DNA of 64,000 nt from Sipunculus nudus (Eukaryota > Annelida > Sipuncula > Golfingiida > Sipunculidae), in NCBI GenBank assembly GCA_026874595.1, contig CM049320.1, positions 28,756,714 to 28,820,713 of the forward strand. The letters are read 5' to 3'. The notes below the pieces were generated by a model. That model had not been told where the DNA came from. It saw only the letters and a program-made list of their open reading frames with translations, and did not search any database. A program made the translations under genes and the position numbers. This document shows, in pieces, positions 1 through 64,000 of the stretch; the first letter of the stretch is position 1; each line of letters starts with the position of its first letter.

Positions 1-1389
1 AGGCAGATAGATGTTGCACTAAAAAGAATCGATAGTCTGAAACATGAAAGAACAAAAAAAGAAGGTTAATGTGACAGTATAAATTACCAACCATCCAGGC
101 ATGCTTGCCGACCATCTTTTCATAAGGTTTTCTTTCATATTTATCTTGGAAGCATCGAACATGCAAGGGTATTGATTAGTAGGCATTACAAAAAGTTGTC
201 TTTGATAAAAGATAAATTCCCATGCAGTTTACTATTATGCTCATACATGTGTATCCCTGCCAATTAATATCACAATGATCTATTTTGTCATATTTCATTT
301 AAGATTAAAAAGAGCACGTTGTATTTTGCTGCCAGTTATTTGACAAGCCTTTGCGGTGCATCTCGGAAATTTTACAAATATTCGCCAAAAATGAATACAT
401 TGGATACAGGATTTCAATAAAGTGCATTTTATGCTATGCACCGGATCGTCATAGACACTGTGATTTGCGTTATAAGGGAGGGACATTCGTTTTCCATACA
501 CGATTAACCATTACCAATTAAACATTTGACTAAATATAGACGGAAGCGAAAGGGTCACTGATTTGTTTACAGAATAATAACAAAATTACGGGTAGTCTAC
601 AAGCGACTTCCTCCGTGTATGTTCCGAAATCATAGTGGTACGGGTAATTGAAAGAGAACTTTATCCGAGATGTATAAAAATTCAAAATTTCAGATGGGTA
701 AGTGAAACCATTGCTGAGATATGAGTGATTTTAACTCAGGGCAGTCAAACAGTTTGACGCTGTGCAAAATTTGTTGTAGGTGGCGCTACAAGTTTTGTGT
801 AAGATATAAAGCTAACCTAGAGTTAGACTCATGCGAAATTTTAGCACGATTGGTCGAACGAGTTTCAGGATATGTGGGTTAATGTATGGAAACGGACGCA
901 CAGATGGAAGCTGTGCAGTGAGGAAAGTTGAGAGGTCAATCCAAAATGAGGGCGAAGCAGTTCACATGTGACCCGATCCTAATTCCGTTCATTGGTCACG
1001 GAGGAGTTTTTCGGGAACCTTTTGGGCGGCGGTGGCGGAAGCGATGAGCTGAAAACAAATTATCAGCAAAAACCTGTTTTGGCGGATACAGATACTGTTA
1101 GCAGAGCCATCATCAGCCATTCTGATAGAAACTAGTAATCTCCGTGTCATTTATCTAGTTGCATGCTCCCGCTTGGTGGACCCTTACAATAGCCGACCAC
1201 TGACCGTATTAGTACACAAAATTGCACATGTGTGACCTTTATCTACAGTTTTGGAAAACTCTTCGTTTTACAAAATTGATGTTTTCCATGCATGTGACGA
1301 TGGAACCTACCTTACATTCTATTGCCATTCTAAATGTTTTAACATGGCAACAGAGAGTTTGTTTTTGCAAATTTCTTTAATATCAAGGT
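1..1389. other. Non-coding stretch, no gene seen
   Basis: AT-rich sequence with no convincing exon on either strand. A short open frame on the minus strand near 295-501 has no recognisable motif and no splice context. The stretch 900-1050 is somewhat richer in G+C but shows no gene structure. Confidence 0.5.
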
Positions 1390-2240
1390 TGAGAGTTTAT
1401 ATATGACTGAGAGAGCAAAGATGAGGCACAACCAGGATATACCTGGTCAAGCAGACGTGCGACAACGCTAATCACGTATGTCACTTGACAAACTATGTAC
1501 AGGTGTATAACATAACACTGACATTACTTTGCCTATTTGTTTATAAAATGTTTAAGAAGGAAAGCGAATTACATCTTACGGACTAAGTATATTCTTAATC
1601 AATGCAGTTTTTTAAGGAATTCAAAGAAATCAAATCAAGATAGCTTCTGAACATAAGAAACTTTCAGAGAATTGTTGGTCTTATTTTGATACCGTCAAAA
1701 TTACCGTTGACATATGCCCTTTTCTGAATACATAAGGTATGTTATATTTACTCTTCACGTTTGATCTTTCATTTTAAACTTTTCATGGCTTCAAGGCCCT
1801 GATCGGTTTGGCTCTAAATAAATAAGTACGCAGATTAGTATAGGTAACCATTCATGAATGCAATACATTAACACAAAACCATATAATTTACGGCATCACG
1901 CTGATACTCAAGCCGTTAAAAGTTTAAACAGTTCTCTGAAAAACATTATAGTTCCTATGCAGTAATTATTTATACGTGTAATTCATATAGTACAATATAA
2001 CAATGATGATAATGGCCACGAAGTGTGCAAACATACTGCTAAGCGTTGAGAATGGCCCTTTTTTTGTATGACATAAATGATTTACAATGCGTGGGGCAAA
2101 CTTCACAGCCATAAAAATAATTAAGTTACTTTATCAGAAACATCCTGCCTGCATTCACCCGGAAATCTATTCACATCAGTTTCACTTCTTAAATGTAACC
2201 CTTTACACCGTGACATGTCACACTGTACAGACACATTCCA
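1390..2240. repeat. Segmental duplicate, copy 1 (partner at 8660-10025)
   Basis: The order of matches is kept between the two places: 'gcacaaccagga' near 1430 and 8715, 'gacattactttgcctatttg' near 1520 and 9270, the 'ggaaagcgaatta' block near 1560 and 9310, and the 'taattcatata' block near 1980 and 9720. The copies are clearly diverged, and the second contains about 450 extra bases (roughly 8760-9220). It is a direct, non-coding duplication about 7.5 kb apart; no exon is visible in either copy. Confidence 0.65.
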
Positions 2241-3130
2241 TAGCCAGTTCACTACTATTCTAACAATTCACTTTGACATTTGGGTCAAGCAATCACCTGA
2301 GGTCACATGACCCACGTCTTTAAAAATATCGTGGAGGCATTGTACATGTTTCACCCGAAAGATTTTTAATTTTGAATCACCTGGCAAAAGGGGAAGATCT
2401 ATGTAAATTTCAATATCACAATTTCAAATATCATGATCACAGAACCGTCCTACTGATGCATATGCTGACTAGGCTTACAGCTCTATACATCAGATGTAAT
2501 TATGCCTCTACTGCCTGGGATACTTCACTCCTGTACCTTAATATACGACCATCACTGATTCAAACCACATCTTGGTTCAACTTTTTTAATACTGTTTTTG
2601 GCCAGTTTGTTCTGTCTGTACATGTAAATCAGGTCCTTTATTACACTTTCCACGCATCACTCAGCCCACACTGGAAGGCTGTAAATGGCAACATCTGTAA
2701 AACTATTATGCTAAAGGGCCGCCGTGTGGAAAAACATGCTGATTTATGCCGCTTAAGATAACACAATGACAATTTAACCATCCATCCGTGAATTGTTTTT
2801 TCAAACTCACGCCGCCTGCAACATGAGCTTTGCATATGTTAAATGCTGTATTTCATGTTGAGATTTTAGATTACATTGCTCAAGTTAACTTTTTTATGCA
2901 GCTTCTTGTTTAATTATTTAAATTATTCATCCATGCTTTGTTCCCTTCAAACGTCTCACGCTTAAAAGCCATAAAATATACATGAAAAAGGGACAGGTTT
3001 TGAATTTACGCGGTCTTTAATAAAGAAAGTAAAATGTGATCAATAAACTATATATGTATACAGTAAACCATATAAGCTTGGAGTAGAGCAATTTGCAGAC
3101 AAATATCTCCAACCAACCCGGAAGACAAAG
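2241..3130. other. Non-coding; short similarity to 24.8 kb
   Basis: No gene is seen. A block at about 2770-2815 (containing 'atccgtgaattgtt') resembles one near 24825-24890, which suggests shared ancestry of the flanks of the lectin units. The 129-codon open frame at 2372-2761 has no recognisable domain, starts on a non-ATG codon and is probably chance. Confidence 0.4.
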
Positions 3131-3194
3131 ATGATTTCTCGAATTCTCATCCTTGACTGTTTTGCATCACTCTGGATAAGGTTCTACAAAGCTG
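3131..3194 (+). CDS. Divergent leader (signal peptide) exon of the lectin family
   Basis: The exon opens with ATG and codes 21 residues, beginning MISRILIL and rich in hydrophobic residues, before a consensus-like donor (GTGAGT) at 3195. It is exactly 64 bp and ends in phase 1, as do the leader exons at 22416 and 53812. Intron sequence just after the donor ('acgtcaaaa') also matches the intron after the 22416 exon, so homology goes beyond the coding bases. The hydrophobic core is interrupted by Asp and Cys and the end is basic (residues W-I-R-F-Y-K), so it may be a weak or decayed signal. No CTLD exon was found between here and 22 kb, so its partner exons are unknown. It could be an alternative first exon for the downstream gene or an orphan. 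Confidence 0.5.
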
Positions 3195-5790
3195 GTGAGT
3201 ACGTTTGAAAAAGGTTTACGTCAAAAGAAAACTCTGTGCGAGTTGTACCTAGTGTTACAGAATCCGATGTTATGTTTTGTGCTGATCACGATTACGTAAT
3301 ATGTTGTTATTAGGTTCCTGAACAATAATTAAACATAGAAGGTGCTACATAAATCGAAATGAAAATTAACTCAGCTAAAAGAAAAACTAAGCAAGCGCTT
3401 GATATTTTTCTGCATAGTTAAGCTCCTATTCGTCAGTATTGCGTGTTTTGTCAAATGTAACTAAATACAAGCCAGAGGTTGAAACGAATAGCTTAAGGGT
3501 AAAATCGGGGTGGAATTCTTGGTTAACATTTTTATTTTGCATTTGAAATATTAACTTTTTTGACAATATACCACACCCGGACATTGACTGTTTTCCATCG
3601 CCGGCAGGAGGCTATAGAGAAATGTAAAGGGTCTATGCTGGCCTTGCATATATTATTGGTTAATTAGGTATCAGGTAACCTATATGTACATATTTGCCCA
3701 ATAATAAATCAACAGGAGACTGAGTCGTGGAATATATACACAAAAGGCAAGAAATAATTGCACAATTGACGGGTACCTGTGAAACCTCTTCATGCTGTCA
3801 CATATGATCAATTAGAATATGGCTAGTCGACAAGCGACTACATGTATCTGTGAAACACAGATGTATGGATAAAGTGAAGGATATGTCCTAATATTGGAGC
3901 CCTCCATATTTCTGGCGTCAGAATCTAAGATGATAATGTATCCCAAGACAAAGACACACTTCTTAAAAGGTAGTGTAGGTGGCATAAACCTTCGTTATAT
4001 AAAGCTAAGCATGACCTATAAACATGCAAACTTTCACTAAACCGACTTAAGCCTGTTATTCTGCGTATTTTACTTATATCACTTTTGTCGAACTTTACAT
4101 TAGCTTAATAAAAAATAGCGTTCATTAAAACTTCATTAAAATGACTTAAGTTACCTTGCGGCTGAAAGGCTAAACCTGCAAGGAGGAGGCTTAACTCTGT
4201 GGAAGATGCTGAAAAAGGATTTCAAATGTTCGGGCCGAGTCAGCTTGAACACCTTTTTTTCCTGAAATTGACTTATCTCGCGCACTTATGTCAGCCGACT
4301 TGGGGGACGTTATGTCAAAAAATTGACTTAATCCACACGGATAATTACTGAAACTTGGCCTTGGGGAGCGTTTCAAAAAACTGATTTAAGCCCGAAAATG
4401 ACTTATTTTGACTTAAGTGACCCAGGTTAAATATTGAGTGTGCTCAAGTAAAATAAAAAAAAAGACTGACTTAAGTCCGTTTTTGGACCTAAGTCACAAA
4501 CCTGCTTGTAGGAAGCTAAAGTCAAGAAAACATGGTTGTATGAAACATTGTTTTGAGGCGTTATCTGCATGAAATTCAACTTGATCGGCGCTATTTTGGG
4601 AACCACAGCATCCCAACGGTTTATACGATGGCAAGGACACGACTGATGTCCTCAGTGCAACTGGCCACGGTGCAGATGCAGGTTGCTAAATGAAGTTTGA
4701 AGCGTCCTTGAAAAACCGCGTGAGAACCTGAACGAAACAGTTTTCGTCTGAGCTGTGATTCATATTAGGTATGATTGATATATACCTATCTGACAAAGAT
4801 ATTAATTATCAATAATATTATACTGAATATCTGGAATATCGTTGATCTAACTATCCAACCTGACTGCTAAAAGATATAAAAATAATAATAAAGTTAAATT
4901 AATTCAACTCCTGACAAGTGAAGAATTAACATATATTTTATTCTTGTTGTTAACTGCTTGGTATCTGTCAATTTCACTAAATATAATAAGATAATTTTTT
5001 TTTATTTAATTGAACGGTTTGAATCTTAGACTTAACACCTGCAAAAAAGTGCAAAATGTAAATTTTCATGAAACATGTAGTCAGACAAATATTAGTTATT
5101 TTAGAAAAAAATTTTCGAGTCCTTTTTCGAAAAAAATTGCGGTTGAAATTCTACATCCAAATAAATATAATCACACTAAATCATTTTTTTTTGTATTTGT
5201 TATTGTGTTCCCTTCTGTTCCGTATATATGGTCCCTGTTCAACGTTCTGCCGACGGATATATGTGCCTGACAAAAGGGAATTCCAAGACGTAAGTCGGTT
5301 TTGTTAAACTAGCGTTATTGAAACGGACTTATCTCTCGGATTCAGGCAAGTCGGTTTTCGGGCTATATTCCTGGCTCGGGCTAAAGCCATTTAATGTTAT
5401 TGAACCCCAACCCCCTCCCCCCCACCCCCATCCCAGGTTCTTACGTCAAACCACTCCTGAGATATGTGTATGGATGTGTATCTAATAAAAACTCGATTGT
5501 AAGTAGCTGCACCAGTCATTGTTAGGCACCAGTTCCCATGTGACACTGTAAACATGCTGAGCACGCCAAAATTCCCTCCAGTGATTTTAAGTGAGTTCTG
5601 TGGATGGATAACAACCCTGCTAAAACATAGTTTCCTGGAAATTTTGTTTCTCAAGACACATAGTGGTAACAGTGCAATATTTATACCATAGAGCAAATGG
5701 ATGTGGTTCAATTACAAATGAGTTCATTCATTTGATTAGTGCTCTTATTAATGTAGCGAACGCTGATTTTTCTCGCGGGAAAACATTTGA
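3195..5790. other. Non-coding; cluster of 'gacttaag' motifs at 4040-4500
   Basis: No gene is seen. Between about 4040 and 4500 the hexamer cttaag in a 'gacttaag' setting recurs several times with spacers such as 'ccgacttaagcc' and 'ctgacttaagtcc'; similar 'aagtcggtttt' text recurs near 5290-5360. This looks like an old degenerate repeat. A homopolymer-rich stretch lies near 4980-5190. Confidence 0.4.
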
Positions 5791-5936
5791 CTAACTTGTG
5801 CTGGGAAGTGAAGGCGTTGTGTCTTCTTCAGTTTGTTTGGTTTCATCAGGCTGTTTGGTTGTAATTTTTGCTGACGTCAAAGTCGATGGTGTTGTGACAA
5901 TCGGGCATTCTGGTGCTTATGCAGTCGTGACATCAA
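5791..5936 (-). pseudogene. Candidate Thr/Pro-rich terminal exon, minus strand
   Basis: Read on the minus strand, 5915 down to 5791 codes about 40 residues very rich in Thr, Ser, Pro and acidic residues (pieces: CPIVTTPSTLTS, ITTKQPDETKQTEEDTTPS) and ends in a TAG. The composition matches the Thr-rich repeat exons of this locus, but the 14-residue repeat is absent. A splice acceptor after 'ttatccag' would start the exon at 5936, but then an in-frame TAA follows near 5917-5919; a later acceptor ('cataag', exon start 5915) avoids it. With no partner exon found on this strand, it is either a small real exon or a remnant of an inverted mucin-like exon. Confidence 0.3.
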
Positions 5937-7478
5937 CTGGATAATATAGTTAATTTAGTTATTTGCAAAACATTTAACACTATATAAAAATCCTAAATAT
6001 GTTATTCCTCAAACTTACTCTGCCTGCTTATGCTTATTTCCTGAAAAATGTGTGCTTTCAGGCTGAAGTTGGAGGGAGCTCACCTCATTTTCTAGCAAAC
6101 ATTGTATGTTGATCTGTATAATCTGTGCTTGATACCGAAAAGCAGAGGCTTATATTGCGCCTTGTGCCGGTTATTTTTCTATACTTCTCCATACAAGAGT
6201 TATATAACGCCCACTAACATTCAGGGGTTGATATTTAAAATTTCAAAACGAAAAAGGGGGATAGGAAAAATTAAGTGTAACTTGGTTAAATGTATCACAA
6301 TTGGCTCAAACCCCTGTACCTGCTTCCTGTTACTGGGTGCATAAAATACTGTACTTCATATAAAATTGAATTAACATTTTCAAAATTTGTTATACCATCA
6401 GAAAGAACACTGTCATATGTTTAAGATAATATGTACTTCATGTGTTAAACATGGATTAATCAAGTTAAAAATAATGTTTTTTTTTCATGAGTTATTATAG
6501 ATTGAAACCAAATCTTCGATTGATTGTAGTTATATAGATTTTTTTTCAGCGATGCAACCCTAAATGTAAAAAACATAATATATAGGCGCAATAACAGCAT
6601 GAGTGGATCAGGGATTTTTTATCAAGAAGATCTTCAACTTTAGGAAATATGGGGATAGGACCGGTTTGGGTTGACAGTGCGGATATAAGCTAGTAGTTTC
6701 TCCCAGTAAGGGATGGGGATTTATAACCTTAATTCTGTTGATAGCTACTAAGTGGTCATTTACTGTGGTCGCCTTCTCGCGAGGAGATCAAATGTGGGAT
6801 ATTCCCGAAAGGGAAATAAACTTGATATTAAAACTTCTTTTTTAATGTAGCATCATTGGTATTTCACCTCTAAGCTTGAAGTGTCGCAAGGCCATTTTTA
6901 ATATTATTAATGTATGTTACAGATATTTATTAGATAAGTCATCCAATAAAGGATATGCTCTGTGTCGTTTATTGTTTGGTGAAATCGTATAAATCTTAAC
7001 CTATCAAAACACAAGAAATGGGAATCGCGAAATTTTACCTCGCTAATACAGAGCCAATCCATTGTTTTTTTTGCGAGCTTGACTTTCTAATATTCTAGCA
7101 GAAGGATCGGATAATATTTACATATTTATATATTTTCTCAATTAGCTGTTTTAGTTCATAAAATTTACAACTTATCATATGTCAAGGATTACTTAGCATC
7201 TAATAAAATTTAGAGTTAATTAGTCAAACAAAGGTGTAGTTATGAAAGTGTTGGCAAATTCTATATTTGTTTATGAATTCATGGTCCTGTCCTGGAGTAA
7301 GAAAATTAACATTATTTTAAATCTCTTTATCATCTTAACTTCTAAATCGAATAAAAATGAGAGTTATTTATATTTGAAATCCCAGAAAATGGATCATCGG
7401 GGTTTTCATTTCTTATAATATCTCCATACATTTTTGCCAAATTATTTTGAAACCCGCATAATTGTCTTTCACTTCTAG
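5937..7478. other. Non-coding stretch
   Basis: No supported gene. An 80-codon open frame at 6102-6344 (+) has no recognisable motif or splice context. The rest is AT-rich with scattered T-runs. Confidence 0.4.
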
Positions 7479-7545
7479 ATCAACAAAGAAGAGAAGCTAG
7501 AGAAGCCCTCTTGTGTGTGCAGAGGACGTCAGGCATTAGCTTTAG
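7479..7545 (+). other. Candidate orphan exon
   Basis: A pyrimidine-rich acceptor ('ttgtctttcacttctag') precedes 67 bases that end at a GTACAT donor-like site. Two of the three frames are open, one giving a Cys-containing K/E-rich peptide (KEEKLEKPSCVCRGRQ). There is no homology to the lectin exons and no second copy in the window. It rests on splice-like borders only and could be chance. Confidence 0.2.
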
Positions 7546-8659
7546 GTACATAAAAGAAAATGTTCAACAACAGGAAAACGTTAAATCCCCAAAATTTCCT
7601 CTTTATCCCTTTATTGTCTCTAATTCATATGTATAGATTACAAGAACTCTTACAAAATATTAAAGATTTGTAGAAAATGTGCACTACCCACCACGCGTTT
7701 GTAGGAATCCTAGACACAGTGATTCACTTGTCCGGTTTGCCATGGCCCCGCATAAATAATTTTTTTTTTAATTTCATAGATTTATAATGGACGTCCTTGT
7801 GCATAGTTATTGCCAAGAGTTTCACGGAACAAAACTGCGGGTAACGGGTCCATTCCGTGATGTGCTCTAATTACATACATTATTGATGATAGGTAACAAA
7901 GGATGTTATAATCATGCTGGTCTTATCAGGATAATAATAAAGGTAGCAGATAATACATTCCGCTAGTCTAATATACAGAACATGTCTACATGGTCTCAAA
8001 TATGGAAAAAAAATGTTTTAGGGAATAGATTGGATTTGGTTGGGACAAATTGCCCTTAAACTCTCCCTTCTATACGGTTTCTCATTGTGAAAGGGACTAT
8101 ACTATTGAACATTATATATAATTTAAATTCCTCCCAAGTTGATCCTCTGATTGTGTCATTTTATGTTGTTTCATCAGTTTGTCATTGAATTTTTTTATAA
8201 TACATGAAAATAAACATATTGAAACAGAACTAGAAAAAATCAATAAGGCCTACCCGTCCGACACAATTTGTCATAATTCTAATATTCAATAACACAAATT
8301 ATTGGATTTATGTGGAGGTTTAATAATAGTTTGACATTAAGTTTGCTTTTACGCTAAAAAAAATGAATATATGAATAACACATAAATTTCACATTTGTAT
8401 ATACCATGTAAAATAAATGTTTATTTATTTAACTTTATCTTAGACATTCTTTTAATGAAGTGCCCATGGTCTACGTTGGTAACCTGTGATTGAAAGAATT
8501 ATACATAAGACCATCCTGTTGTAAAGATTCAACCAAAACAGTCCTGCCAAAATTCACGATGACCAATGTGACTATCATTTTATCAGTGCGTATACATATA
8601 TGTTACAATATTATTCTAATTCTTACTGCATGGCAGCAGGGAGTCCGTTTATTTAGAGT
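7546..8659. other. Non-coding stretch
   Basis: AT-rich, no exon, no long repeat recognised. Confidence 0.4.
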
Positions 8660-10025
8660 TTCTCATATATTAAGGTATAGGGTTATTATATGATCGAGAC
8701 AGCAAATTCAAAGCACAACCAGGAAATACCTAATCAAGCACATGTGTGACACTGCAATTTTATGATAGACCAGGCAACTAAATATCAACACAGTGTTAAT
8801 ATCGAGGATTTAATCTACGGAGAAAGAAACGTGAACATTCTATAAATAAAGCCTAAAGACTGTTTCCTTAAAATATGAAGACAGGTTTATATTGTGATAG
8901 AGATATTGAGATATACATGACGTTCCCGAATGTGATGTACATGAATGTTCTGCCCTACATGTCGCATTAACGAAATAAATCTTCGGCAAATAATAACAAT
9001 TAAGAGAGCAGTTTAAACGCTTAGCACTCAAAGCCTGATAATAAAAACAGAAGAAACGGAAAGGCAGACATCTTACACTATCAACGTTGAAGATAAATGA
9101 TGGTGTATACGATTAAATATATGTCTTGAAAGGCGGAGTCGTCAGTTGTTAGAATGAAAGTGTGCTTTGGTCATTTCTAAGTACTAAAGAGTCAAAACAG
9201 TGGTTCACATATATTTTCTACTTACGTATGGTACTTGTCAAAAAATGTACAAGTGTATAGCATGACATCGACATTACTTTGCCTATTTGTTTATACAGTG
9301 TCAAGGAAGGAAAGCGAATTACAACATACTAAGTCTATTCTAAATCAATGCAGTAATATATGGATTCAAAGATATCTTTTAAAGTTTACTTTTAAACTTC
9401 AGACAACTTTTACAAGTAAGTGACCTTTTCGATAACTTTAAATCACCTTTGACATAGCTTCCTTTCTAAAAAATACGAAATATAATTTCAACTCTTCACT
9501 TTTGACCTTTCATTGAAAGTACTGCATGGCGTTATGGTCTTTATTGATATGGCTATATATAGATAAGCTAGCAAATCAGTATAGTTAACAATACATGAAT
9601 GAGGTTTCCCTTGTGGTACTTTGTCCAAAACCATATATTCTACTGCAACACGTAGATAAAAAGAGAACACATTTCTTTGAAAAATATTTCTAGCTCCCAT
9701 TCAGAAATTACCTTTATAAGTAATTCATATAATACAACATAACAAGAATGAAAATGGACAAGAAATGATAAAACTAATATTGTTATGCCATGACAAAGGT
9801 GGTTTTGTTATAGAACATGCATGATTTTCTATGCTCGAGGAATGCTTGAATCTATTCAGTTCTACTGTTGTCAGGTACCTGCCATTCATCATAGCCATCG
9901 AAATACAAGATATTTTATTCAGAAATGTGCTGTCTGCTTTCATACAGAAACCCACTCACAACCATTGCACTTCAGAAATATTACATTTAACACCATGCCA
10001 TAGCACCCTGTACAAGCAGCGTCAA
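8660..10025. repeat. Segmental duplicate, copy 2 (partner at 1390-2240)
   Basis: Direct diverged copy of 1390-2240, enlarged by an insertion at about 8760-9220 that has no match in copy 1. Several open frames of 60-80 codons overlap here on both strands but are not conserved with copy 1, which argues against coding function. Confidence 0.6.
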
Positions 10026-10330
10026 TCGCTATTACACAAGATAAGATGCTCTCCCGAATTTATATCATCATTACCCTAGCAACATGTTGGTTCCACTACT
10101 TCCCATGATGGTAAGTTCATTCTTAAAAAAAAATACAATAAAACGCCTGCTCGTACACTTGCCATTTACACCTTTAGTTTCTATATTGTCAAGAGAGACA
10201 TTTCTAAACGAACTATAAAGCTTTTGCATTTAGTATAATTCCACCATTAGCTTCATGAAGTTTTTAAAGACTTCTTATCACGAAAATCCAGTGGCTCACT
10301 TATTGGCGTCATATTGTCTACATATTTTAA

Positions 10331-12129
10331 TGCCCCCGCCACAAAGTGACCGGGGCATATAGTTTTACCCATGTCCGTCATTCCGGCGGTCCTTCGTCAT
10401 TCCGTCATTCATCCATTCAGAAATCAAACAGTTGTACGTACTTTTTTTGCAATGCTGCAGATATTGGCCTGATTTTTGGTGTGTGGGCAGATAATGACCA
10501 GTTACAGATGGAGTTCCCGTTTTATCCCGGTTGACCTACTTTTGACCGTTTTAGGGCCCCTAAACTAAGGAAATTTCATGAAAAATCAAAATTTTGATGA
10601 CAAATACACATTACGGACTTTTTTCGCAACGCCTGCAGATATTGGCCCGATTTTTGGTGTGTGGGCAGATGATGACTAGTTTCAGATCAAGTTCCCTTTT
10701 CGTCCCATATGACTTACTTTTGACCGTTTGACGGCTCCTGAACATAGAAAATTTCATGACAAATAGAAATTTTCATGACAAATACACATGTATGGGCTTT
10801 TTTTCGCAATGCCTGCAGATATTGGCCCGATTTTTGGTGTGTGGACAGATAATAACTATTTACAGATGGAGTTTGCGTTTTGTCCTAGTTGACCCATTTT
10901 GACCGTTTGACGGTTCCTAAACATAGAAAATTGTATGAAAAATAGAAATTTTCATGAAAAATACACATGTACGTACTTTTATTCGCAATGCCTGCAGATA
11001 TTGGTCTGTTTTTTGGTGTGTGGGCAAATAATGACTAGTTACGGATCAAGTTTGCGTTTCGTCCTAGTTAACCTACTTATGACCTTTTGACGGCTCCTGA
11101 ACATAGGAAATTTCATAAAAAAATATATAATTCCATGAAAATGCAAATCAGTTATAGATCGAGTTCGCGTTTTGTCCCGGCTGACCTCCTTTTGATTGTA
11201 TTACTGCTCCAAAACATAGAAAATTTCATGATAAATAGAATTTTCATGACAAATGTACATGTACAGGCTTTTTTAGCCCTCAGTTCATAGGCTATCTTTT
11301 TATCAGTGAAGATTTATATCAACAAAATCTTGGTCAAGTGCTAAGATATATGACCTTAACCTATTTTTCTTTGTTTTAGAGCTGATTAAACAAAAACACT
11401 CAGAAGCTTATATATCAGGAACCATTGTGTGGATTTTTACAAAACTTACCATGATCATTTGGAATGAATTACTGAATTTTTGTCGGATTTTTCAATTTTG
11501 GCCTTTTGTGCAAGGTATCTCCAAAGGTATTCAACACAGAAACTTCATTTCTGCAGTGCTATTGCATGATATATACAAAATCTAGGTCAAGTTTAAAGAT
11601 GGGTGATCTAAACCTACTTACAAGTTCACAGAGCTTATTATAGAAAAAAAATTAAGAGCTTATTTCTCAGGAAGCATTTGATGGATTGTTATGAAACATG
11701 GTACATACCTCTCCAGTTTAAATTTATAACTGATTATCAGCTTTTGATAATATTCTAGTTTCGCAATGCAGTTCTTGAAGATACTCGCCAAATGTTTGGA
11801 CTGTGGGCGCATAATGACCACTTATAGATCGAGTTTTACAGAAGACCTATTTCTGATCATTTGACAGATCCTGAACATAGAAAATTTCATGAAAGACAGA
11901 AATTTCTATGAAAAATGCACATGTATGGACTTTTTCACAATGCATGCAGATACTGGCCTAATTTTAGGTGTGTTGCTTGATTATGACCCGTTACAGATCG
12001 AGTTTGCATTTGGCCCTTGTTCACCTACTTTTGACCATACGACACCTCCTGAAGTTAAAAAAATAACAAAATTAACAAATATTTCTAATTTGCTCCAGGT
12101 GGGGCATTCGTGTCGTTCCCACACACATG
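10331..12129 (+). mobile_element. Helitron/pearl-like repeat element with ~180-bp internal tandem repeats
   Basis: The left edge is a G/C-rich hairpin (TGCCCC pairing with GGGGCA across 10331-10357) followed by 'atatagttttaccc' and a 'gtccgtcattccg' tract. It continues into diverged tandem units whose 'tgcagatattgg' core recurs near 10449, 10626, 10806 and 10985 (period 177-180 bp), again partly at 11130-11260 and near 11765 and 11938. The region 11290-11740 holds a second internal duplicated block. The right edge (12098-12129) is 'gtggggcattcgtgtcg' with a small GTGT/ACAC hairpin. Short terminal hairpins plus a tandem core resemble the non-autonomous Helitron-like 'pearl' elements described from bivalves (recalled knowledge; the family assignment is inference). 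It has no coding capacity; the open frames at 10346, 11087 and 11889 are shadows of the repeat. Confidence 0.55.
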
Positions 12130-12251
12130 TATATTGAATATTTAGTTAACTATGATAAAACATTTTGAAACCACAGGAGATAATTCTTCCCAAAAACACA
12201 ATATCTGAATTTTTATATTATATCGACATTTAAAAAAAGGAAATAAATAAG

Positions 12252-12290
<39 letters not shown>
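12252..12290. repeat. (TA)n microsatellite
   Basis: Interrupted TA dinucleotide array. Confidence 0.9.
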
Positions 12291-12295
<5 letters not shown>

Positions 12296-13334
12296 ATATT
12301 CAAGCCCCTTTTTGTTATGTCGGTGATGCACGCTTAAATTATGATAATAATATGATATGATATTACGCGGGCTTCATCATCCATGTCTTTTTGAGTCATA
12401 GAAGAAGCGTTATATGTTAAATATATTAAATAAGTCGTCAATAAAAGGAAACAGAAACGTCAATGAATACTTTAGTGCACAACGGAATATCAAGTAACTT
12501 TAAGGCGAAGCTTACCAAATATTTCCTGTTAGTTTTGTGCCACATGCCTCAATAACTGACCAAAATATCATTTTGCCGACAGAAAGAGACGTAGCGTCTG
12601 AGTCACTAGGTCAATTTTTTTTAAATAAGCGTCTCAGTTATAACGTTATGCGTAGGCAAACTATTTTACTATATTATTCCTTCCCGACTATTGCTCCTTA
12701 TTTTCCGGATATCTTTGAAAAGACTGAAACTTCCATGATCTTCTTTTTGCTAGGACTGTTCGGGGAGCGGGCATCGTCAAGCTATTGTCAACATTCTGAA
12801 TTTACGCGGCGATGGAGGTGTTGGACCGGTTATCTCCTCCAGCACCCCCAAAATATCCATCTTTTCGCTTAACCTTATATGTTGATTTCCAATCGTGAGC
12901 AAAGTTAACAGCTCGTGCTTCATATCATCTCATCAAAACGTTACATTGGTGTAAACCGCGGCCTTTCAAAGGCCAGGAGTTCATTATGATTGACATGTGG
13001 TAGCAAACATCGACTTTTTAACATACGAAGAAACTAATTGATAAAACGTTTATTTGCTAAGTGACGGGGAGTAGCCCGCTCGCTGCACTACACTTGCCTC
13101 CTGCACACAGGTGGGGATGTTTGATCGTTTGATACCCCTGACCGATTACAGCGTCTTGGCCTCGTTGCTTGCCGTGTTGGCGTTTGATATAATATTAAAT
13201 GCGAAGTGGTATCACTACCATAGGTTCAAAGGAAGACAATAAACGGGATATGACAATATTCTATGATATAACAGAGGCGTATTAAAACAAATCAAAAGTG
13301 GGTGGGTGGAGGGTATGATAACAAGGAATTTGAA

Positions 13335-13336
<2 letters not shown>

Positions 13337-13379
<43 letters not shown>
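13337..13379. repeat. (TA)n microsatellite
   Basis: Pure TA array of about 21 units. It makes the run of alternating I and Y residues in an overlapping open frame, which is not a gene. Confidence 0.95.
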
Positions 13380-13380
<1 letters not shown>

Positions 13381-16300
13381 TTGTTTTAAGCGTTTTTAAA
13401 AGTGTGAGGCATATTCTGCATAGAAAAAATCATGAAAAAAGAGGCCTACTGAAAGGCAAAGGATATACTATGTTTAAACTCACTTGAAGTTTAAGTTGAA
13501 ATTATAAAATGTATATTACAATAAACAATTGATTTACACAAAATTGACCATGGTCAATGTCTCTTCAGCGGATGTAATGAAATGGATAAGAAACCAGTTG
13601 CTTGTGGATAAGAGCGACGCATGGATCGCTGGCAGTACCTACGATATGGCTATTTCGCTGTTATTGTATAGGTTTTAAGGGCTGCACATACATTCAATGA
13701 TTGTTAAGTTTCCGGTTAATACGAAAAACCTCGAAATAACGACTACCATTTGGACTCGATAAAGTGCTCGCATTTGAAAGGTGATCGTATGAGCGAGTTC
13801 TTATATTATGAGAATCGTTACTGGTAAAATTTGGTTGTTGATTTAAGGTGGTCGCGAAACCGAAATGGTCCTAAGGCGAGGGTTAACTAAACAAGTAAAT
13901 CCAGGGCCAGCCATGATAAACAGAAGGGCGATATGCCAAACATGTTTCAGAGAGAGAGAGAGGCAGGTTACTGGTTCGGATCAATGAATAGACGCCTTGC
14001 TTCGACATGGCCCCTAGCATTAAAATGTCGTGAATTGTTAACGTGCCAGTCTACGCGAAGTTGAAAATAAACATGTAGCTATTTTAAGATCCACCGATTG
14101 TCGCGCTATTAAATTCGCCAAGAATCTGACATATGATTTTAGTCTTGTAAATCGGTTGAGGTTTACCTTCTTGTGTTCTTGTTGGTAAGGAATGTAAACA
14201 ACTTTAAATTTCTGTGTTTTTTAGTATTAATGGAGTAGATTGGACGTTATGATTTCGACCCTATACGCCCCTGTTAAAATGTATGGTATATCAATGAAAC
14301 AAAGTGTATACTCAACCGAGCTAGAGAACTGGCTCTCAGGAAGATTATGCACCAACACATCAATGGATAATTTTATTTAATCATCTTGTCCCTTTCCATG
14401 GAATATCTCTTTAATATCATTATTTATTGATAATCTTACACGTGGCTGCTGCTTCAGTAGAAAATAAGGATGGATACTTTAAATATCACACACACACACC
14501 CTCACACACACACCTATATATATGTATATATTCAACTACATCCTACAAACACCATGAAAGAGAGAGTGAATGCAAAGAATTACACGGAAGGTACGATGTA
14601 CGATTCCTATTAAACTGCATGGAGGAGAAACTGCATGCAGTTCTGGTATAGTATTTAACTTAATTCGTCTGATTATTATTGTCTAACAATAAGCCCTTAT
14701 AACGTACATAAAAGAAATATCACCCTTTTGCTTTGGTGTATAATACAAACAGTATTATATAGGAATTTGACATTATGTATATTGACAAGTTTTATCAGGA
14801 TTTAGCCATACCGGTTTTATTTCATTTAATACTGGTCGTTAGCAGGGTTCCCATCTAAAGGTAAATGCAATTTCTTGTTGAGTCGATCATGAACATATGT
14901 GATTCCCAGTTTTTTTTTTTTCAAGTCTGTGTGTTTGCATTTCATAAAAAATGTGAATTCCCTATTATGCCCAGGTGTAACAACACTCATTGTCAGTAGT
15001 TATCTACATTATCATCGTCTAAATGTTTATTCAGACGTGTTTCTATTGTTAGTGTAGAAGTATAAAATGTTTACGCGCTAAATGATGAACGCTCTTACGA
15101 TTGAATTGCTATAAATGTACTACAAATATTTTCGATTAAACGATAATACGTGAATGAGTTACGTTGATCTGTTTATCAGCAATCTCAGTCAGCAACTTTT
15201 TATGAAAATATATGTTCATCTTAGACCGACTTTAAAATTCAATACATCCTTTGTGACTAATTGTTCATGACTATCATACTTTTTTTTATATTGCCAGATA
15301 CTTGCCAACACTTGGTGAAACACAATGTAAGCTGTTATTACTTGTGGTTTTTATTAGCTCTTTTGTTACAGGCGCATAGCAGGTTTCTTTTTTCAGGGTC
15401 AGATGGTCATGGTTAAGGTATCAATTGAGTAAGTGTGGCTTAAAAATAGCTTTGTTAGCAAGAGAATGGAATGCATAGATAGTAGGTCCTGATGACACAA
15501 TTTGTTATCCATATGATTGGGGAATGTTCTTGTGGTGTATATGAATGAATCAACCTCATTTATATATCGTGATCGGTTTATAAAAAAAATAAATACATGT
15601 ACGTGTGTGTTTGGCAGAAAACAAATATAATCGCACTTACAAAGCCTCTCTGACACGGTTTACCCTTTTTTGGGCATAATAAATATATTTTATCTTATTA
15701 GTGGCCTTCCCGAATGACTGAAGAATCCAGGACTATATGTTACCATTACATATTCTGCATGTTAGGCCATAACAGATCCTTGCATGTCAAAAAATTTACA
15801 TATCAGAGAGCCTTCTGCATTGTACACCTTGCAATTCAAACTACAATACCAAACAACGTTATTGCAGGGGAGAGTGAATGCAAAGCCTATCATGTCCAGT
15901 ATGGAAAATTGTTATTCACGTAATGTAAGGAAATGAAGCATTTAGTGTGCCATAAATATATCAAAAATTCAATTATTGTTTCATGTATTATGTTTTGCAG
16001 ATTATAATCATTGCAGAATAAAACGGTATCAGGTTTAATTGTGTCATTTATTGTTTTGTTTTGATTTCTTGCCCGACATCAATACGACAAATGGTGTACA
16101 AAGTCCTGTGACATCTGACCTCATTTAACCGAATGGAATTATCCGGGAATTGATCTTAGGTGAGACAGCATATTGATAAAAGTTTCTGTTGATTTTCATG
16201 GAATTCCATTATGTTCATGGACTTTTTCGCTAATGTATTGCTTAGTAGATATGTTGAGTTTCATGACTATCCATCGATGCCATATGATATTATCGCGGCG

Positions 16301-18654
16301 ACATTAAAACTTGATGTACGGACTGACGAACTGACAGACGGGCGTGCGGCCTTTGGTTTACCACAAAATGTCGCCTCTGAGTCATGCATGTTAAAAGTCA
16401 TGCGCCTACTTAACCCGAAAAATGATATACATAAGCGAACGTATTAGAGTCAGAGGCTTACCAGAGCTGATTTAAATGCCTACTGAGTCGTTTGCCTAAT
16501 AGTGGCAACCTGCCACCCTAATGTCGATTTTTCTTGGGATAAATTCCGATGCTGGTCTCCATTATGCTGGTTGATTATGTTAATTATTGGAATATCATTT
16601 ATTTGCATATCATTGGCATATTAAACCAAGCTTATCGCACCAAAAACTGTAATTGAAAAGAATGTCTTATCGATAATCATTCCTTTCAAATGTATCTTTG
16701 TGTACAAGCGCTCTATAGAGCGGTGAGGTAAGTCACCAATAACAATGAAAAAAACATAATCATAGCACGTTTCGCTCTACCAAAGCAATTCACTTAGGGA
16801 AAACGCATCACGTACGACATAGGTGTGGGTGCACCCCGGAAAAATAATACAGATGATAAGGACTTCTTTGCATTGTATCCCTTCTTTTATATAGAACAGC
16901 AGATGTATACATTGGCCTTAGAAAATTGCAACGTCATTAACACGTGCATATTGTTCCATATTTTACCAAATTGTTCTCTTTGTCCCGACAGGGGTGTCAG
17001 CTCGCAGTTTTTGGCAACGATCAAAATCAGTCTGATCAACAGATATTTTTATATTAATGTGATAGAAGTCGAGGGATATTTCACAATTTTTATGTTATGT
17101 ATTTTATGAGAACGGTTCACTGACCAGCGCTGACTGTATCTCAAAGATTTGGATTTATAAAACAAAGAGAAAAAAGTTATGAAATCGCTTGAAAAAAGAC
17201 AACGTTGAAGTGTGTCAGAATAGAGATTTTCCAAAATAAATTTACACAGATATTCATAAAATACTCCTGCTTGTTTGGTATAGTTTGTACAAAAATTGGA
17301 TAACGTAATTAACATGACATTCTGACCTTATCAGTCCACATTCAGAGGTCATAATTCTCAATCTACAGATACAGAGAATGTTTGGAAAATATTTGAGACA
17401 TTTCAGTAGTAGTGATGGGTTGCATCAACTGATATAAAACCAACAGGTACACACATTAATTTTCTCTCAAAGGTCGAACTCTTGACTGTGAATATAATTT
17501 CCAATGTCCTTGCGGCCAGGAAAGTTCCACCTATGGCTACATGCGATCATATACAAGCATCATGTCAACTGAATATATTGTTGATTAGATCTCTTGTTCA
17601 AAAGAGAAGAATCCGGAATAAAAACACACAAAAAACATACTGAACACTCAACTTCAAACATTTGCTTCAACGAAATGTTTGAAAATTATTAATGCCGCCA
17701 TCACACTGACGAATTTGTCCAGCGTATGCAAGCAGACAAGAAAATGTTTGGACATTATTCTGGGTTTGTTTTTGATGAGTTGTCATCCCTTATTGTTCAT
17801 TCCCGTATTGAATAAAATAACAACGTATGCCAATGAACAGTTGGTACGCAGAGTGTATAATCCCGTTTGTTCCCGAGAAGTACGCGACCATGTCGCGAAT
17901 AGGTCGATAAATGATCAGACGAAATTCGCTGCTTTCGTGAGACATGCGCGAAACATTCTCTAAACTATTGGAATCTGTTTACGATTTCACAAAGAATTTT
18001 CGAACATCACGCACATTGTGTGTAGATCGCGCGCATGTGACGAAGGATTTTAGGCATTTTCTAGAGCAAATAACGAACAAATCAAAAGGAGGGATCCTAT
18101 AATCTTTCGCAGGAAATTTCAAACTCTTTTGCAAATACCCACCAAACTTAAATCGACTCCCGAGAACAAATTACGTAGCATCCGAATCCCCGCTCATGTT
18201 TGCCTAACTTTTGGGGCCTAAAATACGACAATTTTATTTCAATATTTGCATCCGGGTTTACCACTGGGATCATTTTTTTGTTTTCTTTCTGGCCGACTTT
18301 AAAATAGCATCATTTATTCTATATCACATATATTTTACTTATTTGCATATGGTATGTGTCTTTTGAAAGCAGGTATGTGCATCTGTTCTAAATGATCATG
18401 GTGGCACAGAGAGTGAAAATACTCAACAAAGGCCTTGACACATGTAATACCTGTTCTAAGAGATGCGTGGCATGTGACATTAATTCATTAAAATATGTGT
18501 CAATGCTCCTAACAAATTTTGGATGTTGGTATTGATCAATATCCAGGTTTATGAATAATTATTCAATACTCACATTGAATATATGCCGTACACCATATAA
18601 AGCCATCAGTTCTCCCTGCTGCATGCAAAAGTCGCCGTGCCGACACGGGTAGTG

Positions 18655-18826
18655 GGTGAGATTATGACGTCACTACCGTGACGTCACTTCGCTGGTTCCT
18701 ATAAAATGTACAAATACACAGAGGGGTTGGGGATCTGACATGGCCAAGAGGACTAAGGCAGCCGCACCGGAAATCGGAAGATCGTGGGTTCGAATCCCAC
18801 TGAACCCTTTTCTGTGTATACCCTTT

Positions 18827-18828
<2 letters not shown>
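18655..18828 (+). mobile_element. tRNA-derived SINE with double TGACGTCA head
   Basis: The head carries two TGACGTCA octamers (18665-18672 and 18679-18686) separated by 6 bp, then a 'cctataaaatgtac' tract and 'ggggttggggatctg'. A tRNA-like body follows: 'tggccaagaggactaagg' fits a box A of a tRNA with a long variable arm, and 'ggttcgaatcc' (about 18787-18797) is a near-perfect box B. The 7-base acceptor strands do not pair, so this is not a working tRNA gene. It ends in a TTTT and then a (TA)n array. The same head occurs inverted at 35.95 and 58.5 kb, but joined there to a different, tRNA-Ala-like body. Confidence 0.65.

Positions 18829-18872
<44 letters not shown>
18829..18872. repeat. (TA)n microsatellite at SINE 3' end
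   Basis: About 22 TA units directly after the tRNA-derived element, as in the 35.4 kb and 58.2 kb copies. Confidence 0.95.
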
Positions 18873-18875
<3 letters not shown>

Positions 18876-18909
18876 ACACAAAACCGATTAAGTTTTGTTT
18901 AGATTTATG

Positions 18910-19160
18910 TATGTCATGGGGCTAGTTAGTTATATTATGTATTCGGTACAAGAGCACTACGGGTACAAGTGGACCACGAATCGGCGAGTTTGTTTGCTTG
19001 GCCTGATGTTGAGGATTTTATGAAAACCAAAAGAGTTATGACTTTTTCATAACACATTCTATGTCACTGTACTCATAGACATTTAACCAGAAAAAAAATA
19101 ATTGAAGGCTGTTGGAGAAATACGTCAGATCTTAGTAGTAATCATAACGAGTCAAATATT
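18910..19160. repeat. Segment duplicated at 49780-50010
   Basis: Shared landmarks are 'gttagttatattatgta', 'gcctgatgtt', 'aagagttatgactttttcataac' (the second copy lacks the first bases) and 'gtcrgatctaagtagtaatc'. The copies are diverged and non-coding. In the second place it is joined directly to the equivalent of 21640, so about 2.5 kb is missing there or was added here. Confidence 0.6.
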
Positions 19161-19854
19161 AAAATAATAAATTTATTATGTATGATATGTATATTAATGC
19201 ATATTATATGTATATTAATGTGTGGTCATACTGTAGCATTATTAGACTTTAAATATACTTTAAAGATTTTAACATTTAATGCATTATGACTCAGTGGCTT
19301 TTTATTAAAGATATACTGTTAGTTTTATTGTCGGCATGTGGAGCCAGCCATTTAGTAAACGAAAAGGACGCGACCATGTGGGTTGTTCTTAGATGCATCT
19401 GGCAACGTCTATTCTGTCGTTGTTAATGTGTAATTTCGTTGAATTAATAAAACGACATATACACAGTGAGTTAGCATCATGGATATTGAGACCCATGCTT
19501 TTATACGGTTATAACGCAGAGAATATGCCCTTCCTTCCTGTAAATTTACCGACAAACCTTTTCTCGTTACTTGTTGATATTTTAAATGATCATATTCTCG
19601 TTCATTTAAAAGGCTTCAGGAAATAAATTGAGCTTAAAATGAAGCATATGACTGCAATGGGTATATCGGATAAAAATACATTATTTCTATAGTTTTGATA
19701 CTCAAACTATTAGCCCTAACAAGAACAACAATCAAGTCATTCGATAAAGTTATTGAGAAACGGAGTGTAAAATCCGCTGTCATCTTGTCCGAGGTGGGCA
19801 TATCTGAGTGGACCAATATACCTCACCAAGAATATAGTCCTACGGTAAAACAGT
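19161..19854. other. Non-coding stretch
   Basis: The open frames at 19393-19626 (+) and 19634-19816 (-) have no recognised domain. No repeat was identified. Confidence 0.35.
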
Positions 19855-20410
19855 AATATGTCATGTGATTCGTGTGCCCCCAAAACGTAGGAGAAAGGAA
19901 CATTCGAAAATTAACTGGCTTATTTTCACTTCAAGCTCCACCAGAGGGCCCTCGATGTTTCGACATGGGCATGAAATGGCGAGCGCATGCATCATAAAAG
20001 CTACACAATACGGGTGTCTACGGTATGGCATCAAAAGACATGCAATATTTGTGTCTACGATATGGCATCAACAGACATGCAATACGGGCGTCTACGATTT
20101 GGCATCAACAGACATGATTAACGGGTGTCTACTATATGGCATCGACAGACATGCAATACTTGTTTCTACAATATGGCATCAAATACATGAACTGCGGATG
20201 TCTACGATATGGCATCAAAAGAAATGCAATGCGGGTGTCTACGATATGGCATCAAAATTTATGCAATAGGGGTGTCTACGAAATGGCATCAAACAATATG
20301 CAAAAGTGTGTCTACGAAATGGCATAAAAAGACATGCAATACGGATGTCTCCGATGTGACATTAAAAGACATGCAATGTGGGTGTCTATGATGTGGCATC
20401 AATGTGATCT
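19855..20410 (+). repeat. 37-bp minisatellite with flank (second locus 51640-52015)
   Basis: From about 20010 to 20408 a 37-bp unit (containing 'gtgtctacgatatggcatca' then 'aaagacatgcaat') repeats about 11 times with moderate divergence. As 37 is not a multiple of 3, a frame cycles through three different translations, giving the odd peptides seen in overlapping open frames. The 150 bases before the array (with 'aaaattaactggct') also match the second locus, so array and flank moved or duplicated together. Confidence 0.85.
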
Positions 20411-20464
20411 GCAAGGATATTTGCAAACGAGATATGACTCTATGACATTGCCGTCTACCATTCA

Positions 20465-20700
20465 GAGTCCTTCGCCGAAAACCGCAGCCGGTGGAGAAAC
20501 GTTGTCCTAAAAGGTATGAAGAGGGATTGGGAGAAAAGAATACAAATCGGCATGAAAACAGAAGAAGAGAAAATGGAGGAAGCAAGACATAAATGTGCAA
20601 TTCTGACACCTCACCTCCAGGAAAAGTTGCAGAGACTACAGGCAAGAGTGGGATATCAGTCAGTCTTTAACATCATAGTAATTTTGCACATCGAATAGAA
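20465..20700 (+). other. Unassigned coding-like fragment
   Basis: The frame opening at 20516 codes a charged, Lys/Glu-rich peptide (segments RDWEKRIQIGMKTEEEKMEE and LQEKLQRLQARVG) that could form a short coiled coil. It follows the minisatellite directly, has no clear splice sites and no second copy at 52 kb. It may be a fragment of a retrocopied gene or chance. Confidence 0.2.
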
Positions 20701-20750
20701 AGCTAGAGTCGACAATATTAATGTTGTAATTTAGTTTAATATATGTATAA

Positions 20751-20792
20751 TTATATATATATATTCAAAGACCTGATACTGTAAGCTAATGT

Positions 20793-20837
<45 letters not shown>

Positions 20838-20845
20838 TATATAAA

Positions 20846-20884
<39 letters not shown>
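20751..20884. repeat. Clustered (TA)n arrays
   Basis: Three TA arrays (20751-20764, 20797-20836, 20851-20884); the 'ctatataaatgtac' text after the second and third arrays is the same, so the array plus its flank was duplicated in tandem. Confidence 0.9.
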
Positions 20885-20886
<2 letters not shown>

Positions 20887-21101
20887 TATATAAATGTACC
20901 ATATTTAATTCATAATATTGTGCAACAATACTGTTTTTACGGACAGCTTCAAGTGAGCACAGCTTAAAGTTGCCCTTTCGAAAAAATACTGTCGTGCAAT
21001 ATTATCAACTATAACACACTATAAATGATACATTATGGTTGATCCCTGCATGATAGAGCACTTTCGCTGTGATGTGTTAAACTTCTTCATATGTGATATT
21101 G

Positions 21102-21102
<1 letters not shown>

Positions 21103-21152
<50 letters not shown>
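21103..21152. repeat. (TA)n microsatellite
   Basis: Pure TA array of about 25 units. Confidence 0.95.
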
Positions 21153-21157
<5 letters not shown>

Positions 21158-21169
21158 TAAGTAAACTAA

Positions 21170-22370
21170 CTGCCGTGGTTGGTGAAGTAAGAGTGTCTTA
21201 GGTGCAAAATAAGATTACATTTAGCTGAAAGAGAGAAATATTCCCTTAAATAGTACATGGTTAAGACATTCCTAGTGGTAAATCTCTTTAGGGTGTTTGC
21301 GTGCACAATACATGTTTCTCTCTCCATTCGGGCTATCATTTCTAGCAAGTGACAGTACCGACAATGCTTTCTTATAACCAATAAAAAAAGGACATTAGCC
21401 AAACATAATCATAAGTGACAGATTTGCTCCTGATATTTTTTTTTACCGTGATCCTTTTTTTTCAAAAGCTCACCAGGTTTTCATTCGACCCTCTTCCTAT
21501 TTAACCAAGATCTGCAGATTCATGGTATTAAGAAAACCTGGCCTTATGACACTGAATTACTGATAGCTGTCGGATTTGCAAAATGAATTTATTTTTTACG
21601 TTGGTCTTATTTCCAAATTCGTATTGTCCATAGGCGACCCCCAAATATCGATCGCGTTTTCCTGTCTTAGTTAGCACTCCAAAACTATTGGTTTTCCAAA
21701 ACTGTCCATTTGCAAGAGTAATAGTCACATGTGACTTCGCCTCACACTTATTTAGGACCTTAATTTAATATACAGCCTATATAGCCTATCCGATCTATAT
21801 CTGTTACTCCTCAGTATCGCGTAAGAGGGTTCTTGGATTTGAGTGGATCAGGATTGCGGGGATCCGTGGAGTTGCTTATCTTGCGATCGATCGGCAATCT
21901 GGTTAATATTAACATATTATTATATTTTATATTAAGAATTCTCTTTATTCTCCATATTATAGACGAACACAATCTGAAAACTTTTTTCAGGTACGCCAGG
22001 AGGTTACAAATACGAATGTGCGTGACGTTTACGAGGACAACTCTAAAAAATATCGTCGAGCATGTTATTTATGTTGCGAATGATTGTGATTGGAGGGCTG
22101 TGAACATCAATAGCTGTAACACTATCTTGCCACAGGCCTCTGTATTAGAAAACATACTTGATCATCCGACTTGAACAGTGCCGTAATAGATATACTTGAT
22201 GTTATTTTTTCATATTCTGAAATGGTAAAACGTATATGCTTTGAAGCATCTCCGCTTTTCGCAGCTGTAAAATATACATAAAAGTGAAGGTTCAGAGTTC
22301 AGCTAATTTTATGATGAAATTCAGACGGATATAGTAAACTCAACAAACCATACATAGCTGTTATAGGTTA
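21170..22370. repeat. Upstream module of leader exon, copy 1 of 3
   Basis: Sequence before the 22416 leader exon is matched by 49990-50760 and 52500-53770. Landmarks are the 'aggtgcaaaataa' block (21200, 52530), 'agatctgcagat' (21510, 52820), 'gcactccaaaact' with 'ggttttccaaaact' (21675, 50035), 'gcgatcgatcggc' (21883, 50245) and 'gtgacgtttacgaggacaac' (22021, 50391). The last block, 22000-22170, keeps an open frame in two copies (pieces RDVYEDNSKKY, and in another frame NTILPQASVLEN / NTILQQSSVLEN) but has stops in all frames overall. It may be an untranslated first exon or a decayed exon. Confidence 0.6.
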
Positions 22371-22373
22371 CAC

Positions 22374-22379
22374 TATATA
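22374..22379 (+). promoter_or_regulatory. Possible TATA-like element before leader exon
   Basis: TATATA lies about 40 bases before the ATG at 22416. The surrounding block, ending 'caatatct', is conserved before the leaders at 50794 and 53812 (TTTATAT-like at 53771). It may equally be conserved only by shared ancestry. Confidence 0.25.
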
Positions 22380-22415
22380 CGGATGATCCAATATCTACCA
22401 CTAAGCGGGAACAAG

Positions 22416-22479
22416 ATGACCTCTCGAAATCTCATCATTGTCACTGTTGTAGCAGTCTGGCTTTCATATTTTCATTCGG
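22416..22479 (+). CDS. Leader exon: signal peptide of C-type lectin gene (unit A)
   Basis: ATG to donor, 64 bp, ending in phase 1 before GTAAGTAT. The coded start is MTSRN followed by the hydrophobic core LIIVTVVAVWLSYF and small residues HS, a good eukaryotic signal peptide. The ATG was chosen because paralogous leaders at 53812 and 3131 begin at the same place and have the same length, although an in-frame ATG lies upstream at 22383. Its phase fits the 24-bp exon at 24467 and the CTLD exon at 30696. Spliced together, the model gives a secreted single-domain lectin of roughly 155 residues. The long intron to 30.7 kb contains LINE remnants. Confidence 0.65.
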
Positions 22480-22928
22480 GTAAGTATATTTACAGACACG
22501 TTCACGTCAAAACAAAATGTTGCAAATACAGCTATTTGTATTCTTCGATTAAACCGTTGGAGCGATTTCGACAAATATATTCTTGCTCTCAAATGAATGT
22601 TTTTTAGGCATGTTCTGTTTGTAAATCAAAGTATATGTTTGGGTGTAATGGATATTAGTTCTCTCTATTAATGATGCCATGTGGCATTCAAATCTGTAGA
22701 TGATGCACATTCATGTCTATACATTTTAAATACCATCTTTTCCATGAATTTCAAATAGATATTTGCAAAAAAATGTTACCTCTTTTGTGAAAAACAAAAT
22801 ATTTCCTATACTAATGTTATCTGCTCAAGGAAATTAGAGTTACCATAATCACATTAGCGATCTTTTTCAGCCAGACTTCTGCATAATTATTTAAATATTT
22901 GGCAAATTATAAAATTCTCGGAAATCAC
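22480..22928. other. Start of intron, conserved with 50844-51290
   Basis: Intron sequence following the leader donor is recognisably the same at the second leader copy ('gtatatgtttgggtgtaatg' at about 22631 and 50995). No exon seen. Confidence 0.5.
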
Positions 22929-23110
22929 TAGCCTGGATTAGCAGGTTTCATTTGGTGAGGGCCTGAAAACGCCTCTGACATAAATAAATGAGCACCTATT
23001 GAATATGGCTAACAAATGTGACTGTATTGAGTACATTTTCGCTTGGGGACTGGACAAATTGCAAACAAAACACCAGCCATCTATGATCCAGGAAAGGATT
23101 TAGTAGAATG
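22929..23110 (+). pseudogene. Decayed copy of unknown coding fragment (partner 51291-51497)
   Basis: Aligned with 51291-51497 it shares 'ccagccatctatgatcc' and 'gcacctawtgaat', but it carries several stops and frameshifts. The product is not recognised. It sits in the intron after the leader exon in both copies, so it duplicated with that module. Confidence 0.4.
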
Positions 23111-23296
23111 TTTGAATAATAATTTTTACACAGGTAAATCAACCCCCAGTCACAAACATAATAACGTTAACCTAGGAATGACGAAACCCTAACGATTTTG
23201 GAAATCATGGCGTCCCAAAAGCCCTACAAATGACTTTCATTAACATCATTAGATGTCCCATAAGACTTTAAAATACTAAGTAAAGTACTGGTTACT

Positions 23297-23620
23297 AGGT
23301 TGAAGAAAGTCCTTCCTGTTATAATATCTAAAGAACAAAGGGCTTTCATACAGGAACGTTTCTTTGGTTAATTTATACGATTAATAAATGGTATGTCTTA
23401 TTGTAGACAAAAAAATACCAGGAAAATATATGGCGCTGAATTTGCTTCTGCTTTTGACCGTATCGATCATACTTGTATGTTCAGTGTTCTAAAACAATGC
23501 TGATTTGGTCAGCAGTTTATCACATGGATTTAAGCAATGTACAATAAACTAGAAAATCCAGTGATTGAAAATGAAGTAACTACAAAATATTTTCCATTAG
23601 AAAGAGGTACATCTCTTTAA
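23297..23620 (+). pseudogene. LINE reverse transcriptase fragment (L1-like), decayed
   Basis: A single frame from 23297 gives reverse-transcriptase text with in-frame stops: KKVLPVIISKEQ, then RLINGM, then FASAFDRIDH (RT domain A, usually F-x-K-A-F-D-x-V/I-D-H), then FITWI, then KYFPLERGT (usually followed by R-Q-G-D-P). The YxDD box is not in the fragment. At least three stops lie in frame, so it cannot code a working enzyme. It lies in the same orientation as the lectin genes, inside the putative long intron. Confidence 0.75.
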
Positions 23621-24466
23621 GTAGAATTTGTCCGATTGAAATAGGTGTGATCATTTTTCCAGTTTAAATAGACACTTAATTAAGTTTTATCATTGCATTG
23701 TTGCAAAGAATTTGATTTTTTGAATCTCTGAATGGCTACGTGGTAGTAACATAAATAACCAATAATACAATCGTTCTGTACGATAAACTGACATTGTACA
23801 TTAAAAAAGGTCGTAAGAGCATAAATACCTTATTCTAAAAATTCAAATATAGAGCCAATTCATTTCACAAAGAAAAATATCTTATAGCAAAGAAAAACAA
23901 AAGTTAGAATTGCATTTAAGAGAATGGGGCCTACTGATGCCACTCATAATGTGAAATTACCTCCTGATGTAAATATTATAAACAAAAGGGCAAGTTTTAA
24001 GTATTCTCCTGTCATATCAATATGTTATAATTTGAAGTAGACGTTCCTATCGATATTATTATTGTTTTATCTACACACTTGTAGAGAAATCCAAACAAAA
24101 CAGAGACAGACAATTATAATAAAGTTCATCTTTATCGGTTGATAGGAAAAGAGAAAGACTAACAAAACGACACATATGACAGACAGGACAATAATTGATT
24201 GGTTTAATTGACTTAAAAAAGAACACTTATTGTTTCGCCGGGTTCACAGATATATATCCTATCCATGACCTCAAAGCTGTATGATCCTCAATCACTGGCA
24301 TTAATGTTATTGAAAGCCGACGGTTTACGTCAGTTTATTAGTTCAGTGGACTAGGCATATAATCTTTAACACTTCTTAACATGTTACAAACTATATTAAA
24401 AGACACCTTGCGGTTGTCCTCAAAATAAATATGATTACATATTGTGTAACTTGACATTTGTTTCAG
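23621..24466. other. Non-coding, probably LINE-derived remainder
   Basis: No frame is convincing. Sequence downstream of the RT fragment may be the rest of the same dead LINE, but no motif proves it. Confidence 0.3.
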
Positions 24467-24490
24467 CGAAAAATATGGACGACTATGAAG
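24467..24490 (+). CDS. Candidate 24-bp microexon
   Basis: A good acceptor ('catttgtttcag') and a donor-like GTATTG border 24 bases that read phase 1 to phase 1 and code K-N-M-D-D-Y-E with split flanking codons. Both phases fit the leader before it and the CTLD exon after it, adding a short acidic linker between signal peptide and lectin domain. No equivalent was found between 53875 and 55898, and the leader can join the CTLD exon directly in the same phase, so it could be optional or spurious. Confidence 0.35.
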
Positions 24491-27400
24491 GTATTGAAAC
24501 AAATTTTACATGTTTCTCTTTTAGATTCTCTTTGTCTTAAAGTTCAATGTAAACGTTATTTATGGTCTAATACAAGGCTTTGATATTCCCCATTAATAAA
24601 GTATGATAACCTATATGTTTCCTATGCTGCCAATGAAATAAAGGACTTTCTTTTAGAAGACCATATGGTGACATTTTGATAGCTCATGAAATAAAATTAT
24701 ACACAATTTTGAAATTTTGTTAGAATAAATGGTGAGTTAACCACTGTAAATGCTAGTGCAGGTATCTTTATCAGTACAACTACCTGTGCGGAGAACATTC
24801 TTCCTTCATCCTGCCTGACGTAATAGTGACAATTTAAACCATTGATCCGTGAATTGTTGTCTTTAAATACCACCGCTTCAAAGCAACCATTGAATACACA
24901 CACGACAAGTACTGTACATAATTGATCCTCTTTCTTTTTATGCTGTCATTTTATTAGTAAAATGAATTTATTGTGTATATGGTAAACAACACTTTACAAT
25001 AGCAAAGCTGTAGCAGACGCGGAATGTGCCTGAGGATAACCTACAAAAAGATGTAGCCTCGTTTATAATATTACGCACGCGGCAATCTGGATGCAAGTTC
25101 TTTTGAAAAAAAGTTTATTATACGAGGAAATATACTAAAACCCCAGCACACCATTTCCCCAACTTAATTTTTACTGGCTTGTCATTAAGTGCCTAATTTT
25201 ATTGGTCATTGATCTGCTCATTTTTGTCAAGAAGATGATCCCGTCGATGGGTTATTCGACATATGCCAGATCATAGGTGAAAGCAGTATAAAGTATATAA
25301 TTGTGTTGTTGCACGGTAATGCTTAATATTTTTCCAAGCTGATTCTCTTGCCTGACTTTCAAGGACATATTTACAATAAACTCCTTCGTATTTTCCAAAA
25401 CTATTATTATAATTTTAACAGAAAAAGGTATTAAATCAATTTAAAGATTGGAATGTTCAAAAAGTTCACGGAGAACAGGACAATTAAACTTCTGTATCAA
25501 CAGAAAATGTCAACATAATGAATTTAAAGCAAACGCATAAATAACATCGAGTTCATATAAATGTACAATGTTTTAACTATTGAATGTGTAAACACGGGGT
25601 CATGTCGCAACTTTTCATTAGCGTTGGGGAGTCCGTTCGATATCTTTGTGCACACAGTGAAGCAGGTCCCGGCTGATCGGTTAATTATGCACACCTGTTA
25701 CCTTTCGGTGGCTCTGCAATAAAACAACAATTATACGTCTTATAAAAACAAAATAAATATTTAATCTTGCATATTGTTATGTAGCCCTCCTTAGCCGAGG
25801 TTCTAAGTCTCAAGTGTCGCGGAAACTGGTTAATTAGATTTTGTAAAGACATAGATGGGTTATAACACATCATCCTTTGTATATGGTACAGGATAGAGCT
25901 TGTAATATAACAAATTAAACTGATTCAGACCCCTACATGCTATTAATTAGATAAAACCGTCGCTGATTTCATATTTTATAGGGATCTATGTGACGCGACT
26001 GATTATCTGCTGTGATGATTTGCTCATTCATCAAAGCTGAAAATAAATGAAAATCTTGGTCACGTACTTTGTATGTAAGCTTTGATAACCCTCATCCTAG
26101 TTGATTTTTAATTTCAGTAAAACGCAACGCGCAGTTCTTGTGTATGATTATCAATATGTTGAAAGCAAACTCTATTTTATTACAATTCTCATCCTTCAGT
26201 CCTGATTAGGTAACAGAACTCTTACACGTGTCCCGATTTCGGTTTCTTTGAGAACTGATGTCACATGTCAAAGATGACTGAAAACAAGCCTTTGTGTTAG
26301 CTTGTTGGAGCCAAGACACGAATAGGAAAGCTTTGTATGAAAACTGGCTTAATAGACAAGATGAACTATAAATAAGCTTAATCTCTAAATTTACTGCATA
26401 TTTATGAGTAAAAATAAAATAAGCAGAAAAAATTGATACATTGATAAACACGTATTGCCTGATGGACCTTTGTTACAGCGGAAGTGACGTTAACCAAATG
26501 GAACTGGTATATTTCCATTATCCTTAGAAATATTAGTGGACATGGAAATGTATTCCCCTGAGGCCTTATAAATAAGACTAAAGAAATAAGTGACATACAG
26601 AGGTTTGGCCTTTAACCATTGTTATCTCATAACTTTTATTTCATAATACGATGCATCATCAAAGTAAAAAAATAGCCATTTAAGTTCGACAATATAATCT
26701 GCAGGGGATTGAGTATTTGTATATCTTGCGTGTTCAATTATTCGTAACGTTTTGCGCTTTTCACATCACAGAGTTTTATGTATGTTTTTCATATATATTC
26801 TAAATTAAACTATTTACACTAGAGTACCACAGGAGTTCAATGAAAGTCTCCCGTGTAAAAGATGGGATTGGAATTACTACAGTTTAGCTTTAACTGCTGT
26901 TACCATCATATTTTAAAATGGAAATCTGACCATTTGTTTCTGAAAGTAAATTTGAGAGTGTTATCACTCCTTTTATCTATGCCTTATAAGCTATTACCTT
27001 GTCATCGACCTTAAATTTGGAGTCGTACTATATTATCTGGTGATATGAATCTGAATCGTTATCTTTAAAATTAAATTCACACCAATTTTCAGAAACGTCT
27101 TTTACAAATATCGGCATATGCAATGAAAGACAAGAAACATCATTATGCAAATAAATTCTATAAATTAGACCAATATCCGGTAAAATTTGTCTCTAGTCAA
27201 CCTTTTCAGGTGCATTTGATAGCCACTTGACCCATGATATTTTCAATGGTGAGTAATGTGACAAGATGTGTGGCGCATTTAGGTTACCATTATCACTGCT
27301 ATTTATCATTATTTTATTTTATTTTATCGACTCTGCTACTTCATAAAAAAACTCTGCTACTTCATAAAAAAATTGTATCACCCGCATATTGCGTGAGTAT

Positions 27401-27620
27401 ATGTTCATCCCCATTTACTAATATGTCGGATGTATTCGATGCCTAATGTTATTGGAAAGTAATTCTGTGGGAGGGGATATGTTGGGAGGGGACATCTTTG
27501 TCGTATTGCTTTTTTTCTTAATGAAAAAAAATGCACTAGACCATCTGTTACTTATAACATAAAGTTACCTTACTGAAACCAAGAGATACCCAATTCCTCA
27601 TTACTGACTCAAAGTGAAAA
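24491..27620. other. Non-coding intron-like stretch
   Basis: No supported exon. The short open frames at 24697, 25685, 26206, 26402 and 27234 have no recognised motif. A small tandem duplication of 'ctctgctacttcataaaaaa' lies near 27332-27370. Confidence 0.4.
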
Positions 27621-27624
27621 GTTT

Positions 27625-28640
27625 TTAATGTCTATTGAATATATGAAAACTGCAAACAGTAAAAACCTTTTCCATAGTCGACAAATAACATATGATATTT
27701 ACTGGACCTTGTCGTTGTTACTAATTGGAGGCTAAGCACTCTATTGATATTTTCAACAAGGTGTCTGTAAGGGATAAACCCAGTCTGATCTGTATGAATA
27801 ATGTAATGAAGTACCATTTTTATCCTTACAGATAAAGTGTTAGTTAAAAGTTTGTAATCAAACTATGAAAAAGATCGGTCTCAAATTTTTAAGTAAATTT
27901 TTATTTTTGTCTTTCATATGAATTAGCGAAAAAATACCCTGACGCTGTGTTATACCGAGGCATTATAATAAGCTGCATTATATGCCTCAATTAAAATTTT
28001 ATTTTAAAATTGTTCCAAAAGTTGACATATAAAATTCCATGGGGAGTCCATCCGTTTCCGGTGTTTTGTTTCTATGATTTGTTTCAACACATGTTCGGTT
28101 TTATTATGGTTCATCTAAAACAATCGCATCCGTGTTTGAAAGGTGTGTTATCACCCAAACAATCACCACATTCCTTCGGGGGACTCATATTTTCAATTGA
28201 AGTCTCTCGTGCTTCTAAACTGTCAATTTAATCTGTTATAATACGCTCATTAACATTTAATCTACTGAATATTTTTCTGTTAAAATATCTTTACTCCATA
28301 TTTAAAGTACTTTGTTGGTTAATCTTCTTGTTTAATATATCTAGATTTAGCCCGGAACATTGCCCTTTGTGCTTCCTGTTAAATTTCTTTGTCGATTTTA
28401 TGTTTTATTTGAAGAAACTTTTACACAGGACTGATTCAGAGGAGCTTATGCAATTTGTTTCGTTATATATCGCAGGTCTTTTTTTCAATAAATTAGGTTT
28501 TTTGTTAACTTGTTCTGTTAAATCGAATATGACATGGAAGAACCCTTTATGTTACATTTTACACTTTCCCATATTAAACAAGGTTCCGTACCTCTGTTAT
28601 CCCTTACTGTATTTTCTATGCATTGTTGTATTTTAGACAC
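27625..28640 (-). pseudogene. L1-like LINE ORF2 remnant, minus strand
   Basis: Read on the minus strand from about 28640 downwards, successive pieces match the order of an L1-type ORF2: RAMFRAKSRYIKQ followed by PTKYF (the segment before RT), SPPKEC, then NLLKNLRPI, then DQTGFIPYRHLVENI, then LFVDYGKGFY (degenerate RT domain A). Frames change several times and stops are frequent, so it is dead. Open frames on the + strand at 28010-28231 and 28328-28636 are antisense shadows. It lies opposite to the lectin gene within its putative intron. Confidence 0.7.
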
Positions 28641-29690
28641 GTGATTTGCGTCGAAACTGTGTCACTTTAAATTTCGGAAATAAAAAAAGTCTTAACTACA
28701 TTTCACATCAGTCGGGTAATATCGCGACCATGTTAATTGTTTTTCAATAGGATGTGTCCTCCTTATATCTGCTTAACCAGTATCACTCATCCATTTTTAA
28801 CAATAGCTTGCTCTTTAAATGTAAGTAGATTTCCTGCCTCCAATTTTGTCATAGTCATAATCTAAGACAAAAATAAAATCTGTTGTCATTGGGGAGATTT
28901 TCAGTTCATTAAAAAATGTCAGAAAATCCGGGGAGAGTTTTCATAAGTTACGTTAACATTTACAAATGACAATCATAAGTCATTTATTGCTAGGTCCATA
29001 ATAACAAAGGGTTTATTATCTGTTCGGTTACCTCAACACTCAAGCTATTTGTAACTAAAATACAGCAATCCCTAGTATTACTAGTGCCGTGGCTAAAAAT
29101 AATCCATTACATTACGCCCTCAAACTCTAACGCTGGCGTACTGTGTGTTGTGTTTCTTGCAGTAAGATTATAGAACGCTCGTTATCTACTGAAAATTTAT
29201 AAAATAATTCCCTACATTTACTGATATTATTTGAAGTTCGGAAACTTTAAATCAAGCCATTATAACATAAATATTCAGTTTTATATTTGAAGTAACCTTC
29301 AACATAGATGAAACACACAATAAAAATATAACTCTTCTGTAAAGCTCTAAGGATAGTCCGATCTGCCGATTAAATTCCTTGAGTATTTATAACCAAAAAT
29401 ATAGATAGAAACATTGATATTGGAGGCTGCATATTAAGGATAAAGTTCAAAGTTATTGATCATCAAGCTGAGATCCAATTGTATAGCCGTTATAATAAAA
29501 CAGAACCATCGAAATAAAGTTTTTTTTAGAGGTGTGCTCAAAGCCTAAAGTTCAGTTACAGTCAACCTTATTCTGTTGAGTTGAAATAGATAAGAACGTA
29601 AATATCAATATAAGTATGATATTAAAATCTGAAGCTGCATATGTTAACAAAACACACAACAAAAATTAATGCAGTTCCCGCATTACAATT
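28641..29690. other. Non-coding stretch
   Basis: AT-rich intron-like sequence, no exon or recognised repeat. Confidence 0.35.
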
Positions 29691-30690
29691 TCTTTCCGTT
29701 GTATCCTCTTTTGAAACCTTCCGTCTGTCAATGTACAGCTTAACTCGCCAAAGCCGCCTGTGAATGCCTGTTGCATTTGCCTTTGAACCTAACGATTGTC
29801 GGGAAAATTGTTCTCAAGTTCGTTTTCATTAGTTCATGAATGTTTGTTAACTGTTCGTTTAAGGGAGACGACCGCTGTTTTAATGTGGCGTACTTAGGTC
29901 TGGAGAATCTCTTAAAATGATTCAAAAGCCGCATTGATACTGTCATGTAATGTTTTGAATTCAGCTTCGATGTCAAATTCAACACTACGCTTAGCCATCT
30001 TCTGCCTGGTTCGTTTGTCGACCGTCCAATATTGCTCCAAATTGCCCTGAGACTTTTCAGACATGAAACATGTCTTTCCTTCCATGGACCCTTATTAAAG
30101 CGTGAACTATACCTGCGCCATGCGGGACCGCATTTTTGTAGCACCAATAGTTATGTATAGTAACCAGTGCGGTACACCGTAATGAGTACCGACCTATCAA
30201 CCACCTGATATTTTAAAATGCCTACTGGTTTTTATTGATCACATCATAAAAACTCTGAAAAAAGCGATCGAGTTTTATAGTCTTCTACATTTTATTTTCA
30301 ATTATATTTGATAAAAAAGTGATGTAGCGTACTTTGTTATTTTTGGAAACGTGTCAAACGTTCTTCTAGCTAATAGTGATGTTATAAATAAATAAGATTT
30401 CCTGGATTAATTTCACTCTTTTCTATTTACCATTCTCGGATATTTCGTTAATTGTAAATCTGGGATATTATCCGGAATGTTTTAATTTTTTTATCCTTTA
30501 TATACTATACTCAGAAAGAAAAATATTAATGGAATTTGGGAGGCGGGTCCATGTTCGTTCAATAAAATGACTTAAAACTGTATTTTTGTGAAATTTCCCC
30601 TTTTTTATCCGGAGATCTTAAAATTTTTTTACTTAAGTATATGGCTAATTTTATTCTGTATAATTTTAACCGATTCAATGAATAACATCT
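29690..30690. repeat. Flank of lectin unit A, duplicated at 54920-55890
   Basis: The sequence before the first CTLD exon of unit A is matched before the first CTLD exon of unit B (for example 'gaccgtccaatattgctcca' at 30021 and 55161). It includes the decayed minus-strand coding-like piece listed separately. Confidence 0.75.
29912..30150 (-). pseudogene. Unrecognised decayed coding-like fragment, copy A
   Basis: On the minus strand this and its partner at 55027-55350 conserve pieces such as EQYWTVDKR and, before a shared TAA (29912-29914 here), EFKTLHDSIN and FESF. Frameshifts separate the pieces in both copies. The 135-codon open frame at 29740-30147 runs through in another frame and is not conserved in the second copy. 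The family was not recognised. It probably is an old processed gene or transposon piece that predates the A/B duplication. Confidence 0.35.
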
Positions 30691-30695
30691 TGCAG

Positions 30696-30905
30696 CAACG
30701 CCTTCCTGTCCAGGGAACTGGAAAGAATATAATGGCATTTGTTATAACCTAAGTGATTATGTCGCTTATTCAGAGGCTCAGACTGCATGTAATCGTCTTT
30801 CAAGTGATTTAATCATGATAAGTACAGTGGCAGAAAGGAAGTGGATGAAAGATGTACTGCTAGCACAGGTGTCCGCATGGATAGGCGGAGCTACCGACAG
30901 ATTTT
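30696..30905 (+). CDS. C-type lectin-like domain, exon 1 (copy C1, unit A)
   Basis: Acceptor 'tcttgcag' and donor GTAAGTT enclose exactly 210 bp, phase 1 at both ends. It codes the N-terminal half of a CTLD: a Cys-x10-Cys hairpin (CPGNWKEYNGIC), helix 1 with SEAQTACNRL, strand DLIMISTVAE, helix 2 with W-M-K, and the hallmark strand AWIGGATD. Asn-Leu-Ser is a possible N-glycosylation site. Domain form, Cys pattern and WIGG fix the family with high confidence. The domain is continued by 31233-31414. It is more like C3 (55898) than its neighbour C2 (36755), showing that the A and B units duplicated after the two domain types diverged. Confidence 0.85.
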
Positions 30906-31232
30906 GTAAGTTAATGAATCTGTAAAATTGTATATATTGCAATGTCATTCAATTTTAGGAATGAATATATGTTATAGTTAAAATACGTTTAATACAGAAG
31001 ATTTGGTATAGTGAGAAAATCGAGAAGCATCAACAATGACTAGTATCAATTGACAAGTGATTAACTGAGGTTACAGGCGACATGAAACATTCGCTTTCAT
31101 ATGAACACTTCGGAAACGTATAAATATGACATATGATATGTTCGTATTTTGTCTGCTTGAAAGATTATAAGGTTATTTAAAAAAATACACTCTTTTTTTA
31201 ATTTCATGGGATTTATCGTAAATACCATAAAG

Positions 31233-31414
31233 GGGATGGATTATGCACTCTTATGGATGCTGCAAAAAAATGTTTGTGGTACAGCAGCGATCGATGCAGT
31301 TATATTTATCCAGCAGTCTGCAGAAAAGGAATAGACAGTACAGGTGAAGACACTTTCTCTTGTGATCAGCTTAATATTCACGATAAATCAAACTGTTCTG
31401 ATTCCTCTTCTTAA
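31233..31414 (+). CDS. C-type lectin-like domain, exon 2 with stop (copy C1)
   Basis: The acceptor is inferred at the AG of 'ataaag' (31231-31232); the phase-1 join makes a W-D-G motif right at the border, the usual core tryptophan of a CTLD. It then codes LCTLMDAAKK, a Cys-containing turn, and the C-terminal core PAVCRKG. Open reading continues through a Cys-containing tail (F-S-C-D and S-N-C) to TAA at 31412-31414, with AATAAA signals at 31532 and 31542. A donor-like GTGAAG at 31344, at the same place as in the other three copies, could instead splice in phase 1 to the next CTLD at 36755. No long loop and no EPN, QPD or WND motif exist between exon 1 and exon 2. Confidence 0.75.
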
Positions 31415-31531
31415 AATATAGGAGCAATATGTGAAGCATTTCTTTTATTGTGTATACTTTTTGTATTATATCTTGATTTCCTTACCTGGGTCATTCTCTA
31501 ATTATATTGAAAATTAATATCGTTTGCAACA

Positions 31532-31547
31532 AATAAAATGTAATAAA
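31532..31547 (+). promoter_or_regulatory. Candidate polyadenylation signals
   Basis: Two AATAAA hexamers (31532 and 31542) lie about 120-135 bases after the C1 stop codon, supporting an end of a single-domain transcript here. Confidence 0.45.
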
Positions 31548-31618
31548 TACCCTGTTATATTGTGACAATGATTTGATTGGATAAAATTATTTAATTTATA
31601 TTTTTATTTTAATTTTAT

Positions 31619-31706
31619 TATATATATATAGGTTAATAAATAAAATTGTTTGTATGTCTGTAAGAAGTTAATGATACATATATATATACATATATATATA
31701 TATATG
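31619..31706. repeat. (TA)n tracts
   Basis: Two short TA arrays (31619-31632 and 31676-31706); the equivalent array in unit B is 56743-56778. Confidence 0.85.
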
Positions 31707-32693
31707 TATATATACACACATAAGATTCTATGAAGCTGTTTCACTCGGGATAAACAGAGGTTAATATGCCGGTCAATCAGAAATAACTAGATTCCGCTTT
31801 CAGTGCTATTCCCCATGCCCGTGTTACAAAGCAAGTCTTCATATCCCTTTTAATTTTACCAGACTACCACCAATCGTGCCTACGGTTGTATTGCCCCGAT
31901 ATTAAATAATATAACGTTGCTCTCATCTATCTCTATCATCTAAATTGATGCACCCTTGAGGATTGATGGACATCCGACTGTCTGTAAACAACATTAATAA
32001 ACACTGCCGCTCCCAGTTTGGCTAGTTTTAGTCTTATTAGACACGATGTTTCCGTGTGTGTATAATAAAAACACCCGCGGCCGTACCAGGCCCGCACCTT
32101 TTTAGGGGAGTTCTCTGACCCCTACATTTCCAGTAAGGAGATAGAGACAGTCCAAATGCGATATTTGTACGACTAATATTTCTATGAAATTTTTCTTCTG
32201 TTTAAACCTTTGACTTTCACAATCATATTTCTACATTATGTGACATTTCCTTCTGCCATCGTGGTGCTCTTATAATCATACAAATACTGAATATGAATAT
32301 TTTTTGACGCAAGTAGAGTAGTCCCCGACTGTGTGATGTATGTATGAACCTGACAGCTGGACAAAACAGGACAGTCATGTTTACGTTCCAATATATAGAG
32401 ATCGCTGGTGTCTCGCTTCCTTAATTCACTTGTGCGCCTCTCCGTCAGATACATCTGTATGCGAGAATTCAATTCTACCTTCAATATTTCTAGACCGATA
32501 TATTCTTTTAGTTTCAATGACCGTCCAACCAGATGGACTACATTTCATTTAAATTGAAGACGCATCAGATTTCACTTCCTAAAATTTTCTCTAGCGATAT
32601 CTAGAACTAGCCTAATATTTCGCAACTAAAATGGCTATTATTACAGCTGAAGTACTCAATAAAGACATGTTTGGACACAGTGTATTTGTTTAT
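31707..32693. repeat. Intergenic part of unit A (partner 56779-57750)
   Basis: Colinear with 56779-57750; for example 'gaagctgtttc' with 'ccggtcaatcagaaa', and 'aaaatggctattattacagc' near 32630 and 57693. No exon seen. Open frames on both strands at 32236-32552 are not conserved. Confidence 0.7.
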
Positions 32694-34998
32694 TGCTTGC
32701 CGGAAATCTCCGATTTCGGCAAGCTGGTTGGTCAGTCGTGGATATCTGTTTGTCTGTTTGTCTGTCTGTCTGTTTGTCTGTTTCCCTCTACAGGTCGCAA
32801 TTTTGCAGCAATCGCTTTCAAACTTACACAGTTGATGGAAAATTTAAAATGACACGAGCTTATTGTTGTTGGTCAATATGGATCAAAGGTCAAGGTTAAA
32901 GTCATCAAAAGTGTACAGAACCCTTTTTTCTATATATCTGTGTTTCTATTAGTCGTATCTACTTCAACATTTTAATCGTCATTCCAAGGCCTGTTTTCTG
33001 GTGTGTAGCTGACTCAATTGGCGGTAACCATTTCGGGGAAAAGTGCTGATATTTGAAAGTAAGTGGTCTTATTTTTCTTACATTGTCAGTTTTAAAGCTA
33101 CAGAGGTCTAGTTATTTGCATTAGGTAACATTCAATTAGTACTAAAAGCTTGCAATACAAGTTTTGCATGTCTCGTATATTATCTCGTCAAACTAGGTAT
33201 TTTGAGATTTCATTCATCTTGCCCTGGAGTCCACAGTGTTGCAGGAATCTTTTTAATGCTGACATATCTTAAGTCCTACAAAAGTATTTCGAAATTCGTT
33301 TTTTTTCATTTTAAATATGGCCATTAGGGGCGCTGGATGCACACCTCCTCATCATATCATGTTTTGGCCATATCTCCAAAATAATAAGCCTCAATTACAA
33401 CAATTTTAGCTTATTTTCTTTCTCTGGGTCTTCTCCATCATCTTGTTTAGTCATCTTATTACAATCTTTTGTCAGTTTGTCAGTGTGTCTGTCTGTTAGT
33501 CAGTTGTCCTCAAATTCGCCTGCTTGTACTTGCGTCTCCCATATAGCATTCTAAAGGCCCCAGTTTTGAAAGAATCCTTTTGAAACTTTTACATCTTAAG
33601 CCTTTTAGTAATGTCTCGAAATGGATTTTTCATTTTCCGGATATGGCCACTAAGAGGCGCTACACACAACCCTCCCCAACATATCATTCGTTGGCCATAA
33701 ATGCATAACTATGAAACTTAATTACAGAAACTATGGCATATTTTCTTCCTCTTGGTCTTTTCCAATATAGGTCAAAGGTCAAGGTCAAGGTCAAAAGTAT
33801 ACAAAAACATTTTTTCTTCATTTCTGTGTTACTATTAATCGTATCTACTGCAACTGTAGCTCATTTTAATCGTCATTCTAAGTCCTGTATTCTGGTCTGT
33901 AACTGACTCAAGTCGCTGTAACCATGGTAACACATTTTCGGGGGAAAAGTCCTGATATTTGAAAATAAGTGGTCTTATTTTTCTTACTTCGTCAGTTTTA
34001 AATCTACAGATGTCTTGTTTTGCTTAGTACTAGAAGGTTGCATTACAAGTTTCGGAATATCTCGTATAATATCTCGTCAAACGAAATGTTTCGAGATTTT
34101 TTCTTCTTGCCCTGGAGGTCAAAGTGTTGCAGGAATCTGTTTGAAAGTGACATATCTTAAGTCCTACACAAGTAACTCGAAATTTGTGTCACTTTGTCAG
34201 TGTGTCTGTCTGTTAGTCAGTTGTCCTCAAATTCACCTGCTTGCTCTTGCGTCTCATATACATTCTACAGGCCACAGTTTTGAAAGAATCCGTTTGAAAC
34301 TATTACATCTTAGCTTTTACAGTAATATCTCAAAACTGATTTTCATTTTCCGGATATGGCCACAAGGGGGCGCTGCCTCACGACTCTCCCAAAATGATCA
34401 TACTTTGGCCATATCTCCATAACTATAAACCTCAAACACACAGAAACTATGGCATATTTTCTTCCTCTTGGTCTTTTCCATAATCTGAGTAAGTCATATA
34501 TTTTCATTCCTGTGTCACCTTGTCAATATATTGTTATTTGTCAGTTGTTCTCAAATTCGCCTGCTCGCTGGTTCTACCGTCTCCCATATAGCATTCTACA
34601 GGCCGCAGTTCTGAAAGGAGCCTTTTTGAACTAGTATATATTATGTTTTACACTAAAATCTCGAAGAGTATTTTTCATTTTCCGGATATGGCCGATAGGG
34701 AGCTGCACTTGGCCCTCACCTACATATCATTTTTTAGCCATATTTTCATAACTATAAACCTCAATTACAGAAACTATCGATTATTTTCTTCCTCTGTTTC
34801 TTCTTAATAACCAGAGTAAGTCAACTGGTCAGAATGTCTTGTCTCTTTGTTGGTTTTCCTCAAATTCACCTGCTTGCTGGTTCTTCTCATCAATGGCCCT
34901 AAGAATCATTCCATTTTAAGAAATCCGACGGTGTCTTCTATCTGTCCGTCTGTCTATCATTTCAATTTCCGGCAAGCGTTCGACCTATGGTCGTCTAG
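32694..34998 (+). mobile_element. Helitron-like (Helentron-type) non-autonomous insertion, ~2.3 kb
   Basis: It interrupts unit A exactly where unit B (near 57755) is uninterrupted, which fixes both ends. The left end has an inverted repeat (GCTTGCCG...CGGCAAGC, 32695-32724) and then a TGTCTG-rich tract. The right end is a small hairpin (CGACC-TAT-GGTCG, 34981-34993) followed by CTAG (34995-34998). A 3' hairpin plus CTAG without target duplication is typical for Helitrons, and insertion next to T's for the Helentron group (established family features). The inside is made of repeats: a block with 'gtcagttttaaa' at 33087 and 33990, and 'ttttcattttccggatatgg' blocks near 33630, 34345 and 34670. 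No transposase or Rep coding is left. Confidence 0.65.
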
Positions 34999-35161
34999 TT
35001 TTGCTTTTTGCACCTTGTTTATGATATGTAGGTTTTAAAATGGCTATTAATATTAATAAAACTGATTATTGCGCTCAAATATTCAAGCAATGGTTTCTAT
35101 GAAAAACTTATCTGAATCTTAATATTTTGGTCGGTGTAAGACTTATGGAACAGGAAGACAA

Positions 35162-35177
35162 CCCCCCCCCCCCCCCC
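35162..35177. repeat. Poly-C tract
   Basis: Sixteen C's followed by 'aaatacacacac'; partner at 57931-57946. Confidence 0.9.
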
Positions 35178-35435
35178 AAATACACACACACTCAAGCCTT
35201 TGTTACAGCCGCTTAACATTGTCGATTGACTAAATAAGGTCCACTGGGGGCACCCGAACACAAGATCCAGGGCCCATAATTAACCTACGATCGCTTGTGT
35301 GTCGTTTTGAAAGATTAAAGAATTAATCATCAAAAGACCATGCGGGAGCCGGGGACAGATGGAACACATATATATGTTATGTTACTCATGTATCATTATA
35401 TTCATACAGACACTGTTATTTATTGTTTATTAATA

Positions 35436-35439
<4 letters not shown>

Positions 35440-35486
<47 letters not shown>
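35440..35486. repeat. (TA)n microsatellite
   Basis: About 23 TA units. Confidence 0.95.
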
Positions 35487-35487
<1 letters not shown>

Positions 35488-35727
35488 AGCCTCGCAAACC
35501 TCACCGATTGCATTCCATTTCATTGGGCTATAACTGATTTGTCCCACATGTCCCGCCTCCTTGGTCGAAGGTCATGCGTGTCATTTTTTTTTTTGGCTTC
35601 GCACCAGTTCTTTGCTATATTTGGAAGGTCGTCATGCAACTTCACCTGCATGGTTGCTTTTCATGACCCTGTGATGCAAGCAGATTTGAACGTAAAATTA
35701 CGAACAAACAAAGGAAAATACGCCGCA

Positions 35728-35730
<3 letters not shown>

Positions 35731-35775
<45 letters not shown>
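35731..35775. repeat. (TG)n(GA)n compound microsatellite
   Basis: A TG run followed by a GA run, at the 3' side of the inverted SINE. Confidence 0.9.
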
Positions 35776-35777
<2 letters not shown>

Positions 35778-35985
35778 TAGCCTTGCTGGTTCATTGTATA
35801 TATAGAAAAGGAACATTAATACACAGAAAAGTCGCTTTAGTGCCGATGAGAATCCGTGACTTTGCGATTGCAGGTCGCTTGCTCCATCCACTGAGCTAAA
35901 GCAGATCACCGACCCATCTGAGTATTGCACATTTTTATCGGGACCAGCATAATGACGTCACGGTAGTGACGTCAGAGAACTAGCA
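35776..35985 (-). mobile_element. tRNA-Ala-like SINE with double TGACGTCA head (minus strand)
   Basis: On the minus strand, two TGACGTCA octamers (35953-35960 and 35967-35974) lead into a TATAA-like tract. A tRNA-like body follows: 'tagctcagtggatggagc' (box A and D arm), an anticodon loop CCTGCAA (TGC, Ala-like) on a GCGA/TCGC stem, and a worn box B ('cacggattctcatc'). The head is shared with 18655, the body is not. The paralogous copy is at 58331-58545. Confidence 0.65.
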
Positions 35986-36280
35986 TGACAATTTTGAAAA
36001 AAAAATCGTGACAGTTTTCCCGCCCTCCAGATCCGCTCCTTTAAGGAAAAGCAATTGTGACCCTGAGAGAGTATACTAATGACATCTCATATGATTACAT
36101 AATTGTTTCAACAAGAACCAGAATTAAGCCACAGACGGTTTGATTATATAAACCACCAAACTTAACAATAATATGAAGTAAATTATTATGTAATATAAGA
36201 GTAAGGTATATGAAATAAAATGTTATTTATATCTTAGTTACTTTATTGCAAAAGTATTTCTTTCTTTTCAAATTCCAGTC

Positions 36281-36437
36281 AATGTGTCGAAAAAACTGAC
36301 TGATTTTTCAGTCAATTAAAAAATAATATAGGAGCTTTACGTCAAAGTAAAAATTTTAGCAATTTTATAAATTTGTAGAACAACTGAAAACGTCAGCAAT
36401 TTATAAAATGACTGAATTTACACATAGACTGTAACAT
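36281..36437. mobile_element. Small MITE with 'agtcaatgtgt' inverted ends
   Basis: The left end contains 'cagtcaatgtgt' and the right end 'acacatagactg', an inverted pair of about 15-20 bp around some 150 bp. The same element lies at 58856-58996 in unit B, and its right end alone near 52385-52428, so the family predates the A/B duplication. Its ends are also those of the foldback element at 59008. Confidence 0.5.
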
Positions 36438-36707
36438 ATATAAACATTAGCGATTTTAGGAGGAATTTAAGATTATTTATTATAAAATACAGCCAATAAA
36501 TCTATAAACGACACTTGGAATACTCCAATATACGACTTGATACTAAACTCTGTTTACCAACCAAATACAGGAGAGGTTGGCACAAGAAAGAGTAATTTTT
36601 CCTTACTGTCTTGATATCAGGGTAACATTATTTTGTATGATAGTTTTAGTAACCAGTTTAGTTGTACCATTCCCATTGCACTTTGACGTAAAGCTCCTAT
36701 ATTATTT
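36321..36707. repeat. Perfect 28-bp inverted repeat pair
   Basis: Bases 36321-36348 and 36680-36707 are exact reverse complements over 28 bp (core 'ataggagctttacgtcaaag'). In unit B only a diverged form of the right arm is seen (near 60722-60745). The left arm therefore looks like a recent inverted copy of the right arm. Confidence 0.8.
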
Positions 36708-36754
36708 CTTAGAAGGATAAAAAGATAACAGATTCAATAAATAATATCTTGCAG

Positions 36755-36964
36755 TATCATCTCCCTGTTCTGACAACGACAAAGAATACAATGGCAGTTG
36801 TTATTACTTGAGTAATCGTGTCCCTCATTCAGAGGCACCGACCAAATGTAGTGTTAATGCAAGTGAGTTGGTCATGATAGCCACAGCGGCAGAAAGGAAG
36901 TGGATTGAAAATGATCTGCTATCACAGGAGTCCGCATGGATAGGCGGAGCTACCGACGGATTTT
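36755..36964 (+). CDS. C-type lectin-like domain, exon 1 (copy C2, unit A)
   Basis: The acceptor 'atcttgcag' and donor GTAAGTT enclose exactly 210 bp, phase 1 to phase 1. It codes CSDNDKEYNGSCYYLS (first disulphide hairpin, with Asn-Gly-Ser as possible N-glycan site), helix 1 with APTKC, strand ELVMIATAAER, W-I-E-N-D, and SAWIGGATDGF. It is the second domain type of the locus; its closest copy is C4 at 60839, from which it differs by few residues. With phase 1 on both sides it can follow C1 exon 2 in one transcript or be used after a leader exon directly. No leader lies between C1 and C2, which favours a shared transcript. Confidence 0.85.
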
Positions 36965-37337
36965 GTAAGTTAATACATCTGTATAATTGTAAACATTGTA
37001 ATGTCATCCAGTAATTCGAAATAACATATTATACAGGTAATCCTTTATCCGTTTAATATGCAGAAAATTTGCAAAGATTTGATATTTTGGAGAAAAATTG
37101 AGTAGCATCAGCAATGACCCTTATCCTGATCGCCCATTTTCCCGTATAAGCAAGTGAACAACCAAAGTCATAGGTGACATCAGACGTTTACAAAACGCTC
37201 TTTCCTAATTCGCTTTCATTTGAATATACGGGAAACGTATGAGTATGCTGTGTCATGTTTCGTGTTGTGTCCGCTTAAAAGATTAAAAGACATTTTTTAA
37301 AGTACACTCTTTTAATTTCATGTCATTAATCTTGAAG

Positions 37338-37483
37338 GGGATGGATTGTGTATTTTCATGGATGCTGAAAGAGACATATTATGGTACAACAGGTACGGTC
37401 ACAGAGTGTGCAGTGATCGTTGGCCGGCCGTCTGCAGAAAAGGAGAAGACAGTACAAGTAACGATACTTTCTCTGCTGATTAA
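37338..37483 (+). CDS. C-type lectin-like domain, exon 2 (copy C2)
   Basis: The acceptor AG is in 'cttgaag' (37336-37337), identical in C3 and C4. The join gives W-D-G, then LCIFMDAERD, LWYNRYGHRVCSDRW and PAVCRKG, the C-terminal core with its last two half-cystines. Reading through ends at TAA 37481-37483; splicing at the donor-like GTAACG (37458) would give a 120-bp, phase 1 to 1 exon. Exon 2 is 9 bp longer than in C1 and C3 (120 versus 111 bp up to the donor), a three-residue insertion shared with C4. Spliced onwards it may reach the Thr-rich exon at 38619, but the phases do not match directly. Confidence 0.7.
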
Positions 37484-38277
37484 CCTAATATACGCGAAAT
37501 ATTTAAATACTACTGATTCTTTATGATATAATATATAGGAGCAGTGTGAGGAGAACATGGACTAATTTGTTCCATGGCCTGTTGATTTATATATATATTA
37601 CTTGTGTCATTCTTCAATAATTGGACTTCAAAAACCTCGGCATTCCTCTGCAAAAAGGGTTATACAGAAAAGAAGTAATATTTCTTGCTTAATCTATTAT
37701 TTGGAAAAAAGCTGTTGTGGCATCGGCCGTTGCACAAGCTTCTGTACACTTTGCTGTTATCCTTGTGTAGTTTTCAGCTGCATCTTTTCTCAACTGTAGT
37801 ACGCGTTATCTCTTGAGGCGTGCTTGATATCAACCTTCAATTCACCTTTATGCAATGATACCTGAAATGGGTACTGCTTTTCTTCTTTCACTTTGTTATC
37901 GTCTGGCTGTGAGAATCTGTGAGTTCATTTAAGATTTCCTTTCTAAATTTTATAGCCTTCTCAATGAACCTAGACATATTGAATGTATTCATTCAAAGGT
38001 TAGAACATCTTATTGCAAGGCTAATCTGATACGATACAAAACATAGAATTAATCCTGATTTTATTTGTAACATTCAAATATATCAGTTAAATATGGCATA
38101 TTTGCCTTTTCATTTAAATGCATATGATTTAAACATCATTTTATTCATAAATATGCTAAAAAAGTTTTACGTGATACTTTACTTTAACATGCCATGTACA
38201 AATTATATCAGTGATAAATACAGATATATATTTTTTATATTAGCAATTACCTAATGACGACATTTGAAGGTAACTGT

Positions 38278-38278
<1 letters not shown>
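37484..38278. other. Conserved intron or intergenic sequence (partner 61590-62160)
   Basis: Colinear with 61590-62160. A short stretch near 37608-37675 keeps the frame SAF-x-CKKGYTEKK-stop in both units, but there is no convincing acceptor before it. It may hold the missing small exon between lectin and Thr-rich exon, or nothing. Confidence 0.35.
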
Positions 38279-38343
<65 letters not shown>

Positions 38344-38385
38344 ATTATTTATATATATTTATATATATATATTTATATATATTCA
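38279..38385. repeat. (TA)n microsatellite
   Basis: A long TA array (38279-38333) followed by interrupted 'tatatatttata' units. Absent from the same place in unit B. Confidence 0.95.
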
Positions 38386-38618
38386 GGTGCAAGATAGCAA
38401 ATTATGACATTTATTTAAGTTTTTGAGTGTAAAATGCTCCATCTGCTTATCTGCTTCCCCAAAGACAGTTTGTAAGTTTTAACTTATTGAAAACTGAAAG
38501 CTGCAAATTTTAATAAACATCTTTGGGTTATTGAACACATATAATGAAAGTAAATAAAATCGTAAAGATATTGAGTCAAGATATTTAATATCTTTACACT
38601 ATCCTCATTTTTGCCCAG

Positions 38619-39395
38619 AAAAAAAGCCACACTGAAAGTGCCCATGATAGAAATACAGAAACAACTATCAAAACTACTGACCAGGATGCTGGAGAAACAA
38701 CTCCCCCAACTCAGACTACTGACCCAGATGCAGGAGAAACAACTCTTTCCATCCAGACTAAAGGCCGAGATGCTGGAGAAAAAACACTTCTCATCCAGAA
38801 TCATGACCAAGATGCTGGAGAAACATCTCCTCCTACTCGGACTACTGGCCAAGATGCTGGAGAAACAACTCCTCCGACCCAAACTAGTGACCGAGACGCT
38901 GGAGAAAGAATCCCTCCTATGCAGGCTACTGACCGAGATGCTGTAGAAACAACACCTCCCATCCAGACTACAGACGGAGATGCTGGAGTAACAACACCTC
39001 CTAACCAGACTACTGACCAGGATGATAGAAAAACCACTCTTCCCACCAAGACTACTGACCAAGATGCTGGAGAAACAACTCTTCCCACTAGGACGACTGA
39101 CCAAGATGCTGATGAATCAGAATTTACCAAAACTACTGGCCAAAATAGTGATGAATTCACTCCAGCCACAAAACGCATTCCGGTGGCAACCACCCAAAAT
39201 ATCGAGACAACTGACAAAAAGCTTGAAGCAACTACCAAACTGTCCAAGACAACTAAACATGATGCTGAAACGATTAGGGTGCCTTATGGTCCTCAGAACA
39301 AACCCGGGTATGGCAACAATCATCTAAAAGCAATGCCGGGAAGGTTATGCTATATACTGATAACAAAGGAGGGGTACTCTCTCATTTGTGATTAA
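38619..39395 (+). CDS. Thr/Pro-rich 14-residue repeat exon (mucin-like tail), copy M1
   Basis: The acceptor 'cctcatttttgcccag' precedes a 777-bp exon, phase 0, ending in TAA (39393-39395). Only this frame is open to the end. It codes ten full and about two worn repeats of 14 residues, consensus TTDQDAGETTPPTQ, followed by a Thr-rich stretch and a conserved basic/aromatic end (VPYGPQNKPGYG, then MPGRLCYI and YSLICD). Thr density suggests heavy O-glycosylation, as in mucin stalks (inference). It lies 1.2 kb behind C2, as M2 lies behind C4, so it is probably the C-terminal part of the same gene, yet the phase does not match the C2 donor. Open frames of 206 and 148 codons on the minus strand and 111 codons in another + frame are shadows of the 42-bp repeat. 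Confidence 0.7.
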   Translation, partial: KKSHTESAHDRNTETTIKTTDQDAGETTPPTQTTDPDAGETTLSIQTKGRDAGEKTLLIQNHDQDAGETSPPTRTTGQDAGETTPPTQTSDRDAGERIPPMQATDRDAVETTPPIQTTDGDAGVTTPPNQTTDQDDRKTTLPTKTTDQDAGETTLPTRTTDQDADESEFTKTTGQNSDEFTPATKRIPVATTQNIETTDKKLEATTKLSKTTKHDAETIRVPYGPQNKPGYGNNHLKAMPGRLCYILITKEGYSLICD

Positions 39396-40113
39396 ATGTA
39401 TGTAATTTGTAGACTGAATAGATTGGCATAGACTGCCAATTTACGTTACACAATACGAAGATACGTGTGCCTTTTTGATAGTTCGGGTACTATATCAACA
39501 AAACTGAATATGGTATATATGTATTAAATGTTGAAATGCCATGCACTTATTTCGTCCAGAAAAAAACATTAAGCTCACTGTCTTTTAATGATAATTTTAC
39601 CATGGAGATGTTTTTAAATGAAAAGCGTAAGATAGCAAGATTCTCAAGTGGTGTACATATTAAACGTTATCAATGTAGTCAATTGTCCTTACTTTATCTG
39701 CACTAACCGCATCTCATCGGGTTTTTTTTCGGAGATAAACGAATCATCTTTATGATAAATACGTAACATGTCTGTATTATAATTCATTGATTAATTTTAA
39801 AATTCTACATTTTCTCTCGCACAAATTATAATTAAATAAATATATTGTGTCAGTATATTGATTTAGAATTTCGTGTTGTTCACATTGTCCATGATTGTCT
39901 CTGTTTATTTAGAGATCGTTTATTGAAGAATATCAAAGGATTCTTTGAATCAATTCAATACAGAATCGGGTTCCAATTTTTATATAGATTAAATTTGTAA
40001 TTGATTTTGGTTGCTGCCTCTATTGAATAAAGTACATAGCGGTCGCAAAGGAGTAGTTTTATTGGATAGAGACGATTCCCATAAAGTCAGTTTAGCTGCC
40101 TCACACCACGGTT
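39396..40113. repeat. 3' flank of M1, older repeat copy
   Basis: Colinear with 63455-64000 after M2, and also related, at lower identity, to 40950-41530 and 42360-42949. It is non-coding. Confidence 0.7.
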
Positions 40114-41531
40114 TAATCGTTTCTACGTAACCTCATATTTATTGTCTCTATGACCTCGCATATAAAATATTACCAGAGGTTATCAACAGTTGTCACTATT
40201 CCGATTTCCTCCGAAAAACCTCTGATATGCCCAATGATCTTATTAACAAAAATATTATGTTCATTTTTATGATTTATAAATGTAAAAGCAAATAAAAAAA
40301 AATCCACAAACGCGCATGGTAAACCTCTGTCAACTGCCTCACGTTGAGTGTTTTTCCATGACTATATGCAAAGACACACCACGCACATCTCATAAAAGAA
40401 GTAAGGGAATCAAAATGTGGTATCAGAAAAGTATTGTATATTTGATCCTTTATGCGTCCCCCATACACTATTTTTACACGTCACAAACACTATTCGTCCC
40501 CGGTTAGACTCTTTCCCTCCGACATCATAGTGTTTCGTTGGTCTACATCAAGTGCGTAATATGCGTTTGTAAGTTCTGGTTCCCAAGCGTCTCTGTGTGG
40601 GAAGAAGACTTCTATTTTCATAATTCATTACAATGTCTGTCAAATGCAGATAAAATCCGGTTTTTTTTCGTGAAAACTCTAGATTTATTTCGGATTTATT
40701 GGCTTTTTTCAGTCATGACAAGACAAGCGGAAGATTCCAAAGACCAGCCATCCCCTGTCATCAAAATATTTGGAAAAAAAGTCGATAATTTAACCATTGG
40801 ATAATGACCGAAGAACCGGAACTGTTGAATACAGGTTAACGTATAAATCAAATATCTAAAAAACCGCATGACTTAGTAGACCTTCACATATAACCCCTGG
40901 GAGACATTCAACGCACATACTTTAATGTTTACCAATATATTAAATGTTGAGATGTAATGCACTTAATATGTCCAGAAAAAGAAACAACTTTAAGCTCACT
41001 ATCTTTTAATGATATTTTAACCATCTAGGGTGCTTTTAAACGAAGTGTAAGGCAGAAATATTTTAAAGTGGTGTTCATGTTGAACGTTATCGATAATGTC
41101 AATTGTCCTTACTTCATCTGCGCTAACCGCATCATATCGGTTTTTCCTTGATAAACTAATCATCTGTTGATAAATACGTTACATGTGTACATTATAATTC
41201 ATAGATTAATTTTGAAATTTTCTCTCGCACATATTATAAATAAATAAATATATATTATGACATCATTTTATTTAAGAATTTCCAGCTTTTCGCATTGTCC
41301 ATGGTTGTCGTTGCGTATGTGGAGATAGTTTGATGAACGATATAAAAGGATTCCTTGAATCTATTCAATACAGAATCGGGTTCCAATTAATAGATTGATT
41401 AAATTTGTAAACACATCTCAATTCCGGTTGCTGCCTCTATTGATTTAAGTACATAACGGCCACAAAGGGGTAGTTTTTTTTGTATAGACGATCCCCATTA
41501 AAAATCAGTTAAGCTGGCTCACACCACGGTG
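40114..41531. repeat. 1418-bp tandem duplication, copy 1
   Basis: Base n matches base n+1418 with only a handful of differences in 1418 bases (for example 'gtctacatc' versus 'gcctacatc', 'ttattggc' versus 'ttataggc', 'aatatatt' versus 'aatgtatt'). A possible exon (acceptor 'ggcttttttcag', about 40702-40804, ending in TAA) codes a hydrophilic peptide starting MTRQAEDSKDQPS; it is unrecognised. The open frames at 40274-40507 are identical in both copies but carry no known motif. Confidence 0.9.
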
Positions 41532-42949
41532 TAATCGTTTCTACGTAACCTCATATTTATTGTCTCTATGACCTCGCATATAAAATATTACCAGAGGTTA
41601 TCAACAGTTGTCACTATTCCGATTTCCTCCGAAAAACCTCTGATATGCCCAATGATCTTATTAACAAAAATATTATGTTCATTTTTATGATTTATAAATG
41701 TAAAAGCAAATAAAAAAAAATCCACAAACGCGCATGGTAAACCTCTGTCAACTGCCTCACGTTGAGTGTTTTTCCATGACTATATGCAAAGACACACCAC
41801 GCACATCTCATAAAAGAAGTAAGGGAATCAAAATGTGGTATCAGAAAAGTATTGTATATTTGATCCTTTATGCGTCCCCCATACACTATTTTTACACGTC
41901 ACAAACACTATTCGTCCCCGGTTAGACTCTTTCCCTCCGACATCATAGTGTTTCGTTGGCCTACATCAAGTGCGTAATATGCGTTTGTAAGTTCTGGTTC
42001 CCAAGCGTCTCTGTGTGGGAAGAAGACTTCTATTTTCATAATTCATTACAATGTCTGTCAAATGCAGATAAAATCCGGTTTTTTTTCGTGAAAACTCTAG
42101 ATTTATTTCGGATTTATAGGCTTTTTTCAGTCATGACAAGACAAGCGGAAGATTCCAAAGACCAGCCATCCCCTGTCATCAAAATATTTGGAAAAAAAGT
42201 CGATAATTTAACCATTGGATAATGACCGAAGAACCGGAACTGTTGAATACAGGTTAACGTATAAATCAAATATCTAAAAAACCGCATGACTTAGTAGACC
42301 TTCACATATAACCCCTGGGAGACATTCAACGCACATACTTTAATGTTTACCAATGTATTAAATGTTGAGATGTAATGCACTTAATATGTCCAGAAAAAGA
42401 AACAACTTTAAGCTCACTATCTTTTAATGATATTTTAACCATCTAGGGTGCTTTTAAACGAAGTGTAAGGCAGAAATATTTTAAAGTGGTGTTCATGTTG
42501 AACGTTATCGATAATGTCAATTGTCCTTACTTCATCTGCGCTAACCGCATCATATCGGTTTTTCCTTGATAAACTAATCATCTGTTGATAAATACGTTAC
42601 ATGTGTACATTATAATTCATAGATTAATTTTGAAATTTTCTCTCGCACATATTATAAATAAATAAATATATATTATGACATCATTTTATTTAAGAATTTC
42701 CAGCTTTTCGCATTGTCCATGGTTGTCGTTGCGTATGTGGAGATAGTTTGATGAACGATATAAAAGGATTCCTTGAATCTATTCAATACAGAATCGGGTT
42801 CCAATTAATAGATTGATTAAATTTGTAAACACATCTCAATTCCGGTTGCTGCCTCTATTGATTTAAGTACATAACGGCCGCAAAGGGGTAGTTTTTTTTT
42901 GTATAGACGATCCCCATTAAAAATCAGTTAAGCTGGCTCACACCACGGT
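41532..42949. repeat. 1418-bp tandem duplication, copy 2
   Basis: Near-identical direct copy of 40114-41531. What follows (42950-43260) is an older, clearly diverged copy of the first part of the unit, so the recent event copied a stretch spanning two older repeats, as in unequal crossing-over. Confidence 0.9.
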
Positions 42950-43260
42950 GTAATCGTTTCTACGTAACCTCAATATTTATTGTCGCTATGAATTCGCATG
43001 ACCAGAGGTTATCATAATGCTGACACTAGGTGTCGTCTTTAACGTCACTTTCTGATTTCCGCCGAAAAACCTTTGATATGTCCAATGATCTGATTAAAAA
43101 ATATTATGTTAATATTTATTATTTCTGAATATTTTAAAGCATAAAAAAAAATTTGTTCCGCAAACGCAAATGAAAAACGTCTGTCAACTGCATCAAGTTG
43201 AGTGTTTTTATCATGACCATTAGCAAAGACGCATAAAGCATATCTCAGACAAGAAGTAAA
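42950..43260. repeat. Older diverged copy of the 1418-bp unit's first part
   Basis: It aligns with 40114-40440 with many substitutions and small indels ('aacctcaatatttattgtcgctatg' against 'aacctcatatttattgtctctatg'). Confidence 0.75.
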
Positions 43261-43714
43261 GGAAACAAACTATGGTATATCTGTGGCTGGATAGTATATT
43301 CTGGAAGTTGCTTCTTCCTAGGCCAAGAAGCGTCTGTAGATGCGTTGCAAATATGATATCGTTATGATAGTCAACTTGTACTGGTTACTACAGGGGTAGA
43401 GGACACCTCATTAATCAGCGTTTTAGGTGAAGGATGTGAAATTGATCGATGGGTTGCGCTGCCATTGGATTTGGTAGGGTTAATTTTCCCATAATTCACC
43501 ATGTGTCCCATGTATGATATAACGGCAAAGTATGTACTCTCGATTGTGAATCTGAATTAAATTGACCAAGGTGACTATTACCTATTGTGAATGTGAGTTG
43601 AATTTCAAAACCATATGATAATGATTGGCTAGATCCACGTGTTTTTTTTATGGGTTTATGAAAAAAACGAACTTGGTTGATTAAGTTATATTATGTCTTA
43701 TACCAGTAGTCTTG
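43261..43714. other. Non-coding stretch
   Basis: No exon or recognised repeat. Confidence 0.35.
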
Positions 43715-43925
43715 AAATATAGGGCCTGGACAGCTCATCTGGAGACCCGGGTTCTATTCCCGGTGAGGCTATGAGAGTTGTAGTTGTAGTTGCCCATCCA
43801 AGGTCGGTAGTTTGTCCCGGGTCCTCCGGTTTCCTTCACCTTTACCGCCAACATCAGAGCCCTTGAGAGCCCTCGTATTAGTTATTATAACTAGTTGTAC
43901 AATCCATGAAAAATAAATAAAGTTA
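43715..43925 (+). mobile_element. tRNA-derived SINE lacking the anticodon arm
   Basis: Box A-like 'agctcatctgga' is followed almost at once by a good box B ('gggttctattccc') and 'ggtgaggct', so the anticodon arm is missing. The body continues with 'cccgggtcctccggtttcct' and 'accgccaacatcagagccc' and ends in an A/T-rich tail 'aaaaataaataaagtt'. This is the form of a tRNA-headed SINE with a conserved central domain; the family is not named here. Confidence 0.65.
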
Positions 43926-46854
43926 AAGAGTTATAAATCAGTTTTTGATAATCACTATTAATTTTGACAGCCAAGCTGATTGGAAGGGTTTGAAATTGTT
44001 TTTAAAGTGACCGGATACCGTTACCATCGATCTTGTGCACAGATCAAGCAATACGTGTGTCAAAATCTGTCCGAGAGTATAGGTCATTACATGTATGTTT
44101 TATTTTATTTTTTTTTTTTCATTACCCATGACAGCTAAATCACATTATCCTTAATATTAAGATAGGAACACCAATTAGAAATGATACTATCACACAAACA
44201 AACACACGCATATACAAACCAGGGTTAGTATTCTTCCGGGAAGATATGTATTTCTTTCTTTCCCAGGAAAACAAATGACATTTTCGGGAAGTTTCAGGTA
44301 AAAAAGAAAGTTAGGGAAGAAATTATGTTTCGTGTATTGATTCATATCCTCACATAATTGCCGCAGATTGATTCAGCGTCAAGGGTTTTGATTTATTAGT
44401 CCGACAAAATTATATTACTTGTAGGCATTTTTAACTTAGACATTCCAAGCCATATATTTTGAAAGACATTGAATCTCCCGAAAATGCTAGAATATTTGTA
44501 TTATTCAAATGTACATATTTAAACATTTTCCAAAAAGGATGCATGTGTGCTTTCAAATAATATAAATAATAGCTTAATATTTTGCCTAGCAATATTTAAC
44601 CATCATGAAATGGTGAATTCTTTTTTGAAAACATTTCTTAATGTGTCATTGGAAGTATATACATATTAGTGTATGAGTCCCCAAAAGATTCTCCCTTACC
44701 ATAAGAAGACGTCGTTACAACTCGATCTTACACGAGAGTGTCCATATCCATGGCTTGTTTAGAAAATACCAGTAAGTTAATTAAAAGTTATATGCATGGT
44801 GTTGATCATCTTGGTGTTGAACACTTTAATAATAAGTAAAGGTGTGATTCTACCAGAACCATCACGAGCACGATGTTTTGCCCTGTTCTTGCTGGTGCAA
44901 CGGAACATTGTTCGTCCCTTTAAAATCAGAGCATTATATTATTTTAAAGTTTTAGTATTTAAAAAAACAGTGAACGGGTGCCCGAGAAAATAAAAAAATA
45001 TTATCATTGCGATTGAAGGCATTTCAAACATTTCAAGACGGACTCAGAAGTTCCCGGCAGAACAAACTAGGAATCCATGAATTGCACTGAAACTAGTTAA
45101 TCCGGAAGAGGGCAATATCTGGCGATAGGCGGTATCAATACCGTTTACCGAGATCACGTTTTATTATGTGTTCACCTATTGATCGGTTCTGTCTGTTGTT
45201 TCTTTACTACTTAGATATTTCTACAGACGGATAATTCATAAACATATATACAATAACTTGAAGGGATGTCCTAACAGCAGTTTCTGCAAAGTATTTTATT
45301 TAGTATTTCCTGTGCCCTTTTTTCGTCTCAACAAAAGCGGTAAAGCTTTTTACTAACAATTTATTTGGTTTAACCATTAGGACAATGTTAAAGGATGTTG
45401 AGGATGAATGTATTCAGTCCGGAAGCAATTTTGGTAACAAAGGACTCTCATGTTAACGGAGAAAGAAGACTGACGGTCCTTTGATGAAAAATAATTAATG
45501 AGTGAGGAACTTTTTTTACCATCAAACCATACAGTATAGAATATACAATACACAGTCATACAATGTAGAATCAATCTAGGAGGGTGTTATATCAAAATAG
45601 CTCCATTCAGTCGATTTCATATGCTGGAAAAGTAAGAAAAATCTCTCAGTTTATTATGAATGTTTTGTTACCTTTATGTGAGCTTGATTTATATTTGGTA
45701 AAATGAACCTAGTTAAAACATTTGAAATAAGTTACACGGTTCTTCTGTGATAAAAAAAACAACCTTATCCCGCTCTAGGTCATAGAGTTCATCACATTAC
45801 TCTAGCGCAATGTTATACAAAATGCATTGATAACATGTAGATAAGAGCAAGTTTATATTTACATAATTAACAAACCTATTCTTCCTCACTAAAGATTAGG
45901 TTAATACCCATTATGTCAATGAAACAGTCAGATGTGATTATCCTCGAAACGCATGACACTTATTATCTGTGTAGAGATCGGCAATAGGATTAATAACATG
46001 CTCTGTAGCGACACCTCTCAGCACAATGTCACAGTTTCTACATTTCCAGAAGCTCATTAAGCCAGTTGGATATCGCTTCTTCAAACATTGTCTGTACACT
46101 AGCCGTCGTTTGGCTATTCAACTGCTGGTTAGTTTTACTCTTTTACAGATAGCTTAACTTTACAGGATTGTGATAGGTTTGTGTAGTCTGTTGATTTGAA
46201 CAAAGGAATGTTCCTCTACGTTCTCTTCTGCTTCACTGAAGCTGACCTGCAAATGAGTAAATACAATCAAAGAAGTAACATTATGATAAATATTTCTTTA
46301 AATGTATTAATGTAAATAGTTATATTGATCCTAAGCAGAATATGGAAAAGTTAAATTATTGTCAGGACTGTGTAAAGTGCGTGATATTCTTTTTGTCTTT
46401 TACAATCCTAAAAAAAATATCAGTTGAATGGAATGGAACTGCTAAATATTTCAGCATCCAGATTTTTCACTATATCTTTTTATTAAAAGTCTTATGCGAA
46501 TATGAATTTATGTGCAGTTTCATCTTTCCATCTAATGAATATCATGCAAACAAGACAGACCTAAATATTTGTGAAATAATTTAACACGAGATCTGCCAGA
46601 ATGTCTGCAAACTGTAGTTGATCGACATGCTTTAATATAGATAAGTCTTGAAAACATAACTGATCAGCCATTTAAATCCGAACATCAATCCTGACCTAGA
46701 TATTTTTATTCAAGAAGTATTATTTTATCGGTTTCACAGATACCTTGTTTCAGGGAATAATATGACCAATGACTGATTCCCATGCTTTTGTAATAAGCCA
46801 TCACTAATTTTCTTCAATTCTAGCAGAGTACCTAACATTATTTTGCATTATTAG
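43926..46854. other. Non-coding stretch
   Basis: No supported exon. The open frames at 44796, 45377 and 46342 have no recognised motif. Confidence 0.35.
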
Positions 46855-47050
46855 CTTCTTGTTCGCAAAGCTGGGTTGAATATAAGTTGTTATTACTATG
46901 GACCATCTGGAAATAGCCCTGTCGTCTGGCTAAGGCGTCAACAAAGAAAGAAAATGAATTGGTTATGAAACATTAGTATGGATTCTACAGACCTGGGTTG
47001 GTGGCCCGGCCAAGATACTGGATAGGATGCTGGTACTGTTTCATTTGTAT
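46855..47050 (+). pseudogene. C-type lectin-like exon 1, frameshifted (copy C5)
   Basis: It follows an acceptor-like 'catta-ttag' and opens A-S-C-S-Q-S-W-V-E-Y, the same layout as the start of the other CTLD exons (Cys, then W-x-E-Y). Further pieces follow in shifted frames: SCYYYGPSGNSPVVWL, then NELVM, then WVGGPAKIL (the WIGG strand). At least two frameshifts and a stop break the frame. It is more distant from C1-C4 than these are from each other. Confidence 0.5.
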
Positions 47051-47517
47051 ACAAATGTATGGGAACCAAATATATAAAGAAATATGCATGACCAGTGTGC
47101 CATGTTGTTCACTATGAAATGATCATAAATTAATCTCATACAGAAATCTTGAGAAAATATTCTAATCACCTAAATATGGAGTCTTGGAGAGAAATGTCTA
47201 GTTTTCTTCATCAGATATCTTTCTCAGGTCCTCAGCTTTTCATGGGCTCTAGTTTTTACCCTTAAAGTAACTTATCTCCGCACCTTTCTTTACCTTTTGC
47301 ACAGAAATTCATTTTATGCAAAAAAAATGTAATACCTAGGCTATAATCGAACATTATTTCCAACTCTAAAGTCATCACACGCTTCCTTTGTTTGGCTGCA
47401 TATATCTGACGTAATTATTATTATTTACAATAATGGTGAAGCTTTGCCAGTTTAACATAAGAAATTATATCATTACTATTTTTAATTAATTTTCTATACA
47501 CCTAAACCGACTTGAAG

Positions 47518-47651
47518 GTAAAGATGACTGTTTATCCACATATTCCCCGACTGATGGTTGGCTTTTGCTGCCTTGCACAGGGAAAACATTGCCTGTGTGC
47601 CAAAAAAGTTCTAATAGTTTGGGTACCGTAAATTTGTATTGCATAAAATAA
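47518..47651 (+). pseudogene. C-type lectin-like exon 2 (copy C5), frame intact
   Basis: After 'cttgaag', the same acceptor context as in C2-C4, an open frame codes DDCLSTYSPTDGWLLLPC and then KTLPVCQKS, a good CTLD C-terminus (Cys, Trp, P-C, P-V-C), and continues to TAA at 47649-47651. Its exon 1 at 46855 is broken, so the gene is called a pseudogene, though exon 2 itself looks intact and could be used by another transcript. The 470-base spacing fits the intron length of the intact copies. Confidence 0.55.
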
Positions 47652-48474
47652 AAACGTCATTCAGTATTTGATCACAGTTAAGCAGTGTATCAGTAAGTTT
47701 CAAACTTTCCGGTTATTATACTCAGAGTAAATGGTCTTCTATGTAATGAATATCAAAACGTTTAGGGCTTTTTTTTCATGTGTAAAAACTTGTAAACACC
47801 AATACATCTAAACTATTCAAAATCGCATTGTAAATACAAAATGTTCATTTTTCTGTCACTGCCGTCAGTATCATCTTGTTTGCGACTGCTTTATTTATTA
47901 TTTAGACAAAAAACACCATGCCCTTGATCACGTTTTTTTCGGTGTCTCCCGGTGCACTATGACCGATTAAAGCAAAGACATGTTTGTTGTATTGTGGTAG
48001 TTGAAAGTGGAAGTTGGAATAATATGTAACATAAAGCAACTTCTTTTCATGCAGCGGTGTTTCTAAATGTTTATTAAGTATAGTTGCACAAAAAGGTTTT
48101 AGAGATGCGACCATAGGTTCGAATCACTTCAGCAAAGTCTCTGCCATATGGGTGGTTCTTTACTTTTTTTTATAAAACTAAGTCGAAAAATACACAATAA
48201 ACCAAAGCTTTGTTAATTTCCACTGTAAAATGTGAAAACATGTTTAAGGTGTGTTAAATTATTATGAATATATTCAATCCATTTAACCAATCAAACATTT
48301 CTTTAAAAATATTTCATGAATTATGGTTTGAATTATTGCAAAAACGTATTCAAGTTAATTTTTCATTCCAATCATCAAACAGTCCATATATATTAATAAT
48401 AAGCGTGTCTTATATATTTGCCGTAAAAGATCTTGATATGTAAACCTTTGGAACCGAAAACAATTTTAATTATT
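47652..48474. other. Non-coding stretch
   Basis: No exon seen; the minus-strand open frame at 47902-48114 has no recognised domain. Confidence 0.35.
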
Positions 48475-48660
48475 TTGCGGGCTAGACTGCGGGCCTGAAA
48501 CTTGAAAAATGCAGGGGCGGGGCGGGTGCGGGCTGAAAGAAAATTTTGCGGGGCGTGTCCGGGCAGAAAGTATCATAGTAACTGCGGGGCGGGCTGCGGG
48601 CTGACAGGGCATGATGCGGGGCGGGTGCGGGTTCAATCTTTCAGCCCGCGCAGGGCTCTA
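48475..48660 (+). repeat. G-rich tandem repeat island
   Basis: Units built from 'gcggggcgggtgcgggctga' recur about four times with A/T-rich spacers in otherwise AT-rich DNA, with strong strand asymmetry in G. The 69-codon open frame at 48502 is a by-product of it. Runs of GGG and GGGG could form G-quadruplexes. Confidence 0.8.
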
Positions 48661-49275
48661 ATATCTACAAAAGGTGCAATGTTTCCCAAGGTGTGGAAGG
48701 ACCAGGGCTGACGTCCAGTAAACATTTTTGTGAATTAAGACCATACAGCCTGTCCTGGTAGTTGCTGATTATACATTGGTTTAAATAATAAAGTTGTTAC
48801 TCGTATCAATGTAAAAATGTATTTTATTCTGAAGAATTTATGAAAAATTTTAGAAGAACCGATAAACATTATGAACCATTATTGTGTCAGATGACATGAA
48901 CTCAACATAACCGGGACACTCATAACCTACCATTACGGGTAAAATAACAATGCCATACTCGATATCTGGGACAACATGGTACAAATGGAGCAAATCACAG
49001 ATCCATCACACTATACCATGCATTATGGTAATTTCAAATTGTTTATCAAACACACACACACATATATGTATATATATATATATATACATCCGAATTTTAT
49101 ACCTTTCTACTTGACAACTGAAAAATGAGCCCTAAACTTCGAAAGCTCGTGAATGAAATTAACATTTAGTCAACACTGACGCGTCTTCATCCTATTATCT
49201 ATAAATAGAGAGACTAACACGGTTCGAGGCATTCTAGAACTTTAATATATATATATATATAAACATATATATATT

Positions 49276-49351
<76 letters not shown>

Positions 49352-49503
49352 AGTTAAAGTAATATAGATCATAATAAATATATTTACTTGCATGTAAAAA
49401 TTGTGTCCCTGGGAACATAAATTTTTGTATCAAAATAGATCGTGCATATCTATAAAATAATTATACCGAAAATAGTTAAATATCATGTATATTTAGTCGC
49501 GTA
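48661..49503. other. Non-coding, with long (TA)n arrays
   Basis: TA tracts at 49063-49088 and 49242-49348, otherwise no gene. Confidence 0.7.
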
Positions 49504-49596
49504 CCTGTCAAGACATTCTTTCTGAAACCAGATGCTGTAGGTGTCGCAGCCTATCCACTCGTGATCAGTTCCCTCTGTAGCCAAACAGTGTATGCA
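49504..49596 (-). pseudogene. PHD-finger-like fragment, two zinc ligands lost
   Basis: The minus strand codes CIHCLATEG, then HEWIGCDTYSIWF and QKECLDR. The order Cys-x2-Cys, W-I-G-C-D-x2-[Cys], W-F-[His], x2-Cys is that of a PHD finger. The second Cys of the middle pair is Tyr and the His after W-F is Gln, so zinc binding should fail. PHD fingers with this W-I-G-C-D form are often found in transposable-element proteins as well as in chromatin readers; no flanking exon was found, so a dead element is more likely (inference). Confidence 0.5.
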
Positions 49597-49779
49597 CGTC
49601 TTATGAATGCTAATTGAGCACCCGGGGTGGGGGGGGGGTGCATATACATTCATATAGATATGATTAGTCATTGGAAAAGTTATTAAATAACATTTAAAAT
49701 GTATGTGGATTTTTAAGATAATTAGATGAACATTTCTTTAACATAAAATCTGATTAGATATTATTCAGATATATGTATG

Positions 49780-50793
49780 TGCATTGGGTTAGTTAGTTAT
49801 ATTATGTATAGTGGTACATGTTCACCACAACACGGCGAGGTTGTTTTCTTTGCCTGATGTTAAAGATTTTATAAGAACCAAATGACTTTTTCATAACTCA
49901 TTCTATGTCACTCATCCCCTAAACCTTCAATTAGAAACTAATTTAATTGAACGATGTGGGAGAAATATGTCGGATCTAAGTAGTAATCTAAACGAATAAG
50001 TTAAAATATCGCTCGCGTTTTCCTGTTTATACTAGCACTCCAAAACTGCTGGTTTTCCAAAACTCTCCATTGACCAGAATTATAGTCACATGTGACTACA
50101 CCTCTTTTTCATTTAGGACTCTAATTTAATTTTCAGGGTACATAGACTATCCGATCAATCTCTTTTACTGTTCAGTTCGGCGTTAGAGGGTTTCGGGATA
50201 GGAGTGGATTAGGATTGCAGGGATCAGTCAGGTTGCTTATCTCGCGATCGATCGGCGATCTTAATAATATTAACATATTATTATATTTTATATTGAACAT
50301 TCTCTTTGTTCTCAATATTATTGACGAACAAAATCTGTTTGAAAACTGTTTTTTTCCTTGTGCGCCGGGAGACTACAAATATGATTGTGCGTGACGTTTA
50401 CGAGGACAACTCTAAAAAATATCATCGAGCATGTAATTTGTGTTGCGAAGAATTGTGATCGAAGGGCTGTGAACACAAATATGTGTAACACTATCTTGCA
50501 ACAGTCCTCTGTGTTGGAAAACATACCTGATTATTATTAAATACTGGAACAATGGGGTAATATATATACTTGATCTTATTCTTTTATTTTATTTCAGAAA
50601 ATGGTAAAACGTATATGCTTTGAAGGATCCCCGCTTCCCGCAGCTGTAAAATATACATAAAAGTGGAGGTTCAGAATTCAGCTTATTTATGATGAAATAC
50701 AAAAGTATATAGTAAACTTAACAAACCATACTCAACTGAAATAGGTTAAACTGTATCCGGCAGACGCAATATCAACTAATTAGCCGGAAGAAG
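49780..50793. repeat. Upstream module of leader exon, copy 2 of 3
   Basis: 49780-50010 matches 18910-19160, and 50010-50760 matches 21640-22380. The minus-strand open frame at 50318-50524 is not conserved in the other copies. The decayed block 50370-50530 parallels 22000-22170. Confidence 0.6.
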
Positions 50794-50843
50794 ATGACAT
50801 CTTGCCACTGCAGTAGCAGTCCTGCTATTGTATTACCATGCGG
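50794..50843 (+). pseudogene. Leader exon with 14-bp deletion (damaged)
   Basis: ATG and donor (GTAAGTAT at 50844) are preserved, but the exon is 50 bp instead of 64. The deletion shifts the frame and replaces the hydrophobic core by a Cys/Ser-rich peptide (MTSCHCSSSPAI...), so signal-peptide function is lost. Downstream intron bases ('agacacgttca') match those after the 22416 leader. Confidence 0.65.
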
Positions 50844-51290
50844 GTAAGTATATTTACAGACACGTTCACTTAAAGACAAAATGCAGCTAATAAAGCTATT
50901 TGTATTCTTAGTATGAACTGTTGGAGAGATTTTGATTATTTATTCTTGCTCTAGGATAAAAATTTGTTTAGGCATGTTTGGTTTATACATCAAAGTATAT
51001 GTTTGGGTGTAATGCATGTTAGTTCACTCTATTAATGATCTCATGTGGCATTCAAATCTGTAGATGTTGCACATTCATATCTTTACATATTGAAATACTT
51101 CCCTGAATTTAACATATATATTTGCAAATATATTACCTCTTTTGTGAATAAACAAATAATTTACTATACTACCGTTATATGCTCAAGGAAATATAAAGTA
51201 ATCATCATCACATTTGGGAGCTTTTTAGCCAAAATGCTGCATAATTATTTAAATAATTGGCAAATTATAAAATTCGCTGATATCATTATC

Positions 51291-51497
51291 TTGGATGAAC
51301 AGGTTCCATTTGGTGAATGCCTCAACACGCGTCTGACACAAATACACGAGCACCTAATGAATAGGGCTAACACATATGACTGTATTGGCTACTTGTTCGC
51401 TCAGGCACTTGCCAAATTGCAAACCAAAACACCAGCCATCTATGATCCTGGAAAGGATTTAGTAGATGGTTCGAATATTACAATTAACCCCCAGTAA
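51291..51497 (+). pseudogene. Unrecognised coding-like fragment (partner 22929-23110)
   Basis: An open frame codes LDEQVPFGECLNTRLTQ, HEHLMNRANTYDCIGY, then LFAQALAKLQTKTPAIYDPG and stops at TAA. Codon content looks protein-like, and the partner copy is full of stops. Upstream of 51291 the frame becomes AT-rich and unlikely to code. Family not recognised; perhaps a piece of a transposable-element protein. Confidence 0.35.
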
Positions 51498-51639
51498 AAA
51501 AAACACGCCAAAGTAACGTTAATATAGGAACCTAGGAAAGACGAAACCCTAACGATTTTGTAAATCGTGGCGTCCCATAGGCTTTACAAATGTACACTTT
51601 AGAATAATGACTCACGCAGAAATTAAGGTCCGATGATGA

Positions 51640-52015
51640 ATTAGTGTGTCATGTGATTCCAGTAGCCCCATAACTTTAATCGTGGACTTATGATGGCATA
51701 ACAAAAGAGGAGAAAAACAATAAAAAATTAACTGGCTGATATTCACTACAAGATCCACTAGAGGAGCCCTCCATGTGTTGAACTTCGAAAGACATGCAAT
51801 ACGGGTGTCTACGATGTGGCATTAAAAGATATGCCATACGGGTGTCCTCGGTATGTCATCAAAAGACATGCGAGACGACAGTCCAGGATATGCCATCAAA
51901 AGATATGCAATACGGGTGTCTACGATATGGCATCAAAAGACATGCAATACGGGTGTCTATGATAACGCATCAAAATAAATACAATACGTGTGTCTACGAT
52001 ATGGCATTATCATGT
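51640..52015 (+). repeat. 37-bp minisatellite with flank, second locus
   Basis: About six units of the 37-bp repeat found at 20010-20408, with the same 'aaaattaactggct' flank before it. Fewer units and other substitutions show independent copy-number change since duplication. Confidence 0.85.
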
Positions 52016-52499
52016 CTTAATTATGTATTTGATATTAACAACAATGTAACTGTGGTAATTTTAACTTTCTACAATCTACATCAAACATTTCACATATCGT
52101 TGCACATTTTATTTTTTTAATGTTTTATTTAATTAAATGTTTCCATTGGACCCAATTCTTGTTATATGAGTTGTAAAATATAGTATGAATATTTCAATCA
52201 TATGATTCTGGTTACCCCTAACCAGTCTGTGTATTTTACTCTTAATACCTGATCAGTTTTCTTAAAAAATAGCCTAGAAAGAAGAAGCATACATCAGGTT
52301 TACCTAAAAGGAGCTGGTTATACTATATGACGATGAATTTTTCACAGTAATGAAATTTGTGAAATAAAATACTATTTCATATATCGATTCAGTCCAAATT
52401 GACTGATTTTACACATTGACTGTAAACACACACACACACACATATATATATAAATAATGTTAATGCCAAGGCTGATGTAAGCATGATATGGAGTCTGGG
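52016..52499. other. Non-coding; solo MITE end and (CA)n(TA)n
   Basis: 52385-52428 carries 'gactgattttacacattgac', the right end of the MITE/foldback family, followed by CA and TA tracts (about 52426-52454). Confidence 0.55.
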
Positions 52500-53811
52500 A
52501 TGTCATCTACTTCTCCCGGAAAGTGGACTGGGTGCAAAATAAAATTTAGCTGCAGGAGAAAGGAGAAAAGTTTCCTTAAATAGTGCATGCCTAGGGCGTT
52601 CTTTGAGGTGAGCTTGTTAAGGATGTTCAAAGCACTGCTGCATGTCTAGCACCTGACACTAACGACGATACCTTATAATTGAATACAAAATAACTTAAAT
52701 ATTATATATAAATAAAAATATTAATATAGGTTTCAAATTTCACCTAATATTTGTTTTTGTTTATCTTTCCTTTTTTCGAGGTCGTATCCGATTACTTATG
52801 TACCCTCTCCTTGTCAATTCTAGATCTGCAGATGCATGATGTTAAAAAAAATGGCCTATGGACTTATTATTACTGATAGCAGCCGGATTTGCAAAAAATA
52901 AAATATATTATTGACGTTGCTGTTATTTTCAAGTCATCTCAATAGCCGACCTTCACTTGTCGCTCGCTCCTATTACGCTAGCACACAAAACACCTGGTTT
53001 TTCGAAACCGCTCAAATCCCAGAATAATTAGTCACAGGTGATGGATCTTCACCTCATATATATTTAGGAACTTAAACCTACACAGCGTATCCGAGCTTTC
53101 TCTTTAATTGCGTGACTGCTGGTTGTGGTGATGTACGGGGGGACGGGTTTCATGGGAATATGGGTTTTAAGGTTGAGGGCCGGGGATATTGCTCATCTTG
53201 AGCTCATCTTCGCAAATGCGGACATGTAATTAATAACATTATTATTATTTTATATTAAGAGTTCCCTTTGTATCTCAGCGTATTTGACGAAAAAAGCTTG
53301 TAAACTTTTTTCTTTCAGGTCAGCCATTAAATATAAATACAAATATGCGTGGCTTTCCCGATTACTATTCACAAATCAATGTGATTGAGCTTTGTTATTG
53401 GTATTGGGGAGGATTTAGAGAGGAAGTCTGTTAACAGAAACACTTTTAACACTATAGTGCAAATGGGCCTCTGTGTAGAGTGCGCGCTTGATTTACAGCG
53501 CATATTGATTTACAGTGGTGTTGTAGACGTTCATTCCTTGGTGTTATTGTGCACCTTGATCGCACAGAATGGCAAAATATACATGATTTATACAGCTTTA
53601 CATAATTTGGTGACATTTATTATTACAATACATCATGTAACTGTCCCAACTCACTGCAACTCCTAAATAAATCTTAAAGTGGAGGTTTAGATTTGGGCGG
53701 ATTTTTATGATGAAATTCAGACGAATACAGTATACCGAGTAAGCCATACTCGACTTATATATGGTAAACTTTATATGGCAGACGCAATATCTGTCATTAA
53801 TCTGGAAGAAG
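52500..53811. repeat. Upstream module of leader exon, copy 3 of 3
   Basis: Diverged from copies 1 and 2 but with the same order of landmarks. The block corresponding to 22000-22170 (near 53330-53500) no longer keeps the same frames, so that block is not under obvious protein constraint. Confidence 0.55.
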
Positions 53812-53875
53812 ATGATCACTACAAATCTCATCATTACCACCACAGTAGCACTCTTGCTTTCGTATTACCTTGCGA
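53812..53875 (+). CDS. Leader exon: signal peptide of C-type lectin gene (unit B)
   Basis: ATG to GTAAGTAC donor, exactly 64 bp, phase 1. It codes MITTN plus a hydrophobic core LIITTTVALLLSYYLA, a strong signal peptide. The phase joins CTLD exon 1 at 55898 directly, making a Thr at the seam. The intron of about 2 kb is short compared with unit A. The resulting model (53812-53875, 55898-56107, 56404-56585) is the most compact complete gene of the window. Confidence 0.7.
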
Positions 53876-54919
53876 GTAAGTACATTTACAGATGCGTTCA
53901 CGTCAAAACTAAATCGAGCAAGAGATGTTATTTGTAGTTCTTAGCATTAACGCTATGGAGGTTTTTGACAAACATGTTCCTTGTCTCAGATGAAGGGATT
54001 TTAAGCCATATTATGTTTGTTAAGCAAGGTATAGGTTTTGGTGTCATGCCTGATCACTCTTTAAATGTAAACTTACAGATATAGTTTATATATATATCGG
54101 TATAGGTGCAATAACTGGGGATCAGCCTAGGGGGGATGACGTGGCATAAAACGTGAAAACATGTCTGATGACGCTGCGAGGCAACCAGTAAAAACATTTA
54201 TTTTCGTACATAGTGTACATAAATAAGATTCATGGTCATTATTTTAAAGATACCATCTCTCTCTTGAATTCGAATTGAATATTTGCCAAATATTACCGTT
54301 TTTGCAAAATAAGGATTTCTATACTTACAGCCTACGCACTCTATTACATACAAGTACATATTTACTCTCGAAGAAATACAGTTTGTTTGCATATACATAT
54401 TCTACATACAAAAGGAATTGTCTTCCAGATATCTATTGTTTTGCTATTTGCCAAATTACGTTTTTCGATTATTAAAGATAACTAATTGGCTGCACTTATA
54501 TGACATGAATACCTTTTCTTCTCAAAAGCTTGATGTACAGTTATGACGAAAAGAAGACTTTTGATGAATATATACTTTCAATGTATACGTTATATATATA
54601 CTAGAAATTGAAGTCGATTTCCTTTCTAAAAAAATAAAATGTGATATATGCTAGGCTTCATAAGACGGGCTGAAAGCATGTACACTGCTGTGCTGTTTTC
54701 AGATAAGTCAGGCTAATTTAATTGTAAGACTGATAACTTGTATTGTACAAAAATTATAGAAAATTAAAGTCAATAAAAAACATGAAAGTCGCGCGACATG
54801 GGCACTGTCAAGGAGCGTCCGTATGTAGATTCTTTCTGTTTTCCCCTTTTGATACAGATGATTTGATCACCGGAGAGCATAAGGTTTTCCTGTGAACTAT
54901 CACGACTGCTGCTTGATAA
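53876..54919. other. Intron of unit B lectin gene
   Basis: AT-rich, no further exon seen and no clear equivalent of the 24-bp exon of unit A. Confidence 0.4.
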
Positions 54920-55890
54920 CCGTTCTCATGTTTATTTATTTTACAACTTCACGAATGTTTGTATATTGTTCATTTTAGGGGCACCACCTCTGCATTTATG
55001 TGGCTTAATTAAGTCAGCAGTGTCTCTTAAAATGATTCAAAAGCCACATTGATACTGTCATATAAAGTTTTGAATTCACCTTCCATGACAGATTTAACAT
55101 TTGCCTCTACGTCCATGGCCGCTTGGTCCACTTGGTCAGCTCCTGCCTGGTTTCTCTTGTCGACCGTCCAATATTGCTCCAATTTGCCATGGGACTTTTC
55201 AGCCAAATCCTTGCTTTATTCTTTTAACACCTGGTAGTGACGCCTGGGCATGTTTTATGTGTCCTGTGTCCACCGTGGCCTTAGAAAATGTCTTTCTCTT
55301 CTTCGACCCTTATTAAAGCGTGACCTGTACTTGCGCCATGCGGAACCGGAAGTCTACAACAGAAGTCTTACTCATCTTTTTTGAAGCACCAATAGTTATT
55401 TATAGTAACCAATACGGTACACCGTAATGAGTACCGACATATAAACCACCTGATATATTTTGGTATTTATTGATCACATCATAAAATCTATGAATTGTGC
55501 GATCAAGTTTTATAGTCATCTACATTTAAAGTACAATCATATTTGATAAGAAACTGATGTGGTATATTTTTTGTTTTTTGGAAATGTGTCAAACGTTCTT
55601 CCATGTATTGGTGATGTTGAAATAAACAAGATTTCCCCGCTTAATTTCACTCTTTTTTTTATTAACTATTCTCGGATATTTGGTTTATTGTAAATATGGG
55701 ATATTTTCCGGAATGTGTTGGTTATCCTTTATATAATTTTAAAGTCGGGTTCATGTTCGTTCAAGAAAATGACCGCAAACTGAATTTCTATAAAATTACC
55801 CTTCTCCTTATGAGGAGATCTTTTATTTTTTAAGAAAGTATATGGCTGATTTTATTCTGACATAATATCAACTTATTCAATAAATAATAT
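54920..55890. repeat. Flank of lectin unit B, duplicated at 29690-30690
   Basis: Colinear with 29690-30690, including the decayed minus-strand piece. Confidence 0.75.
55027..55350 (-). pseudogene. Unrecognised decayed coding-like fragment, copy B
   Basis: The minus strand gives, in changing frames, TFSKATVDTGH, KLEQYWTVDKRNQAGAD, and AAMDVEANVKSVMEGEFKTL with a TAA at 55027-55029. It is better preserved than copy A at 29912-30150. Not recognised. Confidence 0.35.
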
Positions 55891-55897
55891 TTTGCAG

Positions 55898-56107
55898 CAG
55901 CGCCTTCCTGTCCTGAGGATTGGAAAGAATATAATGACAGTTGTTATAACTTGAGTGATTCTGTCGCTAGGCCAGAGGCAGAGACTGCATGTAATCGTCT
56001 TTCAAGTGATTTGGTCATGATAAGTACAGTGGCAGAAAGGCAGTGGATGAAAAATGTACTGCTAGCACAGGTGTCTGCATGGATAGGCGGAGCTACCGAC
56101 GGTTTTT
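55898..56107 (+). CDS. C-type lectin-like domain, exon 1 (copy C3, unit B)
   Basis: Acceptor 'attttgcag', donor GTAAGTT, 210 bp, phase 1 to 1. It codes CPEDWKEYNDSC, helix 1 ETACNRL, strand DLVMISTVAER, W-M-K-N-V, and SAWIGGATDGF. Asn-Asp-Ser and Asn-Leu-Ser are possible glycan sites. It is the unit B partner of C1 (30696), 25.2 kb downstream, with only scattered replacements, mostly outside the Cys and WIGG framework. Confidence 0.85.
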
Positions 56108-56403
56108 GTAAGTTAATGAATCTTTAAAATTGTATGTATTGCTATGTCATTCAATTATTCGAATGAATATATGTTATAGGTAATCCTTCGAGAAGCGTCA
56201 ACAATGACTCGTACCCCATCCCTCTTTTCCGGTATTGACAAGTGATGCACTTAGGTCACAGGCGACATTTAACATTCGCTTTCATATAAAAATTTGGAAA
56301 ACGTATAAATATAACATCTGATGTGTTCGTATTTTTTTCTGCTTGGTTATTTAAAAATACATTCTTTTTAAATTTCATTTGATTAATCCTTTAAACCTTG
56401 AAG

Positions 56404-56585
56404 GGGATGGATTATGCACTCTCATGAATGCTGCAAAAAGAAAATTGTCGTACAGCATGGATGGATGCAGTATTTCTTATCCAGCAGTCTGCAGAAAAAG
56501 ACTAGACAGTACAGGTAAAGTCACTTTCTCTTGTGATCACCTTAAAATACGCGATATATCAAACTGTACTGATTGCTTATGTTAA
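56404..56585 (+). CDS. C-type lectin-like domain, exon 2 with stop (copy C3)
   Basis: Acceptor in 'ccttgaag', then W-D-G at the seam, LCTLMNAAKRK, a Cys turn, YPAVCRKR, and a Cys-containing tail (F-S-C-D, S-N-C, D-C-L-C) up to TAA at 56583-56585. Compared with C1 the helix Cys is replaced (AAKRK for AAKKC). A donor-like GTAAAG at 56515 sits at the same place as in the other copies. The tail beyond that donor keeps its Cys residues between C1 and C3, which argues that the read-through form is a real C-terminus. Confidence 0.75.
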
Positions 56586-56737
56586 AATATAAGAGCAATA
56601 TGTGGAGCAATTTTTTTGTGAATACTTTTTGTTTTATATCCTGATTTTCTTACGTTTGCCATTCTTTAATTTAATTGAAAAATATTTAACAAATGAAATA
56701 TTATAAATACACTGTTATTGTGACATTGATTTTATTG

Positions 56738-56742
<5 letters not shown>

Positions 56743-56778
<36 letters not shown>
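56743..56778. repeat. (TA)n microsatellite
   Basis: About 18 TA units, at the place of the shorter tracts of unit A (31619-31706). Confidence 0.95.
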
Positions 56779-56780
<2 letters not shown>

Positions 56781-58244
56781 AGATTTTATGAAGCTGTTTC
56801 GCTCGAGATGAACAGAGGTTAATCCGCCGGTCAATCAGAAAGAACTATATTCCACTTTCAATGCTATTCCCTATGCCCGTGTTACCAAGCAACTCCTCAT
56901 ACCCCTTTTAATTCACCAGGCTACCAATGGTCCTACCTAGGGTTGTTATGTCCCGATATTAAATAATTCAACGTTGCTCTCATCTATTTATATCATCTAG
57001 ATTGACTGCACTCTTGAGAATTGATGGACACCCGCCTATCTGCAAAGTACATAAATAAACACTTCCGCTCCCAGTTTGCAAGTTTTTCGTTTTATTAATA
57101 GAAACGTGGCTACCGTGTGTGTATCATAAAAACACTCTCAACCATACCAGGCTTGCACCTTTGTAGGAGAGTTCTCTGACCGCTACACATCCAGTAAGGC
57201 TGATAGAGACTGTCTACATGCGAATTTATACGACTGATATTTCCTTGTAATTTTCTTCTGTTTAAACCTTTGTTTTGAACGATGATATTTCTACATTATG
57301 TGATATTTCCGTCTGTCATCGTAGTAATTACATAAGCATACACATACTGAACATGAACATATTTTTGATGCGAGTAGAAAAGTGTCCGACAAAGGGTTGT
57401 ATAAATGAAATTGACAGAGGACGGTCGTGTTTACGTTCCCTTAAAGAGATTGCTATTGTCTCGCTTCCTTAATTCACATGTGTGCCTCTCTGTCAGATAA
57501 TTCTGTAAGCGAGAAGGCCGATAAATGCCATCCTTCAATTCTACCTACAATATTTCCAGACCAATATATTCTTAAAGGTTTACTGACCATCCAGCCGGAT
57601 GGACTTTATTTCATTTAAATTTAAGTCGCATAAGATTTCACTCGCTCCATTTTGTCTAGCGATAACTAAATCTAGCTAAGTATTTCGCCACTAAAATGGC
57701 TATTATTACAGCTGAAGTACTCAATGAAAGACATGTTTGGATACAGTGTATGTTTATTTTGATATTTGTACCTTATTTATGATATATAGGTTTTAAAAAT
57801 GTTTGTTGTTATTTATGAAACTGATTGTTGCACTCAAAAATATCATGGTTTCTCAAATATCAATGGTTTCTCTGGAAATGTATCTGAATCGTAATGTTTT
57901 GGTCGGTGTAAGACTTATGGGACAGTAAGACCCCCCCCCCCCCCCCAACACACACACACATACTTATACATTAGGGTACGAGGCGTCTACAATAAATCAA
58001 ACTTTTCTTACAACCGCTGAACAATGTAGATTGTCTAAATTAGGTCCATTTGGGAAGCACCAAAACACATGACCAAACGTTCATAATTAACCTACGATCA
58101 CTTGTGTAGCGTTTAGAAAGATTAAAGGATTAAACACTAAAAGAACATGCAGGGGCCGAGGAGAGAGTGACCATATATTTATATGTTATGTTACTAATGT
58201 ATCATAACATTCATACAGACACTGTTATTTATTGTTTATTAATA

Positions 58245-58312
<68 letters not shown>

Positions 58313-58330
58313 AAGAAAGAGAAAGAGAGA
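56779..58330. repeat. Intergenic part of unit B (partner 31707-32693 plus 34999-35775)
   Basis: Continuous here where unit A is split by the Helitron-like insertion: the empty site is near 57755. It contains poly-C 57931-57946, (TA)n 58249-58280 and a GA-rich tract 58281-58330. Confidence 0.75.
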
Positions 58331-58545
58331 ATAGCGATTCTGGTTCATTGTTTATAGAAAAGGAACATGAACACACAAGAAAGTCGCTTCAATGCCGATA
58401 GAAAACTAACTAACTGTGACCTTGCGATTGCTGGTCGCTTGCACTATCCACTGAGCTGCAGCAGGTCCCCGACCGTCTGTGTATCTGCATATTCTTATAG
58501 GGGCCAGCAAAGTGACTCACGGTAGTGACGTCACAGAACCAGTTT
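58331..58545 (-). mobile_element. tRNA-Ala-like SINE, unit B copy
   Basis: Paralogue of the 35776-35985 element. The loop reads CCAGCAA (AGC, Ala-like) and one of the two TGACGTCA octamers has decayed (near 58513). Confidence 0.65.
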
Positions 58546-58855
58546 GTCAATTTTGAAAAAGCGAAAAACATTACCCACACTGAGGGAGAGGGACCTCCGT
58601 CCACATCCGCTCCTAAAAGGAAAAGGGAATTGTACTCCTGAGAGAGTATACTAATGATATATCGTATGATTACATAATTATTTCTACAATAACCAGAATA
58701 AAGCCAAACAGACGGTTTTTGGTTATATAAACCATCAAACTATATAATAATATGATGTGAAAATATATACAATAATTTGATACATAAGAGTGAGGTATGT
58801 GAATTAAATAAAGTCTTATTTACATCTTTTTTATTGCAATAGTATTTGTTTAAAA

Positions 58856-58996
58856 TTTCAGTCAATGTGTCAAATAAACTGACTGATATTTCAGTCAAAA
58901 AAAAACCTGACAATATCAGCAATTTTAAAAATTGTAAAATAAAGGTAATTACGACAGTTTTTAAATTGTGACCGATTTTACATATTGACTGTAACA
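58856..58996. mobile_element. Small MITE, unit B copy
   Basis: Left end 'cagtcaatgtgt' and right end 'acatattgactg' form inverted ends around about 140 bp; same site as 36281-36437. Confidence 0.5.
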
Positions 58997-59007
58997 TATA
59001 TATTTAT

Positions 59008-60453
59008 GTTTCAGTCAATGTGTAAAATCAGTCAACTTGTAAATTACAAATCGCCTGTTTTACTCTGGCATTTTACTAAATGACTGAAATTTCCAGGCAT
59101 TTTACAAATTGCCTGGAAAATCAGTCCATTTATTTGAGGGAATGACTGAAATTTTTAAATTCGGTGTATGACAAGTCATTTATATCCGTTTTTTATAACT
59201 ATTACAAAAATGAATTCTAATATTGTATAATTTTCTTTTTTAAGTATATTGTATATATTGTTTTGTATTTTATTAGGATACCGGATGTAAAATATTTGAT
59301 AAAGTTATGAGAATAATCACAATGAAACAGATGCATCCAATACTTGATCAAGATATGCTTGAATGAGTTAAAATGGGTAGTTGTTCGTCATAATTTCTCT
59401 GTGTATTCCCTTTACTGAGGGTAGTACCCTGTGCATTAATTATTTAATTAGAGCCAACCAGTAATGGCTGAAAGAGATGAGTAGTTTCTTTAATAGGCCA
59501 GTCATGTACCTGCTTTTATAGAGTCAAACTTTGATGTGTGTTAGACTTGGAGAAGAGTATTATTTTGGCACATGAGTAATGATATGATGTTAAATATTTG
59601 CTATTGATTATATTGTTAAATATTGATATGAGGATAACCACAATCAAACTGAAAATTCAGTTAGTTTATTTGAATTAAAAAGACAAAGTTTCAAGTAACA
59701 TTTCATTTGTTACATATTTTATTTGAATTAAATGCAATAATATGATGTGAATTATTTTGAAAAACAATGGTGAGGATATTCAGATGTTAAACAGATGTTA
59801 ATAACTATGATGTGTGTCAGAATTAGAGCAAAGCACTAAATGAGCACATGAGAAATAGTATGATGTGAACTATTGAATAAAGAATGAGGATAACCACATT
59901 TAAACTGAAAATTCTGTCAATTTATTGGAGTTAAATGAAAAAATATTCAAGAAACATTTTTTTATATATCTAATGGTTACAATAAAGAAAATATATTTTA
60001 CATTATATTGCATAATTCCATGTTCCACTTACTAATTAAAGGTATCACACACAGTAATTCTGATAAACAACTACCCTTTTTAACTCATCAAAGCATATCT
60101 GGTTCAGGTATTTGATATTTACATCTGTTTTACTGTGATTATCCTCATAATTCTTTAAAAAAAATTCAACATCATGTTATTTCACGAGTAGCTTAAGTAG
60201 AACAAGACAAAATATCAAAGATACTATTAAGAAGGAAGTTATAAAATAAAATAATACATATATGTAATAGTTATTATCTATTTGATATCAAAAACTTATC
60301 ATACACCAATTCTCAATTTCAGTCAAAGTCGATTTGTAAAATGCCTGAAAATTTTAGTCTTTTTGTAAAATACCTGAGTGAATCAGGCTATTTGTAAACT
60401 GACTGAAAATTTCAGGCAATTTACAAATGACTGATTTTACACAATGAATGTAA
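59008..60453. mobile_element. Foldback element with ~400-450-bp inverted arms
   Basis: The left arm (59008-about 59430) and right arm (about 60035-60453) are reverse complements in order: 'gtgtaaaatcagtca' at the ends, 'ggcattttacaaat', 'ggtgtatgayaagt', 'ataactattac', 'gataatcac', 'gagttaaaawgggtagttgt'. The middle (59430-60035) has diverged direct repeats around 'aggataaccac' (59630 and 59888). No coding. It is absent from unit A, so it arrived or grew after the A/B duplication; the outer ends are those of the neighbouring small MITE. Confidence 0.65.
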
Positions 60454-60757
60454 CACACACCCACACACACACACATATATATTTTGAAGGATTGTATTGA
60501 TATTTATTATAAAATACAGACAAAATAATGATTTAATCGTGTATAGATCCTGCAAATCTTTAAATAACATTTGTAATGCTTCAATATCCTATTGGATCCT
60601 AAAACTGTTGACCAACAACCAAATAAAGGAAAGGTTTCCACAGGAAAGAGTTATTATATATTATTGTATTAATATTAGTGTTACATTAACTGTGTGATAG
60701 TTTTAGAAAGTAGTTAGACATAAAGTTCATATTCTATTACGTAGAAGGATGTTAAAT

Positions 60758-60760
<3 letters not shown>

Positions 60761-60815
<55 letters not shown>
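60761..60815. repeat. (TA)n microsatellite
   Basis: About 27 TA units only about 25 bases before the C4 acceptor; unit A has none here. Confidence 0.95.
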
Positions 60816-60819
<4 letters not shown>

Positions 60820-60838
60820 CAATAAATACTATTTGCAG

Positions 60839-61048
60839 TATCACCTCCCTGTTCTGACAACGGAACAGAATACAATGGCAGTTGTTATCACTTGAGCGAT
60901 CGTGTCACTCGTTCAGAAGCACCGAATAAGTGTAGTTTTCATTCAAGTGAGTTGGTCATGATAGCCACAGCGGCAGAAAGGCAGTGGATTGAAAATGATC
61001 TGCTATCACAGGAGTCCGTATGGATAGGCGGAGCTAACGACGGATTTT
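60839..61048 (+). CDS. C-type lectin-like domain, exon 1 (copy C4, unit B)
   Basis: Acceptor 'actatttgcag', donor GTAAGTT, 210 bp, phase 1 to 1. It codes CSDNGTEYNGSCYHLS, helix 1 APNKC, strand ELVMIATAAER, W-I-E-N-D, and SVWIGGANDGF. Asn-Gly-Ser and Asn-Gly-Thr are possible glycan sites. The close partner is C2 (36755). A (TA)n array has expanded into the branch-point region just upstream, which might influence splicing. A shifted 117-codon open frame starting at 60892 overlaps and runs into the intron; it is in the same frame as the exon and is only its extension past the donor. Confidence 0.85.
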
Positions 61049-61400
61049 GTAAGTTAATACATCTGTTAAATTGTATACATCGCAATTTCATCCAATATTA
61101 TAGAAGAATATATTATACAGGTAATCCTTTATCGTTTAATTTGCAGAACATTTGCAAAGATTTGATATTTTGGGAAAATCGAGTAGCATCAACAATGACC
61201 ATCGCTCATTTTCCCGTATTGGCAAGTGAACAACCAAGGTCATAGGTGACATAAAACGCCCTTTCCTCATGACCTTTTCATGTGAATATTTTTGAAAACG
61301 TATGATAATGATGTATCATAAGTTATTGCTGTGTCTTCTAAGAAAAATAGACAATTTAAAAAATACACTCGTTTTTAATGTCATGTAATTAATCTTGAAG

Positions 61401-61588
61401 GGGATGGATTGTGTACTTGCATGGATGCTGCAAGAGACATATTATGGTACAACATGTTCGGTCACAAAGGGTGCAATGATCGTTGGCCGGCCGTCTGCAG
61501 AAAAGGAGAAAACAGTTCAGGTAACGATACTTTCTCTTCTGATCAACCTGTATACGCAGAATATACAAATATTACTAATACTTTATGA
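61401..61588 (+). CDS. C-type lectin-like domain, exon 2 (copy C4)
   Basis: The acceptor AG lies at 61399-61400 in 'cttgaag'. The seam makes W-D-G, followed by LCTCMDAARD, LWYNMFGHKGCNDRW and PAVCRKG. Up to the donor-like GTAACG at 61521 it is 120 bp, as in C2. Read through, it ends at TGA 61586-61588, longer than the C2 tail (TAA at 37481), so the tail is not conserved between these two and splicing at the donor is more likely for this type. The ORF at 61395-61733 is another frame. Confidence 0.7.
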
Positions 61589-62887
61589 TATAATATATAG
61601 GAGCAGTGTGGGGAGCACAATGACTCATTTGTGTACCATGGCGTGTTTTTTATTACTTGTGTCATTCTTGTATAATTGGACTTCAAAATCCTCGGCATTC
61701 CGCTGCAAAAAGGGTTATACAGAAAAGAAGTAATATGTCTTGCTTAGTATATTATTTGGGAAAAAAAACTGTTGTGACATCGGCCGTTGCACAAGCTTCT
61801 GTTCACTCTGCTGTTATCCTTGTGTAGTTTTCAGCTGCATCCTTTCTTAACTGTTATCACTTGAGGCGTGTTTAATGTCAACATTCAATTAACCTTTAAG
61901 CAATGATACCTGAAATGTGTACTGCTTATCTTCTTTCACGTTGTTACCGTCTGGCTGTGAGAATCTGTGAGTTCCTTTAAGATTTCCTTTTCTAATTATT
62001 ATAGCCTTCTAAATGAACCTTGACATATTGAATTTATTCATTCAAAGGTTAGAATATTTTATTGCAAAGCAAATCTTATACGATACACATCATAAAACTA
62101 ATCCTGATTTTGTTTGTAACATTCAAATATATCATTTAAAAATGGCATATTTGCGTTTTCATTTAAATGCAAAAAAACGTAAATAAACTGCATTTAAAAA
62201 TCCACGAGAGCAGTACTACACTTTCAGTAACATTTGCATTTCGAAAGATGAAATATGTTTCGATTGGCATTTGAAATGAGATTAAAATGTCAAAAACAAA
62301 GTCTTGAAAATCAGAATTTATAAGTGGTTGTTTTTTATTCTGTCATAGGGGATTAGTAACAGAGAGTCAGAATATACAGTTTATCTCCTATGTGTACAAA
62401 TCTATAAATCTTGTTTGACTTTTGTCTAATCTGGCCACTACAGCTCGTTTGAATCACTCATGTTGTTAAGTATAGTTCCCATTTATCATTTGGAAGGGGA
62501 CCGATATCAAGATTCTCAACATTGTCGTATTTTTAGAGGTTCTGGAAAGTTGTCAATACACAGTCCATCCCCAGTTCTGGGGAAAATTTCAGTTACTTTA
62601 ATTTTGATTTAAACATGTTTTTATTTATAGATATGCTTAATACTTTTTCTCTGTTACTTTACATGAATAAGCCATGTACAAATTATGTAAATGAAAAATA
62701 CAGATATAAATTATCTGTTTCCCAAAAAAGCAGTTAATGCACCAACATATTGAATATTTAAGTAGACAGCTAAACATTTTAATAAACATCAATGGGTTGT
62801 TGAACACATATAATGAAAGGCAATAAAATCGTTAAGATATTGAGTCAAGTTATTCAATATTCTTACACGCTTCTTATTTAAGCCCAG
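61589..62887. other. Intron between C4 and Thr-rich exon M2
   Basis: 61590-62160 matches 37490-38120; 62170-62740 has no clear match in unit A, where a TA array lies instead. A conserved phrase SAF-x-CKKGYTEKK-stop near 61690-61733 is noted without splice support. Confidence 0.4.
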
Positions 62888-63454
62888 AAAACAGACCACA
62901 CCGAAAGTGCCCTTGATAGAAATGCTGAAACAACAATCAAAACTACTGACCAAGATGCTGGAGAAACAACTCTCCCCGCAACGTCTACTGACCCAGATGC
63001 TGGAGAAACAACTCTCCCTGCAACGACTATTGACCAAGATGCTGGAGAAACAACTCCTCCCACCCGGACTAATGACCAAGATGATGGAGAAACAAATCCT
63101 CCCACCCAGATAACCGATCAAGATGATGTAGAAACAACTCATTCCATCCATACTACTAACCAATATGCTGATGAATCAACCCATTCCAAAACTACTTGCA
63201 AAAATAGTAATGACTTCACTACTGCCAACGAACGCATTCCGGTGGCAACCACCCAAAATACTGAAACAAATGAAAAAAAGCACGAAGCAACTGCAAAACT
63301 GTCCAAGACAACTGAACAAGACGCGGAAACGACTAGGGTACCTTATGGTCCTCAGAACAGACCCGGTTATGGCAACAAACATCTTAAGGCAATGCCTGGA
63401 AGGTTGTGCTATATAGTGATAACAAAAAAGGGGTACTCTCTCATTTGTGATTAA
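62888..63454 (+). CDS. Thr/Pro-rich 14-residue repeat exon (mucin-like tail), copy M2
   Basis: The acceptor 'aagcccag' precedes a 567-bp phase-0 exon ending in TAA (63452-63454). It starts KTDHTESA (KKSHTESA in M1) and contains five full and two worn 14-residue repeats (TTDQDAGETTLPAT type), then the same C-terminal block as M1 (RVPYGPQN, PGYGN, MPGRLCYI, YSLICD). It is 210 bp shorter than M1, exactly five 42-bp repeats. An in-frame TAA just before the acceptor excludes a longer exon. Minus-strand and other-frame open frames here are shadows. Confidence 0.7.
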   Translation, partial: KTDHTESALDRNAETTIKTTDQDAGETTLPATSTDPDAGETTLPATTIDQDAGETTPPTRTNDQDDGETNPPTQITDQDDVETTHSIHTTNQYADESTHSKTTCKNSNDFTTANERIPVATTQNTETNEKKHEATAKLSKTTEQDAETTRVPYGPQNRPGYGNKHLKAMPGRLCYIVITKKGYSLICD

Positions 63455-64000
63455 ATGCCTGTAATTTCCAGACTGAATAGATTGGCTCAGACTGTCAATT
63501 CACATTACACAATACGAAGATAAGTGTGCGTTTTTTATAGTTCGGGTACAATGTCACCCAGACTGAATATGTTATATATGTATTAAATGTTGAGATGTAA
63601 TTCACTTATTTTGTCCAGATAAGCTCAATGTCTTTTAATGATATTTTTACCATGTAGGTGTTTTATATGAAAAGTGTAAGATACTAAGATTCTCAAGAGG
63701 TGTACATTTTATACGTTATCGATATAGTCAATTGTCCTTAATTTATCTGTGGGAACGGCATCTCATCGATTCTTTTTCTGAGATAAACGAATCATCTTTA
63801 TGATAAATACGTAACATGTGTATAGTATAATTCATTGATTAATTAAAAAAATTGACATTTTTTCTTGCACATATTATAATCAAATAAATGTATTGTGACA
63901 TCATATTGATATAGAATTTCGTGTTGTTCACATTGTCCATGATTGTCTCTGTTTATTTAGAGATCGTTTATTGAAGAATATCAAAGGATTCCTTGAATCC
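63455..64000. repeat. 3' flank of M2, partner of 39396-39960
   Basis: Colinear with the sequence after M1 until the window ends, so the duplicated unit continues beyond the window. Confidence 0.75.

Follow-up and report, generated by a model that had tools for sequence, protein, structure and literature searches.

Results

Organization of the array

The window (the whole stretch of 64,000 nucleotides that was analyzed) lies on contig C15 within a tandem array that has at least seven units, and it comprises units 6 and 7, designated A and B below. Between 28.59 and 28.82 Mb of the contig the order CTLD1, CTLD2, Thr-rich exon is repeated in seven units. A leader search across the seven-unit array found leaders upstream in six of them and none upstream of unit 4. 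The modules listed in a preliminary description of the window are all present: four CTLD exon pairs, leaders (two of them intact) and two Thr-rich exons (Table 1). Self-comparison of the window confirmed that its two units are paralogous, introns included. The distance of 24-25 kb ascribed to them describes the offsets of CTLD1 (25.2 kb), CTLD2 (24.1 kb) and the Thr-rich exon (24.3 kb), but not that of the intact leaders (31.4 kb), and the array holds at least seven units rather than two.

Table 1. Exons and exon remnants of the array located in the window
Feature	Position	Strand	Details
CTLD exon 1 relic, upstream of unit A	13550..13639	+	18.3 bits against the family profile
Unit A leader exon, signal-peptide-like	22416..22479	+	64 bp, ends in phase 1; intact copy
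Unit A CTLD1 exon 1	30696..30905	+	210 bp; GT-AG, open, phase 1
Unit A CTLD1 exon 2	31233..31343	+	111 bp, starts just 5' of cysteine C2; GT-AG, open, phase 1
Unit A CTLD2 exon 1	36755..36964	+	210 bp; GT-AG, open, phase 1
Unit A CTLD2 exon 2	37338..37457	+	120 bp; weak-looking donor ACAA/GTAACG; open, phase 1
Unit A Thr-rich terminal exon	38614..39395	+	42-bp repeats; stop at 39393-39395
Broken leader copy, paralog of 22416-22479	50794..50843	+	14-nt deletion, phase 2
Unit B leader exon	53812..53875	+	64 bp, phase 1; intact copy
Unit B CTLD1 exon 1	55898..56107	+	210 bp; GT-AG, open, phase 1
Unit B CTLD1 exon 2	56404..56514	+	111 bp; GT-AG, open, phase 1
Unit B CTLD2 exon 1	60839..61048	+	210 bp; GT-AG, open, phase 1
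Unit B CTLD2 exon 2	61401..61520	+	120 bp; GT-AG, open, phase 1
Unit B Thr-rich terminal exon	62883..63454	+	phase-1 entry TTTAAG/CC; stop at 63452-63454

All four CTLD exon pairs of the window are in phase 1 at both ends. The uniform 210-bp length noted for CTLD exon 1 holds for the four window copies and for 13 of 14 across the array (one copy has 207 bp), and the expected phase-1 joins are found at the intact leaders and at every CTLD pair of the window. The leader is an intact 64-bp, phase-1 exon in nine of the ten copies examined, and leaders were judged hydrophobic by eye. Thus, a tandem C-type-lectin-like family of phase-1 modules is seen in the exon anatomy and in the phases of the intact leader and CTLD junctions. 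Addition of modules is evident too, the CTLD module being doubled within each unit and whole units being tandemly duplicated; there is no sign that splicing skips or swaps them. A mini-exon junction proposed at 24467 found no support: self-comparison of the window gave it no counterpart in unit B. Its 80 bp are all identical to unit 3, but the surrounding stretch is 97.3% identical anyway.

The junction proposed for the unit A Thr-rich exon, 38619, failed: it is in phase 0, out of frame, and leads to a stop. The acceptor used by the family lies 5 nt upstream of this site. Its AG is kept in six of seven units and lost in unit A, leaving only the phase-0 AG at 38617-38618. Phase 1 was computed for five of the six AG-bearing units, that of unit 4 being seen as sequence only, and by eye the divergent Thr exons are in phase 1 in three of three cases. 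The seven-unit comparison thus ruled out the idea that the Thr exon is unable to join a CTLD. A search for a small exon linking CTLD2 to the Thr-rich exon returned only weak candidates of 17-26 bp. Both Thr exons of the window are open through to a common C-terminus and stop. The stalk is built of 14-residue repeats followed by a conserved two-cysteine tail, LCYIVITKEGYSLICD, and has a Thr content of 21-24% in the five stalks counted.

The predicted CTLDs lack the long loop

The four window CTLDs scored 15.1-20.9 bits with Pfam Lectin_C (19.3 bits for spliced unit A CTLD1), below the cut-off of 22.6; unit 2 CTLD2 (14.5 bits) was likewise sub-threshold. Two of three divergent loopless paralogs exceeded the cut-off (30.7 and 29.0 bits), each in two pieces, and the third scored 16.9. 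A conventional C-type lectin gene of the same genome, L023a, matched in one piece with 66.7 bits; removal of its loop lowered the score to 40.2 bits and split the match in two. At E<=1, a profile of the four window CTLDs matched 140 PDB sequences, the top one with 1e-12; in the best 60 of these 140, the best stretches end by column 70, just past the WIGG motif. The PDB match, together with the Pfam matches of two of three divergent paralogs, places the predicted domains in the CTLD superfamily. The Link family was absent among Pfam hits at E<=1 for the window CTLDs and for the array and divergent copies scored. Ten chosen window ORFs gave matches only to a reverse-transcriptase relic and a CTLD exon; the two Thr ORFs had no match in the family scan, and of three other window ORFs scanned with the CTLDs two gave weak sub-threshold matches.

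The spacing between WIGG and the next cysteine (C2) is 9 residues in all 14 array copies and 5-11 residues in the nine divergent paralogs that have exon 2, this exon not being found in the other four of 13. In L023a, the single conventional gene used for comparison, the spacing is 35 residues, and GEPD and WND motifs are present; no WND was seen by eye in 12 aligned array copies. The intron following the WIGL strand occupies the identical place and phase in L023a and in the array. Compared to L023a, array exon 2 is without the first ~26 codons, those that encode the long loop. Because the WIGG-to-C2 spacing is so short, the predicted CTLD products lack the long loop, with its sugar/Ca2+ site, in every array copy and in those divergent paralogs whose spacing was measured. 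Since these products miss the loop, the CTLDs are not complete canonical domains. They look compact while keeping all six canonical long-form cysteines, which are present in 12 of 12 intact array copies, some having one extra. With exons joined as in Table 1, the domains would have the very short beta2-beta3 loop of compact CTLDs.

Conservation and selection

CTLD splice sites are conserved in all 14 array copies and reading frames are open in 12, CTLD1 being frameshifted in units 4 and 5. In the A1/B1 and A2/B2 pairs the CTLD exons contain no indels. Their introns show 4 events over 279 aligned bases and 8 over 348, a rate that would give about 12 indels in these exons. Absence of stops in the four window CTLDs has a probability of ~0.003-0.045 under simulated neutral drift, depending on the divergence assumed. 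The CTLD exons are real, and their preservation exceeds chance. At the same time the array is partly decaying, as the lost Thr acceptor and the weak CTLD2 donor of unit A, the CTLD1 frameshifts and the leader not found in unit 4 reveal.

Site models were run with our own codon-model script, unbenchmarked against a standard program, using trees from IQ-TREE. Model M2a was preferred to M1a for CTLD2 (LRT 23.8, p=6.7e-6; seven of seven sequences) and for CTLD1 (LRT 16.6, p=2.5e-4; five of seven sequences, the two frameshifted ones dropped). The control, the Thr C-terminus, gave an LRT of 0 and is under purifying selection, with an omega of 0.53 (six of seven units, unit 4 dropped). Diversifying selection is thus supported by the models for both CTLDs, but not for the Thr C-terminus. 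Sites with posterior >0.8 fall in exon 2 in five of seven cases for CTLD1 and five of eight for CTLD2. In CTLD2, pS is 0.09 compared to an intron distance of 0.22, which hints at gene conversion, a process that can inflate the site test when it acts between units. The amino-acid change is consistent with the fast evolution ascribed to the family. Its leaders are signal-like, and no membrane segment was seen by eye in the terminal exon.

For whole genes dN/dS is 0.96 and 1.67, close to or above 1, a result that relaxed constraint could also produce. The CTLD exons might then be what is left, with the loop deleted and for the most part as pseudogenes, of a lectin family that is dying out, and the frameshifts, the lost acceptor, the broken leader copy and the relic exons fit such decay. 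We consider this unlikely: splice sites, frames and indel-free exons are preserved as described above, the divergent paralogs share the loopless design, the Thr C-terminus is constrained, and M2a beats M1a in both CTLDs.

Alternative gene structures

The short spacing would be misleading if an unrecognized middle exon in the CTLD intron encoded the loop and the domains were canonical C-type lectins. Scans of 14 array and eight divergent CTLD introns, those of L017 and L018 with an intron start some bases off, found no shared hidden loop exon. Some open candidate exon occurs in four of the array introns, all of CTLD2, and in six of the divergent ones; the ten other array introns, including all seven of CTLD1, have no candidate. 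With a 27-residue peptide taken from the CTLD2 intron of unit B, the Lectin_C score rose from 17.1 to 22.1 bits and the match became full length, but ten shuffles of this peptide gave 17.8-23.6 bits, one beating the real sequence. It was rejected as a loop exon since shuffles scored about equally. No loop-like motif or common frame was seen in candidates elsewhere, and the nine divergent paralogs share the short spacing. A hidden loop exon is, accordingly, quite improbable.

It is very improbable that CTLD1 and CTLD2 are separate single-CTLD genes, each ending in a read-through tail of exon 2, with the Thr exon belonging to another gene: although in each of the four window copies read-through meets a stop after ~8-23 codons and poly(A)-like hexamers follow the tail at 31532 (A1), 56958 (B1) and 62182 (B2), the tails vary between units (that of unit 2 CTLD1 stops at once), the hexamers lie at no common distance and none occurs past the A2 tail up to 38200, the GT donor position of exon 2 is conserved in 14 of 14 copies, the 11 leader matches all fall outside the CTLD1-CTLD2 intervals of the units, and Thr exons follow CTLD2 in seven of seven units and CTLD exons at 25.1-25.2 Mb too.

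Discussion

We think it probable, judging from the exon sequences, that each intact unit encodes one secreted protein composed of a leader, two compact CTLDs and a Thr-rich mucin-like stalk, all joined in phase 1. A signal leader of ~21 residues would be spliced in phase 1 to the first of two loopless CTLDs of ~106-109 residues each, followed by a stalk that may be O-glycosylated and would end in the two-cysteine tail; we infer both the splicing as drawn and the secretion. Loss of the loop may leave the beta3-beta4 face exposed for Ca2+-independent recognition, and the protein could serve to bind surfaces that vary, either non-self ones or those of partners. Tandem duplication of units, changes in stalk repeat number and diversifying selection on the CTLDs would generate diversity.

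A broader proposal is tentative: an animal lineage may have made a six-cysteine CTLD loopless by losing the 5' part of exon 2, the beta3-beta4 face thus laid bare serving as a variable, Ca2+-independent binding surface, strongly diversified by selection, of a mucin-stalked secreted protein. No loopless six-cysteine CTLD family was described in the titles and abstract openings searched in the open-licence literature. A scaffold that is kept after its loop was dropped and that still carries a signal of diversifying selection would mean that the fold is able to recognize via another face, and such a family would supply a natural minimal CTLD scaffold. Judging from the exon comparison, its origin could be simple: one phase-1 exon lost its 5' part.

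Several known systems share some of these features. Canonical long-form CTLDs, such as bivalve GYL as presented in PMC9965136, likewise have six cysteines in long-form order and a WIGL-like strand, together with a signal peptide, for which the array has signal-like leaders; the array CTLDs are predicted to be without the long loop and its EPN/QPD motif, and they show no WND. An intron after WIGL, as in the array, is reported for some fish genes (PMC514892). In the account of PMC6468738, Link/PTR domains and bacterial intimin/invasin have a very short beta2-beta3 loop, as is predicted for the array CTLDs. In contrast to this group, the array CTLDs have no Pfam Link match, keep the long-form N-terminal cysteine pair and come two in tandem ahead of a Thr-rich stalk. 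Group V and XVII vertebrate CTLDs, as portrayed in PMC7618208 and PMC514892, miss Ca2+ sites, and no canonical Ca2+/sugar site is expected in the array CTLDs; group V domains bind other ligands. In these accounts, however, both groups keep the loop region (called short in CBCP of group XVII) and belong to membrane receptors or large multidomain proteins, in contrast to a loopless tandem pair on a Thr-rich stalk. The main text of a bivalve CTL study (PMC10140915) does not contain the words loop, exon or intron in a term search. The bivalve CTL repertoires it covers have, like the present array, undergone large lineage-specific expansions, which are thought to serve mucosal immunity.

Seven tandem lectin-like units on C15

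A search of the 1.43-Gb genome (153 contigs) with CTLD1 exon 1 as query gave 31 matches. Of these, 14 are arranged as seven CTLD1/CTLD2 pairs in the 28.59-28.82 Mb region of C15. The two units claimed in a preliminary description of the window (C15:28756714-28820713; 64 kb, AT-rich, G+C 30-39% in 2-kb steps) are the sixth and seventh of these pairs (unit A, U6, and unit B, U7). The exon anatomy described there was borne out: four CTLD exon pairs are present, with exon 1 of 210 bp in every copy, exon 2 of 111 or 120 bp, phase 1 at both ends and GT-AG borders, together with two good leaders and two Thr-rich exons with 42-bp repeats. The size of the genome and its spliced CTLD genes suggest an animal.

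Splice sites of the CTLDs are kept in all 14 array copies. Twelve copies are open; CTLD1 of U4 and of U5 carry frameshifts, and U4 exon 1 also has a stop. With the leader as query there were 11 matches, one of them a weak hit on C10; of the ten on C15, nine are intact 64-bp phase-1 exons. A leader was found upstream of six units and none upstream of U4. When the Thr C-terminus was used as query, 14 matches were obtained. Each CTLD pair has one Thr exon downstream, that of U4 being in two pieces by frameshift. Two Thr remnants lie near 28.61 Mb (also in two pieces) and 28.66 Mb, and three related Thr exons at 25.12-25.20 Mb are near divergent CTLDs. Since CTLD2 copies cluster in the exon-1 tree (support 99), the divergence of CTLD1 and CTLD2 appears to predate the duplication of units. 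We consider the array real, and its genes look, from their sequence, like compact six-cysteine CTLDs; our searches of open-licence papers found no report of such a family.

Features of the window and related loci
Feature	Location	Details
Leader exon	22416-22479	good
Leader exon	53812-53875	good
Third leader copy	50794-50843	14-nt deletion
Thr-rich exon, unit B	62883-63454	
CTLD exon 1 relic	13550-13639	ends in WIAG
Exon-2-like relics	near 14.56 and 15.87 kb	GESEC.., by eye
Satellite	10433-11122	~179 bp, 3.9 copies
Minisatellite	20006-20402; 51788-52007	37 bp, upstream of both leader regions; belongs to duplicated unit
Reverse-transcriptase relic	27632-27862 (-)	RVT_1 22.2 bits (sub-threshold; cut-off 29.6); lies within unit A's long leader intron
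RT-like text	~23.4-23.6 kb	by eye
Macro tandem repeat	39519-43278	1416-1418 bp, ~2.65 units, adjacent units 91% identical; starts in 3' region of unit A Thr exon
Unit remnant (L028, L014)	C15:28608161; C15:28611385	leader intact, Thr exon broken; no CTLD exon 1 match between them in the genome search
Leader exon (L029)	C15:28744725	intact, 64 bp, phase 1; ~12 kb left of window; no own CTLD unit directly downstream
CTLD ORF examples	C7:29985589, 29987054, 29988474; C13:31268861, 31270290	

The Thr-rich terminal exon

The acceptor at 38619, previously proposed as the Thr junction of unit A, proved to be in phase 0, and the frame entered there meets a stop after only a few codons. An AG 5 nt before the equivalent site is present in six of the seven units. 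This acceptor is computed to be in phase 1 in U1, U2, U3, U5 and U7, the U4 sequence is identical there, and all three divergent Thr exons show phase-1 entry by eye. Unit A has lost the family AG and, judging from sequence, is therefore probably unable to splice to its Thr exon in frame as the other units would; the phase-1 AG that is left, at 38657-38658, is weaker. In unit B the predicted junction does keep the frame into the Thr exon. A conserved two-cysteine tail closes the family's Thr exon, and no membrane segment was seen there by eye. AATAAA is located ~430-440 nt past the stop in units 3, 5, 6 and 7 and at a different place in unit 2; among the units covered (1, 2, 3, 5, 6 and 7), it was not found after the unit 1 stop.

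The predicted joined CTLDs lack the long loop

In the predicted joined product, the WIGG strand motif near the end of exon 1 is separated from the next cysteine (C2) by nine residues in all 14 array copies, and the long loop, the region of the sugar/Ca2+ site, is absent. In the conventional lectin gene L023a on C8 the same spacing is 35 residues and includes GEPD and WND; its intron has the same place and phase as in the loopless CTLDs. Thirteen divergent copies, all on C15, were examined. The nine with a convincing exon 2 have a spacing of 5-11 residues (an acceptor six bases upstream is possible in L019a and L021c), and exon 2 of L016a, L019c, L020a and L020b was not found within ~1.7 kb.

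The four spliced CTLDs of the window score 15.1-20.9 bits with Lectin_C, below the cut-off of 22.6, and are covered in their N-terminal half only, as far as WIGG. Two of them also match the UL45 lectin-like family of herpesviruses, likewise sub-threshold (17.5 and 20.7 bits, cut-off 27). When the four CTLDs were combined into a profile, it matched 140 PDB sequences at E<=1, with a best E of 1e-12, and among the 60 listed the best-matching stretch stops by column 70, just beyond WIGG. L023a scores 66.7 bits in one piece and, with the loop cut out, 40.2 bits in two. Two divergent loopless paralogs exceed the cut-off in two separate pieces each (30.7 and 29.0 bits); a third scores 16.9. The Lectin_C search of the whole genome scored 150 of 2756 first-look candidates; about 50 of its 151 matches (hand count) are exon-2-like pieces that include the loop, starting at profile position 29-55 and reaching the profile end.

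It is unlikely that a hidden exon within the CTLD intron supplies the loop. A scan for open AG..GT/GC stretches of 60-150 bp in phase 1 found none in 10 of the 14 array introns. Open candidates do occur in the other four, all of CTLD2, and in six of eight divergent introns scanned (the intron start of L017 and L018 being misplaced by some bases), but no loop-like motif was seen among them, and the best-looking intron peptide, at 22.1 bits with Lectin_C, does not stand out from its own shuffled versions (17.8-23.6), ranking second of eleven.

The review PMC6468738 applies the term "compact" to CTLDs whose loop between beta2 and beta3 is very short, and names Link/PTR domains and, from bacteria, intimin and invasin. 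As joined here, the loopless array CTLDs are compact in this sense, but they keep the six cysteines of the long form and do not match the Link family. In a bivalve survey (PMC10140915), expanded CTLs are reported, with expression mainly in digestive gland and gills.

Selection on the CTLDs and possible function

Pairwise dN/dS is near 1. Omega and site classes were estimated with our own codon-model script, without cross-check by a standard program, which gave omega 1.67 for CTLD2 (seven sequences) and 0.96 for CTLD1 (five of seven, the two frameshifted copies being left out). Addition of a site class with omega>1 improves the fit for both CTLD2 (LRT 23.8, p=6.7e-6) and CTLD1 (LRT 16.6, p=2.5e-4); the control, the Thr C-terminus of six of the seven units, gave omega 0.53 and LRT 0. 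Exon 2 holds five of seven CTLD1 and five of eight CTLD2 sites with posterior >0.8, and nine of these ten fall between C2 and the last cysteine. The small number of sequences counts against a reading of diversifying selection, as does possible gene conversion between units; CTLD2 pS is 0.09 vs an intron distance of 0.22.

The exons would be spliced as described here and the protein secreted, with a putatively O-glycosylated stalk and a beta3-beta4 face that may hold a ligand without Ca2+. We presume its likely uses to be mucosal immunity, capture of particles or microbes in mucus, or gamete recognition.

CTLD-carrying ORFs elsewhere in the genome

Among the 151 Lectin_C matches, more than 50 by hand count are ORFs with similar scores, mostly of 362 or 382 aa, that contain the whole domain. 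They are present on most large contigs, sometimes in tandem ~1.4 kb apart, and have the look of a CTLD-carrying ORF that has been amplified or is mobile.
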